A stretch of 64,000 bases of DNA from Caenorhabditis remanei (Eukaryota; Nematoda; Chromadorea; Rhabditida; Rhabditidae): NCBI RefSeq assembly GCF_010183535.1, contig NC_071331.1, positions 12,524,001 through 12,588,000 on the forward strand, in the 5' to 3' direction. Below are positions 1 through 64,000 of the stretch, piece after piece; the stretch's first letter is position 1; each line of letters opens with the position of its first letter. The translations under genes and the position numbers were made by a program. The notes under the pieces were generated by a model. It saw only the letters and a list, made by a program, of their open reading frames with translations. It did not search any database and was not told the DNA's origin.

Positions 1-1283
1 TATGACCGAATTTCCTAGATCTACTGCGCCAACTAGATCTGTATTAGATTTTGAGTGTACAAACTTACTCTGTAACAAGGCATTACATTAACTACATATA
101 AAACACAAAGTGATTCTCAAACTGAGCAACTGACACAATGTTGATCCTACATTAACCCAACCATATCACTTTATTCATTTTACAACCCCAACCACTTCTC
201 CCATCAAGATGGATCTATGACCCATAAAACAAAGTTTGTGTTAGTACAACATGTTTCTCTACCTGTCTGATGATATGTAAAGTTTAATAAAAGAACAACA
301 TTGGGACGAGCTTCTGATTGACATTTGACATTGGAGGTAAAGGTAGGGGCTCCATCAAAAAAGAATACCGCCTCACGTCGTCATCATCATCATTGTAGTC
401 GATTGACTCAGGAAATGTTACAACAATATCATTTGGCGGCAAAAATCATTGAGACGAGGGGGAAGTTGTCCAGTCACCCGTGCTCCTATCTACTCTACTG
501 GTGTGAATGGTTTTTGCGGTGAAGAAGGAGGAGGAAAAGGTGAAGACACAAAAACAACAGAGAGAGCAACTGGTGAAGAAGGGACTTCTTCTTCTTCTGG
601 CGGGAACTTCGGGAGGGATTAAGTGGCGGCACGTGTGTCTTAAGGAGATGGGACACCTTGCGGGAACGGAAAAAAGAGAAAGGGGGATTTGAAGGATTGA
701 TGATGAATTGAATGGAGTTTGTAAGATTGAAAGAAAGAAGAACGGAAAGGGATGTCCTGATCATGAAAATGGGGGACGTACAGGACGTCGGGAGCTGTTT
801 AACGGAATCTATCTGATTTCAAAGTTGGATGAAGAAAGTGAGTGGACAGGTGGACAGGTGCAACACTACGCAGCCAACTAAATACGTAACTATCGTAGAA
901 AAACTAAACAGAAACGATCATTCGGGGCAACGGAGTTCATGTTTCCAGGTTGTTGCCCTACTGAGACCCTGTTGAATAACACAATTTTTTCAAACGATCA
1001 GTTGTAAATGTTAACTAGAAAGCAAAAGCAACCGGAAGAAGTACCCTGATATAACATTTAGATCTTCCCAAGTGAAATCAAAGCGAAAAAAGATTTCGTA
1101 CCAGAAGTCACATATTTTTCGCATGAAAGTTAACAGTAATCTCGAAACACGAATGATGTTTTGAAATTCAGACAAACCGCAGGACAATTGATAATGTTTC
1201 AAATCAAAACTTGATTCGAAGTGGCTGCAAGATTCCATTAGGAATATTCATAGATATTGAAACATACATTTTATCAGCGTGTT

Positions 1284-1351
1284 CTGTTTCAGTCGGTTTA
1301 CCACAGCAGTAAATTCAGTGAGGAGCTCAATTTGATCACATTTGATCTGGT
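1284..1351 (+). ncRNA. Candidate 21U-RNA (piRNA) locus
   Basis: Exact CTGTTTCA core at 1284-1291. A YRNT element (CAAT) puts the candidate 5' U at 1331, 47 nt from the first core base, so the predicted RNA is 1331-1351. It lies in non-coding DNA near the left edge. The first of two cores on this strand within 320 bp; both are followed by GTCGG. Confidence 0.42.
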
Positions 1352-1600
1352 CTCAACTCTCATATCAGTTAAGTTTTTCCATAAATAATTGAACAGATCA
1401 GATTTTCTAAAGATTTTTAGTGTTAGTTTACACTTCCAATAGGAAACTGAAAACTATCTTTGAATGGTTCGAAAAGATTGAAGAGATTTGTAAAAAACTT
1501 GTTTAAGTTATAACAGAACATTTCATTCTAGTCTATTCTCTGACTTTTCATCAGGAAAATGATTTTAGTTTGAATACTTATTTTCGAACTTCAAAATTAA

Positions 1601-1667
1601 CTGTTTCAGTCGGCTTAATGAATGGGAAACTGTAATTGAAACATGTTTATCATCGAAAATTAAAAAA
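1601..1667 (+). ncRNA. Candidate 21U-RNA (piRNA) locus
   Basis: Exact CTGTTTCA core at 1601-1608, followed by GTCGG as in the 1284 copy. YRNT (TGTT) gives a candidate 5' U at 1647, 46 nt from the core start; predicted RNA 1647-1667. Confidence 0.42.
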
Positions 1668-2095
1668 CTCATAAAAAGGCGAAAAGATATCTAACTTTTT
1701 CGACCAAACAAAAAAACTTTCAGATTTCGAAACGCCATGAAACTGGAAAATGTATTTAATTTTCCAAACTGAATTGGAAGAATCTAGAAACTGTCTAATT
1801 CGGAGACTCTTTGAATTTCAGAGATTTCCCACCAAGACTCTCAATGAGTCTAGAATAAACTTCTCAATGTTTACAAACCACCGAAAAAGTGTCATTACCA
1901 CTTCTAGATATCACTCCAAATGACACTAATACCAAACAACTAACTGACCCCCCTTCACTCTAGATACCTTTTTTAATATTTACTCTAATAGCACCCCTGC
2001 CGGGCAGGTATGGCATACTAACAAAGGAAATAGTCCTTGACTTTTTTCTGAAGAATGAAGAGTGGGAAGGGACACTAATCCTAGAATAAACTCAC

Positions 2096-2174
2096 TTGAT
2101 TTGTAATCCAGAAAGTAATCGCTGTATGCTGCGTCTCCATTTGAATCACTCTCTTCTACATCGGGTACATCCAT
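2096..2174 (-). CDS. Candidate first coding exon of a gene running off the left edge
   Basis: On the minus strand a start codon at 2174 directly follows a textbook nematode acceptor (TTTTTTTTCAATTCAG). It opens 26 codons rich in Asp, Glu and Ser, beginning MDVPDVEESDSNGDAAYSDY, and the frame ends at a strong donor (A|GTGAGT) after 2096 in phase 1. An acceptor abutting the ATG is also what I see at drp-1 and the chromodomain gene, which fits a trans-spliced 5' end. No second exon is recognisable between 2095 and the left edge, so the gene would need a first intron over 2 kb. I do not recognise the family. A chance combination of signals remains possible. Confidence 0.4.
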
Positions 2175-2897
2175 CTGAATTGAAAAAAAAGTTGAGAGAA
2201 GAGACAAAAAATTAAAATTGAAAAATCCCGGGGGAAAGAAAAGTGTGGAGGACATATAAATAGGATCGGGGCGGACATGAGAACAAGAAAAGAGAGAGGC
2301 GATTCTTGTAATAAAAACCAGATGTCAGAGAAGGGAAGGTCCGTCACAAATTGGCAGAGAGCTGGCTGGAAACTTCAGAAAAAAGTCATGTTGATGGTCA
2401 AACTAAAAAAAGTACTTGTCGGTGTATTAGAGAGATTCTCGTGTAGACATAATCGTGATAATCATCCAAAACGTGTCATCATGTCACCATCAAGAAACAG
2501 TAATGTTTGTCTGATAGAAAAAGAAAGATGAAAGCATCCCGGCTTGGCTCAAAAACTTGAAATTAGCATAACAAAGATAGTTTATGGGGAAGAAAGTAAG
2601 CGAGCCAAGATCAAAGGGTTACTGTACAAACTTTTTTCATCAAAGGGTGAGAATTGTCGATATGTAAATTAGAGTATAGCTTCTAGGAAAAGGAAAAAAG
2701 TTATTACCTTTTAGAATATATAAACGAGATCAAAGAAATATTTATATCAGTGTGAAAATTGGGTAGATTTGTGGGTTTTTCTGTTTTGAACAGTGTACAA
2801 AAACCATATTTATTTTTCAATTATTATGTCGAATCACTGAATCGGATTGTTAGGGTGGGACATGCTAATTACTATTTTCACTAAAAAGATTTCATAT

Positions 2898-3000
2898 ACC
2901 GTAATATTACGATGGCATGCCGTTATATTTTTCAACTGTCTTCCAGAGAAGTTTAGGGTGTTTTTGAGACTCTTAAATGTTCACTAAACAACTTTTCTGG
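2898..3000 (+). repeat. Diverged dispersed repeat with palindromic core, copy 1
   Basis: The 23 bases at 2914-2936, starting with the palindrome GGCATGCC, recur exactly as reverse complement at 21617-21639. Weaker similarity continues rightwards for about 70 bp, including a shared TAAATGTTCA. The left flank carries TACCGTAA, a motif also found around the second copy. This looks like two old copies of one short interspersed repeat; I cannot name the family. Confidence 0.6.
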
Positions 3001-3914
3001 TCATTTTGTTTGCTATTCTAAATGCTATACTAATCAAGTTGATTTTAATTAGAATCATGGAAAATGACCAGGAGAATGGTAGTGGTGAACTTTGAGCATG
3101 TAGAAGGTGCCGTTTTATTAACAGTTTTTAAATATAGTAACTTCAAACGATAACAGCAGTTCTTGTTGGTAAAATAAATTTACTGAAACACGAATATATT
3201 TTAAGCAGAAAGATTTCTAGTGAATTTTAATGAAAACATGGAAAAAATCAGCTGTGAAACATGGATTCTCATAGACCATCAACAAAACAACATTCAAAAA
3301 ACTAGCGTATCTCTTTCTCTTTTTTTAGAATAAAAAGCCGAAAAAAGAGACAACGAGTTATTGGATTTCCTATCAAATTCTCAGTAGTACACGCCTTATT
3401 TCCCGTCTCCTCTTTTTTCTTTACGAGACCTTAAATTTGATATTTCCATCTATTTCTTTAAAAGAAGACGATACAAATAAAAATGAAAGAATTTTGCACG
3501 CTTGTCTCCCAAATTGGTCATTAAGTGGAAAGTGAACATAAAATCGAAGAGTAAACCGTTATCACATAAAACGGAGAATGAATAATTTTCGGTCATAATG
3601 GGTGTATCAGTTAATCATTTGTATACACAATAATAATACAGAAGGTGGGAAACGAAGAATTCAGAAGACTCTTGAAGAAGAAGATCTCAAGAGGAGAAAA
3701 ACGTTTCGAGGGCAAATATAAACAAACAATTCTGAAATTGTTTTCAAAAAAAAGTCGGGAGAATGTCTGTGGTGAAACCTTCCATTATTTCTTCTGTTAT
3801 TTTTCACGGATCTTTTAGAAAAATGTCAATCTCTTTCGAGTCTTCTCTTTCTCTTTATCTATCATCATCATCACCTGGGGACCCTTTCGTTCCACTACCC
3901 ATCACTTCTTGACT

Positions 3915-3927
3915 CCGCCCACTTTTC
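3915..3927 (+). promoter_or_regulatory. CCGCCCACTTTTC motif, copy 1
   Basis: One of four exact copies of this 13-mer in the window, all non-coding. It lies in the intergenic region left of fem-1. The others are at 25969 (minus), 47685 and 51555. Function not known from the sequence. Confidence 0.3.
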
Positions 3928-4160
3928 ATCTTCAGGTGAGTTCTGTTTAGTCGTCCAAGGTGATGGAAGAAAGAGAAAAAGATGAAAAAGAGATTGGAAC
4001 AAATGGAAGAAGGTAAGTGATCAGAGAGAAGACAAATGTTTGGGTTGTAAATAATGTTTTAGGAGTTTCAGAGGTTTCGAAAAGACAACTGAGAGTTTTT
4101 GAAAAAGATAGAAAGTGAAGACAGAAGAGATCAGACGGAAATACATGATGTTTTGGATAG

Positions 4161-4227
4161 TGGTATCAATAACTAACAGGATTGTCGTAATGTATCTCTA
4201 GTTTAATATTAAAACAATTTGAAACAG
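4161..4227 (-). ncRNA. Candidate 21U-RNA (piRNA) locus
   Basis: TGAAACAG at 4220-4227, so CTGTTTCA on the minus strand. YRNT (CAAT) gives a candidate 5' U at 4181, 46 nt from the core start; predicted RNA 4181-4161. Intergenic. Confidence 0.42.
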
Positions 4228-4465
4228 TGAGCATTTGTTCAAAAAATTGGATTCAGAAAGACCTGAATATCCAAATATCAGATGATTAAAACAGTTAAAA
4301 ATTGGTTTGTAAGCAGGTCAAGAGCCAAGTCCAATTGGTAAAACTTTGCAGATTTTGAAAAGTCACGTCGTAGAAACAGTAGCAATGTTATGGACGGTAC
4401 AGGATGGCGACGATCCGGATTCGCTGGTTTACGAATCGGAAAGAAAATTAATTTCCTAAAAAAGC

Positions 4466-4534
4466 AATGATAATTGAAGGATAAAAGCATGGAAGGTTTC
4501 ATTCGGAGGTCATTAACAAAACTTTTTGAAACAG
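4466..4534 (-). ncRNA. Candidate 21U-RNA (piRNA) locus next to a MITE
   Basis: Minus-strand core at 4527-4534 with YRNT (TGCT) placing the 5' U at 4486, 48 nt from the core start, at the long end of the spacing seen here. The hAT-type MITE begins 28 bp upstream of the core, so any upstream promoter sequence would have been displaced by the insertion. Confidence 0.36.
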
Positions 4535-4561
4535 TTATTTTCTAAATGAAATTATAATTTT

Positions 4562-4827
4562 CAGACTTGTCAAAAATCGGGCCGGCCCGGGCCGGGCCTC
4601 GGGCCGGGCCGGGCCAAAATTTTTCCTGATTTCAAAAAATGGGTACCCATTTTTACCAAATTTTATTTGAAATTTTTCGAAAAAATAGAGTAAAAATGCT
4701 TAAATTATCATACATATTCACATTTTTCCTAAAATTTCCAAAAAAAAATCAAAAACTCAAAATGTTTCAAAAGAGCCGGGCCGGGCCAAAATTTTTCCTG
4801 ATTTCGGCCCGGCCCGTGACAAGTCTG
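4562..4827. mobile_element. Non-autonomous hAT-type MITE, copy 1
   Basis: A 266-bp element with terminal inverted repeats starting CAGACTTGTC and ending GACAAGTCTG. It is flanked by a perfect 8-bp direct repeat ATAATTTT (4554-4561 and 4828-4835). Both ends carry GC-rich GGGCCGGCCC-type inverted repeats around an AT-rich centre. An 8-bp target duplication with CAG...CTG ends is the hallmark of the hAT superfamily. There is no transposase frame, so it would need an enzyme in trans. A second copy sits at 27445-27835. Confidence 0.85.
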
Positions 4828-5481
4828 ATAATTTTAACGCCAAGAGTCCGACACATTGAAAACTAGCATCCAATGACATTCCTCATCAGAAATTTACAAC
4901 CAATTCGTCCGAAATAAGAGACTTCGAACGTAGATGAACTATTGAAATTAACGTTATTATATAATCAAGGAACTAAACTCTCAAAATCATAATCTTTCAC
5001 AACTAAAATTACAAACCAAAAAGCTACTTCCTAAATCCAGATCCACAATACTTCCTCTTCTCCAAAACTACAATGAGACCCATTCTTATCCTCTCTCCAG
5101 GGTCCCATAAACTTATGAATGTAGAGCTTTAGATTCTTATCTCAATCGACACACTAATCTGGATCTTACATAATGTTTTATTACACGACGATATTCGAAA
5201 AATTGGCAAATTATTAAAAGAAAAATATTTGGGGACAGGTAAAGGGGTGCATTTCTACCAGTATCAAATTATTCTCATTGAGCGATGAAAGGACTAAAGG
5301 TTTGGATAAGGGGGTAGAGATTACGGTTATTAAAGTGTGAAGCAACTTTGAAAATGAAATGAAAGAAAAGTACAAAAAATGCCACAGGTTAGCACCGGAG
5401 GAAGCTGAAACAATGAGAAAGTGTACAGTAACTAGTGTCTAAATTGAATGAAAAAACAGAAGAAAAGTAGTACAGGCGAGT

Positions 5482-9083
<3,602 letters not shown>

Positions 9084-9305
9084 TTCCAAAAGAAAATTAC
9101 GACCTTTCGGTCTAATTCCTTCAATAGAAATCTTGTTGAAAGTTTGTTGAAGCTCCAGAAAAAAAGAGCGCGATTTGTCGTCAAGTCTGGTGTTTTGTCT
9201 GCAATAAGACGTGACGAAAGTTGCGGACTGCTCAAAAAAATTTTTGAGACAGCGGAAATATCGGATATCAGGCTGATCTCTTAAAACTGTTCTAATTCCT
9301 CCCAT
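9084..9305 (-). other. fem-1 5' leader with in-frame upstream ATG
   Basis: The fem-1 frame stays open upstream of M(9083) to another ATG at 9305, adding 74 residues. A good acceptor (CTTATTGCAG, exon from 9198) lies inside this extension. If the spliced leader joins there, the first ATG in the mRNA is 9083, which also gives the usual FEM-1 length. I prefer 9083, but a longer form starting at 9305 is not excluded by the sequence. Confidence 0.5.
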
Positions 9306-9755
9306 TTTTTCTTTTTCGTTCTCATATTTTGAAAAGGAAAAGTATTTGTGTCACTCTACGGAACAAACTACGTAGAATGATGCAAAATTTATCAATAAAC
9401 TCCCGAAAGTTGACATTCTCTCACTGAAAAAATGAGTAAGTGGTGGGATTGAAAAGATGATATAAAAGTGAGCGTTCCCAGTCAATCAAAGATCAAATGC
9501 ACCTTTTTCAGTGTCTGTTCGCGTTTATTTTATCACTTGTTATCACTGATCGGGAAGAAACTGCGTCCAAACGCACTGTTTTCAATGTCTCCGCTGGTGG
9601 CAGTTGTTCTTTGTCTTTTTCATCCTCGTCACTTTTGTTTCGCAACTTTCCTCACATCATTCTTTTTTTTTCAACCCTAAAAAATATCATGAATCTCTCA
9701 TTTTAAAAGCACTCCCATCTGTTCTTGACCACATTCAAACTTTATATTCTTACAG
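9306..9755. promoter_or_regulatory. Divergent fem-1/drp-1 promoter region
   Basis: About 450 bp between the outermost fem-1 start and the drp-1 start, with genes transcribed away from each other, so both promoters must lie here. The drp-1 side ends in TATATTCTTACAG directly before ATG, a splice or trans-splice acceptor. No CTGTTTCA core and no repeat seen. The open frames here are T/C-rich and not convincing. Confidence 0.6.
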
Positions 9756-12285
9756 ATGGAAAATCTCATTCCTGTAGTCAATAAATTACAAGATGTATTT
9801 GCCACTCTAGGTCGGAAGGAAGATCAAATTCAATTGCCACAAATCGTAGTCGTAGGATCACAGTCTGCTGGAAAATCATCAGTTCTTGAGAATCTTGTCG
9901 GCCGTGATTTCCTGCCTCGTGGAACCGGAATCGTGACTCGGAGGCCTTTGATTCTTCAACTCAATCATGTTGCCTTAGATGAAGAATCCAAGAGAAGACG
10001 GACTAATGGTACACTACTCACTGATGATTGGGCTATGTTCGAGCATACAGGATCAAAAGTTTTCACAGGTAAGACTGTAAAAAGATGGAGAACCTGAAAA
10101 TCAATTACACTTTTTTTCAGATTTCGACGCTGTCCGAAAAGAGATTGAAGACGAAACTGACCGAGTTACTGGCGTGAATAAAGGCATCTCTCTGCTACCG
10201 ATCAGTTTGAAAATATACTCACATCGTGTTGTCTCTCTTTCTCTAGTCGATCTGCCAGGAATCACAAAAATTCCAGTCGGAGATCAGCCAGCCAACATTG
10301 AAGAGCAAATCAGAGACATGATTCTTCACTACATTTCCAACCCTTCTTCTATCATTCTCGCAGTAACACCAGCTAATCAAGATTTCGCCACATCTGAGCC
10401 AATAAAACTTGCCAGAGAAGTAGATGCGGGAGGTCAGAGGACGTTGGCCGTTCTCACGAAATTAGATTTGATGGATCAGGGAACTGACGCTATGGATGTT
10501 TTGATGGGAAAAGTTATCCCTGTGAAGTTAGGAATCATTGGAGTTGTCAATCGTTCACAACAGAATATTCTCGATAATAAAGCGATTGTGGACGCAGTGA
10601 AAGACGAGCAGAGTTTCATGCAAAAGAAATATCCAACATTGGCCAGCAGAAATGGAACACATTATCTTGCGAAACGTTTGAATATGGTTAGTGAATACTT
10701 TTATCGAACTTTGATAATCACATTTATTTCAGCTTCTCATGCATCACATTCGAAACTGTCTCCCAGCTCTCAAAGCCCGTGTTTCGATTATGAACGCTCA
10801 GTGTCAATCGGATCTTGTCGCTTTTGGAGAACCAGTTGAAGACAAAAACAGAACACTTCTCCAAATCATAACCCGCTTTGCCACTGCTTACACATCGACA
10901 ATTGAAGGAACTTCTCGCAATATTGAAACTACAGAACTTTGTGGGGGTGCCCGCATATGCTATATCTTCCATGATACTTTCGGAAGATCATTGGAGTTGG
11001 TCAATCCTCTTGAAAACCTCACGCAGTTGGACATTTTGACAGCGATAAGGAATGCGACGGGACCAAGACCGGCACTTTTTGTTCCTGAAGTTTCATTCGA
11101 ATTGCTTGTCAAAAGACAAATTCAAAGACTTGAAGAACCTTCTTTGAGATGTGTTGAGTTAGTTCACGAGGAAATGCAAAGAATGGTTCAACACTGTGGA
11201 TTCACTACTCAACAAGAAATGATCCGATTCCCAAGACTTTACGATAAAATTAACGAGGTTATCAGTGGAGTTCTGAAGGAACGTCTGAAACCAACAAATG
11301 AATTGGTTGAGAATCTCGTTGCTATTGAACTTGCCTACATCAACACTAAACATCCAGAATTCACCGAAGCCAATCTGGTGACTTTGCTGAAAGAGGAATT
11401 GTCATTGGAAGATCGACATGGTCGCAGTCGGAATCGACACGCATCTACTGGAGAACGGGCGGTCAGTGCTCATGGAGAACAGGTGGGGAGTGATAGAGTA
11501 GTTTGGGTTTGAGCCTTGTATGAATTAACGAAAGCCATTAAATTTTTAGTTCCTTCGTCTAGTTTTTGACCGATTGAAAAGTTACAGCAAATTGCTCCGG
11601 TTCCCGGAATCAACGGAGTCGACCTCAACGCCGCCCTCCAACAGCAACAACAGCAAAATCCACGTACTTCGGCTGGATCTGGTTTCCTTGGATTATTCGG
11701 AAACACATCCACTAGCAACAAGTCTTCTCCACAAGAAAGTGAGCGTTCGAAATATTTCCAATTTTACAAATAAATTGTTTCAGAGCAATCCGCTAACTTT
11801 TTGCCAGAAGTTCCAGAGACTCAATTGGGAAGAAAACTCACAAGTCGCGAACAGAGAGATGTTGCCATTATCGGTTGGTTCCTTAACTCATAAAAGGTAA
11901 CCTTATCACCTATTTCTTCAGAACGTCTCATCCGAAACTACTTCATTATCGTCCGCAAAAACATCCAAGATAGCGTGCCGAAAGCGATTATGGCGTTGCT
12001 TGTGAACTTTGTCAGGGTTGGTTGACCTCATCTTTCTAGATATAAACGCTAACTTTTTTATAGGACAATTTGCAATCCGAACTCGTGCGGCAGTTGTACA
12101 AACCAGACGAAATGGACGATTTGTTGGCTGAAACTGAAGATATGGCACAGAGAAGACGAGATACTCTCGAGACGATGAAGGTGAGCATATTGTTATCAGA
12201 TTGATTGTGAATGATGTATACTTTCCAGGCCCTTCAACAAGCCAGCGTTATCATAAGTGAAGTACGAGAGACACAAGTTTGGTGA
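9756..12285 (+). CDS. drp-1: DRP-1, dynamin-related GTPase of mitochondrial fission
   Basis: Eight exons: 9756-10068, 10121-10686, 10733-11482, 11588-11738, 11784-11873, 11922-12016, 12064-12180, 12229-12285, giving 712 residues, the expected DRP-1 length. The GTPase domain shows the P-loop GSQSAGKSS (34-42), switch motif DLPG (148-151) and TKLD (217-220). The middle/stalk domain follows. A variable B-insert-like stretch with a short Gln run (LQQQQQQN) leads into the C-terminal GTPase effector domain ([13 protein letters not shown] onwards). The protein assembles on mitochondria and drives outer-membrane scission; in C. elegans it also takes part in cell-death-linked fragmentation (known for the family). 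The exon 3 donor at 11483 is GTGGGG, weaker than its neighbours. The ATG abuts an acceptor, suggesting trans-splicing. Confidence 0.96.
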
Positions 12286-12602
12286 AATGGTAAACCGAGT
12301 ACACCACTTCCAACGACACAATATTCAGCTGTTTTATATACAATGTAGATTAGGATCTATTTTATTTATGATCAATTCAATTTTTGTTTCCCAATCGCTA
12401 TTTATTCATATTCATTATTAGCCTTTTTTTCACCTCGATGATAATTCTAGTTCGGTAACTACCCGCTTCTTATGATCTCAGTCCATCTTCTGTCCCATTG
12501 AATTGATTTAACCCATGTGCTCTTCAAAAAATCACGGTGTTTGGTAGTTTCTAGATTTTTTGTTGCTTTTAAAAGAAATGTTGACAAAAGGAAGAAGGTA
12601 TA

Positions 12603-12608
12603 AATAAA
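12603..12608 (+). terminator. drp-1 poly(A) signal
   Basis: Canonical AATAAA 318 nt after the drp-1 stop codon, followed by T-rich sequence. I saw no earlier canonical hexamer on this strand after the stop. Confidence 0.6.
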
Positions 12609-12818
12609 ATTGTTCGATGTGCAAAATTAATCAAATATTTCCTTTCTATTTTCTCAATCTGTTGCTTCTACCCAGATTGTTCCCCCATATTTTGAGTGTT
12701 TCCCTCATTTTTTTTTTCTTATTTTCATATATTTTGAAACTTTTCTTTCCTGCAGAACCATCTGTTTTAATCTGCTAGAAAAAATTGATCTCATCGGGCA
12801 TTCTCATTGTGTTGCGAC

Positions 12819-13009
12819 CAAGGCTGTCAAAAAGGCCGTGGCCCGATTCTATATCTCAGTTCCCAGCCATGGAAAATTTTCGCTTTTTCAGGCGGCCTTG
12901 TAGAGGGCCAAAAGATTAGTCGATGTACAAAAATTCAGCCCATTTGGTTGATCCGCGGCCTCGGCGGCCCTAAAAGCCGAGGGCCGCGGCCGGCCGTGCG
13001 ACAGCCTTG
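12819..13009. mobile_element. Second family of hAT-type MITE
   Basis: A 191-bp element with 10-bp inverted ends CAAGGCTGTC...GACAGCCTTG and GC-rich internal arms (GGCCGTGGCCC on the left, GGGCCGCGGCCGGCC on the right). It is flanked by an 8-bp direct repeat with one mismatch (GTTGCGAC at 12811-12818, GTCGCGAC at 13010-13017). The left end shares the TGTCAAAAA stretch and GC-rich design with the other MITE family in this window. The duplicated target is itself nearly palindromic, which makes the inverted repeat look longer than it is. No coding capacity. Confidence 0.7.
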
Positions 13010-13364
13010 GTCGCGACGACAGCGACATTCGAAAAAAATTAAAAGTTAAATACTTCAACTTTTTTAGTTGTGTGTTTGTTAAGGAGTTCTCACATTCGAG
13101 CAAACTGTACATTTCAAAAAACATACCGTTTGCAACTATTGAGGTCGCTTTCCCGCGTTAAAATGTTCGAGTCCCCAGACACAGGAATACTTTCTGGCGC
13201 GAGAACGCGAATATGTTCATAACTGTATAGAACGGTACAAACTTCTTCGATCTGGGTTATATGCATCTTTTCATCAATAAAAACTATGTATTTTTTGTTT
13301 ACTTCTCAACCTTCTTAACTATTTCCTACCTCTATTTGAATACTGTTAAAACGTTCATTTCCAG

Positions 13365-16300
13365 ATGTCGGAGGATGAAGAAGTAGAATACGAAGTTGAA
13401 GCCGTTTTGAAACGGAAAGATTTTGAACGGCTTCTAGAGGAAGCACTCGCGTCTAACGCGAAATTTACGCCTGCTTCGATTGAGGAAGGCCGATCGAAAC
13501 ATTCAAAATATGCATATTTGGTAAATAAATGTGAACTTTGGTTGAAATCCTCAGTGTCATATTACAGGTACACTGGAAAGGTTTCCCCATAGAAGAAAGA
13601 ACCTGGGAACCTGAGTCTAATGTTAAAAATTGTGCAGCACTTCAAAAGTTTAAGGATGAGCACAGCATGCCTCATGGCCATCAGAAGTTTGAAAAGAAAT
13701 ACGGTAGTGCTGTTTGGAGAAATCTTGGATTGGCCTCGGAGAAAGTAATCGGCTACAAATATCTGATGACATCAGAGGAGGTTCAAGAGAAAAAACTAAA
13801 AAAACAACAACTAGCGAACAGAGATGAAGTAGAAAAAGAGAAGAACAAGGAGAAGCCAAGAGAGCGAATGGTGACGCCAGAGGATCCAGAAGCAATTTTG
13901 AAAAGGAAGAAGAAGAATAAGGAAAAGTCGAAAGAAGATTCTCCCGATGATTTCAGAATTCCAAAGAAAAAAATAATTATAGAAAGTTCACCAGAGCCTT
14001 CACCTCCAAAAGAAATTGTTACAGTGGTAGGTGGCTACTTTGTGTGTATATTAACGGAGATCAAAATACCTTTCGTTCTGACTTCTCTACAACTGATCTT
14101 GTTTTTATAAGTTTCTCACCGTCAGCTAATAGGCCCATAAACTATATTTTCTCTGAGTACGGTTTCCGTAAAAAGGCCTGAGTAGATCAAATTCTAACCA
14201 TCAGAAACATAATCCAGGTCTTGGATGAAACGGAAAACAACAACTCGCCCAGCACCTCACAAATGGTCACTTCTACCAGAACTTCGAAAGATTTCGCGGA
14301 TAGTGATAAGGAGGTCAGTTCATCGTTCTTCTTTTCATTTTCAACTTTTGACAGTTTAAGAAAACCGGAAATGCTCTTCCTGGAATCAAACCACTCGATG
14401 AGCATACTCCGCGTATTCAGAAGAAAACCGTTCAAGTCACTCAATCGAACAGTTTGAGTCCTGAATCCACTTCTGGGACTTCTACTGTTGGGAGATTGAG
14501 TCCAGCGATTATGGAACCGCCAAAAGTTCAAGCTGAATCATCGAGCTCTTCTACTTCTACTGCAGAACCGATCAGAATAAAAATGAAGAGAACGGCGGAT
14601 GGGGAGTACGAAATTATAAATTCTGAGGCTTCAGCGATACTATCAGACAGTGAAAGCAGCAGAATTTCTACATGCACACCATCTCAAGATAGTGATTTCG
14701 TTGAACTTGTAGACGCCAATCTCGATAAAAAGATTCAGGTACGTGAGACTCAAATGCGTTCTTTAAACGACTAAAGTTTCAGGAAGCAGAAGAAGAACTG
14801 GAAGCTCTAGAGAACAAACTAAAAAAGTATCCGAAAAAGATCAAAGTACAACGTGTTTCCCGTTCATTTTCACACGCTCTGAATCTTCGAAAGTTCCGTC
14901 GTTGTCAGTCAGAAGGAGGGCTCAATGAATTCTTCAATAGTAAGGCTGACTTGGAGATTTTCGGGAAGAACTACGAACGTTCTGTGAGAGTGGAGAGCGA
15001 TGTACCGGCGCCAATTATCAGAGTCTATCCGACTGAACCATGGTTGGGAGGAAAGAAAGTATTATCGTCAGAGCAAGAAGAGAATATTCTTTTTGATGAA
15101 ATCGTTAAAGAGAATCTGCTGAAAATGAAACAAGTCCTTCAAGGCAAAGTTCGCTATCACAAGAATTTCAAGAAACTCATGGAACTTTTGGTTACTGCAT
15201 ACTCCCGAGATGACAATATTCGTTTCAAGAAGATTTTTCTCTCTGGATTCGCCGGCGAATCGTTCGACTCTCATCGATACGCTGCAATCATCATGATCAT
15301 TACCTACTGTAGACACCGTAAATGGAACGCCGATCCGAAAGGAACGCAATTGATGGAATCTGATGAGTCGAACACATTGGGAGGTGTCCGAGAACAAGAA
15401 CATATATGCAGCCTGAATCATAGAAAATGTACTTGGGTGCGATTGTTTTTGGAATTAGTTCCCAGTAGATTGAGATTTTTGGAGACGTCAGGACGTTGTT
15501 TTCAAGGTGTTCGAGGAGGTGAGTTCCGCAGAAAATAGTTAGATGACATAGTTGATTTACAGATGATGGTCCATTCCGTGACGATGTGTATTTCCAATGT
15601 ATGAGATCCGGTGCTGAATGTCAAAAGCGTCTCTTCTTCGAATTCGATAAACCTATCGGCATTCAAGAAGAAATTGAAGGTGATTACATGGTAGATGTTA
15701 TGCATATTCTAGCTGTTCAACATGGAAATTTGCAAAGAATTCCATCTTATATGTCGATTGGAGGTCTTGACATTAATGCGCTCGCCACTCATATGCCTAC
15801 AAAACAAGTCTATCGACTCCAAGATTATTTGAAAATTTGGATCGATGGAAACATTGGTTCTACTCACAGATATAAGAAGTACTACCAGAATCTTCTTGAA
15901 ATGGTGCGACTAACCAGTGAGTCGATGGAGAGATTTTTGAAGACAGAAGTCAATGAGATGTTAGCAAGTCGGATGAATTCGAGATGGAAGATTCATTGTA
16001 TGTTTTCTGTTCGCTTTTCGCTTACTAACTTGCCATATTTTCAGTGGATCTCACGTATCCTCACACACTTCGCGCATCACCTATTAACAACGTACGAAAT
16101 CTTGGTGACGGAACACATCAAGTACTTGCGTGTCTCTTCTCACCACTAGGTGTCGGCATTCGTAATGGGCTTGAAGTCGATACAAAAATTCCCATCGCAG
16201 ATTTGAAAAATCTGAAATTGAGACATCAGAAGTTTCAGAAGCTTGTCACTGAACAACAAGGTCGCCTTGTTGTAGCTTTGTTCCGTGTTGAGATTGAGTA

Positions 16301-16655
16301 TCAGGCAAATGTACCGGATGGATATGCTCTTCCAGTGTTCAAACATGTACGTAGTGACGATGGAATCATGATTGAAAAGTTAACGTGAGTTAAATAAACC
16401 TTAAATTTGTTTGTCTTATTTTCAATTTTCAGTCTACTTCGCCAAGGCGAAGGTCTAACCGCCAACGATGCCGACATTGGATTGATTGAAATGACGCCAT
16501 TCAGCTCACCTGGATGTCGGTATTACTGTATTGAAAACAGTAAATGCGAAAAAAGTTTGGTCGTTCCTGGAAATGCTCATATTGAGATAAGGGGAGAGTT
16601 CACCGAGCCGATGACTTTCGTCACTCAAGTTCTATTTATCAAAAAGAACATCTAG
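13365..16655 (+). CDS. cec-6: Chromodomain protein, CEC-6-like
   Basis: Eight exons: 13365-13520, 13568-14026, 14218-14313, 14355-14738, 14783-15518, 15563-15997, 16045-16384, 16433-16655; 942 residues in one continuous frame. An N-terminal chromodomain spans residues 9 to about 80 with the methyl-lysine cage aromatics Tyr9, Trp55 and Trp65 (motifs YEVEAVL, VHWKGF, TWEPE). It is interrupted between the first and second strands by about 27 extra residues. A Lys/Glu- and Ser-rich linker follows, then about 600 residues of well-packed but unrecognised sequence. Chromodomain proteins read methylated histone H3; in C. elegans cec-6 is linked to germline maintenance (established for that gene). The symbol is a guess from fold and position between drp-1 and an ari-2-like gene. 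The ATG abuts TTTCCAG. Confidence 0.85.
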
Positions 16656-19179
16656 CTGTTTATGTCCCTTTTGTTCCCTCTCTTATACCGATTTCGATTG
16701 TGTTATCATATTTTCTGAACCCCCCCATCCAGTAAATCGTCCCTTTATCATCTGTACAATTATCATTTCTCTTCCCACCAGTTTTCAGTCATTTTGTTCT
16801 GTTTTCACTCGGTCTTTGCTTTACCTATCGACCCGCCACAGTTTTAATTGAAATTTGTATTCTAAGATCTTCGAATTTCCCAACTAGATCTCTTTTCTCT
16901 TCCCCACCGCCAATCTCATATTTTCCTGCAATTTTTTTATTACGTGTCCCCTATCCCACCCAAAAAGTTTTATAGTATTTTACGGATCCCGAATCTGTCT
17001 TTCTAATAATCAGTCTTTGTTCTGTGACTTCAGTGACAAGTACTATTCTCTCTGAACCCAAAATGAAAAAGTTTTTGATAGGTTTTTGTCTTTCCAGTTT
17101 CATTACGTGCCGACCGGTAACAGTTGCCGTTTTCTACCGGTTTCAGGTTTCTAAAACCCAATTAAAAGATAAGAGTTCTCTTATCATCACAAGGTGTAAA
17201 AGTGTGATCGAAAAGTTCTTCTTTTGAAACTTGGTTCGCACTTCTCAAAATGCACAAATATGCACACAGAGACTAAAAACACACTAAACTCACTAAAATC
17301 TTTCACTTTTCAAATAAATTTTTCATTAAAATGATGTAAATTCTCTTCGTTTTCTTCTTCTCTCTCTCTCCTCGGTTGCTTCTCTTCTCTCATGTTTTTT
17401 ATTCTGTCTTCGTCTTCTTCTTTTCCAACGTCACCAAAGATTCTCACGTGTTTTCTTTTTCTTATTTCTCTTCAGGCACACACACATACACATATATACA
17501 CCGAAAGCTGTCAAAACATTGTCTCTCTTTACTCTCTCCGTCCACTCTGCGTCTTTCATTTTCTTAACGCTATCTTTTTCGACAACTCAAAAAAAGAGCG
17601 AGAAATGAAAAAAAGAGAAAAAGAAAAAGTCTTGAAAATGTATGTGTAAGTATGCATTCACAAGCGAGCATTACTACGAACACTTGAGACCTAAAATCAG
17701 AAAACTTGGGGAAAAGCCCGGCCGCGGCCGCCAGTGTTCTCCTTCTTCATCGTCTTTTTCTTCTTCAACTTGTCCCCGGCGACCGATCAATTCGTCCTTT
17801 CTCTCCGCACTCACTCATTCACTCTTCCCTTTCTTTTGCTTCGTTTTCCTTTCCGCCCTACCCGAAGACCCGTGATCGAAATATAGATGTAGTGAGTGTG
17901 TATACAATTATTCTTTTGATTTAGAGACTGTTCGAATCTGATAGACTTTGGCGGAGAGAGATGGAGACATGTTATGGTTTTATGAACTTTATTAGAGCTC
18001 GCGATTCGGAAACTATAAATTTCAGATCTAGTTTCAAACTGTAAATATTTCTATAATTATTCAATCAACCATAAAAAGGCCCTCACAATCAGTCTGAAAT
18101 TTTATACCTAAATCCAAACAACGCCCGCGAGAAACTAAAGATTCAAATTCTAAAATCTCGAAAATTAGGTGAGATGTAATTTTCGATGTTTGTTAAATCA
18201 CTCGTTTTGCTAGTAAACAAATCTGGGTTTTGAACAACAAATATACATCAGTTTCGAGATGTTTCTTTCTCTCTCAAATACTCAATTACGTGCTAAAATT
18301 ACACGTTCCCCTTCAATTTCTGCTTATGAATATTTCATGTGTCAGAAACACTGCCTCTTGAGATTCGAGATGTTTTTTGTGATCCTTCTTGTTCTTTTTG
18401 AAAGATCCACCCTATCCCCCATTAGTACTTTTTCTGCACTCCTCATATTTCCAGCCAAGAAAGTATCACGTTTCCCAGTGACACATTGTATCATTGTTAA
18501 TGAATGAAGGATTCGAATATGACTGCTTCAGATCATTGATGACCAGAGATCGAATGCAAATATTTCTACGCATTTCACTTTTCTTCTGGTCATTATTTTT
18601 CCTCATTATTTCTTGCCGCTCACTGCTTTCAATTTCTTCTTTCTGAATCTCGAAAAACGAAAAATGCAGCTTAGCCGAAAGAGTATCCATGACAACAAAT
18701 CCGATCTCAGACACTTCGTTTTTTTTCGTTTCTCTCCGTCTCTTTTGTTTCCATACCTATCATCATTCATCCTATAACGTGGCATTCCAACCGGAAACCC
18801 TCTCTCCTTTCGCTTTATTTCAATTTTTGGAGGTGAAGGAATGAACGCGCAGGAAACAAATAGGCGAGACAATATTATAGACTGTTGAGACGCAGACGAT
18901 GAAAACTGCAGGTTCGCAAGCCTCGGGTCTGCTGTAATAATTGCCGGTTAGACGCATTTTTTTGCTTTCTTTTCTTCACCTACCACTTTGTATACTTTTT
19001 TAATTTGAAGAAAATAAAAAGCAGCTGAAAAGTATCACTTGATGTTGACAATTTCTGAGTTTATAATTTTGTTATTCATTTGAGAAAAGTCATGTTTACC
19101 CTTTGGTTTTCTCCTTATTTATTTTCACGGTCTCCTGATTTCTTCACCAGTCTATAATTTTATTTCCAGACACACAGAA
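16656..19179. other. Non-coding spacer between cec-6-like and ari-2-like genes
   Basis: 2.5 kb without a supported gene. AATAAA at 17313-17318 may end the chromodomain transcript, though that gives a long 3' UTR. A T/C-rich stretch at 17340-17880 creates spurious open frames and includes an isolated GC-rich patch (CCCGGCCGCGGCCGCC near 17718). The right end has TTTATTTCCAG ending at 19169, a likely spliced-leader acceptor 10 nt before the next ATG. No CTGTTTCA core anywhere, despite the length. Confidence 0.55.
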
Positions 19180-22100
19180 ATGGACGATGAAGACATGAGC
19201 TGCACGTCCGGCGACGACTACGGTGGTTATGGAGACGGTGAGTGTTTTATTGAGCTGAAAAATGAATAAATGCGCCTAACTACACTTAAAAAAATTATTT
19301 TGCTGACGAAACATAATCGAAAAACAATTTTTTCATGTCCAAAAGTAAGAAAAATGAATAGTTAAAAAAATTTCCGAAGAGAAATCTGAAAAATCGTGTT
19401 TTCAATTGTTCAAAAAAATTTTTGAACTAATCGGTTGAACTGAAACTGTGCTGACATTGTTCCCAGAAATTCCGAAATAAAACACTTTTTTCAAAATTCA
19501 AAGTTTTTCATAATTCATATATGCATTTTTCCAGAAGACTATTACAACGAAGCAGACGTCGACGCCGCCGATGACGTGGCAGTAACACCGACGCATTCAG
19601 AAGAAGCCGATTACGAGTGTCTCAATGTTAATCAGGTGAGTATTCTTTCCTTTTTGTGAAATAACTTCTTTCTTGTTTTCAGGTTGAACGGGTATTCACT
19701 GACGGGGTCAATTCACTTGTATCACGAGTTCCAGTAAACGAGAAATTTGCTAGAATACTTTTAGAAGCAAATCAATGGGACGTCGAGAAAATCGTCAAAC
19801 ATTTTCGCCAGGATCGAACGGAGTTTATGAGGAGAAGTCATATTGATGCACGACCAGAACCAAGAAGAAAACTGTCTGCAACAGCGACATCAATTGCAAA
19901 AGGATACTGTAGTGTATGCGCGATGGATGGATACTCAGAATTGCCACATTTGTCGTGTGGACACTGTTTTTGTGAACATTGCTGGAAAAGTCATATCGAA
20001 TCAAGGTAATTTATTTTTTCTTCATTTTTTATTAACCCAAATTTAGATTCAATTCGATGCCAAGTGTTTCCAAATTCTCAAAAGAGTAATGGAACATTTT
20101 CATTTTTTTATTTCAGAAGCACAAATCTCATTTTCCAGACTATCGGAAGGAGTTGCTGCCCGAATAGAATGTATGGAGTCAAATTGTGAAGTTTACGCAC
20201 CAGCTGAATTCGTTCTTAAAATCATCAAGTCATCAAATGCACTCAAACTGAAATATGAACGATTTCTGCTCCGAGATATGGTCAATTCTCATCCTCATCT
20301 GAAGTTCTGTGTCGGAAATGATTGTCAAGTGATTATTCGATCGACAGAAATAAAACCGAAAAGAGTAACCTGTCTGTCGTGTCATACATCGTTTTGGTGA
20401 GTTTTTCTTCTAAAAATTGGCATAGAAAGAGCACAATCGTCAAAAAGAGACCAGTAATGCGGAAAAATTGTTGTGTTCGTGATACTCCAAAAATAGGAAA
20501 ATCTCTCTTTGGACAAAGTTATGGCTATCAGCAAGGATCCGAGAATGAAAGCCGTAGTGGTTTCGTTCATTCTGTGAATTGTAACTTTCAAAAAGTGAAT
20601 CATAGTTCTGAAAAGCTTTCGGTTCCTGTAAAACGGAATGGCTGTGTTAAAAATTCTTTGGAATTTCATTTCTTGATGGTTCATAGGGAAAATACAAGCT
20701 CTAATGAAAAAGTTCGCTCGATCTCTTTTAACAACAACCTTCTTATTAGTTTTGGTTTCTAAAATCACTCTTATATAATTATACCCTAAATCATCCTAAC
20801 CCCATCATAATTTTCAGCGTGAAATGTGGTGCCGACTACCATGCTCCAACTTCATGTGATACCATTCGTCAGTGGATGACAAAGTGTGCGGATGACAGTG
20901 AAACTGCGAATTATATCAGTGCACACACTAAAGATTGTCCACAATGTCATAGTTGTATCGAGAAGGCTGGAGGCTGTAATCATATCCAATGTACACGGTG
21001 TCGACATCATTTCTGTTGGATGTGTTTTGGTGGTGAGTTGGTTTCAAATAAAATAAACATTATACTGTAACAGTTCAAATTTCAAAAAACGAGTTTAGCG
21101 ACATCATTTTCCTTAACGCTTATGACTTGTTCAGTCTGATTAACTTTCTTTTCCGTCTTTTTCACTCGTTAGAAAGTTCATTCTTCAGACTGGAAAAGTC
21201 ATGGAAGCGAATATTACGAATGTAGTCGATACAAAGAGAATCCGTCGGTCGCCGCTGAAGCAAATCACGTGAAAGCAAGAAGAGCTCTGGAAAAGTATCT
21301 TCATTACTTCGAGAGATTCGAAAATCACTCGAAATCGTTAAAAATGGAAGAAGAATTGAGAGATAAAATCAGGAAGAAGATTGATGATAAGGTGAGAGAA
21401 AGAACCGAATTTCAAATGGAACGAAAGTTTTTATGTTGGAGAGCTTGTCATAACGATTTGAATTGAAAAACTGCTTATATCTCCGAAATCAGATTACCGT
21501 AAAAATTGTATTATAACGGTATCTATAATAGAACGGGATCTGTGAAAAGCGTTCAAAAAAGTTTTTCCGTTGAACATTTATGAGTTCCTGAAAGCACAGA
21601 ATTTATCTGTGAAGCTGTTGAAAAATATAACGGCATGCCGTTGTAATTCAGTTTAACGGTATATTAAGAATTTAAATCATCAGTAAACGTCGATTCGTGT
21701 AGTACAATAAGAAGAAAAACAGTTTCATCGACCCTTAGTAATAATTCCACTCAGATCAATTCTACTGCTTCTCTTGATCAGTCTATTAATCAATCCATTG
21801 AATCAGAAATAAATGTAGCGTTTTTCAGGTAAATGAGCACAACGGTACATGGATCGATTGGCAGTATCTTCACAAATCAGTGTCTTTGCTTACGAAATGT
21901 CGATACACGTTACAGTACACCTATCCGTTTGCCTACTATCTCAGTGCCGGCCCACGAAAGAATTTGGTGAGATTTTGACTTTGAAAATCTGAAAATTCGA
22001 GATGGTTGAGTTGGATCCCTCGTCATTTTCTGTTTGTTCTGAGAGTTCAACTCTTACTTTGAACTTAAATCTCTTGACACGGGTTCTGAGAGTTTCCGGC

Positions 22101-23981
22101 AACATTTCTCGTTTAAAAGTGTCCAATCGATGATTTGAAGTACCCCGAAGACATCGTCAACGACGCCGAGCGTATTTGTATGTATTGCGTGGTCGTCGAC
22201 GTCAAACCACCTCTAAATACTCATTCGTATCCAGACAGAAATATACAATTCTCCCGATTTCTCATTTCAAAATTGTATTTCTTGTTACCGATGACTGACT
22301 CAAAAATGGAATTTTGAGAAAGATGGAGTGGAAAACAATCTGCGTCATTGACTAGATATCTATCAGAATAGAAACCCCTGAATTCAGAAATCTTCCATGA
22401 ATCAAGAAATGTATCAGTTTCAAAGTGTCACTTTTTGAAGAGAATTCATTCTTCTTTCGGGTAGAGACCGCTCACAGTATGGTGCCGTCAGTTAACTCGG
22501 TGGGTGGTATGTGAAGAAGAGAAAGAAGCCAGTTTTCTCTTGAGAAGAGAATACTGATTATTTGATTGATGATTCGTGAAACTGGCGGAAGTTTCGAATG
22601 AGAGATTTATGAATTGCGATGATTTATGAACGACGAAATCGGCGGACGTTGGGAGTACTGTAGAAACCATGGAATGGTGGAAGATAAGTCAAAAGTGTCT
22701 TTTTAGTATGCTCAGGCAGATATTGACACAATGGCTTTAAGTTGTAATTAAACTCATTGCCGAAGAGAAATATCGAATATTTCGTGGATGGTCCCTGGTA
22801 TGAACAGCTTTTTTCGGGTGAATATCCAACTTCTCCATAATCATAGTTCGTCAGGCAAACACATTTCTAGCTACATCGTACCCTCTGATTACTGTAGTTA
22901 GATATAAAGCTCGATTTCTTCATCCACAAAACCAGGCAGCTTACATTGTGTGATCGGATATTCATGCTCAAAATATTAGAAGTATACTTTGGACATCTCG
23001 AATATCCCCCACCCAATATCCTTCTCATCCCTTCCATCAACTAGAACAACACCTTCATAATCATCCACTTCAATAATAAATCTGTAAATCTCTCCCTCAT
23101 TATCCTCTCTTTTTGATCCGATCCATCGTATACCCGTGTTTGCCCAAAATCTACGAATATACCGGCGATAATCCGGCTCTCGCTCCCTCCTCGTCTCTAA
23201 CTTTCTCGCTTTATTTCGAATCGACGACTACAAAATCTGGCCGAATCTGCGCGCAGGGGATTTCAGAGACACGGGCGGATTAGTTGAAGAAGAAAAAGTA
23301 AGAGAGGATGAGAGGGTGTGAAAGACTTTAGGATATTCTCTCGTTTTCCTGATTAATGGACTTCTACTATATGTGTGAGAAGAAGAAAAAGAAGGAGAAG
23401 AAGTCTCATTTATATTACTAGAGTACATGAGGTGTCCACGATAATATGGAGGAGATAGAGGATTAGTAGATCAACTGGAATGGGAATGGAAAACAAGGAA
23501 CACGTAGGAATAATGATAATCAGAATACCACCAGATAGAGTGCCCACTATCGAAAATTCAAGTTAATTTTTCCTATTCCTCGTTCTTACCGCGTGTCTCG
23601 AGAAGCTTGTAGACGACTCTGCAAATTTGAATGCCCTTTCTTTTGTAGACGTCCTTGTCTCGAAGAAGAAGAAATTTTCAAGGATGAATGTCTCTTTGAA
23701 GTTTCAAGACAACACGAACAACCTTGAATGTATACTGTCTAGACATGAATCATATTCAAATTCAGTAAAACAAAGATCAAACCGCAAAGTTTTTAAAATA
23801 TGAAAGATCTGAAGTTAACTTTTTTCAGTTCGAATACCAACAAGCCCAACTGGAAAAGGAGGTCGAAGAGCTCGCGTGGGCCGTCGAAAGAGCCGATGGA
23901 ACAGCTCGTGGAGCTCTGGAAGCACATATGCACCGTGCGGAACACAAACGACAGACGCTTCTTCATGATTTCTTTTTCTAG
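19180..23981 (+). CDS. ari-2: RBR-type E3 ubiquitin ligase, ariadne-2 family
   Basis: Eight exons: 19180-19237, 19535-19635, 19683-20005, 20139-20396, 20818-21032, 21189-21391, 21829-21966, 23829-23981; 482 residues, near the ARIH2 length. RING1 starts at CSVC (129-132) and includes [10 protein letters not shown]. The IBR domain begins at Cys172. RING2 ([14 protein letters not shown], then HHFCWMC) has the expected catalytic cysteine at residue 300 in GGCNH. The C-terminal helical Ariadne domain runs through the last three exons. RBR ligases take ubiquitin onto the RING2 cysteine before transfer, and ARIH2 relatives pair with neddylated cullins (family knowledge). The 1.86-kb intron at 21967-23828 shows nothing recognisable; the 21392-21828 intron holds a dispersed repeat. 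Confidence 0.93.
21560..21665 (-). repeat. Diverged dispersed repeat with palindromic core, copy 2
   Basis: Inverted relative to the copy near 2898-3000. The 23 bases at 21617-21639, ending in GGCATGCC, are identical to that copy and weaker matches extend leftwards. It sits inside an ari-2-like intron and the surrounding bases contain several ACGGTA/TACCGT motifs. Confidence 0.6.
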
Positions 23982-24780
23982 ATTTAGAATAGATGTTTTA
24001 TTGTTTCCTTCCCCCCATTCACATTTTTTACCTCATTCTCCACTTCAAATGGGTTTATTTTTAATTTCCATCCCTTCACTCACATCGAAAACAGTTTTCT
24101 GAATCGATTCGTCCCCTTTCTAATACTGTGAAATGCACATCATCAAACCCAAAAACCACTTTTTGTTTCGGTTGCTCTTTTCAATGCCCATCTGTGATCC
24201 CAACAAATCCGTTTTTTGTTCTGTTTTTTTTTGTCAAATTCTCTGTGACTTTCTTTATCTTTCTTGTGTATAATATATAATTTGGGATTCCATGAGATCT
24301 CTTCTCGCCCCCGATTTTTCATGTAGAATAAGTACTCTTCTAGGATTTTGATTGATTTTTTCCCACACACTCACAATTAGTGCCTTGTATTTCATGGTTA
24401 TCACTGTTATCATTGCTAAACTTATCCTGACATTTTGAATACATATTATCCTGTTCTTGTTCTTGTATCCTGACATAGAGACACCACTAATCTCTCCTCA
24501 CTCTCTCCTTCTTCGTCTTCAATAATCGAGCTGATTGAATGTGAGGAGGTGGAGATTGAGAGGAGGAGATAATCCGGAGAGACTCTAATAATCTCTTCAT
24601 GATAAGAAGCTCCGCCCTCTTTTGGAGCAAAAGGATTTCTCGAGAGGGCTCATTCAAGACATTCGACATATTCGAAATCGGCGTTTTATTCCGGAGAGAG
24701 GTGAGTCTTGGTGTTTGGGGCTGTGATTGTGGTGGGAGTTGCTGTATGTAAAAGAATCTAATTTCAATTAAATAATCTTT

Positions 24781-24788
24781 TGAAACAG
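24781..24788 (-). promoter_or_regulatory. 21U-RNA promoter core without a clear start element
   Basis: Exact CTGTTTCA on the minus strand, but I find no YRNT 42-48 nt downstream. It may be a weak or decayed locus, or chance. It is the first core right of the cluster-free block. Confidence 0.25.
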
Positions 24789-25118
24789 TAAAAGAGAAGG
24801 TGATTCTTCTGAAAATCGTCTCTTTTTATCTGACTTGGTTCCGCGTTCAATGATTTCAATGAAGGTTTAGAGCGGTTTCCTACTGAAATTGGGATTCCAT
24901 AGAAAGAAATTACTCGGACCACTGTAAGGTTTAAATTTGTGTAGTCGGAATAGTAAATTATATGTTATTCCGTACCTTTTTGATTGCGGTACAGTAACCT
25001 CTCGTCCGAAAGGGAAATCACAGTGGCGGAGATCACAGAAAATCTGATTTAGCTCACTGTTGAGAGACGAATTATGACTCTTTCGAAAGTATTCGCTCAA
25101 TTGGGAATCTGATGTTTG

Positions 25119-25126
25119 CTGTTTCA
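25119..25126 (+). promoter_or_regulatory. 21U-RNA promoter core without a clear start element
   Basis: Exact CTGTTTCA on the plus strand. No YRNT at 42-48 nt downstream. A better locus with the same orientation starts 110 bp to the right. Confidence 0.25.
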
Positions 25127-25228
25127 AGGGATTCATAATCTGGAAGAGATGAGAGTCATGAGACATGGGATTTTAAGTTTGGTCCATCGTTGTCTTTGAA
25201 TAAATTGAGCATTATTCCTCGACAAGTA

Positions 25229-25294
25229 CTGTTTCATGGTACTCATTTGTGTTGGATAATTGAAAACGTGTGCTTCACGTGTGCGTATTTGAAT
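25229..25294 (+). ncRNA. Candidate 21U-RNA (piRNA) locus
   Basis: Core CTGTTTCA at 25229-25236; YRNT (TGCT) gives a 5' U at 25274, 45 nt from the core start; predicted RNA 25274-25294. Intergenic. Confidence 0.45.
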
Positions 25295-25968
25295 CTTCTA
25301 CCAGATCACTACGGATTTTTATGAGGGAGATATCTGGCAGGATTACATTCAGTTCGATGACTTCCAGACTCACTAGGCTTGCGGTCGAATAGCGGTCGAC
25401 ATGGACCGACTTGACCGATCGTGATAATCTCAGTTTTCTTCACTGTAACCTCTCAGAAAACAGAATACAGAATTGTTCGAGAGTTTCCAGATTCTTCACT
25501 TCGTCGGGTTGTCCTATTAACTGAGCCTTCGCTTTCATAAAGTGCACACGATTCCTTGAATCCTAGCGTCCATGGTTAATTATATATTTCATCCCGATTC
25601 GGTTCTCGTCTGAAATTCTCCTAGTTCATTTCCTCCGTCGTCTCCTCCAGAACGGATTCAAATCTCTCTCAAAACTCAATGTGTTCATTTTCAATCCGAC
25701 CTCTTCGGATGGTGTAATTGTCGCTCTCTCTTCATTCATCTGAATTCTCTCAATTCACAACATTCTCTCACTTCGCAACGACCTCGACAGTATTTCAAAT
25801 GCACACAGAACAATGGAAAATCGTCTCCTCATTCCCCGTCCCTCCTCCTACTTCTCTCTTCCTTCTACTCCAATCGAATCGACAATTTTCGAAATCGAAA
25901 GACCGAGGAAGGACAGAGAAGAGAGAGAGTAGAGAGACAGTTCCGCCCATCTCTTACAGAGAAAAAAA

Positions 25969-25981
25969 GAAAAGTGGGCGG
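25969..25981 (-). promoter_or_regulatory. CCGCCCACTTTTC motif, copy 2
   Basis: Exact 13-mer on the minus strand, and it extends the match to copy 1 by also having CT directly before it (CTCCGCCCACTTTTC). Intergenic. Confidence 0.3.
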
Positions 25982-27444
25982 AGCTTGCTTCTCTCTGGCG
26001 CCTCCTCTCTCTCCACCTCTTTTAGTCCTCATACAGTCATTCGTTTGCCTGTGTTGTCTCTGATGTCGACCGTCATTCCGTCAGTATTCTTTTTTTGTAT
26101 TCATCTGAAAAATACTGGCGAGACTCTGGAAAGAATCCTATCTTGTTCGCAATGGCACTGCATGAATTCACGGATGCATTGCGACAGACCGCGGATCATG
26201 CGGTACCATAGCGGACAGTGGTGAGATATTGAGAATATTGGTAGGTGATTCTGGGGGTAGATTCGTGGATATTTCTGCTAATACTGGGAAGCACTGGGGT
26301 GACTTCTTGTTGGTAGGATGGGACACGAGATGTATGTGAGAACTGGAAGGGATTAGTTGTCTAGAGGAGTCAGCAGGAAGACCTTCGTGATTTGAGTCTT
26401 TAAAAATTGACTGAATTCTTAAGACGTAGTTCTGAATTCTTCTCTTGTGAAATCGCGGCAGGATTTTTAACAGACGTGCCATTATCTCAGAATCCGTTGA
26501 AATCGGATGGCTTTTCTCTGGAAATATGTATGATATGCGAGCTTCATAATCCAGGATGAGCCACATTCAATGGTTCTTCCCAGGAGAATATTCACGGATG
26601 AAGTAACTTATGATACAAGAGTTCTATTTGAATTTCTCTGCATCATTGGGACCGGAGCAGATGACCTATTCTTTGGGAATGGTTGAATCTGAAATCTCCG
26701 GAATGGAAGTTCGAATCAGCATGAACTCGTTCGATCCTTTTTTTTTTAAATCGTCAATGTGGTTAAAGTTTGGCAATTAAACTCAATAGCGATACTTAAG
26801 TTTTAACATGGCATTTCGAAACAGTAAGCACACTCCATTCCAAAATGGAAAAAAGTTTTATGTTTCAAGTGGTTATCGAATATTCTCCAGTTGCAATTTT
26901 ACACAATCCAAGCGCGGTCCTAAACTCCAAGAAATCGAGAAAACTGTTCTAATTCTGCATAGAACCACGAGCGTTTCAAAGCTCAAATGTTCATTACAAC
27001 TTTCTCTCTGCCCCAGCTAACAAGTATTCAAATGAATCTCCCTTTCTCTTTGAACAAAGGATCACCTTTAGTGAGTAGAATGACTCAATTCTCTCTCTCT
27101 TTTTTTGCATAACCTTTTTCTTTGTGATTCAAATGAAGGCGCCTTTCCCATGACCATTCGATTCCGAGCCATTAGCCATGCACTTTTCACTTCAAATACG
27201 GTCATTCTCTGTACTCTCTCACTCTTCTTTTTCTCTTTCTCCCTAAAAAGTTATTGGCTCCATTCTGATTGGATCCAATTAGAAAAAGGAAAAAGAGACG
27301 ACAGAACGATGACGACAATATTACTGACCTTGTTATTGACTTCGAATTGTATTCTGAATTGAAGAGGGAAAAGGATTACGGTAGTTAGAGATGGATGAGA
27401 AGAAGAGTTCGTAGACGGATTGGGAAATAATCCACAACAATATC

Positions 27445-27835
27445 CAGACTTGTCAAAAATCGGGCCGGCCCGGGCCGGGCCCCCGGGCCGGGCCGGGCCG
27501 AGATTTTTCTTGGCCGGGCCGGGCCGGGCCGAAATTTCTCTTGGCCCGGCCCGGCCCGGTCGGCCCGGATTCAAAAATGGGTACCCATTTTTACCAATTT
27601 TTTTTTGAAATTTTTCGAAAAAAAAGAGTAAAAATGCTTTGATTATCATACATATTCACATTTTGATTCAATTTTAAATGTTTATTCAAAAACTATACTT
27701 TTTTCAAAAAAGTTCAAAAAATTTCAAAAAATTTCCAAAAAAAAGTTGAAAAACAAGAAATTTTTTGAAAAAATGTTTCAAAACGGGCCGAGATTTTTTT
27801 CTGATTTCGGCCCGGCCCGGCCCGTGACAAGTCTG
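27445..27835. mobile_element. Non-autonomous hAT-type MITE, copy 2
   Basis: A 391-bp element with the same CAGACTTGTC...GACAAGTCTG ends as copy 1, flanked by a perfect 8-bp target duplication ACAATATC (27437-27444 and 27836-27843). The left arm has an expanded tract of GGGCCGGGCC repeats and a repeated AATTTCTCTTGGCC-type unit. It shares the internal AATGGGTACCCATTTTTACC stretch with copy 1. It is longer than copy 1 through the expanded arm and an AT-rich insertion. No coding capacity. Confidence 0.87.
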
Positions 27836-28280
27836 ACAATATCAAGTCAGAAAAGGGGAAAAGACTGGGATGAATTGGTTTTGAGGTGAAGGAAAATAGA
27901 GGTCCTGGGATAAAGGGGTCCAAATAGACGACACAGTGGATGTTGGGAAATGTTTTCCATTATTTCAAAGTGTCGAAACAGAAAAACTTAGGTTATGAAT
28001 ATAGTTTATTTTATAAAGAACTCTGAACGTTGAATTTCGAAAACTGAAAAGTTGGAAAGATAAAATAGATGACACTACCAAATATCGAATCGGAATTATA
28101 GAAAATGAAGCCAGGAGACGAATTCTACCGATTTTCAAATCAGAAAAAGCTTCTGGGTGAACAATCTTACACATAGCCATATTTTTACTTTTTTGTTTCA
28201 GAAGGTTCTGAAAAGATATGTAAAACCATCTCTTACATTATTTCATGTTCTGACATACTAGTTCAAAGATTTTTAAATAT

Positions 28281-28349
28281 CATCAGAAATCTGTACCACT
28301 AACGCACCCAATGCTGTACCTGGAGCATTGTTTTCTTAAACTGAAACAG
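28281..28349 (-). ncRNA. Candidate 21U-RNA (piRNA) locus
   Basis: Minus-strand core at 28342-28349; YRNT (CGTT) gives a 5' U at 28301, 48 nt from the core start, at the long end of the range. Intergenic. Confidence 0.35.
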
Positions 28350-29145
28350 CTTCATCTAGACGAGCTCACTATCAGATTTTCATACTCTATACCTTCAAAT
28401 CCACGGGTCAACTCTTCTGTCTCTTCCGTGCGCCAATCTTTTCATTCTGTTGTCTTCGAGGACATCGGCGCCTTCTACCTCTTCTTCTTCGTATTTCCCT
28501 CACTTTATTCCGATCGTAGAGACACTTGAGAAGATGAAGAAAGCGAGAGAAAGACCCCGAAGAGAGACTGGTAATTTTCGCATTAGCAATCGAATCGAAC
28601 CGCTCCGAGGTCTCCGGTCAAATTCCGGAGGAGAAGGGAAACAAAGAGACATTTGAGCGGGGTTTTTGTATGTGATGGTGACTCGACTAGAATAATGGTA
28701 ATATATCTTTTGATTCTGAATACGATACGAAAATGTGTTGATCTGTGGTGGAATTTCTGGAGGGAACAAAGAGGGTGTTGAATGGAGCTGCACTACCACG
28801 TGTTGGAAATCTATTCTGCTTTTTGTGGGGACAAAAAAAGTGAAATAGTGGATTTCATACAGAATGCCCTCTGTTTTAAAATCGAATTCGACGATTTGGT
28901 AGCTTGTTGAATCCGTAGAACTCGCCGAGGAACTTATGACTTCCAAACAGAGTGATTTTACGGGTTCATATCTCTTCTCGTTTTTGCTTTTGATGTATTT
29001 CAGCAAGAAATTCATTAGAGAACATAATCTTCTCTGGGTCAGTATTCAGACATCCTTTTATTGGAAGACTTCGGCTTTTTGGAATGGTAGAAACCACCAA
29101 GATACCCGACTTGATACTGAAACATCTTCGGAGATTCCGAATTTC

Positions 29146-29211
29146 AACGAAGTGAAGGGTATCAGATTGTGTCCTAAACCCAAGTAGGAGCATATGCAGA
29201 CTGTGAAACAG
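29146..29211 (-). ncRNA. Candidate 21U-RNA (piRNA) locus
   Basis: Minus-strand core at 29204-29211; YRNT (CAAT) gives a 5' U at 29166, 45 nt from the core start; predicted RNA 29166-29146. Intergenic. Confidence 0.45.
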
Positions 29212-30202
29212 TTAAAATAGTTACTCTATTCGGAACTCAGATTCGTGCAGAACCTGCTTGGTACACTTCCAACTGTCACGATGTGATTTTCAAACCAACT
29301 GATCTGAATATGACCCCGTTTCGCAACCTGACATTATCTTTTTTCCAATTTATTTCCCTGAAAGTGTCATCTCATTTCACTCCATTCCTTCCTTTTCATT
29401 ACCGAATTTCGAAAAAGAGCGACCGAGATCTTATCTTTTCATCGTGTTTGAGTGGAACCTGACGCATCGCACACGTCTTCTTTTCAATCGGTTTTCAAGC
29501 GCAGTTTCATTCTTGAATTCTCTTATCAAGAATTCTTCTTCTTGTCGTCTCATCATTTTCTACAATCAATTCATAACAAATCATTCGTCCTGAATCACAA
29601 ATACACCTGCATAAACAACGAATTCGGGCCTCCTCAGCAACCATCGCCGTAACCAGTATAAATAGGAAAAAGAGAGGGAAAAAGGTGTTTGCATTTCGAG
29701 GCGTCGGCAACCGACAAATATCATTCTATGTATGGTGCGTGCGCAGTAGAAGAAGATGAAGGGACACGGGGGGAGCGACGCGGCATTTCATACCAAATAC
29801 GGAGGGAAAAGAGGGAAAACGAAATAAAAATTGAGGACGGAAAAGAGAGGAAAAGATGGTAGTTTTGGACATTTGTAGAGAGACAGGTAGAGGTATGAAG
29901 GGGGTCAAATGGTTTAGGATGAGTCGGTCTAAGAAGTCATAGTTGGTTTCTGAAAGAAGAAATTTCGACACTGGATGAAATAGAGAAATATCAAGTGTGG
30001 CAACCTAATCTAGCCGGCTCGGCAGGTCACGCTTCCATTCTGCAACTTGAGGGTTCGTGAAGTCTACAGTGACTGCAATTCTTATTATTATCTGACCTGA
30101 ACTGAAAACTGTGTCATTTGAACCATTCAAGATCTAGACCAACCCTCTGTGATAATATTATTTCTAATGAATAGATCATCGGGGGATAGTTTCTCTGCAT
30201 AA

Positions 30203-30268
30203 CCACAGCTTACAGAAGGTCCAACAGAAACGAATAATATCGTTTGAGATGAGCTATGTGTGAAACAG
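30203..30268 (-). ncRNA. Candidate 21U-RNA (piRNA) locus
   Basis: Minus-strand core at 30261-30268; YRNT (TGTT) gives a 5' U at 30223, 45 nt from the core start. Intergenic, about 0.7 kb downstream of the M1 peptidase stop. Confidence 0.45.
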
Positions 30269-30355
30269 AACATACTTTTCTTGCATGTCGGCATTCCGTT
30301 TTCAGTAAACTTCTCCCAATCAAGGTCCCTTTTGACTGCTTGGCACTCGCGAACA

Positions 30356-30381
30356 CCGCGATCTTATCAGATAAATCGCGG
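30356..30381. promoter_or_regulatory. Palindrome with back-to-back GATA sites
   Basis: A near-perfect 26-bp inverted repeat: CCGCGAT and ATCGCGG arms around CTTATCAGATAA. The centre holds TGATAAG on the minus strand, the form preferred by intestinal GATA factors such as ELT-2, and AGATAA on the plus strand. It could be an enhancer element or a short hairpin. The sequence alone does not decide. Confidence 0.3.
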
Positions 30382-30775
30382 AGTTAGCCGGTGGCAACCA
30401 GGCGAATGTTTGAGACTCACTTTTTGAATGTTGTTTGGTGCTAATTGGTTTTACAGGTCGAAGTGCTTCTTTTTTTGACGAGAATATTCTGACAACAATA
30501 TGGAGGATATTAAATCATACTGGGGAGTTTATCGAAAATGACTCCTCAAAGAAGAATTGTTCTCGAAGTGTTTCAGTTTTATTTTCAGATTTTTAATGCA
30601 ATAAACTGTTTAGAACAGAATGATGAGCCCAGTTGAAACATTTTTTTCTAATCGAGTTTTCACAGAACTAAATGTCACAAAAATGCTGGTTCGGCTCTGA
30701 AAAACAAAAAGTTTTCATAGTTACCTAACGTGGATTTTACGATGTGTATCTGCTTTGACGTCTTCATTACCTTCT

Positions 30776-30840
30776 TCTATACGAATATATAAATAAATAT
30801 TTTATTCAAAAATGGCACAAATAAAATGAGTTTGAAACAG
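30776..30840 (-). ncRNA. Candidate 21U-RNA (piRNA) locus overlapping a 3' UTR
   Basis: Minus-strand core at 30833-30840; YRNT (TATT) gives a 5' U at 30796, 44 nt from the core start. It is on the same strand as the M1 peptidase and overlaps that gene's likely poly(A) signal at 30801-30806. Confidence 0.42.
30801..30806 (-). terminator. M1 peptidase poly(A) signal
   Basis: TTTATT on the plus strand, AATAAA on the minus strand, about 150 nt after the stop codon. Confidence 0.5.
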
Positions 30841-30953
30841 AAAACTGAAAGAGATAAGACCGGTAATTGAACAGTTTCAACTGGATGTTTTGACTAGATT
30901 CGCTAGTGAGATGCATGGGAAATGAAAAGAAAAACGGAAATGGAATGAAGGAA

Positions 30954-33900
30954 TTAAATGCACTTCCTTCCAAATATTTTCTCACAAAATTGATTCATAT
31001 TCCTGGCAGCCATTCCATTTTTACATCCGAATGCAGATGAAGATTCGAATGTGGCAGAAGAGAAACGGAGGGCCAGACTACGAACGATTTGGGAGAAAAG
31101 TGATTGATCGGATCGAGAATGACACCAGTATAGATTCCAATCACACAATTCGAAGAACTCCGGTTTCGAGTAGACCTGGAAATTATTTAGACTTTTAAAA
31201 ATGATGAACAGGAATACGATTTTCGTTGTTGAGTGATTCGTTATGGAAACTATTGAAACTTTCTTGAAATGAGCAATTGGTGAATTAATTTACTAACTTG
31301 TTTGTTTACTCTGGCGAAAACTTGCACAGCTTCAAATCATAGCATTGAAACATAATATTTTTTGAATTTTCTGTTCCCTTTTCCCCATAAAAACTGACCA
31401 TATCCACCACAGCCTCTTTCAGAATCACTCCATTCTCCACACCATCATTTGCATAGAAAAAACAGAAATCGGATACCAATTGAGCTCGTCCAACTGCTGA
31501 AAACAGCTCGGGCTCTTCGAACATGTATCTGAAAACAGCGATGACAATTGACACCAGATCGAATAACTCACTTGAAAATAGCAGTCCATGTGAGTGAATC
31601 ATAGTTGACTCTCATGAAAGAAGTGAAGTTTAAATTCACAAGAAGAGGAGCGGATTCAGAAGCGAAGACGATGGATTCAGAGAAAACAAATTGAGGAATC
31701 GAAAGAGTTGATGTCATTTTAAGAGGCCAGAGTGGTCTGGAGAGTTGTTGGAGACGAGATGATGGGCCATTGTTTTCAACAAGAATTGATGGATATCCTC
31801 CAGTTGTATACCAGTATTCGTAGATCTGAAATAATTATTTTCAGTTTCAAAATGAAGTTAAATCGAGATACAAGTAAGTAGAAGCCCTCTGTATTCTTTA
31901 AACAAACTTTACAGTTTCAGACGTTTCTAGAAACTGCAAGTTTCTGTATTTTATTTATCTGTCAGCAGCTCTTGCTAGACCCTTATTTTCATATTCGAGT
32001 GAAACTGAACTAACCTGTCCAACAGTCGCATTTCGATCCACACGAATCTGATCAAAATATGAAGTGAATGTTGTCAAATTGAATGTTGAATGAGATGCAA
32101 CTAGTGATTTGATGACTGAATACATGAATTGTTCTCCGACAACTGATTCCAGTGTGTCCAGAAGGACAACTCCTTTCAGGTAACAGTGACGATTGATCTA
32201 AAAAAGTTGTTTGTTGATAGAATTCGTGATGGAATTCATGAGGGATCGGATTCAGCAATTTCAAAAATGTGAAAACTAATAAAAAACTGTTTCAGATTGT
32301 ACACAAGACTGAAGGCTCCGAGAAGGTTTCATTACAACTAATGAAGGCAAAACTAACCAATTCCTGATTGATCTTTGAAGGCATATACAATGAATGCCCT
32401 GGACTCAAAAAGTCTTCAACCAACTGGATTTCGACATATTGTGCCAATTGGAACCTTTGCAGTCTGATCTCATCAGTCAACAATGCTTTGACTGCTTTCA
32501 ATGCCATCCAATCAGCAAGATCTTCTTGAAGACAAATCCAATTCCACGAATCGATTGTCGCACGATTTCCAATCCAATGATGAGCTATTTCGTGGGCAAT
32601 CTGAGAATTATAAGAATTGAGATCAGGTTCCCTATATAAAATTTTGGAAATTATTGGATTATGGAAATTTCTGTTTCTAGCTCTGATTATGAGTATGCCA
32701 CAAAACTCGATGAGGTTGTTAACTACTCTAAAAAATTTTTTTAACCTCCACAAATACACAGTTATTGAATTAATGAAAATTATCAACAAAAAACTGTTTT
32801 TTCTAAATACATACCAAATAAATGAGATGAGCATCATCCCCAGAAGTGGCAAGTGTCTCCGAAACTGTAACGTGTCCCCAGTTTTCCATTCCGCCATCGT
32901 AATCCGGAACAAGAATGAAATCGATCTGGAAATTTGGATTAATAGTAACGTGAATATGGAACTCTTCACGAAACACTAAAAAAGTAGTGAATGAAAAGTG
33001 ATTTAAAAAGCAAGCTGAAACATTAAATACATGCAAATTATTGTCGCAACAAACTGACTTTATTCAGTGGCAATGGAACATCAATTAATCCCGCCAAAAT
33101 CTCGAAACTAGCAAGAGCACAATCCAATACACGAAGTACGATTCCACGAGACTCTCCATTGACACGAACAGTCACTCCAAATGATGTTTGACGGGATAGC
33201 TGAAATTCAGAAAAATTCGGTTTTGTAGACGTTTGATAGAGATCTGGTAAAGCTATGCTCCTTATAGTTATTGTTAGTTTTTAAAAAGGATTTTTAAATA
33301 GAATCTGAAACCAGACTGTAACACGAATCGTTTGGTTGAAGCAGACCCTTGATTCAAATCTGATTTCTGAAATTTTCAACTTAATCGCTCTTGTCTAATA
33401 TCTCTTCCAGATCCTGATACCTTGGTCCCTTTTAATCTCCAAAAACCTTTGAAAGTGTTATGTTTATGTGTAGTAATGCCACGAGTTTTGTGGAGCAAAA
33501 GTAAATAAACAAAAAGGAAAATGGATCCATGCAAATACTCCTTATTTTTGTTTTCTTTCTCTCTCTTGTTTTTGTTTTTATTTTGAATAAGCATTGATTA
33601 CTCATTCAAAAAACACAAAAACACCTTTTGTTTTTACTCACTTGTAGTATTATTTGTATACACAACGCTAGTTGTTTTCTTGATTTTTTGGGAGAATTTT
33701 CACTGTGGAATAGGGTGAAAACTGAAAGTAAGAATTGTAGTTTTCCCTTGAAAAATGAAAAATAACTGTTTCAATGCGTCGCTTTCTTGTTCTATTAAAA
33801 GGGGTAATCATATTCCAAGACTATGCAAGTGATAACGAATTACGAGAATAACCTTTTTAAACCTCTCCTATACAACTTCTGGAAAATAACTAGTGACCAT

Positions 33901-34921
33901 GATGATAAGTTGACATCGAAACAGTAATAGTTTCGTGGTCTGTGAGATGTACTCACTTTGTGGAGTATTGTGCTTCAGTAGGTTTAATAGATTGGAAACC
34001 TTCCCAAAACTTAGTAATACAACTTAGCGATTTTCATAAACTTGCTGAAAAACTGTTGCACTCTTCTCCAACTCGCAACCCCTTTGGAAAAAGGGAACAC
34101 ACCTGCAAATTCGTATCAGGCATCACTGAAAACGCAACCAAGTACGCTGGAAGCAGTGGTGTCGCCTGGAAGATTGTCCTCTGCCATTTCCGATTCTCCA
34201 CATGAACATCCATTGCAATTGTATTCGACTGAGCAACTGTATCAGTTGGATGAACAATTGATAAGCGGAATAGAGCTTTGACAGCTGGATGATCGATGCA
34301 TGGGAATAGTCTTCGAGCATGATTTGGTTGAAGGTGAGTAGTGTAGAGAAGTGGGCGACGTCGCTCGAAAAGTCCTTCTGATGCATTTCCGATGCGACCA
34401 TTGTATTCACCTAAGATAAATGTTGTATTCAGCAAAAAAAAAACTTGAATTTATGGCCTAGAATTCGTGAAACAGAATTTCTCAGAATTTTCCAAATGAT
34501 GAGTCATTCAAACTTGATTGTTTGAAATTTATTCATGTTTTCAGTGATTTTAATAAACTATTTATTAGATTTAATTAACGAATAACTCACCAATTGTCAA
34601 CAAATATTGTCCTGGAAACAGAGATTTCTCGAATTTGAATTCGACGGTCTCTTTGAGAATCTTGATTGATTTCAACGAAGGTTCCGTCAAATCAGATGAT
34701 CGAATCAAAGAAATATTCCGGAATGAATGAAGATCGACAGCATCCAAAGTAATATTATCAGAAAGAGATGAAAGATTGAAATGGAGAACCATCGAACCGG
34801 TGAAACCATTGAATTCATGAATTGGGAGTTTGAATAAAAGATCAAAAGAAAGCGGAATAATGTGATGGGGCCAACTGAAACCTAACCGGAAAACGAGTAA
34901 AACGAGGAAGAGTAGCTTCAT
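30954..34921 (-). CDS. Secreted M1-family zinc aminopeptidase, short form
   Basis: Nine exons: 34921-34591, 34410-34103, 33199-33059, 32925-32815, 32600-32358, 32197-32015, 31825-31572, 31528-31399, 31175-30954; 640 residues. A hydrophobic signal peptide (MKLLFLVLLVFRLGFSW) is followed by the N-terminal beta domain (LQPNHARRLFPCIDHPAVKA). The exopeptidase motif is GGMEN (271-275; usually GAMEN). The zinc site HEIAH (300-304) is followed after 18 residues by Glu323. The usual NEGFA reads QEDLA, keeping the Glu ligand. A Tyr before KG (Tyr384) fits the transition-state tyrosine. A domain like LNFTSFMRVNYD follows, but the long ERAP1-type helical C-terminus is missing and no membrane anchor is seen. 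All catalytic residues are present, so activity is plausible. Two candidate 21U-RNA loci lie antisense in its introns and one on the sense strand. Confidence 0.88.
32287..32353 (+). ncRNA. Candidate 21U-RNA (piRNA) locus, antisense in an M1 peptidase intron
   Basis: Core CTGTTTCA at 32287-32294; YRNT (CATT) gives a 5' U at 32333, 46 nt from the core start; predicted RNA 32333-32353. The whole unit fits inside the 160-nt intron 32198-32357 of the opposite-strand gene. Confidence 0.42.
33766..33828 (+). ncRNA. Candidate 21U-RNA (piRNA) locus, antisense in an M1 peptidase intron
   Basis: Core at 33766-33773; YRNT (TAAT) gives a 5' U at 33808, 42 nt from the core start. It lies in the 0.9-kb intron 33200-34102, which holds nothing else I recognise apart from a CTGTTTCG variant on the minus strand (33917). 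Confidence 0.42.
34411..34475 (-). ncRNA. Candidate 21U-RNA (piRNA) locus in M1 peptidase intron 1
   Basis: Minus-strand core at 34468-34475; YRNT (TGCT) gives a 5' U at 34431, 44 nt from the core start. The predicted 21-nt RNA ends at 34411, exactly the last base of the host intron on the same strand, so it would overlap the splice acceptor. Confidence 0.4.
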
Positions 34922-35536
34922 TTCAAGACACTGAACAGTTCTTCTTCTTCAGTTTCAATTCGGATGGTCAGCAGCAGTCAGTCCGATTGAGATTCGAGAG
35001 GGTGTGAGAGTTTGTCTAGTGTTGTGACCTCAGAGGTACCGGTACTTGAGAGAACTTTCATTTCCGTTTTCGTCGAGCAAGCAAATATTAAGTTACCGTT
35101 TTCTCTCGAATAAGAAAAAGGAGAAAAATGATGAAGAAAATGGGATGAAGCGTGGGAGAAGCAGAGAGAAACTGTTTGTGTTCAGATTATTTTTCCTTGT
35201 TTTTTTATCTTAGGTTTTCCCGAATCAGTAGCATGGAGTGACCACTTGAAATGAGGTAAATAGACAAACGAAGACAGACAAAATGATGATGGAAAAAGTT
35301 TGTGGTGGTGGTCATTTATTGAGAAACTAAACGAGCAAAGTGCCTTCTCAAATAAGAACAATCGGTGACTAAGCCGTAAAAGACAGCTGAAACTTGATTA
35401 TTATAAGAAACAAACAAAATTTCTGTATATTTTGTAAGTAATGAAACACGGAATCATTGAACTTTTCCAGATTCTGATGCTGAAAAGTCAACAAGAATGT
35501 GTGAAAAAATCACATTTTTTACGAACAAAAACATTA

Positions 35537-35601
35537 CTGTTTCAAAATTTCCACTTTTCAGCAAGGGGTTAATGATTTATTCGGTTTTGAGAACAATCTG
35601 A
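35537..35601 (+). ncRNA. Candidate 21U-RNA (piRNA) locus
   Basis: Core CTGTTTCA at 35537-35544; YRNT (TATT) gives a 5' U at 35581, 44 nt from the core start; predicted RNA 35581-35601. Intergenic upstream of fkh-7. Confidence 0.47.
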
Positions 35602-36242
35602 TTTGGTTGCCTTTACGATTCCGATCCTTTTTAGAGATCTTTCTAGTCCGGTCAAACCTACATATATTTTCTTTTTCCGAAACTCAATCTACACATGGTC
35701 AATATGGTTTTCGAACGGATATTCGAATCACGGGGCGGATTGCTTTTTCGCAACAAGAATATCCAATGAGTCGACGGAGCAAAGATTGAAACTAACAAAG
35801 GAAAAAGATAGTACTTGAGAAGGTGTATGTTCATCGTGATTCGCCAATGTTTCTGTAGTTTGAAAGCTCAAAATGTTTCTTTTTGGAATTTTGTTTGGAA
35901 AGGAAAAGCCTATGAATTCGTGGGTGCCATTTGTAAAGAATCAGGCGAACCTTGGAAGGATAACTGACAATTCTAAGATTTGCATTGAGATCCACTATAA
36001 CTCAATATCTACTTTTTTCATTCAGCTGGTTCGAGTTACCTCCGCGCAGGAAACTTTATCAGACTCGTTTCGTTTGCAGGATTTTCAATATACTCTTTCG
36101 TAATATTGAATGGTCAAATAAGTTTCTTTAACATTTTCTATCCAATATGACTGGAAGTTTTAAGATGAATCGGTCAGACTACCCAAATCGGAAAAAAAAG
36201 AAAATACTCCAAGCTTCAATGACCTCAGGATTTAACAAATTA

Positions 36243-36305
36243 CTGTTTCATCAATTCCATTTCCATTACATTACTTCCGTACAATGTTTCAGAACCTTGC
36301 AACTG
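36243..36305 (+). ncRNA. Candidate 21U-RNA (piRNA) locus
   Basis: Core at 36243-36250; YRNT (CAAT) gives a 5' U at 36285, 42 nt from the core start. Intergenic upstream of fkh-7. Confidence 0.45.
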
Positions 36306-38603
36306 CCTTTCTGCTTCTTCGTTCTCAAAATCCGACCCCTATCTGCACTTTTTCGCTCTCTTCTCTCACTTTCAGTACTCCTCCTCATATCTTTTTCACT
36401 TTTCATCATTTTCCTAGTACTTTTTCCCATTCTACACTGCTAGAAACCAACAAAGTTCAAGTCATCCTTCGCTTTTAAAAGTGCAATTTCGTAATAAATA
36501 AAAAATAGAAAGTGTCGACACTCCAGATGTATTTATAACTGAAATCCTAATCTTTTCATTAGTTGTTCACCTTTTAATCATCATAATCCCCCTTTTCTAT
36601 CTATAGTTTCATTCGAAATTCCATTCTGAAATCTCAAAGTACAATGGAATTTCTGAGGCATTGAAATAATTCTCTCTGGGTCCTCTTCGATTCCTCACGT
36701 ATTCTCTCATTGTTTAGAGAAGAAAATGCTGGAAAAAAGAAGGAAAAGAAGGGAAAAAAGAAGATTGTAAACAACAACAAGTGACATTTGAGAGCTTTTC
36801 CCGTGTGAGTAAGGCTCTTTAGAATTGCAAAACATGGTCAAAGAAGAAGAAGAAGAAAAGTTGGGACAAGAGAAGAAGTGGAATTGATTAGAGGTCCTGA
36901 AAACCTGAATCTCCAATCATAAATCCTCTTTGAAGTAATCATTTTCCCCCTCTTCCGTCCCGAATAGTTTTTAGGACTCCAACATAAAAACGGAAAGGAA
37001 ATGCCTTAGCAAATATGGTGGTTCTCAGAACTTAAGATACTTAAACGGATATTCAAATCGACAAAACTGATGTGGAAAAGAACATTTTTCCAGATATCAG
37101 GATGATCAGTTCCGTTTCCCAGAAAGATCGGAAGTCCATGTTATTTAAGTTTTGGATTTTAATTATGAGTCATTGGAATCGGTTTCAGAATTTCTTTTTA
37201 AGTTTGGTCTGTTTCTTGGAAGAGGTTATTGATTCCCCAGATCAGATTAAGATTCGTTTGGAGGTGTATAGAATAGACGATTTTGAAACTTCAAAGTGAT
37301 AAAAAACCAGAGAAGACAGAAGTAAAACTGTCTTGAAGATGGCACTGATATAAAACTGAAACTAGATTCCAAAAAAAGTCGCCGAAGTCGATTTTCCAAT
37401 CGATTTTCGAAGGAAAAAGGTTTCTCCAATCTTAGTTCCTAACTTTCGAAAATTGGCTACCGTACTTTATCATACTATATCAAAAAATTAAAGTTACCAA
37501 AATCTATGAAACACCTGCGAAACAGTAACTATTTCCCCCTCCTAGATTTTATATTTCAGTTGTTATTTCCCTTTTTTATTATCCTGCACTTTTTGTTTTC
37601 ATTCATTTTTTCCAAGAGTCATTTTATTTTCTCCACATAAATTGACGTTGTTTATTTCCGTTTTCCAGCCACCCAGCTTGTTGATTCGAGCAATCTCACC
37701 CACCAGGTTCCCACCGGATTTCCCTGAATTCTTGATCTTTCTCTGATCTCTAAATCGGAAAAAAGCGAATCATGTGTGTGTCCAAAGTTCAGCTGACTAA
37801 TCACCGTCACTTCATCTCATTTCTGAATCCAGACCTTCTTTCTCACGCGAACAGATGGCTGATATCTCTCACCTAATTTGCATGAAACCTGCCCTCTCTC
37901 TAGTCCTGTTCCATATGATTCCTCTGTCACCTACCGTACTTCATTTCTTTTTTCGACGAAACAAAAAACTCGTTGTGGTTGTCTTTTGCCTCACAATATA
38001 CACACAAAAGAACGGATTGTCAGAGGAAGAAATGAGGGAAAAGAATGCAAGAGTAGTCCTGAATTTGCACTTTTTGTGGCGGAGGGAAACTGAATTCAGG
38101 AGTAGAAAAAGAGTAAAATAGACAGTCGAAAAATCAACATTTATCGTTTTTTTGGCGTCTCTTTTCTGTCTGTTTTTGTATACATAGACACATTCATGAG
38201 ATGGAGACGATGAAAGGACTTTGATCGGAAAAGGACAACTCTCAGCTGGGACTGAAAGAGAGAAAGATTTAGAGAGAGTGTGAGAGATTTTATGGGGGAA
38301 GAGTTGATTGTTGGTTGAGTTAAAGAGTTGACAAATGACAGAATTGGGTTGCACTTTCAGGGTTACAAGGGCATTTTCTGGATGGGGAAATGAGGATATT
38401 TGTTGGAACTAAGATCAGAAGACTGGTTCTGAATTATTTATGGAAAATGTAGATTCGGAGAAACAGCAAATTGCTATAACAAAAATGTCAGATTCACCAA
38501 GAAACTTTAGAAACGGAAGTGCCTCATTAACCAATAAAGCGCCTTAGTAATTGATGGCGGATCATAAATTCGCCCCATTTTGTTTCATTTTGAGCTCAGC
38601 GCT

Positions 38604-38668
38604 CTGTTTCATCAGAAGCTCTGAAGAACAAATTATCATTTGAACACTAAAAAAACAACATGCAAATT
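38604..38668 (+). ncRNA. Candidate 21U-RNA (piRNA) locus
   Basis: Core at 38604-38611; YRNT (CACT) gives a 5' U at 38648, 44 nt from the core start. A near-match TTGTTTCA sits 21 bp upstream on the same strand. Confidence 0.45.
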
Positions 38669-40548
38669 TTTACGATTTTCGTGCTTCGAACACAATTTAT
38701 TGATATTTTTCAGACAACTAACATATCCAATGAAAACATAAACAAGATTGTTCGAATAACTTTGATATTTCATAACTTGATGAAACATATTTATTTAAGT
38801 GTCGTTCGATATGAATCCAGCTGTTTTAATAGTTCATTAAAAATACTTTGGCTGATCACGTTGATTCCTTTTTCAATTTCAGAATTTCGGAGATCCATAA
38901 TATGTTGCTGTATTTCCAGATTTCCTGAGTACTCCGGCACCTTCTTTTCTAGGAATCATCATCAATGGTCCTAAAAAAAGTTTCAAACTTTTGATATCTG
39001 TTTTTCCAGATCAACATTCTAACAGACATATTAAGAATGCTTAAAAGAATTTTAAATATTCGTCAGCTCGACGTGATCACTGGCACGTTCTGAGAAACTG
39101 AAACTAATATTCAGACGGCATTGCCCAAGTTCTATTCGATGATCTCCGGTGCTCCAGAAGCGAAAAGAAAACAAGAAAATATTCAAAGCCGACGCCGCCG
39201 CGACGGCGCCATGAGTCACATTGCACTCTGCTCCTTTTTCAGACATTCCTTTTTCTCTTTCTCCGTTTTTTTCTCGTTCTTTTCCCTATTTTCTCTGGAA
39301 AAAAGCATCATCAGGAAGCGAGGAAGCGAGAGAAGAACGAGGAAAGAAAAAAGAAAACACAGAATACACAAGCAGGAGGTCGTCGTTGTCGTCAGATGAG
39401 AGACCACCACTGACAGTTAGAGACAGACAAGAGAAAGAGAGACGCAGACATTCAGACACTGGTCTGCACTTTTAGGCCTTGCCAGTCCGTCGGCCAAGCC
39501 ATGTGTGTTCTGAAAACTGAAAACACGGGACGTCGAAACGAGAGGCTGGAAAGGCGAAGAGACGCAGAGACAGAACTGCATGACAGACGAAAAAAACCGA
39601 CAGGCTCCGCCCATTTCTCTCTTTTTCTACTCTCTTGGAGTGCCCAATCTACTCCTCTCTCTGTCTCTTCTTTTCTCTTACGCAACATTTTTGTTAAGGA
39701 CTTTCTTGTTTTGGGTGTAAGTAGTCTTCATCTGGTTATCATCTGAAAATGAGCATTGGTTAGTAGACAGAATCTGAAAAAGAAAATAGGCAGACTCCCA
39801 GAAGTCGTTGGACTTTTTGAATGAGCCCGTCGGACTTTTGCACTTTTTCTTTAGGAACGAAGGCTCTTTTTGAAAAGTCACGACTTTCCACTTTTTCCAG
39901 TATTTTCTTTCAATTCCCTAAAAACCCAAAAGTTGTCAAGTGACCTCATGTGATATGATTCCCGACAAAACGGTAAAACAAAAGTTTCTTTCTCTCGTAA
40001 ACAACATTACCTAATATTTGTTTCTAATGGTTGAACAAGAGACCGTCAGACACCTGTCGAAATAAAAATGAAGGAGTAATTGACTTTTTCTCTGATAGGG
40101 TAAACATGTTCCATCAGAATTCACGAGTTTTTTCTTTATCCGAATATCCTTTTTTGTTTTGAAAACAAAAGTTTCCAGAAGTCTCTTTTCTGAAACTTCA
40201 AAGTTTTCCCAACTTGTTGTATTGTTGTTTTTGTTTTTTATTTCTTATTTTTTCATAAGATTTAGGTATTATCAATTGAATCATGATCGTAAATCTTTTC
40301 TTGAAATCCACGAGTTTTTGTTCTAGATTACGATTTATACGAAATAAGTCAGTTGACTCTCATTTATCAGCTGTTTTTTTTCTATTTAATGACCAGTTCT
40401 TACAGTTTCTCAAATATAGTCTCATTGTTCTCTCATTCTTGGCATTTTTCTTGATTTAACAATTACTAAAGGATCCATTGGATTCATAGATTTACATGAT
40501 TCCCCATTTCAATTGGATATTCGATGAAACCTACTTTTTAGAAGCTTA

Positions 40549-40614
40549 CTGTTTCATTATATTGTTTATTCCGAACGGTTGGAAGCCAATTATTGCCAAT
40601 CTTTCTTCCAACAA
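40549..40614 (+). ncRNA. Candidate 21U-RNA (piRNA) locus
   Basis: Core at 40549-40556; YRNT (TATT) gives a 5' U at 40594, 45 nt from the core start, with an alternative CAAT start at 40590 (41 nt). About 0.6 kb upstream of the fkh-7 ATG on the same strand. Confidence 0.45.
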
Positions 40615-41149
40615 ATTTGTTTCACTGATTTTGACTCTAAACGTTTCAAATGAAACTCAAATTAACCTCCAAAGTTTTATCACCATTGTTTTTTGTGACA
40701 GTCTCCCGAAAAATAATTTCATTTAAATTTGACGTTTTAGTGATTCTACGGCTCAATAAGTCCTTGAGACATTACAATTATCATAACAATTGCTGGTTGT
40801 GAGTCTAACATAAATTTCTCATATTCCTGAGAAATTGATTTATATAAAATCAAAAAGTGATATCATTCGAATCCATCGAAGACTGTTTACGAAACAAAAA
40901 TCTACTTTTGGCTAACTAGTAAATCAGAGAATAAAAATAGTTTTCTTTCTTATTATCCTTATTTCTGAACTATAAAAATTTGTTTTAGTTATTCAAAACA
41001 TATCTCCTATTATTCCAGAATTATTCGTGATATCAAATCCAGATTTTTCTGTTGCTATACCTATATTTGATACTTTTCATTTCATTCTGATGTTTCTTCC
41101 TACGTTGCATCATCTCATATTTTCAGAACATCTTAACACACCAATTGAC

Positions 41150-44100
41150 ATGCCATTCTACATCCAAACACCTCCGTTAACCCCAGCTCAACACATGTCT
41201 TCATCATCTACAGTAACTTCTCCAACAAGTCACAATAATCATTTATTGGCGGAAGATGAAGAAGAACAAATTGATGTTGTGCATGAAGAAGAGGAAGAAG
41301 ACATGGAGGAGATGAAAATGGAAATTGATATGCAGAATCTGAAGACGACTCCTCTCAGAAGAAGCTTCAGACCTCTAATTGCTTCTGAACTTCGATCTGG
41401 AATTCACAAGACTTGTAGTGACTCGAATCTCAAAAGATTCTCTGGTTCATCTGGTCCCTTATCATCATCATGTGAATCCACTGGACCGTCATCTGCATTC
41501 GGATTTTTCCAAAATCCTCGTCCAAACCGTCCAGCTTCGAATCTTCCTGGTGGAGTGAGTCATGAATTGAAGATTGATCCACTTCAAACAGTCCAACAAT
41601 TCCTTCAAATGCATCAATCTCTTATGAATTCTCCATCTGTTCCAACTTGTCTTTCAAAACTTTTAATCGAGGTAAGTCAGTTAAAAACACACAAAAAACA
41701 CAAACCCAAGTTGTTTTTTGTCTGTCTGTTATTGTGTTTTCCTTTTCTGTGTTCCTTTTTTCTCTTTTATTTTTGCTTACGACTTCCCTCTTCTCCATTG
41801 AAAACTCAAGTATCTTCTGTTTGAGTCTGATGACGATCCATCTTTAGCTCTTTCTTTTCGGAAACTGACTTTTTGAAATTTAAACTAGATCAGATTGAGG
41901 AGATTAAATTATCAAAATCTGCTGTGATCAAGATATGGAACAGTATGTAACTTACGCAAAATTAGAATTATTCTGCAATTACGATACTCTCAAAAGTTTG
42001 TGAGGTTCTCGTTTCTCAGTTAATTCAATCCTGTTTCAATAATATAATAAGTTTGCGATCGCATTGTTTTTAGACAATTCAGAAGAAACTTTATCTGAAT
42101 GCCATCTAATTTTTTAATTTGGAAAACTGTTAGTCGAGATCTCATATTAATTTAAATTTGAAAGTTTATTCATTCATTCACTTTCCTATAGCTCGTTCAA
42201 CCCGACTGCATCCCTTTCCCTGATAAAACCTTTAGTAATTTCTTAGAAACAGCAAAAATCCTGAAAATTAATTTTTTTAAATCTAAACAAGGAACTCTTT
42301 GAGTTCTCTTACATCATATTTCTTGTTCGATTTTTGAAACTTTTAGTACGCTTTACTAGGAATAATTAAAAATTTCCCAGAGTTTTTTTTTCAATTTTTT
42401 GAATTTATACTCCATGGAAATCAGACAGTATCTACTTGTCAAGTGTTCTTCTAATATATGAATATGATCACAGAGCAAGTACTTACTCATATTCTTACTC
42501 TCACTCTTGATGTTATTTCTTTTGTCAATACACACACATTTATATTCCTATCAAATTGATTTTTGCACCTGTCTTTCGAAGGCTGTCTGGCGATTATCAA
42601 ATCACGAATTCTTATTTCGGTTTTTTAGTTCGTTGAGCTCAGACACTTCAGAGGAGTGCTCCAGAAGTTGTGTTCCTATGCTCCGTCTCTGCTGAAAATG
42701 TTTCAGAAACTCTTCTGATTAGTCTTGTTGTCCTTATCAGCTCCATCCCTTTCTCTCTCTTCGGGTTACGGTAGTTGTGTATCCTCTATCTCTTATTTTC
42801 CTATGTTTTGTATGTATCTGTGTGTGTATTTTTTTATTCTGCGCGTATTTTTTTGTGGAGATGTTTTCCTATTTTTCTATTTCCTATTTTCTCCAATGCC
42901 ATCGTCGTCGTCGTCCACACAGACTGAATTTTCTCTCTTTTCCAAAACATGAAAACAGACTGACTGGGGACACCGAGAGAGGAGATGAGGCACGCGGAAC
43001 ACTCGTAGCAATGTGTGTCTCAAAAAAAAAGAATAACAAAATAATAAAAACAACTCGTGATCTCCACTTTCAGTCTCTCTTTCGCGCGACGACGATCTGT
43101 GAGTTGTCCCTCTCTCTCTGCCTGAATTGTCGTTCCCTTTTTCGTTTCCGTTGCCACGTCATCACTTCGGAGATTGACTCACTTGGCTGAAAAAGGAGAG
43201 AATTGGAATGGGCGGTCTTCTTCCGGGTCATTTGAGCTGCAAACTGAAAAATGCTGATTTCCAGGAGATGTCTGGTTTTGCAACTTTTCAGAACACTGTT
43301 CTGTTTATGAAGTAGTCTGAGAAGTGGAGTTACGATCATGGACGTTGGGCTGACCTAGCAGATATTATAGATTTTAAGATACGATCCCTGACAACGATAG
43401 GCTCGGATTTTTAATGGTCAAGAAAAATTTTTAATAGAAACTCTGCGATACGATATACCATGCTGCCAACCTGCGGATTCAAGTAATTATGGGAGAAAAA
43501 TACGAATTTCGGTAGCATCTAATAAACAGTAAAACTAACTCAAAAAACATGACTCATTTGAAACAGGAATCAAAATCGACTCCTATCTTTTCGATGCTGA
43601 TTGTGAGATGAGTCTGAGGCTCAACCGGTCCCCATTCAACATCGTTGACCATCTAATTATGGATTCAAAGCTACCAAACAAAAAGGAGAGACAGTTTTCA
43701 GAGAATCTTTTTTACATGCTCCGCCTATTAAAGTTTCAATTCATTCGCAATTATTAGGCGTCCTCTACCGATAACTAAACTTTGCAGATAATTTTTGAGA
43801 GATTGACACATCTATATATTTGAGATCACAGTTTCGATAGTTACATATATCTCGAAGCAGCAATTACACATCGATTCCTGCACTTTTTTTCCACAAATTC
43901 CTCGATTCTTACCGTAGCCTCCCTATTCAATTTTACCCCCTTTCTCTCATCTCCACCTCCTATCCAACCTCACAAACTGTTTACTTTTCGTCTACAAATG
44001 CCCGTGACCTACCGTAGTCCTTTGTGTTTTCAGTGTGCCACACACATATGTTGTTAGTTCCTTGTTTTGTTTTGTTCTGTTTTTCTTTTTATTTTCAGTA

Positions 44101-47100
44101 GTATGTGTTGTCCATTTCAATCTGAAACACACCATCATCCCATCATCTTCTCCTCCTCCTCCTCATCAACTCCAAACAAATAGACGAAATCCACAAAAAA
44201 CAGAAGAAAAAAACAAGGTTATTTGTGTTTAATTTTGGTATTGAGGGAGCGGGTGTTTATATCCTAAACTGCCAAATATTTCCGTTCTCTCTCCGTTCTC
44301 TCTCCGTCTCTTGTTGTTCTATTATCTCTAAATCTCTGGATCAACCCAAAAATTCCAGAGAAGAACCTCTCTCTCGATTTTTTGTTATTTTGTTTTCCAT
44401 TTTTTGTCTCTATGTCCACATACACAAAAAGTGTGGCTCTGACTCGCTCTCCTAACTGTCTACCACTGGAAAACTACCCCATGAGAGGAGAGGTTTTCAG
44501 TTTTCTTTCAATAGACAAAAAAAACGAAAATACCTTCTCTCTTTTCCGTACACGGCGAGCGAGATGTCGTCGAAAGATGAAGAGAAAAATGGCAACAACA
44601 ACACAGCATCACAACAGGAACGTCTCTTTCAGAAAACGAGAGAGAGAGAGAGCGTTCCAGTTTTTATTTTTCTCTTTTTGTGCTCTTTCATGTTTATCTG
44701 GAAAACGAGCTTCTGATCTACGGGATACAGTAGGATTCGAGTTAGGATAGACGTTTAGAAGAAGATGGATAGATACAAGAACTTGAGATAGGCGAATGAA
44801 AGTTGGTTGAAATTCCGATTTTTATCAGATTCTACCTAAGATCGCTCAATTTATTTAAGGCAAAAAAGAGTTTTCAAACGATCTCTTTGTAGAATCTCAT
44901 ATAAATCAACGACTTGAAACAGAAAGTTAGATCAAATTGATTTCGAGTTGTTCCTGAGTTTTTGGTCCTAATGCCAATTGTCCAAGAAGTTTCTAGTACT
45001 TTTCTCACGCCTTACCTAGCTGGATACCAGTTAGATGCCCTACCCATGCACCATTTCTTTTCTGATAGTGAGTGATCTCCCTTTATCCAATGTCAACCTA
45101 AAAAGGATTTCCAAATTAAAACTCTAGAATGGATTCTTCACGAAAAATTTTCCGTTTTTGATTGACCTCGATTCTTACAACTAATTTCCTGAACTCACTG
45201 CAATCGGTTCCCTTACTTTAATTCAATTCCAACATTATCGTTACAATTTCTCCCGCTATCCCGTTCGTGAAACAGTTGACTCTATTATTCTTTTCATTTT
45301 TCTATTTTCGATTGAGCTCTGGTAACAAATAACTATATACATTTATACTGTTTACCAGCTCTCCCTATGTATTTTTATAATTTATATTGTTGATTGGTTT
45401 CGAGCATGGTACAATGTTTCATGAGCTTCTATTCTCGTATAAACATCTACTAGAGATCTGTATTAATTGAAAAGAAAAAATGCAGTTTTTCAGTGATCAA
45501 CACCTGTGTCCACCTTATTTCAGGATCTTTTTGTTCTCTTCTAACCTCGGATCTACAGTAGGAATGTTTTGATTCAGAAATTTTGTAATTAAACACTCAA
45601 AGTGACCTGTAAACAACTCAATTTGTTCCCAGTTCTGATCGGTTCTCGTACTGAAATAATAGAAGCGATGAAAAATCAACTTTTAGTGCCGCATGCGAAA
45701 CCATTTGAAAGCTTGCTGGTTTTCCATAAGGTAAACTTGAAACTGTAAATATTTTCTTCAAATTCATTTTTTGCAACTCCGTTTTTTTGTTTATCTAACT
45801 AGTCATTTCGTTTAATAACCTGTCAATCGGAATTGTTGTCCTACATATAATCATCAGTTTATTTAGTTTTCTTATCGATCCAATTGTTTCCATTTATTTA
45901 CTCCTACTCCCACCTACAGTACTCCTTTTTTTTCTTATGATCTTCTCCATAAGTACTTTCTCTTTTTCTCTCGTGACCTCTTCTTCAATCTCTTCTAAAA
46001 TTGAGCATCTTGTGATCTACCTTGCCCCGTAGTTACTAACCAACTGTCTACTTCTACTCCTCTTGGAGTGATCATCGAGTCATCTTTCTTTATCACAGAG
46101 ACGACGGAGTGTGTGTATGTGTCGATGGAGGTGTCTGTTGACATGCACTTTGCCGTAGTTGATTCTTCAATTTTTTCTTCTTTTTTTTCGGCCGATTCGC
46201 ACTGTGTCTACCTAAAATTATTTGAAATTTAGAAAGGGACTAACTTTCGAACGTTAACTTTCTTTTTGGTTACAAGTGATTTCATTAGTAACCAAGAGAT
46301 TGTATTCTCAGAGCAAATCTGGCAACATATTGAAACTGTATTTTGAAAAATGTGAACTCTGTGAACTCTATGATTGTACGTGACACAGATTAGATTGGAG
46401 CAGATTAGAGCCATTGAGAGAAGAGGAAGCGGTTTGGGACCATGAATTGATTGTGAACAGAAGTTTCTGAACTAGTAATTATTCCTCGCGGCACGATAAG
46501 AGGACATCTCCAGAAATTTTTTAATAAGAATCGTCTAGTAGATTACGTTTCAATGCCGTAAAATACAAAAGCTTCTGGAAGAAGGGGTGGCCCACAGAGA
46601 TCCTTGTTTCATATATGTAGTGTGAGTTAGGAATAGTTTCCGATTATCACTTCCTTTCGAACTTTCTTAGCTGACTGTTCCAGATGCGTAATAATTATGT
46701 TTAAATTCTGGTTTCAATAGCTATAAGTGTGTAGTGAAATACCATTGAGCTCAGACGAAAAATTTAGTATCTGTAACAGTAATATTTTCTACTTTTGATG
46801 CTACATATCTCCCTTGTTGATTCATCCCAAATCCCTCCGGGAACCCTGTAAACAGACCCTTCAAAAACCGAGAACTTTGACGTGTTTGTGTTTTGTTGAT
46901 AAACTTAACCCCTATTGATCATCAGCTGATAAGATATCTGGCACGGTGCCAGGTGTCTAGGTCACCTGTTGTCAATTCTCCCCTCTCTCCTTGTTTTCAG
47001 TGTCGTTGTTGTCTTTTTTCCGTCCTATCATCCTATCTATTTTGTTTCGTAAATTTGTCACTCTCAATTCGAAACTTCACGTGTTTGTCTTTTTGCTGCC

Positions 47101-50100
47101 ACTCCACAGGGTCAGCTGATTGATACCCGAAAAGAAAATAGAACGAAACGAGTGAGAGAAAGTCATTGTAGAGGAAGGAGAAATAATTGAAACGGTGACA
47201 AAAAAGAGAGAGAGATGACATGTCTGGGGTACCAGGTACACTTTTGAAGATTCAAGGTCCTATTCGAAGTTTTGAAATCATCAAAAATGATTGATATGGG
47301 CTGTAGTGTACATATCTCAAAATCATATATCAAACCTCCATTCCAAAAGTTTCAGAGAATCTCCTCCAAAGTTAACTTTAACTTTTCCTATCCTTCATTT
47401 CCAGTCCTTAAAAAGCAAACAGTGCCATTAGTAGTCTACCAAAATAAACTTCGAACTTTCCCCTCTGATGTTATCATAACTTCCTCCCTAAAATTTAATA
47501 TTTGCCTGTGTTTATATTCTGTTTCGATTTGTTTATTCATACTTTTTTCCGATCCTCTTTTCCTCAAACTTCCCCCCTTTCCTACCTATATTTTTTTTAT
47601 TTCTCTCTTGTTGTTGTTCATTCGGCAAACATTCGGAACGGATGACCCACAATTTCTGGCTTCTCCGCTTTTTCCCATCAAATCCCGCCCACTTTTCTCA
47701 ATCCGCGCGTCATCCGCAAAAGGACGTGTGACTTTGATGTACTTTTTTATGAATCCAATGATTTTTGATGATAGATTGCTGAAAAGAGGTGTTGTGTTTT
47801 TGTGAGAGTTTATAAAGATTTGAATGGGGAAGTGATGATCTGCAAGATTACGGTATTGAGGCTTTGGGAGCTGCTAAGCGAATTATGGTACTTGTGATTC
47901 CAGGAATTCTCCTTGTTTTTCAGTTTTTGGAGAGAGAGAGTGGGAAAAGGAAGAAGAAGTTTCAGTCTTCTTACTTGGATTCTTGCAGTACAGTCGTGCA
48001 CAGGAAATTATGTCCATTTATTAATTCTGCCGAGATATCTGAGAGCTTTGTTTAGTGTCTGAAACAGTATCTTTTTTGATTTTGATATTAAAGAATCTGA
48101 ATTTTTTTCAAGATCAGGATACTTTTTCTTATCATATCCTGTCGGAAAATGTTCTAATCAACCCTTCCTCAGAGAAGAACTCAGATTTTCTAGTAATTGC
48201 TTTTTCTCATCGATCCCTTGTTAAAAACCACATTCTGATCTCACCTCCATCTGAAACTGTAACTCAATTGTTGATTTTTCCATAAAAGTCACACTCCATC
48301 AATGTTCCCGTATCCATCCAAAGTGTCCATCCACCTCCCGTATCTTGTCACACTCCTTTTTTTTCGTTCCTCCTCAATTTCTGCATCCCGTGCCTGGGGT
48401 TTTGTATCCAAGCGCGATCCGCATCACAAACAAATTCCTGTTCTTCCCATTTCTTCAATTTATCACTTTTATCTAGTTTCAGAACTTTTTTCTGGCTTTC
48501 GACGACACTCGAAAAGCGAAGGTGATAAGATGAATCATGTGAGGAAATGGATTTTTGAACGCTTCTCATCGACACTTATTAAGAGATGGATTACTGTACT
48601 TGTTATTGTTTTCTTGATCTTTCTGAAAATTCAATTATCCTCTCTTTCCATATATCTCATAGTATTACTGTCTAGACGTTCTAATTATTCTTTTTTTGTT
48701 GCGGAACGTTGTTATTTGTCATCAAGTTGTTAGGTACTACTAGGCACATCTGGGTACGTAGGTCATTCACTTTCGTTAATGTTTCGAAATATATCGTCGT
48801 CTCCAGACAGAATGCACTTTTAAAAAGTACACACCATTCTCCATTTACCCCATTTTTACAAGGCCACCACTTCCACCAAAACGTTTTTCTCTACAAACGA
48901 CGACATCTCAAGATGACAGCTGTTGTCTTCTCTTGTTTCTTTCTGTCTGTCTGCCACGTCACACCCCCACACACTCGAGAGGATACACTGGAAGAAGTTT
49001 GCATCTTTTTGTCTTTTCCTACTCTTGTTTGTGTCATCCTTCTCGATTTTTGTTGACAACAGAATATCGTTTCATTGTCTCATTTTCTCTGCGTCACTAC
49101 GTTCATTGTGCTCTTTCATTTGGGGTTACGCGGACGAGAGAGATGTGATGACCTTTGGGGAGAAGTAAACAACTTGATAGATGAGGTTTCGTGTTGTCTT
49201 TTCCCGGCTGAAGATTCTTTTTTGTTTCTTCTGGCATCGAGAAACTTGTTAGTTACCAGACGAAGAGGAGGTGTCAGTCTCGAAGGACATACGGTCTGGT
49301 GAATGAATTTGAACGGTTTCCCGCCATTGGTTTTGAAAATTTTTGGAAATTATGGACCTTTTGAATATATTATCACTTTTTTCTTGTTAGCTCATGCTCA
49401 AACTTTTTAAACAGACCATAATCTTCAACTGATAGACCATAATCTTCAACTGATGGCTGTAATCAGATTTCTGCAACTGTAAATTTAGAATTTTAAGTTT
49501 TTTTTCTATATTTTTCTTGATTCAAGTTTGAGGTATAGTGTCCGCCGGAAAGACCATCATTTTTTCTGTTTCACTTTGCATTGATTGTACGGTATTCTGA
49601 TCAAGCTTAGGAAGTCCTTTCTACAGTAAACAATTTTTGTGCATAATTTTCCTGACAAGTCAAATTCTGAATGCATATGTACTGAATATGAGTATCAAAT
49701 CTTGCTTGACTTCTGAATAGAAAAATTCCAACTATCACAAAATCAACCTTTACTGTTTTGAGAATCAAACTTATTCACATTTCGTAATGTCTCTATCATT
49801 AAGATTCTAAACCTTCTGTCCTTGAAATCTCCAAATCTCGAGGACGCACACAGTATTCTAGTTCCAGACACTCATTGTTTTTATGAAACATTTGTAAGAT
49901 CACCATCCCAAATTCCATATGAATACATTTGTTTACTTCCACAAGTTCATCGTCTTCTCTTTGTCTTATCCTTACTCACAAGATGTTTGACGCAATCGCC
50001 TCCCCATATCCCCCCATTCACAAATCTCTTGCTCACCACCACCCTCTCAAGGATTATCCTTTTTTTTATCTTCTAGCGTGTTGTGTTGGAAGAAAAGTGA

Positions 50101-53100
50101 GATAATTATTTGATAGCTGGGTTAATCCCAATGTTTTGGCATTCAAAAACACACAAACAATCACACGAAACTTTCCACTTTTTATCTGTCCACGTCAATT
50201 GAAAGGCACGTGGCGTGCATCAAAAACTAAAGGATTTTGAAGAGATTAAGAAAGGGAAACAGAGATTTCAAAAGGTGAATGGGAGAGGGTGGAGCTGAAT
50301 TGATGATCTGATGATCTGGTGGTCTGGAGAGGGTGTTCATGGAGATATAAATGTTAAAAAATGATGAGATTTTTGGATCCAGGTCAGGATCTCAAATCTC
50401 AAACTGGTCAGCAGTGCTTCTTTTTAGCACATTGTCTAGTAGCCTGTGAGTTTTAGGTAACAGTAAATCATTGATTGCTGGAAACTCACGCAAGGTTAAA
50501 GTAAGAAAAAGCAATATACACTTATGCAATTCATGGCACTGAAACTCCGAGCCCTTCATGATTTTATAACTTTTGCGTAACAGTAAACCAAAGTTCTAAT
50601 AGAATTCCCTCTCTAATTGTTTTCAGTAACTGGATTGTTTGTTTGTTTGTTTGTTGAGTAACTCATTTAGTTGTGTTCTTGTTGATTTGTGTACATTCCC
50701 ACACATTTCTTTGTCAAACAGTTCCTGGAAATTGGGGTGAGTGAGTGGTTATTGTATTAGTGGGGTTGCGTTTTCGAGTTTTGTATCTCTGCGTTTGTGA
50801 AACCAGCCATTCTCATTTGGTCCATAACCATTTCTTAAAATTCTGTAGTAGTAATTCATTGTTGACAACAACTTTTCAGTGCTCTTCCTATTTTTGATTA
50901 CAATATTTCTTATCATAAGAAATATATCAGGTTCTGAATTACGACTCGCTCCTAGATTCCCTCTGAATTTGAGTCCTGTTTCTTTAGTGGTTTTGATGTT
51001 CTGTCTGATCAGTGCTTGAATATATCAGAACTTGCTCATATCTCATGACCCACTGACCGTATAGCTCTGATTTTTGAGCTCATTGGATTCTGTGAGTCCT
51101 GTGGCAAACGTTTTTTTTAATCATTAACGTGACATGTACATTAGTTCTGATCTAGGATAGTTTTGCGTTAAAGGAAAAAAGGAATCTCCAACTATCCTCG
51201 TCGACGCATCCACCAACTCATTCCCAAACTGAAACAGTACTTTCTCAGAGTTCGTGAAGGTGTGAATATCACCTTCTCAGTTACCTGAAACCATATTGTT
51301 TATTCAATTCACACCTGTTTCCTTGAGAATACAAAAACATCTTCTCTCTCATCTAATTACCATTCGATCTTTCTTCTCATCACTTACCATTTCATTTATG
51401 AATATTGTTGTTATTGTTTATGATTCTTCATCTTCTTCTCGGTGTTCTTCCTTCTTCTACTTCATCTGCATCTTCATCTCCATCTCCTTCCCATCTTCTT
51501 CTTGTTTTCCGACCACCAGACGTCTTCAGCTTCTTCTTCTTCTTCCATAAAACCCCGCCCACTTTTCCTCGTATTCCTTTTTGCTTCTTCTTGTCTTGTT
51601 TGTGTTTTCATAGTTTTCCATCCCCTTTCCCGCTGCTTTTGCATTCTATTTCCTTTCGTTTCCTATTTTCACTACTCCCACTCCTCCCCCTTTTCTCACT
51701 ATTTTTGTGTTTTTTTTCTGAGTTGAACAACACAAAACATCTCCAGACAAGGGGAGACATGGTGTGTGAACAAGTTCAATGTTTTCAGTCAAGCGAAAAG
51801 TTTCATTCCTTGACGTCTTCTGTTTTGGTCTAGAGAGCATTCAGAAGATGCTCGTGTTTGTGAAGATGCACTTCTATAGTTTCAAATTTGCTCTTCTTTT
51901 GTCTAATGATAAGAATCACGTTTTCATTTTGAGATTAGGTAGAGACGTTGGTTCTAATCAGACTGTTTCTCAGCTCAAAGCTGGCAGGGTTGTCTGACGT
52001 GATATGAAAAGTCTAGGTCAGAATGACCTAGACCAAAAAGGTCCAGTTAAACTATCTCTGAGCTTTAACTTTCAACTGAAACTCACATTAATCTCAAAGA
52101 CTCTAGGGGATACTACTAGCCTACAGTAACCCGATTAGACGCATATGCTAGCTAACAAAGATTCTGAGTATCACTGTCCTTTTCTATCATAGTTTGGCAC
52201 TTTTCAATATTTCTGATCAAACAATCAAATCACCTTTGCCCTCCCCTGTCCAGGACAGGAACTCCACTTTCGATACTTTTCTACCTCCCCCCTCTTCAAT
52301 ATATTAGTGTTCCTGTACTATAACAACACCCTCGTCTCATCTCAAAAGTGCAAAGTCTGTCTCTTCCAACCAGGCAACATAGTTTTGGGTTCAATATGAT
52401 CACAACCTTTCCTTCTTCTCGACCGAAAAACCGAAAACACAGTGTGTGTATTTAGAAAAGAGGCTGCTAACTGGTGCATCACATAGTCGAATCCCATCCT
52501 TCCATCGAAGACAACGACGCGCAAAAGTGTGTGTGCACTAGAGTACAGACCCGCCTCCATCTACCTCAACCCTACTGGCCTTTCTTTTTTTTCAATCGCC
52601 CGCCTGTTTTCTGTTTCTTTTTCCGTGGGTGATGAGGCCAAAAGTGCGCAAAAATACCACTTATTCAAAACATCCGAACGGCCATTTTTGTTGTCTTTTT
52701 CCGTTTTGACAATATTTTTTTTTGGAAGAATTGAGACAAAGTGACATTGAATGACATAACGATGTAAATATGTTTACTAAAGAAATGCCTTGTTTTTTTT
52801 TGCTACTCGCTGGTTGCCGATCTCCTATGACTCGTAGTGACTTGATCTCTTTTTCTTTGGCTAATCCCCTCATTGCTCATTTTTGAATCAAAGAGAGAAA
52901 AAAATGTTTGTTTGGGGGGTGGAACCAAGGAGGAGGTGATGATGGTTTTGGAATGTTGAAGAGATTAGAAAAACATCCTGAAATGATAAATTTTGAATTA
53001 ATTCTTGGTGCAAATAATGTATGATCCTCTGGGTGCGACATGTATCATTTCAATTAAGAAGTTGGCTACGATGTTTGAATGTGTGTACCTGAACTATAAA

Positions 53101-56100
53101 TATGGGGACCTGTAATGTATCATTAGCTGTTTACGTATATTGTTAGGTAGTCGGTAATTCTTTGTGTTTAAAAAGTTTGAGTCATTAAAAACTGTTCCAC
53201 TCAGTCAGGTAAACATTTCTTATCATACTGTTCCAGGTACTTTCGATCCAGATCAGTTTCTGTACTTTTTCCCCACTTTTCTGTACCTTTCAGTCTTTCT
53301 ACCCATCACTTCTCTTGTGTACTTTCTCACCCTAGACTCATTTCGTAATCCCATTTACCATCTGTGCCACTGTTCATTAGTACTTCTTCGACTTCTCCTC
53401 CTTCGTTTCATGCCGATTGACCTCTTCCTAAACAAATAAAATGACGTGGCAAACAAATACAAATAACCTCTACATCTCCCTCTTCCTATTATCCGATATC
53501 CTCTCTCTCTCCATCTTCCAAATAACAAATATGGGCACAGCGCTCTCATTGAGACTGTACATGCAACAGTTTGTGCTGCTTTTGTTGCGGAGGTGGTGAG
53601 GTTGGTTGAGGACGATTGCATAGACATATCCGACGACCTCATCTCGAGATTTGAGAGAAATAGTGTGTGAGATGAAGAGACGCAGAGACAAGGCCCAAAC
53701 AACCAATCGAACCAACCAAACCAACACCGGTGTTGACAAACAAAAGAGTGTTGAGGCGAGAAGAAGAGACGGAGAATAGTTGGGGCGGGCGAAGAGAAAA
53801 GATGAAAAAGAGAAAAAAGAGAAGAAGAAGGTCCTTCTCAGAGAGGACCACCTTCCGTCTAGATCAGATGTTTAGTTGCTTTTACAAAGTTTTTTTCTAG
53901 TTTTCGGATTTCAAAACTTCAAATTCGTTTTTCATTCTCAAGAAGGATACGGTTTCATACTATTCTCAAATTCTGTCGTATCTAGGTTCGCCGTTCATTA
54001 AAATTCCCAAATTTCCAAATTTTTCCTCCTGGCTTTGTTTAAAAGTGCAAGTACATTTGTCTACGTCTTTGATTTTTTCTTCTTCTGATTTTGAAAAATT
54101 CTACACTTTTTATCCCTTCAAACACTCACACACACAATGATTTCATATTTATTGGGTCAATTTACGTAAATCGGAATCACATGTGAATAAAAAAAGAGAT
54201 TGGATGTATATGTTGATTATGTTTTGTTTTTGGTTTTCTAGAGAGGGTTTAACGTTTTTCGCCCCGGTTTCCGCGCCACCAGAAATCCTCTAATTCGTTT
54301 GCACTTTCTCGTTTTTTTCACTCTCTCTTTGACTCCCCTATGAGCCTTTTGGTCCTGAAACTCCTCCCACTTTATATCCTCCTGAACTTGATGATTTTTG
54401 TGAAACTGATCCATGAATTCATTACAGGACGATCAACATCGCCAGAGCACCACGACGCTAAATAACGTCCTGGCGCCGTCGTCGATGATCACCTCTGAAT
54501 CATTGCCTCGACCGACTCAGGCTCCCTCATCATCATTTTCACATTCAACGATCGGTGGAGGGAATTCATCCCAATTACCAGTATCATTAGATACTGGAAA
54601 TCCCCTCAACGATAATTTACTTCTGTTGGCATTGCAGGAGAGAATTGTGAGTTATTGTGAATTATAAAATTTGATGAGCCTTGAGAAGATTTAAAGAAAC
54701 AGTGAAAACTCTTCAAACTCACAAAATGATAACCTAAATGCAACTAGGTACACAGAGAAGAAGAAGAATCACATGACATCAACAATCCATCAACATTATA
54801 AAATACCAAAAACTGAATCAACAGACACGGTACCTCATGAAAACATTCTGTTTCAAACTTCCTACTTTTTCACATATTTTTGAGAAACTCATTTTGTTCA
54901 TCTCCTCTCTTATTTCAGATGCGTCCCCAACAACCCACCCTCACCCAATCAGCCACCACTCCCTCCCTTTCTCATCTGGCGGCTACCAACTCCTCCACCA
55001 ATGCCACGTCACTAGCATCTGCTGATACGACACGACTGATACAGCAAATGTTTCTGGGGCAGATGTTGATCCCTCAACTTCCATCCGCACTGGATCTGGC
55101 GTCGTCGATGTCACTTCCATTGTCAACTGCAATACCACAAGCGATCACAACTCCCCAACATGCATTATGGCAACATAGTATGTGTGCATGGCCGAATTGT
55201 GATCAGCCGTGTGATTCGGTGATGGCTCTGATTGCTCATTTACAACAGGAACATCCATGTTGTGAAAGGTGAGTCTTTGATTACAGTTTCAATTAGATTT
55301 GAAGAATATACACATATCTATCGTATTATTAATTGTTTGACCAACATTTAAAAAATCTACACAATTACAGAACAAACGAAGAAATGCGAACGCAGATCGA
55401 AAAAGTGGAGAGTCTGGAGCACAAGTTGTCAGTGGAAAGAAATCGTCTGCAAGGGATGATGCAGCATTTACGAATGAAGCCATCTCCCGATACGACGACT
55501 CCAAGCCTTGGAAAAATAGATCCACAAAGTCCGATGAGGTCTCCGAAAGTAGAAGGAGCTGCGTTTTCGATTCAACCCGCCCATCAGCAACAACAACAAC
55601 AACAGCAAGTGACACAACAGATATCACAAGTTTCCCCCGTGAGTATTTCATATTTGGAGTTTTCGAACATTTTGAGTGAAAACTTTTTTGAGAAAATTCG
55701 TATAGTAAAAAAGGTTTCGAATTCTTTAAAACTGTGTAGATGTCGGTTACGTCAAAAAAGTTACTGTTAAAATCAAAAATTACTGTTTCCTAAATGTTAG
55801 TTTTTACCTATTAGTTTAAATAAGCAGTTGAAACTCTTTGAACCTAATAAAAATTCTTCCTTCGCTATTTTCAGTCTAGCTCAGAAAAATGCATTAACTC
55901 ATATCGACTTTATAATTCAAACTTTCCTGAAAGATTTCATAAATGCATTTCGAAATCCTCTCCCATACTTTCTTCTAAGAAGTAGTACATATTGACGATT
56001 TCGAAAGTTGTTCTCTGAAACATAATGGGCTCAGAATCACATGTTATTTACTTATTTGCTCACTGTCACCTCCTTCTTCCTCTTCTCTTTCGTATCCATG

Positions 56101-59100
56101 GTGTTTCTTTTCTATGAATGCTCTATCCTATTACACAATTCATAGTCCTTCTAGGATTGCACAACACTCTTGATAGACAACGTGGAACGAGATGGGAAGT
56201 CTCTTTTCGTTTTCGATGTGTTTGTCTATTTACAGAGTATTTGTTGAAATACGCTCTCTCTCTCTCTCTTCTCCATTTGCTATTTGGTTGTGTGTGCGTG
56301 TTTGTTTACATGTCGAATCGATAGTGCAGATAAACATAAAGGACGTCGCAGCCCTAACCACCAGTAGGACGTCCTTTTCTAAAAATTTTGGAATAGGGAA
56401 CAAATTTTATAGAGAGTTGGGATAGGGAGCTGTCAGAAAATATGGAATATTATTTGGATACCGTAGTCTTGGCCTTCTAGAATTCCAATTCTCAAGCGGC
56501 CACATCAGAATTCAGAAGAGTTTACTGTTTTACTGAGAAAGTATATCTCGGAAAGTTTTGTATAATAGGTTCAATTTTTCTTTTTCCATTGCTAATGAAA
56601 ATCAGAATCACATTCACGGCATGAATTCCCACGCAATGATGAATATCAGTCCGGAAATCCGCCTGAAATCAAATTAGCCTTCACTTCCGTTGCTTATTTC
56701 AGTAAGCACCTTTTCTCCTCCTCCCAGCTGCTTATACATAGATCAAACACTAATAGAAACGTGCACTTTTAGTGTCTCTTCATCCCAGACACCCTTTCAT
56801 CTCGCGTGGCTTGTTTGTTTATTTACTACGTTTTTGTTTTCTCAGTCTCTGCGTCTATTCAAATTCTCTCATCTCTTATGATGATGATGACAAACTTTTT
56901 CGCCTCTTCCCCTCCATGTGATATGGATTTCGAGAACAATGAGTATATGAGGGAAAGCGAAATATGTTGTGTATGTTTATTTTGTGGTCACACAAATACA
57001 CACGGAAAAAGGACGGATGGGAAGGAGAAGAAGATGCTGCTGCTTATTTTGTGTTGATAAACAATTTTCGCCTCGAGAAAAGAGCGCATCTTTTCGTTTG
57101 CTTCTTCATCTTCTCCTTGACTCCTCCCATTTATTTTTGGATAGCAAACAAAACACTTTGCAACTGAATAGAGAGAATAGTGGATGAGGAAGAGAACAAA
57201 CTAATTGAAACAATATGCAGGGAAAATTGGATAACAAGAAAAACTGGAAAACGGAAACCATGACTTTGGGGATAGAAAAAAAGAAACATAAGCTTACCGT
57301 CCAGTTGGACCATTGAAGTTGAGGAAATTGTGTCTTCTTTTTTGAAAAGTTAACAACAGTAAAAACTTTTTGAGATCTAAAAATGTTCAGGGATTTCTCG
57401 ATAAATTTTGAGTGTGACAGTCCAATTATGAAGATTTTGAGTGAAGTTGTCAGAAGCTAGGACTCACAGATTTCTGAAATCTTCTCGGTTAGGTATTCTA
57501 GAAACTTCAATATGTCATGAGTCTCCTGAAATAGATACTATTTTTATATTTATCCATAACACGATGTCACAGATTGAAAGTTGAACTCCACATATTTCAA
57601 TCGCTGTCTGAAAAACTTTAAATTCTTCATATCAGAAGTACACTTTCCTACTCTTCTTACCATCCGGATAAAGAAAGATTGAAACAGTTCATAAAAGGAG
57701 ATTTACCGTTTCCAATGACTCATTCCGTTCGTCCTTAAACATTTTATTCAAATGAGTCAGCTACATCTCTTCTCCTCTTCAACCAGATCTTGTCATTTTC
57801 CTCAATGAACAATAAAAAACAAAAACAACAAAAACACAACCAGTTGATGACATCAATCCCACTTCCTCAGTTGTTTTTGTTATTGTTTGTTCCCATTTTC
57901 CTTCCCATTCTATTCTCAAATGGTTCCCGCGCAATCCTTCCTTACTCATCTCTGATCGCTGAAGAAGACACATAAGAAGGCAAAAAACTGGGCCATTCAG
58001 TCAGTTGACTACAACAAAAAGTCAGTTGACACCACCGTACCGTGTAGGAAAAGAGGAAAAATGAGATGGAAAGGGGAAGAAGAGGAAAAAAACATGGATA
58101 TATGGAAGGAAGAAGAAGAAGCTTCTTCTTGTTTTTGTTCCATTTTTTCCTTGATCATCACTTCCAAAGATACAAAAAATTGAGAATCCAATTGAGAAGG
58201 GGTCAATGAATGAGTCAGATCACAAAAAAACTAGAAACTGAGCAAACTCCACCAGAAGTACTTTTATAATCCTATTTTCAGACGTCCGAAGCCGCATCCT
58301 CCCTCCTGAGCATCGCAGCTTCAGTAGCCGCCTCTACCGCAGCTTCGAACCAGATGACTACAGTACCTTCCGTCAGTTCGATGCCAACTTTCATCAACCA
58401 TCAGCTGTCAACATCCTCTCAACCATCATCTCATCAAGCCAGTGGATCAAGCGGACCGATTCTTCTTCAACGAGCAGCCAGTTCAGCATCAACAGAAACA
58501 TCTCCAAATCCAGATTCGAAGTCATTTGTGCCTAGAAGGAGTCGGATATCAGACAAAACAGTTCAGCCGATTGCCACTGATATCGCAAAAAATCGGTGAG
58601 TTATTTTTTGAGACTAAAAAATCTCGGTTTCGTGCTCTTAATTTCAATTCAATTGAGAGAACTTTCTTGTTCGTTTCATAGTGTTTTTTTCAGAGAATTC
58701 TACCGAGCTAACGATGTCCGACCTCCTTACACTTATGCTTCACTGATCCGTCAAGCCATCATGGAATCCACGGATTGCCAGTTGACACTCAATGAAATCT
58801 ACACGTGGTTCACCGAGACTTTTGCATATTTCCGAAGGAATGCCGCAACGTGGAAGGTTCGTAATTCTTTTGATGTTGTTAGAAATACCATAACTTCTAC
58901 CAATTATATGTTCTTGCGACATTGACATCTAAGTCTCCACCATGAAACATTAGACTCTATTTCTGAAAATCAGTTCAGTTGAACTTTCTATCCATTTGTC
59001 CCCAGAGCTCTCTCTCTCTCATTTCCTCTCTCTTTCAATTCTGTCGCCGGAGGTCATATGATCCTTGTGTTGCTTCCTAGCTAGAGGCAATAAGAGTGAA

Positions 59101-60773
59101 AAAAGTGCATGCAACAAAACATCGTCGTCCGACTCGCTCTGAATGCATCCTTCCATCAGCTGAGTGTTCTCTCTCTCTCTCTCTTCGTCGTTGGATAGTG
59201 AGAGGCACCATCCAATCCTAAAAGATCATACAAAAAGAGGAGTGTGGTCGCCAGGAACAAGCAAAAAAGTGCAACTCAACATCATCAAGTGACAGACGTG
59301 TATGTGTGCACAGACAGACACGGACGGGGCGCCGGGGGGCCATGAGGGTCGTTTGTGAACAAAAAAAATAAACGAGGGAGTGTTTTTTTATTGTCTGGTT
59401 TTTTTTCGAAAGGAGAGAGTAAGGGGTCGAAAGTCATGGACTAGGGGTTGGAAGTTCCAAGAAAACAGAACAGAAAAACAGACTAAACAATTTTCGAAAA
59501 TTCCGGAGATCAAAGAATCCAGATTTCAGAATGCCGTTCGACACAATCTATCCCTTCATAAATGCTTCCAACGGGTAGAACAAAACGTGAAAGGAGCTGT
59601 ATGGACTGTCGATGATTCAGAATTCTATAGAAGGAGGCCTAATCGGTCGTCAGCTACAAGAAGTCAACCGCAGACGCCTCTTCCAGAAGACGTAAGTTTC
59701 TGATTGTTCTCTATGCATGTTTAGAAGGTTTTTGTTGCTTTTTAGAGTTCGCTTTTGTATTAGTCTCTAGTGTGAGTCTTGTCTTCCATTTTCAACTAAC
59801 CTTTATATCATGTGATAGTCTATATTTTAACCTTTGAATATGGTCGACAAACCTAAAAAAGCGAACTTTGAATTGACACTGATACACCTGAAAAACATGC
59901 TCTTCACTCAAAAGAGCTCCCTTCTAGAACCTTGTCAATTCAGATTTCGCAGCATAGAATGTTTGATTCAAATGCTTTGAGCTCATTTTTGGAAATGCAG
60001 AACTTCGATCCGGCCACACTCTCTGGAGAACAATTTCAGCTGAATGGCGGAAATCTTGACAGTGTTTTGTCGCTTCTTGGTGAGCACACTCTTTTTGATG
60101 AATGTTTTGGAAATCGAGTTCGTTTCTTTTTTAGCAAACGCCGATGTGAACAACCCATTGCAAATGCTCTCAGCAGCTGCAGCTGCCGGTAATCATTCAG
60201 GAATACTGGAAGGGCAGCAGTTGAATAATGTGAAGGATGAAATGATGGATGTGGTGGAGCAGCATAATGGACACACTCTAAAAGGTGAGATTTACATTTG
60301 AAAGGGACTTCCGTTTTTCTGTTTCACTGAGTTTACTAGTCGTTAGCTTTATAAAATTTAGTTGCTAATTTTATTACTTTTAATTCAAATTCCATAAATG
60401 CATAGGTCTTCATTCGCACAGATTAGGATAAAATTGCCCAATCATTGAATTGATTTTTATCGCTTCAAAACTCGACTCACAGTAAAATAAATAATTTCAG
60501 CTGAGCGGTTTTCTTTCCGTAAAAGTTAAACACCAATAATTTTTAGCATCAAATTTGTAGACTATCTGAACACCATTACCAGAGATGCATTAGTAGTTCA
60601 CGCTCTACATTATCACCATTTTATGTTCCCATTCTCGCTTAAAACCGCTTCTCATAATTACAGAAATCTCCCAAAATCAAAACTGAAACCAAAAAATTTC
60701 AGTGGCCGGAAACATTCAAAAGACGACAAAACGGCCCGCTTCAGCGAATCCATCAACAGTTTCCTCGTGCTGA
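41150..60773 (+). CDS. fkh-7: FOXP-family forkhead transcription factor
   Basis: Ten coding exons: 41150-41671, 54428-54646, 54919-55268, 55371-55638, 58282-58595, 58694-58856, 59530-59691, 59944-60079, 60135-60284, 60703-60773; 784 residues. An acidic, Ser-rich N-terminus leads to the FOXP C2H2 finger (Cys336, Cys341, His354, His359) and then the FOXP leucine zipper (about 372-398, [19 protein letters not shown]), which mediates dimerisation. A short Gln run follows. The forkhead domain starts at [18 protein letters not shown] (from residue 566), and its recognition helix [13 protein letters not shown] opens exon 7. FOXP is the only forkhead class with this finger-zipper-forkhead order, and fkh-7 is the C. 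elegans member (memory). Introns are unusual: 12.8 kb after exon 1, 2.6 kb at 55639-58281 and 0.67 kb inside the forkhead domain. Exon 3 begins with ATG directly after TTTCAG, a possible internal start. Confidence 0.93.
42031..42098 (+). ncRNA. Candidate 21U-RNA (piRNA) locus in fkh-7 intron 1
   Basis: Core CTGTTTCA at 42031-42038; YRNT (CAAT) gives a 5' U at 42078, 47 nt from the core start. Same strand as the host gene. Confidence 0.4.
43501..43566 (-). ncRNA. Candidate 21U-RNA (piRNA) locus in fkh-7 intron 1
   Basis: Minus-strand core at 43559-43566; YRNT (TATT) gives a 5' U at 43521, 45 nt from the core start. Antisense to the host. Confidence 0.45.
44638..44652 (+). repeat. (GA)n microsatellite
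   Basis: Fifteen-base GA run in fkh-7 intron 1, in a locally purine-rich patch within otherwise T/C-rich sense sequence. Confidence 0.7.
44857..44922 (-). ncRNA. Candidate 21U-RNA (piRNA) locus in fkh-7 intron 1
   Basis: Minus-strand core at 44915-44922; YRNT (CGTT) gives a 5' U at 44877, 45 nt from the core start. Another minus-strand locus lies 350 bp to the right. Confidence 0.45.
45211..45275 (-). ncRNA. Candidate 21U-RNA (piRNA) locus in fkh-7 intron 1
   Basis: Minus-strand core at 45268-45275; YRNT (TGTT) gives a 5' U at 45231, 44 nt from the core start. Confidence 0.45.
47685..47697 (+). promoter_or_regulatory. CCGCCCACTTTTC motif, copy 3
   Basis: Exact 13-mer in fkh-7 intron 1, preceded by AATC. 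It shares its setting with copy 4, 3.9 kb downstream on the same strand. Confidence 0.3.
48000..48067 (-). ncRNA. Candidate 21U-RNA (piRNA) locus in fkh-7 intron 1
   Basis: Minus-strand core at 48060-48067; YRNT (TAAT) gives a 5' U at 48020, 47 nt from the core start. Confidence 0.4.
49413..49454 (+). repeat. 21-bp perfect tandem duplication
   Basis: Two adjacent identical 21-bp units starting AGACCATAATCTTC, in fkh-7 intron 1. Identity suggests a recent slippage or repair event. Confidence 0.85.
49567..49574 (+). promoter_or_regulatory. 21U-RNA promoter core without a clear start element
   Basis: Exact CTGTTTCA in fkh-7 intron 1. The only YRNT nearby (TGAT, T at 49602) is 35 nt from the core start, outside the 42-48 nt range of the other loci. 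Confidence 0.25.
50636..50655 (+). repeat. (GTTT)n microsatellite
   Basis: Five GTTT-type units in fkh-7 intron 1. Confidence 0.8.
51171..51237 (-). ncRNA. Candidate 21U-RNA (piRNA) locus in fkh-7 intron 1
   Basis: Minus-strand core at 51230-51237; YRNT (TAGT) gives a 5' U at 51191, 46 nt from the core start. Confidence 0.43.
51555..51567 (+). promoter_or_regulatory. CCGCCCACTTTTC motif, copy 4
   Basis: Exact 13-mer in fkh-7 intron 1, embedded in strongly T/C-rich sequence. Confidence 0.3.
54849..54914 (+). ncRNA. Candidate 21U-RNA (piRNA) locus in fkh-7 intron 2
   Basis: Core CTGTTTCA at 54849-54856; YRNT (CATT) gives a 5' U at 54894, 45 nt from the core start. The predicted RNA (54894-54914) ends four bases before exon 3, so it overlaps the polypyrimidine tract of the acceptor on the same strand. 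Confidence 0.42.
57680..57687 (-). promoter_or_regulatory. 21U-RNA promoter core without a clear start element
   Basis: Exact CTGTTTCA on the minus strand in the 2.6-kb fkh-7 intron 55639-58281. The best YRNT (T at 57637) is 50 nt from the core start, beyond the usual range here. The rest of this intron shows nothing recognisable. Confidence 0.27.
59168..59184 (+). repeat. (TC)n microsatellite
   Basis: Seventeen-base TC run in the intron that splits the forkhead domain. The same intron has a short GC-rich patch (GGACGGGGCGCCGGGGGGCC) near 59322-59341, unusual for this AT-rich region. Confidence 0.7.
60319..60382 (+). ncRNA. Candidate 21U-RNA (piRNA) locus in the last fkh-7 intron
   Basis: Core CTGTTTCA at 60319-60326; YRNT (TAGT) gives a 5' U at 60362, 43 nt from the core start. 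Inside intron 60285-60702. Confidence 0.43.
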
Positions 60774-61278
60774 GAGTGACGTTGTGTTAGTAACTTATCA
60801 AGAAGTCACAACTCATTCACAAATTTAGGGTATTTATATATCACTTAGGATATTCACTTTTCTTCCCATTTTTTGCCTTTTTTCTCTCTTTTTTCATTTT
60901 GCAATACATTGGCATTTGTTATCATACCATGTTTTGTGCTCCTTTGAAAGTCAACCTTTTTTTTTGTCCCCTCAAAAACTTCTTACGGTCTCAAAGTTCT
61001 CCTTAGAAAGTACCCTTTTCATATTCATTTGTTGCCTTCTTGTTCATTATTTTCTCAGTTTTCTCCCCTCATATTATCCCCCAAATCAATCATTTCCAAA
61101 CCATTCAGAGCATTCGATGATCCCGACACACCCTTTTTGATCTACCATCTTCCACACACTTTCCCATCATTTTTCTCTCTGTCAGGGTCTCTCCATTTCA
61201 CCTAATCTCTCCATTTCGATCAGTCTTTAGCGTTGTTTTCGTCTTGTGATCCCATTTCTTTTTTCGGTTTGTCTGAAA

Positions 61279-61341
61279 CTGTTTCAGACAAATTCAACTA
61301 CTGAAATTACCTCCTATCGATGCTCTCTCCTTCTCGTCTCT
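61279..61341 (+). ncRNA. Candidate 21U-RNA (piRNA) locus in fkh-7 3' flank
   Basis: Core at 61279-61286, inside a 19-bp inverted repeat (GTCTGAAACTGTTTCAGAC, 61272-61290). YRNT (CGAT) gives a 5' U at 61321, 42 nt from the core start. Confidence 0.38.
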
Positions 61342-61616
61342 CAAAACCGCCCGAAATCCCATTTTGCCCACACTTATGAACTTTATACGCAAGTTGTGAT
61401 ATGTGTGATGGTTTCCTCTTCTTTGCCCTAATTCACTTTCTATATCATTGAAATACCTCATTTTGATTCGATTTGACACTAAGCCAGTTGATTTCAATGA
61501 ATATTTCAGAATTGAATTTCAAAACATTTTCTGATTCACAACACTTTGAACAATACATTGAACAAGCATTGCATGTTAAATATGTGGATCTTACAGTAAT
61601 CATCAAACAGAAAGAA

Positions 61617-61622
61617 AATAAA
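61617..61622 (+). terminator. Likely fkh-7 poly(A) signal
   Basis: Canonical AATAAA 844 nt after the fkh-7 stop, the first such hexamer on the plus strand that I see. Confidence 0.45.
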
Positions 61623-61712
61623 ATTCCTGAAAGGAAAAATCAACTATTGAGAAGTTCAATACACTTCAAGAGACCTACAACTACCAAAGACATAGTTACG
61701 ATCAAAAACATC

Positions 61713-61718
61713 TTTATT
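61713..61718 (-). terminator. Likely poly(A) signal of the four-TM gene
   Basis: AATAAA on the minus strand, about 76 nt after the stop codon at 61794. Confidence 0.55.
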
Positions 61719-61793
61719 CGAAAACGATAAAATTTGTATCTCGTCAATATATTAATTTCCAAATAATAAATAACATAATGATTTTCTGCATTC

Positions 61794-63554
61794 TCAGAAT
61801 CTGAAAGCGGCATTTTCGTGCGCGGCGGCGTACTCTCTGAACTCATCTTGTCGTTTCTTCTTCATCAATGATTGACCTGCAAAGTTCTCTTTAAGTTTGT
61901 ATGGTTCACTGAAATTCTATGAAGCTTCTCAAACAATCAGCAAAGATTATCCATCTCTATAGCGCTTACAGCAAAAAACTAGGTCGTGACGCGAAAATCT
62001 ATTGCCAGTTAAATTGAGGTTTCCTTACCAACACAACCATAGATACCACTGAAAGTGAAAACAATAATAATGAGCCCAGCGGCTCCACAGAGAATTGACA
62101 AGAAAGCGATTCTCTCGTCTGGAGTGAAACAATAATATTCCAAAAGTCCTCCCAGTGAAGGATCCATCCACGTGCACTGATCAGTGTCATGGCTGAAAAT
62201 GATTTGTAGGAAGGGCAATTGACTCGAGACTTACTTGACACTGTTCACATTTTGGTAGGAAATTGCAGCGAATACAATGACTGTAATTGAGATGAGAACT
62301 CCAATTGTGTTTGAGAGATGGTAGAGGTTTGACTGTAACGTGGATAGGTCAAACAACATAAAAATTAACTGTGAAGCTAATCATCCTTAATTTGAAACAT
62401 GACTTGGAATTTATATGTCAATATTAGGCTCGACAATTTCTAAAATTCAATTGATTGTTTACTCACCAAAATCGACTGTTTTTTGTACGAATTTCCATGA
62501 GCTGTTGTCAACACAACTTGACTGGAAAGAATGAAAACTCCAGCAACGAATGAAACAATATAGCATACATTCTCATTTGAATTCACTGAATTCAATCCCA
62601 ATCCACGTCCCCAAAGCATCCATGTGGAGATGATTGTCATTGCAATAGCTGGATATCTTGAGAAGAAGTAGCATAGTCTCTGATATCCCAGTGAAGTATT
62701 ATTGAAAAGAGCAAGACGATCCACGTCAGCTGGTGTTTCTGGGATGATTGGATTGTTTGATCTGACACTTGTTGTTTCGAGACCTCCATTTGGAGTGATC
62801 ATTCTTGGGGGTTGCAATCCAATGACTTCTGCAGTTGCTGGATATTCTGAGAATCGAATGAAATCTTCTCGATTATCAGCAGATGTAATAGCTCGTTCTC
62901 TTATATAATCTCTGGCTGTTGTGTTGTAATCAGTGGCTGTATCCACGAATCTTGGAAGATTAGACACGTCGGTTCGAATTCTTAATGGAGTAGTTGAATA
63001 CCCACTTATTGGAAGATGTGCTCTTGGAGGTCTCTCTGATGTAGACGATAAAAGATTTGGGAGGTAAAAGGGACTGTCGATTTCCGATAAACGACGAGAT
63101 GGAAGATGATCAGTGATATATGTTGGTGAAGTGAGAACATCATTGCTTCGAGGGAGAGTTGAAGCATGAGCTGAAAGTTTGTTTCAGGTTTTAAGAAGAT
63201 CCCAGTGATGTAGATCTCTATTTCAAAACTGAAGGTGATCAAATGTATTTCATACTGATCAGAAATGATTTTGTTCTTATTGTTCATCGCTTTTGCGTAT
63301 TTCGAAAACCTCCACAAAAAAATAAAATTAGTACAAATCCAAAAACATTTTTTGTTTGACTGGAACTATTGCAGCCAGCGCCTAAAAAGTGAGTCACCAA
63401 TCACAATGACTCAAATTTTAACTCCCTCAAAATACTCACTAGTGATATAATGTGTTCCAGTGAGAGTTGCAGACGGTGGAGCAATTGCAATTCTTGGGAT
63501 TCGGATAGGTTGGGCTACCGTTGCCGAGTATGCTTGTCTGCTTCTTTCAGTCAT
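61794..63554 (-). CDS. Four-transmembrane protein with long N-terminal tail, unknown function
   Basis: Five exons: 63554-63440, 63170-62467, 62332-62235, 62192-62029, 61876-61794; 387 residues in one frame with good splice sites. About 210 polar residues rich in Ser, Thr, Pro and Arg precede four hydrophobic segments near 211-231, 240-261, 282-300 and 334-357. The loop between the third and fourth (301-333) has two cysteines (DQCTW, YYCF), and a short charged tail ends in AAFRF. The layout resembles MARVEL or tetraspan proteins with a large cytoplasmic N-terminus. No CCG motif of tetraspanins and no claudin signature is visible, so I leave the family open. It is convergent with fkh-7. Confidence 0.85.
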
Positions 63555-64000
63555 TTTACCTATAATTTACACTTAATCAAGTTATGCAAATTCGAGTTCA
63601 TAATTTGAAAGTAATACACAAAGTTTGGAACTACAAATTGAAAATACAATCAAAAACCGAAGCTCGAAATCGACCACTACGCCTCGTAACAATCAACTGA
63701 TAAGTCGATTATTCGGCTGATAGTGAGAGGTAAGGCTGCAAAAGAAATAAGGAGAGAAAGAGCTGTACATACATACACACAAATAAAATGAAGCAACAAA
63801 ATGAAGAATTCAGACTGAAATGTACACATAAAAGCACTTGGGTAACAGAGGTGTACAGAGAGAAAAACTCAAATTTTTAAGAGATGAGTAGTCGAAAAAA
63901 GGTGTGAGAAGGTGGGGGTTGAGAGGGTGCTTGATAAGGAGTTTTGGAGGGTAAAAGGGGAGAAAAAGCAACAGAAAATGGGTGGTAATATTGGGAAACA
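63555..64000. promoter_or_regulatory. Upstream region of the four-TM gene
   Basis: Promoter side of the minus-strand gene, cut by the right edge. TGATAAG at 63698-63704, about 145 bp upstream of the ATG, matches an intestinal GATA-factor site. Nothing else recognisable. Confidence 0.4.

Follow-up and report, generated by a model that had tools for sequence, protein, structure and literature searches.

Type-I 21U-RNA (piRNA) genes are known best from C. elegans, where passages in PMC6436959, PMC3597512 and PMC6468775 describe features that recur in the DNA analysed here: a CTGTTTCA core, an A/T-rich spacer and a YRNT initiator, on both strands of chromosome IV. The C. elegans loci form 'clusters-of-clusters' whose sub-clusters are split by gene blocks without piRNA loci, an arrangement that the window may share. 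For C. briggsae, parts of PMC9683057 report clusters with the same core motif and a YR initiator on chromosomes I and IV, those on chromosome IV being partly syntenic with C. elegans. In C. remanei itself, 21U-RNAs were already known from small-RNA sequencing profiles (Shi et al. 2013, as cited in a portion of PMC6468775); their number is put there at 2-3 times that of C. elegans. The window, a 64-kb stretch of C. remanei PX506 chromosome IV at 12.52-12.59 Mb, was compared with these systems, and very probably belongs to a block of type-I 21U-RNA genes on chromosome IV of this species.

An exact recount gave 29 copies of CTGTTTCA in the window (15 plus, 14 minus; first at 1284, last at 61279), in agreement with the preliminary description. 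The background of 2-3 copies per 64 kb that had been assumed was too low by about half, as dinucleotide-shuffled windows contained a mean of 5.05 (sd 2.29, maximum 11 in 100 shuffles), against which the octamer remains clearly enriched. Type-I genes have CTGTTTCA / GTTTC as their upstream core. Markov models of order 2 to 4 predicted 6.4 to 9.4 copies, and the reversed octamer occurred 4 times. Among all 8-mers of the window, the octamer ranked 7th to 13th in over-representation, behind low-complexity and GC-repeat words. Probably about 5 of the 29 copies are chance matches.

The genome-wide distribution of the octamer was estimated from thinned positions with repeats left in. By these counts, chromosome IV carries about 26 copies per 64 kb and the rest of the genome 5.2, which is the shuffle level; 101 of 184 thinned positions fell on chromosome IV (C4), whose share of the length is 0.198 (p = 7e-26); no other chromosome was enriched. 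C1 (15/184) was not above background and C6, assumed from contig order to be the X, was close to it (19/184). Along the 25.8 Mb of chromosome IV, thinned octamers were frequent at 0-10, 11-13, 18-20 and 23-24 Mb. The left end is denser than the window (123 octamers in 200 kb, its densest 10 kb holding 18, vs 29 in 64 kb), which itself lies inside the low-recombination centre at 8.64-17.1 Mb (PMC10461856, Table 1). The thinned positions also hinted at extra density on C2 at about 7-10 Mb and on C5 at about 8-11 Mb; secondary clusters there were not supported by the promoter model described below, which found 0 and 1 sites in the small sample of one 5-kb stretch each.

For characterization of the sequence around the octamers, flank preferences were trained on 119 octamers from 20 other chromosome IV stretches (L009-L028). 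The trained score was higher at the 29 octamers of the window than at all window positions (p = 9e-9), at permuted octamers (p = 4e-8) or at 11 off-cluster octamers (p = 0.009). YRNT at +45..+47 from the first base of the core occupied 86 of 369 cells in the training stretches (0.233, p = 4e-23) and 17 of 87 cells in the window (0.195, against a background of 0.066; p = 5e-5), a range that, unlike +44..+48, was not picked after viewing the window. No such peak was seen at permuted octamers of the window (511/7368 cells at +45..+47); off-cluster octamers gave 4 of 45 cells, and control offsets within the cluster were slightly above background (0.088 vs 0.070). The initiator T thus stands 37-39 bases past the last base of the core, within the approximately 35-42 nt of type-I loci, and the Y-R dinucleotide 3 and 2 nt before the 5' T, also a type-I feature, is present in the window; spacing and initiator both agree with type-I genes as published in the sections of PMC3597512 and PMC9683057 that treat them. 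A weaker T/Y- and A/T-rich element lies 14-19 bases from the first base of the core. The YRNT peak of the exact octamer was also seen at close variants of the core, CAGTTTCA, CCGTTTCA and ATGTTTCA among them, and further loci are probably driven by such variants. Because the flank preferences recur and YRNT peaks, two tests that lie outside the octamer, the 21U-RNA reading proposed earlier is supported, together with the restriction of the enrichment to chromosome IV and the position of the octamers outside predicted exons. Type-II 21U-RNAs, which are motif-independent and arise at Pol II gene promoters lacking the Ruby motif, were considered and set aside, the loci here being motif-defined.

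The octamers could instead be unrelated to 21U-RNAs and mark TTTCAG-like 3' splice sites or some other signal common to genes, since CTGTTTCAG resembles the worm 3' splice consensus. A G does follow the octamer directly in 7 of 29 cases, and a few copies, e.g. at 28342 and 61279, have flanks that misfit the 21U model. However, the next base is not G in the other 22 (A in 12, C in 6, T in 4), and a YRNT peak at fixed distance, a bias to a single chromosome and the complete lack of octamers from a gene-rich, many-intron block at 4.6-24.7 kb also speak against splice sites. The base after the octamer and the chromosome bias in particular largely refute this explanation, which we regard as very improbable. 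Even less credence is given to a dispersed repeat or satellite spread on chromosome IV, although the enrichment is chromosome-specific and the thinned positions still include repeats. Compared with one another by BLAST, the 29 flanks (150 bases per side) gave only the pair 25119/25229, which are 110 bases apart so that their flanks simply overlap; beyond the core, the element at +12..+19 and the initiator, information content is close to zero; and the predicted 21-mers of the window are all different (25/25).

The window was also scored with a trained promoter model, at a cut-off of LLR 9 that was chosen after seeing the score table. Fifty sites exceeded it in the window, comprising 21 exact octamers and 29 variants, compared with 2 in the reversed window, 4.3 in order-3 simulations and 4.8 in 40 kb of off-cluster DNA scaled to 64 kb. 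The exact octamers are as follows, with YRNT offsets counted from the first base of the core.

1284..1351, plus: octamer, predicted 21U-RNA 1331-1351; flanks weak, may be a chance match; outside the 50 model sites
1601..1667, plus: octamer, predicted 21U-RNA 1647-1667; flanks weak, may be a chance match; not among the 50
4161..4227, minus: octamer 4220-4227, predicted 21U-RNA 4161-4181; LLR 13.0
4466..4534, minus: octamer 4527-4534, predicted 21U-RNA 4466-4486; LLR 13.5
24781..24788, minus: octamer, no YRNT at +44 to +49; LLR 12.3
25119..25126, plus: octamer, no YRNT at +44 to +49; LLR 10.5
25229..25294, plus: octamer, predicted 21U-RNA 25274-25294; LLR 11.9; weak coding signal
28281..28349, minus: octamer 28342-28349, YRNT at +48; flank score in 1st percentile, flanks misfit, probably chance
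29146..29211, minus: octamer 29204-29211, predicted 21U-RNA 29146-29166; LLR 12.2
30203..30268, minus: octamer 30261-30268, predicted 21U-RNA 30203-30223; LLR 12.8
30772..30840, minus: octamer 30833-30840, predicted 21U-RNA 30772-30792; LLR 13.7
32287..32353, plus: octamer, predicted 21U-RNA 32333-32353, antisense inside the M1-peptidase gene; LLR 11.0
33766..33834, plus: octamer, predicted 21U-RNA 33814-33834; LLR 10.3
34411..34475, minus: octamer 34468-34475, YRNT at +44, before an apparent 3' splice site; weak flanks; not among the 50
35537..35605, plus: octamer, predicted 21U-RNA 35585-35605; LLR 14.1
36243..36308, plus: octamer, predicted 21U-RNA 36288-36308; LLR 13.6
38604..38668, plus: octamer, YRNT at +44; flanks misfit, probably chance
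40549..40614, plus: octamer, predicted 21U-RNA 40594-40614; LLR 11.8
42031..42098, plus: octamer, predicted 21U-RNA 42078-42098; LLR 11.4
43501..43566, minus: octamer 43559-43566, predicted 21U-RNA 43501-43521; LLR 12.5
44857..44922, minus: octamer 44915-44922, predicted 21U-RNA 44857-44877; LLR 13.6
45211..45275, minus: octamer 45268-45275, YRNT at +44; weak; not among the 50
48000..48067, minus: octamer 48060-48067, predicted 21U-RNA 48000-48020; LLR 10.2
49566..49573, plus: octamer, no YRNT at +44 to +49; not among the 50
51171..51237, minus: octamer 51230-51237, predicted 21U-RNA 51171-51191; LLR 9.8
54848..54913, plus: octamer, predicted 21U-RNA 54893-54913; LLR 12.7
57680..57687, minus: octamer, YRNT at +50 but none from +44 to +49; LLR 9.7
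60319..60386, plus: octamer, predicted 21U-RNA 60366-60386; LLR 13.3
61279..61344, plus: octamer, YRNT at +45; flanks misfit, probably chance; not among the 50

Model sites numbered 7.8 per 10 kb in the window, 18.2 at 0-5 Mb of chromosome IV (training data), 0.5 at 14-17 Mb and 1.0 in random stretches of C2, C3 and C5. A density less than half that of the left 5 Mb, together with 8 of 29 octamers below the threshold and 4 of 29 without YRNT at +44..+49, would suit promoters of the right kind that are mostly decayed or silent here, the window being a weak edge of piRNA territory with few expressed 21U-RNAs. Set against this are the 21 octamers and 29 variants that pass the model, where controls yield 2-5, and an initiator rate (0.195) little below the 0.233 of the left 5 Mb, and we consider such decay unlikely. 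The GC profile was flat at the ends of the predicted 21-mers (86 training loci), and therefore no pausing signature was found; this signature is described as weak in C. elegans-like species in the relevant part of PMC6436959. Target finding led nowhere, as only 2 of the 25 predicted 21-mers matched one other site in the DNA examined here, allowing up to 3 mismatches.

If the window holds type-I 21U-RNA genes, C. elegans work suggests that the core would recruit the USTC complex (PRDE-1, SNPC-4, TOFU-4, TOFU-5) and that RNA polymerase II would start at the R of YRNT, giving a short capped precursor. Removal of two bases would leave the T as the 5' U, and after 3' trimming the 21-mer would be bound by PRG-1 in the germline. 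The window would hold many tiny, separately switched-on genes that, judged by their DNA, look like genes for small RNAs that guard the germline.

The placement of all 29 octamers in non-coding DNA, as originally described, held up in two checks: none overlapped a hand-made exon mask, and codon-usage signal was absent at 28, with 25229 scoring above the 95th but below the 99th percentile of non-coding DNA, by a classifier that missed the centre of 1 of 12 training exons and whose non-coding background included stretches containing 5 of the 29. The 'dense cluster' of the preliminary description stands as regards enrichment over shuffles, but the octamers form two blocks, one at 1.3-4.5 kb and the other at 24.8-61.3 kb, with an empty stretch of 20,254 bases between them (P = 5.5e-4 for so large a gap under uniform placement), and are sparser than at the left end of chromosome IV. 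The blocks and neighbouring genes are listed below.

4600..24700, no strand: block without octamers, with fem-1-like, drp-1-like, chromodomain-like (by eye) and IBR-domain genes
5887..9350, minus: fem-1-like gene with ankyrin repeats, exons in several ORFs; ORF 7914-8294; Fem-1 homolog C, residues 2-122, E 7e-34
9729..11512, plus: drp-1-like gene; Dynamin_N and Dynamin_M; Dynamin-1-like protein, E 2e-83
20750..21067, plus: exon of an IBR-domain (RBR-type) gene, by domain match
24700..61600, no strand: putative main 21U-RNA block, with 41 of the 50 model sites (24781 to 61531) and mir-228, mir-790, M1-peptidase and FOXP-type forkhead genes
32295..32975, minus: exon region of an M1-peptidase gene, by domain match
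54841..58922, plus: FOXP-type forkhead gene; FOXP-CC and Forkhead domains

The 41 sites of the main block are 20 above-threshold exact octamers counted together with variants. The block without octamers would hold 9.9 of them at the outside rate, and contains 2 model sites (9035 and 13408) vs 16.3 expected. An Rfam gathering scan of the window found mir-228 and mir-790 only, and snRNA genes with SNAPc promoters were rejected on this result; a tRNA scan found none. In Pfam, 5 of 10 fragments of one set had no family and 7 of 10 of another had none above cutoff, and several genes are therefore unnamed. The literature check on where fem-1, drp-1 and mir-228 lie in C. elegans returned no paper. 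By analogy with C. elegans, chromatin of the empty block may be germline-active and that of the occupied blocks of the H3K27me3 type, and we propose 4600..24700 as a germline-active domain. The fem-1/drp-1 gap is a concrete site at which to ask whether germline-active islands in piRNA territory persist across species.

We lean slightly towards an enlarged piRNA-gene territory in C. remanei, in which motif-driven loci, many thousands and possibly tens of thousands of them, would extend over much of chromosome IV, in both arms and in the low-recombination centre. Gaps in the promoter model would then suffice to place the borders of germline-active islands from the DNA sequence by itself. This reading is based on a surplus of about 8,300 exact octamers over background on chromosome IV, by arithmetic from the thinned counts, and on a 200-kb chromosome IV sample in which 123 exact octamers stand among about 617 posterior-weighted loci.

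Compared with C. elegans, the species differs and the chromosome IV territory looks wider, as judged from thinned positions. C. briggsae has a chromosome I cluster, as described in part of PMC9683057, whereas C1 of C. remanei is at background. The dispersed (P-type) piRNA loci of Pristionchus pacificus are likewise single and motif-driven, but sections of PMC6436959 place them across autosomes in introns of active genes, in contrast to the enrichment here, which is on chromosome IV and missing from the fem-1/drp-1 block. Locus type and mechanism are already known, and the C. remanei window is very probably a further example in a relative of C. elegans.

The octamer CTGTTTCA, the core of the upstream motif of type-I 21U-RNA (piRNA) genes, was counted on both strands of the window. 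Exactly 29 copies were found, 15 plus and 14 minus, matching the preliminary description, and the proposed check against shuffled sequence confirmed the enrichment: dinucleotide shuffles of the window gave a mean of 5.05 octamers and a maximum of 11. Markov models (orders 2–4) predicted 6.4 to 9.4 copies, and the reversed word occurs four times; across the whole genome, counts were 9,483 + 9,517 for the octamer and 3,454 + 3,327 for the reversed word. The octamer cluster is real. It had also been claimed that all copies are non-coding, which was supported: none of the 29 overlapped a hand-made exon mask, and a codon-usage score was low at 28, octamer 25229 scoring higher (3.6, 95th–99th percentile of non-coding DNA). 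The centre of one training exon is missed by this score, whose non-coding background DNA includes 5 of the 29 octamers.

For analysis of the flanks, profiles were learned from 200 kb of training DNA, 20 stretches (L009–L028) within the leftmost 5 Mb of that chromosome, chromosome IV; because training was restricted to these, the window was unseen by the learned profiles. Among 119 distinct training octamers, the informative columns beyond the core were −3 to −1 and +12 to +19, counted from the core's first base. When the flank-only profile was applied to the window, its 29 octamers outscored all window positions (p = 9e-9), 2,453 permuted octamers of the window (p = 4e-8) and 11 off-cluster octamers (p = 0.009). 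Eleven of the 29 scored beyond the window's 95th percentile, and octamers 28342, 38604 and 61279 did not fit the flank profile at all.

The initiator YRNT, whose T is the predicted 5′ U, peaked in the training loci with T at +45, +46 and +47 (24, 34 and 27 of 119). With all 123 training octamers, YRNT filled 86 of 369 cells at these offsets versus a background rate of 0.07 (p = 4e-23). In the window it filled 17 of 87 (p = 5e-5), compared with 511 of 7,368 (0.069) for permuted octamers of the window and 4 of 45 for 15 off-cluster octamers; over +44 to +48, a range picked post hoc, the count was 27 of 145 cells, in 25 of 29 loci. These offsets separate the core from the 5′ U by 37 to 39 bases, where a spacer of ~35 to 42 has been published (PMC3597512), and YR has been placed 3 and 2 nt ahead of the T (PMC9683057). 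With training and window DNA pooled, the core near-variants CAGTTTCA, CCGTTTCA, ATGTTTCA, CGGTTTCA, CTGTTTCG and CTGTTTTA gave the same YRNT peak, which is common to cores beginning with C and with A (ATGTTTCA). In C. elegans, female-enriched 21U-RNAs are reported to have the core ATGTTTCA (PMC3597512). The C-first and A-first classes differ there between the germlines of the two sexes, male and female, and an outcrossing species would be well suited to comparing them.

Chromosome bias was sampled by three thinned searches (37, 69 and 78 octamer positions), of which chromosome IV held 15, 40 and 46, the smallest share coming from the most G+C-rich thinning word. Together, 101 of 184 positions fell on chromosome IV, whose share by length is 0.198 (p = 7e-26). 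Scaled densities were ~26 octamers per 64 kb on chromosome IV and 5.2 over the remaining genome, the shuffle level; these are rough, because thinning words vary in base composition and positions were unfiltered for repeats. The 101 positions were distributed as 49 at 0–10 Mb, 0 at 10–11, 8 at 11–14, 2 at 14–18, 25 at 18–21, 1 at 21–23, 16 at 23–25 and 0 beyond. The sparse intervals (10–11, 14–18 and 21–23 Mb, with 0, 2 and 1) suggest several distinct piRNA domains on the chromosome. Chromosome IV bias, flank profile and YRNT at +45 to +47 all support the earlier reading of the octamers as 21U-RNA loci.

The number of predicted loci was estimated with a model that combines core, flanks and initiator and was fitted to the 200-kb training DNA by EM. 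Above LLR 9, a threshold picked once the table had been seen, the window yielded 50 sites, its reversed sequence 2, order-3 simulations 4.3 (mean of six) and off-cluster DNA 4.8 (3 in 40 kb, scaled). The corresponding values were 90, 13, 23.5 and 27.2 at threshold 7, and 17, 0, 0.5 and 1.6 at threshold 12. The 50 sites comprise 21 exact octamers and 29 variants, at least one of which (34614) is in a probable exon; the 8 of 29 exact octamers below threshold are close to the chance expectation of 5. Site density per 10 kb was 7.8 in the window and 18.2 in training DNA (0 to 36 in individual 10-kb stretches). It was 0.5 on chromosome IV at 14–17 Mb, and four randomly chosen stretches of chromosomes II, III and V gave 1.0. 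One training stretch, L022 (C4:3354001-3364000, 10 kb), had neither octamers nor model sites between dense neighbours, and is perhaps another gene island resembling 4.6–24.7 kb of the window.

The window (C4 12,524,001-12,588,000, in a genome of 130.47 Mb and 186 contigs) lies within the low-recombination centre of C. remanei chromosome IV, given as 8.64–17.1 Mb in Table 1 of PMC10461856. The following features were annotated in it.

26140-26224, plus strand: mir-228 precursor (Rfam), inside the main 21U block
30334-30403, plus strand: mir-790 precursor (Rfam), inside the main 21U block
fem-1-like gene: ankyrin repeats; homology to Fem-1 homolog C, residues 2-122, with generic ankyrin proteins scoring higher
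drp-1-like gene: homology to Dynamin-1-like protein, E 2e-83
IBR-domain gene: named by homology
M1-peptidase gene: named by homology
FOXP-type forkhead gene: named by homology
13.3-16.4 kb: gene, chromodomain-like by eye, no Pfam match

A perfect 21-base tandem repeat (two copies) was noted at 49413-49454. A G+C-rich dispersed repeat with a CGGGCCGGGCC core has two copies, at 4556-4726 and 27439-27664 (94.6% identity over 92 bases, 90.5% over 74), one of them right where the left 21U block gives way to the empty one.

C. remanei 21U-RNAs have already been profiled and are said to number 2–3 times those of C. elegans (PMC6468775). In most Caenorhabditis species, piRNA-dense regions map to C. 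elegans chromosome IV (PMC6436959, section 10); the main text of that article does not contain the word remanei. In a search of mostly open-access papers, no title or abstract opening among those listed pointed to a map of the piRNA blocks on chromosome IV of C. remanei, a weak negative. The window adds a new stretch, predicted from sequence, to an already known 21U-RNA system.

No octamer occurs from 4,534 to 24,781, a gap with P = 5.5e-4 under uniform placement. Post hoc, 9.9 octamers and 16.3 model sites would be expected from the unmasked bases of this block, versus 0 and 2 observed in it; both sites (9035 and 13408) are inside the exon mask. In C. elegans clusters, piRNA loci are described as lying in H3K27me3 domains and nearly missing from H3K36me3 domains, and cluster-region genes without piRNA loci as having high germline expression (PMC6436959). 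By analogy, the empty block looks like a germline-expressed island of the C. elegans type, without piRNA loci.
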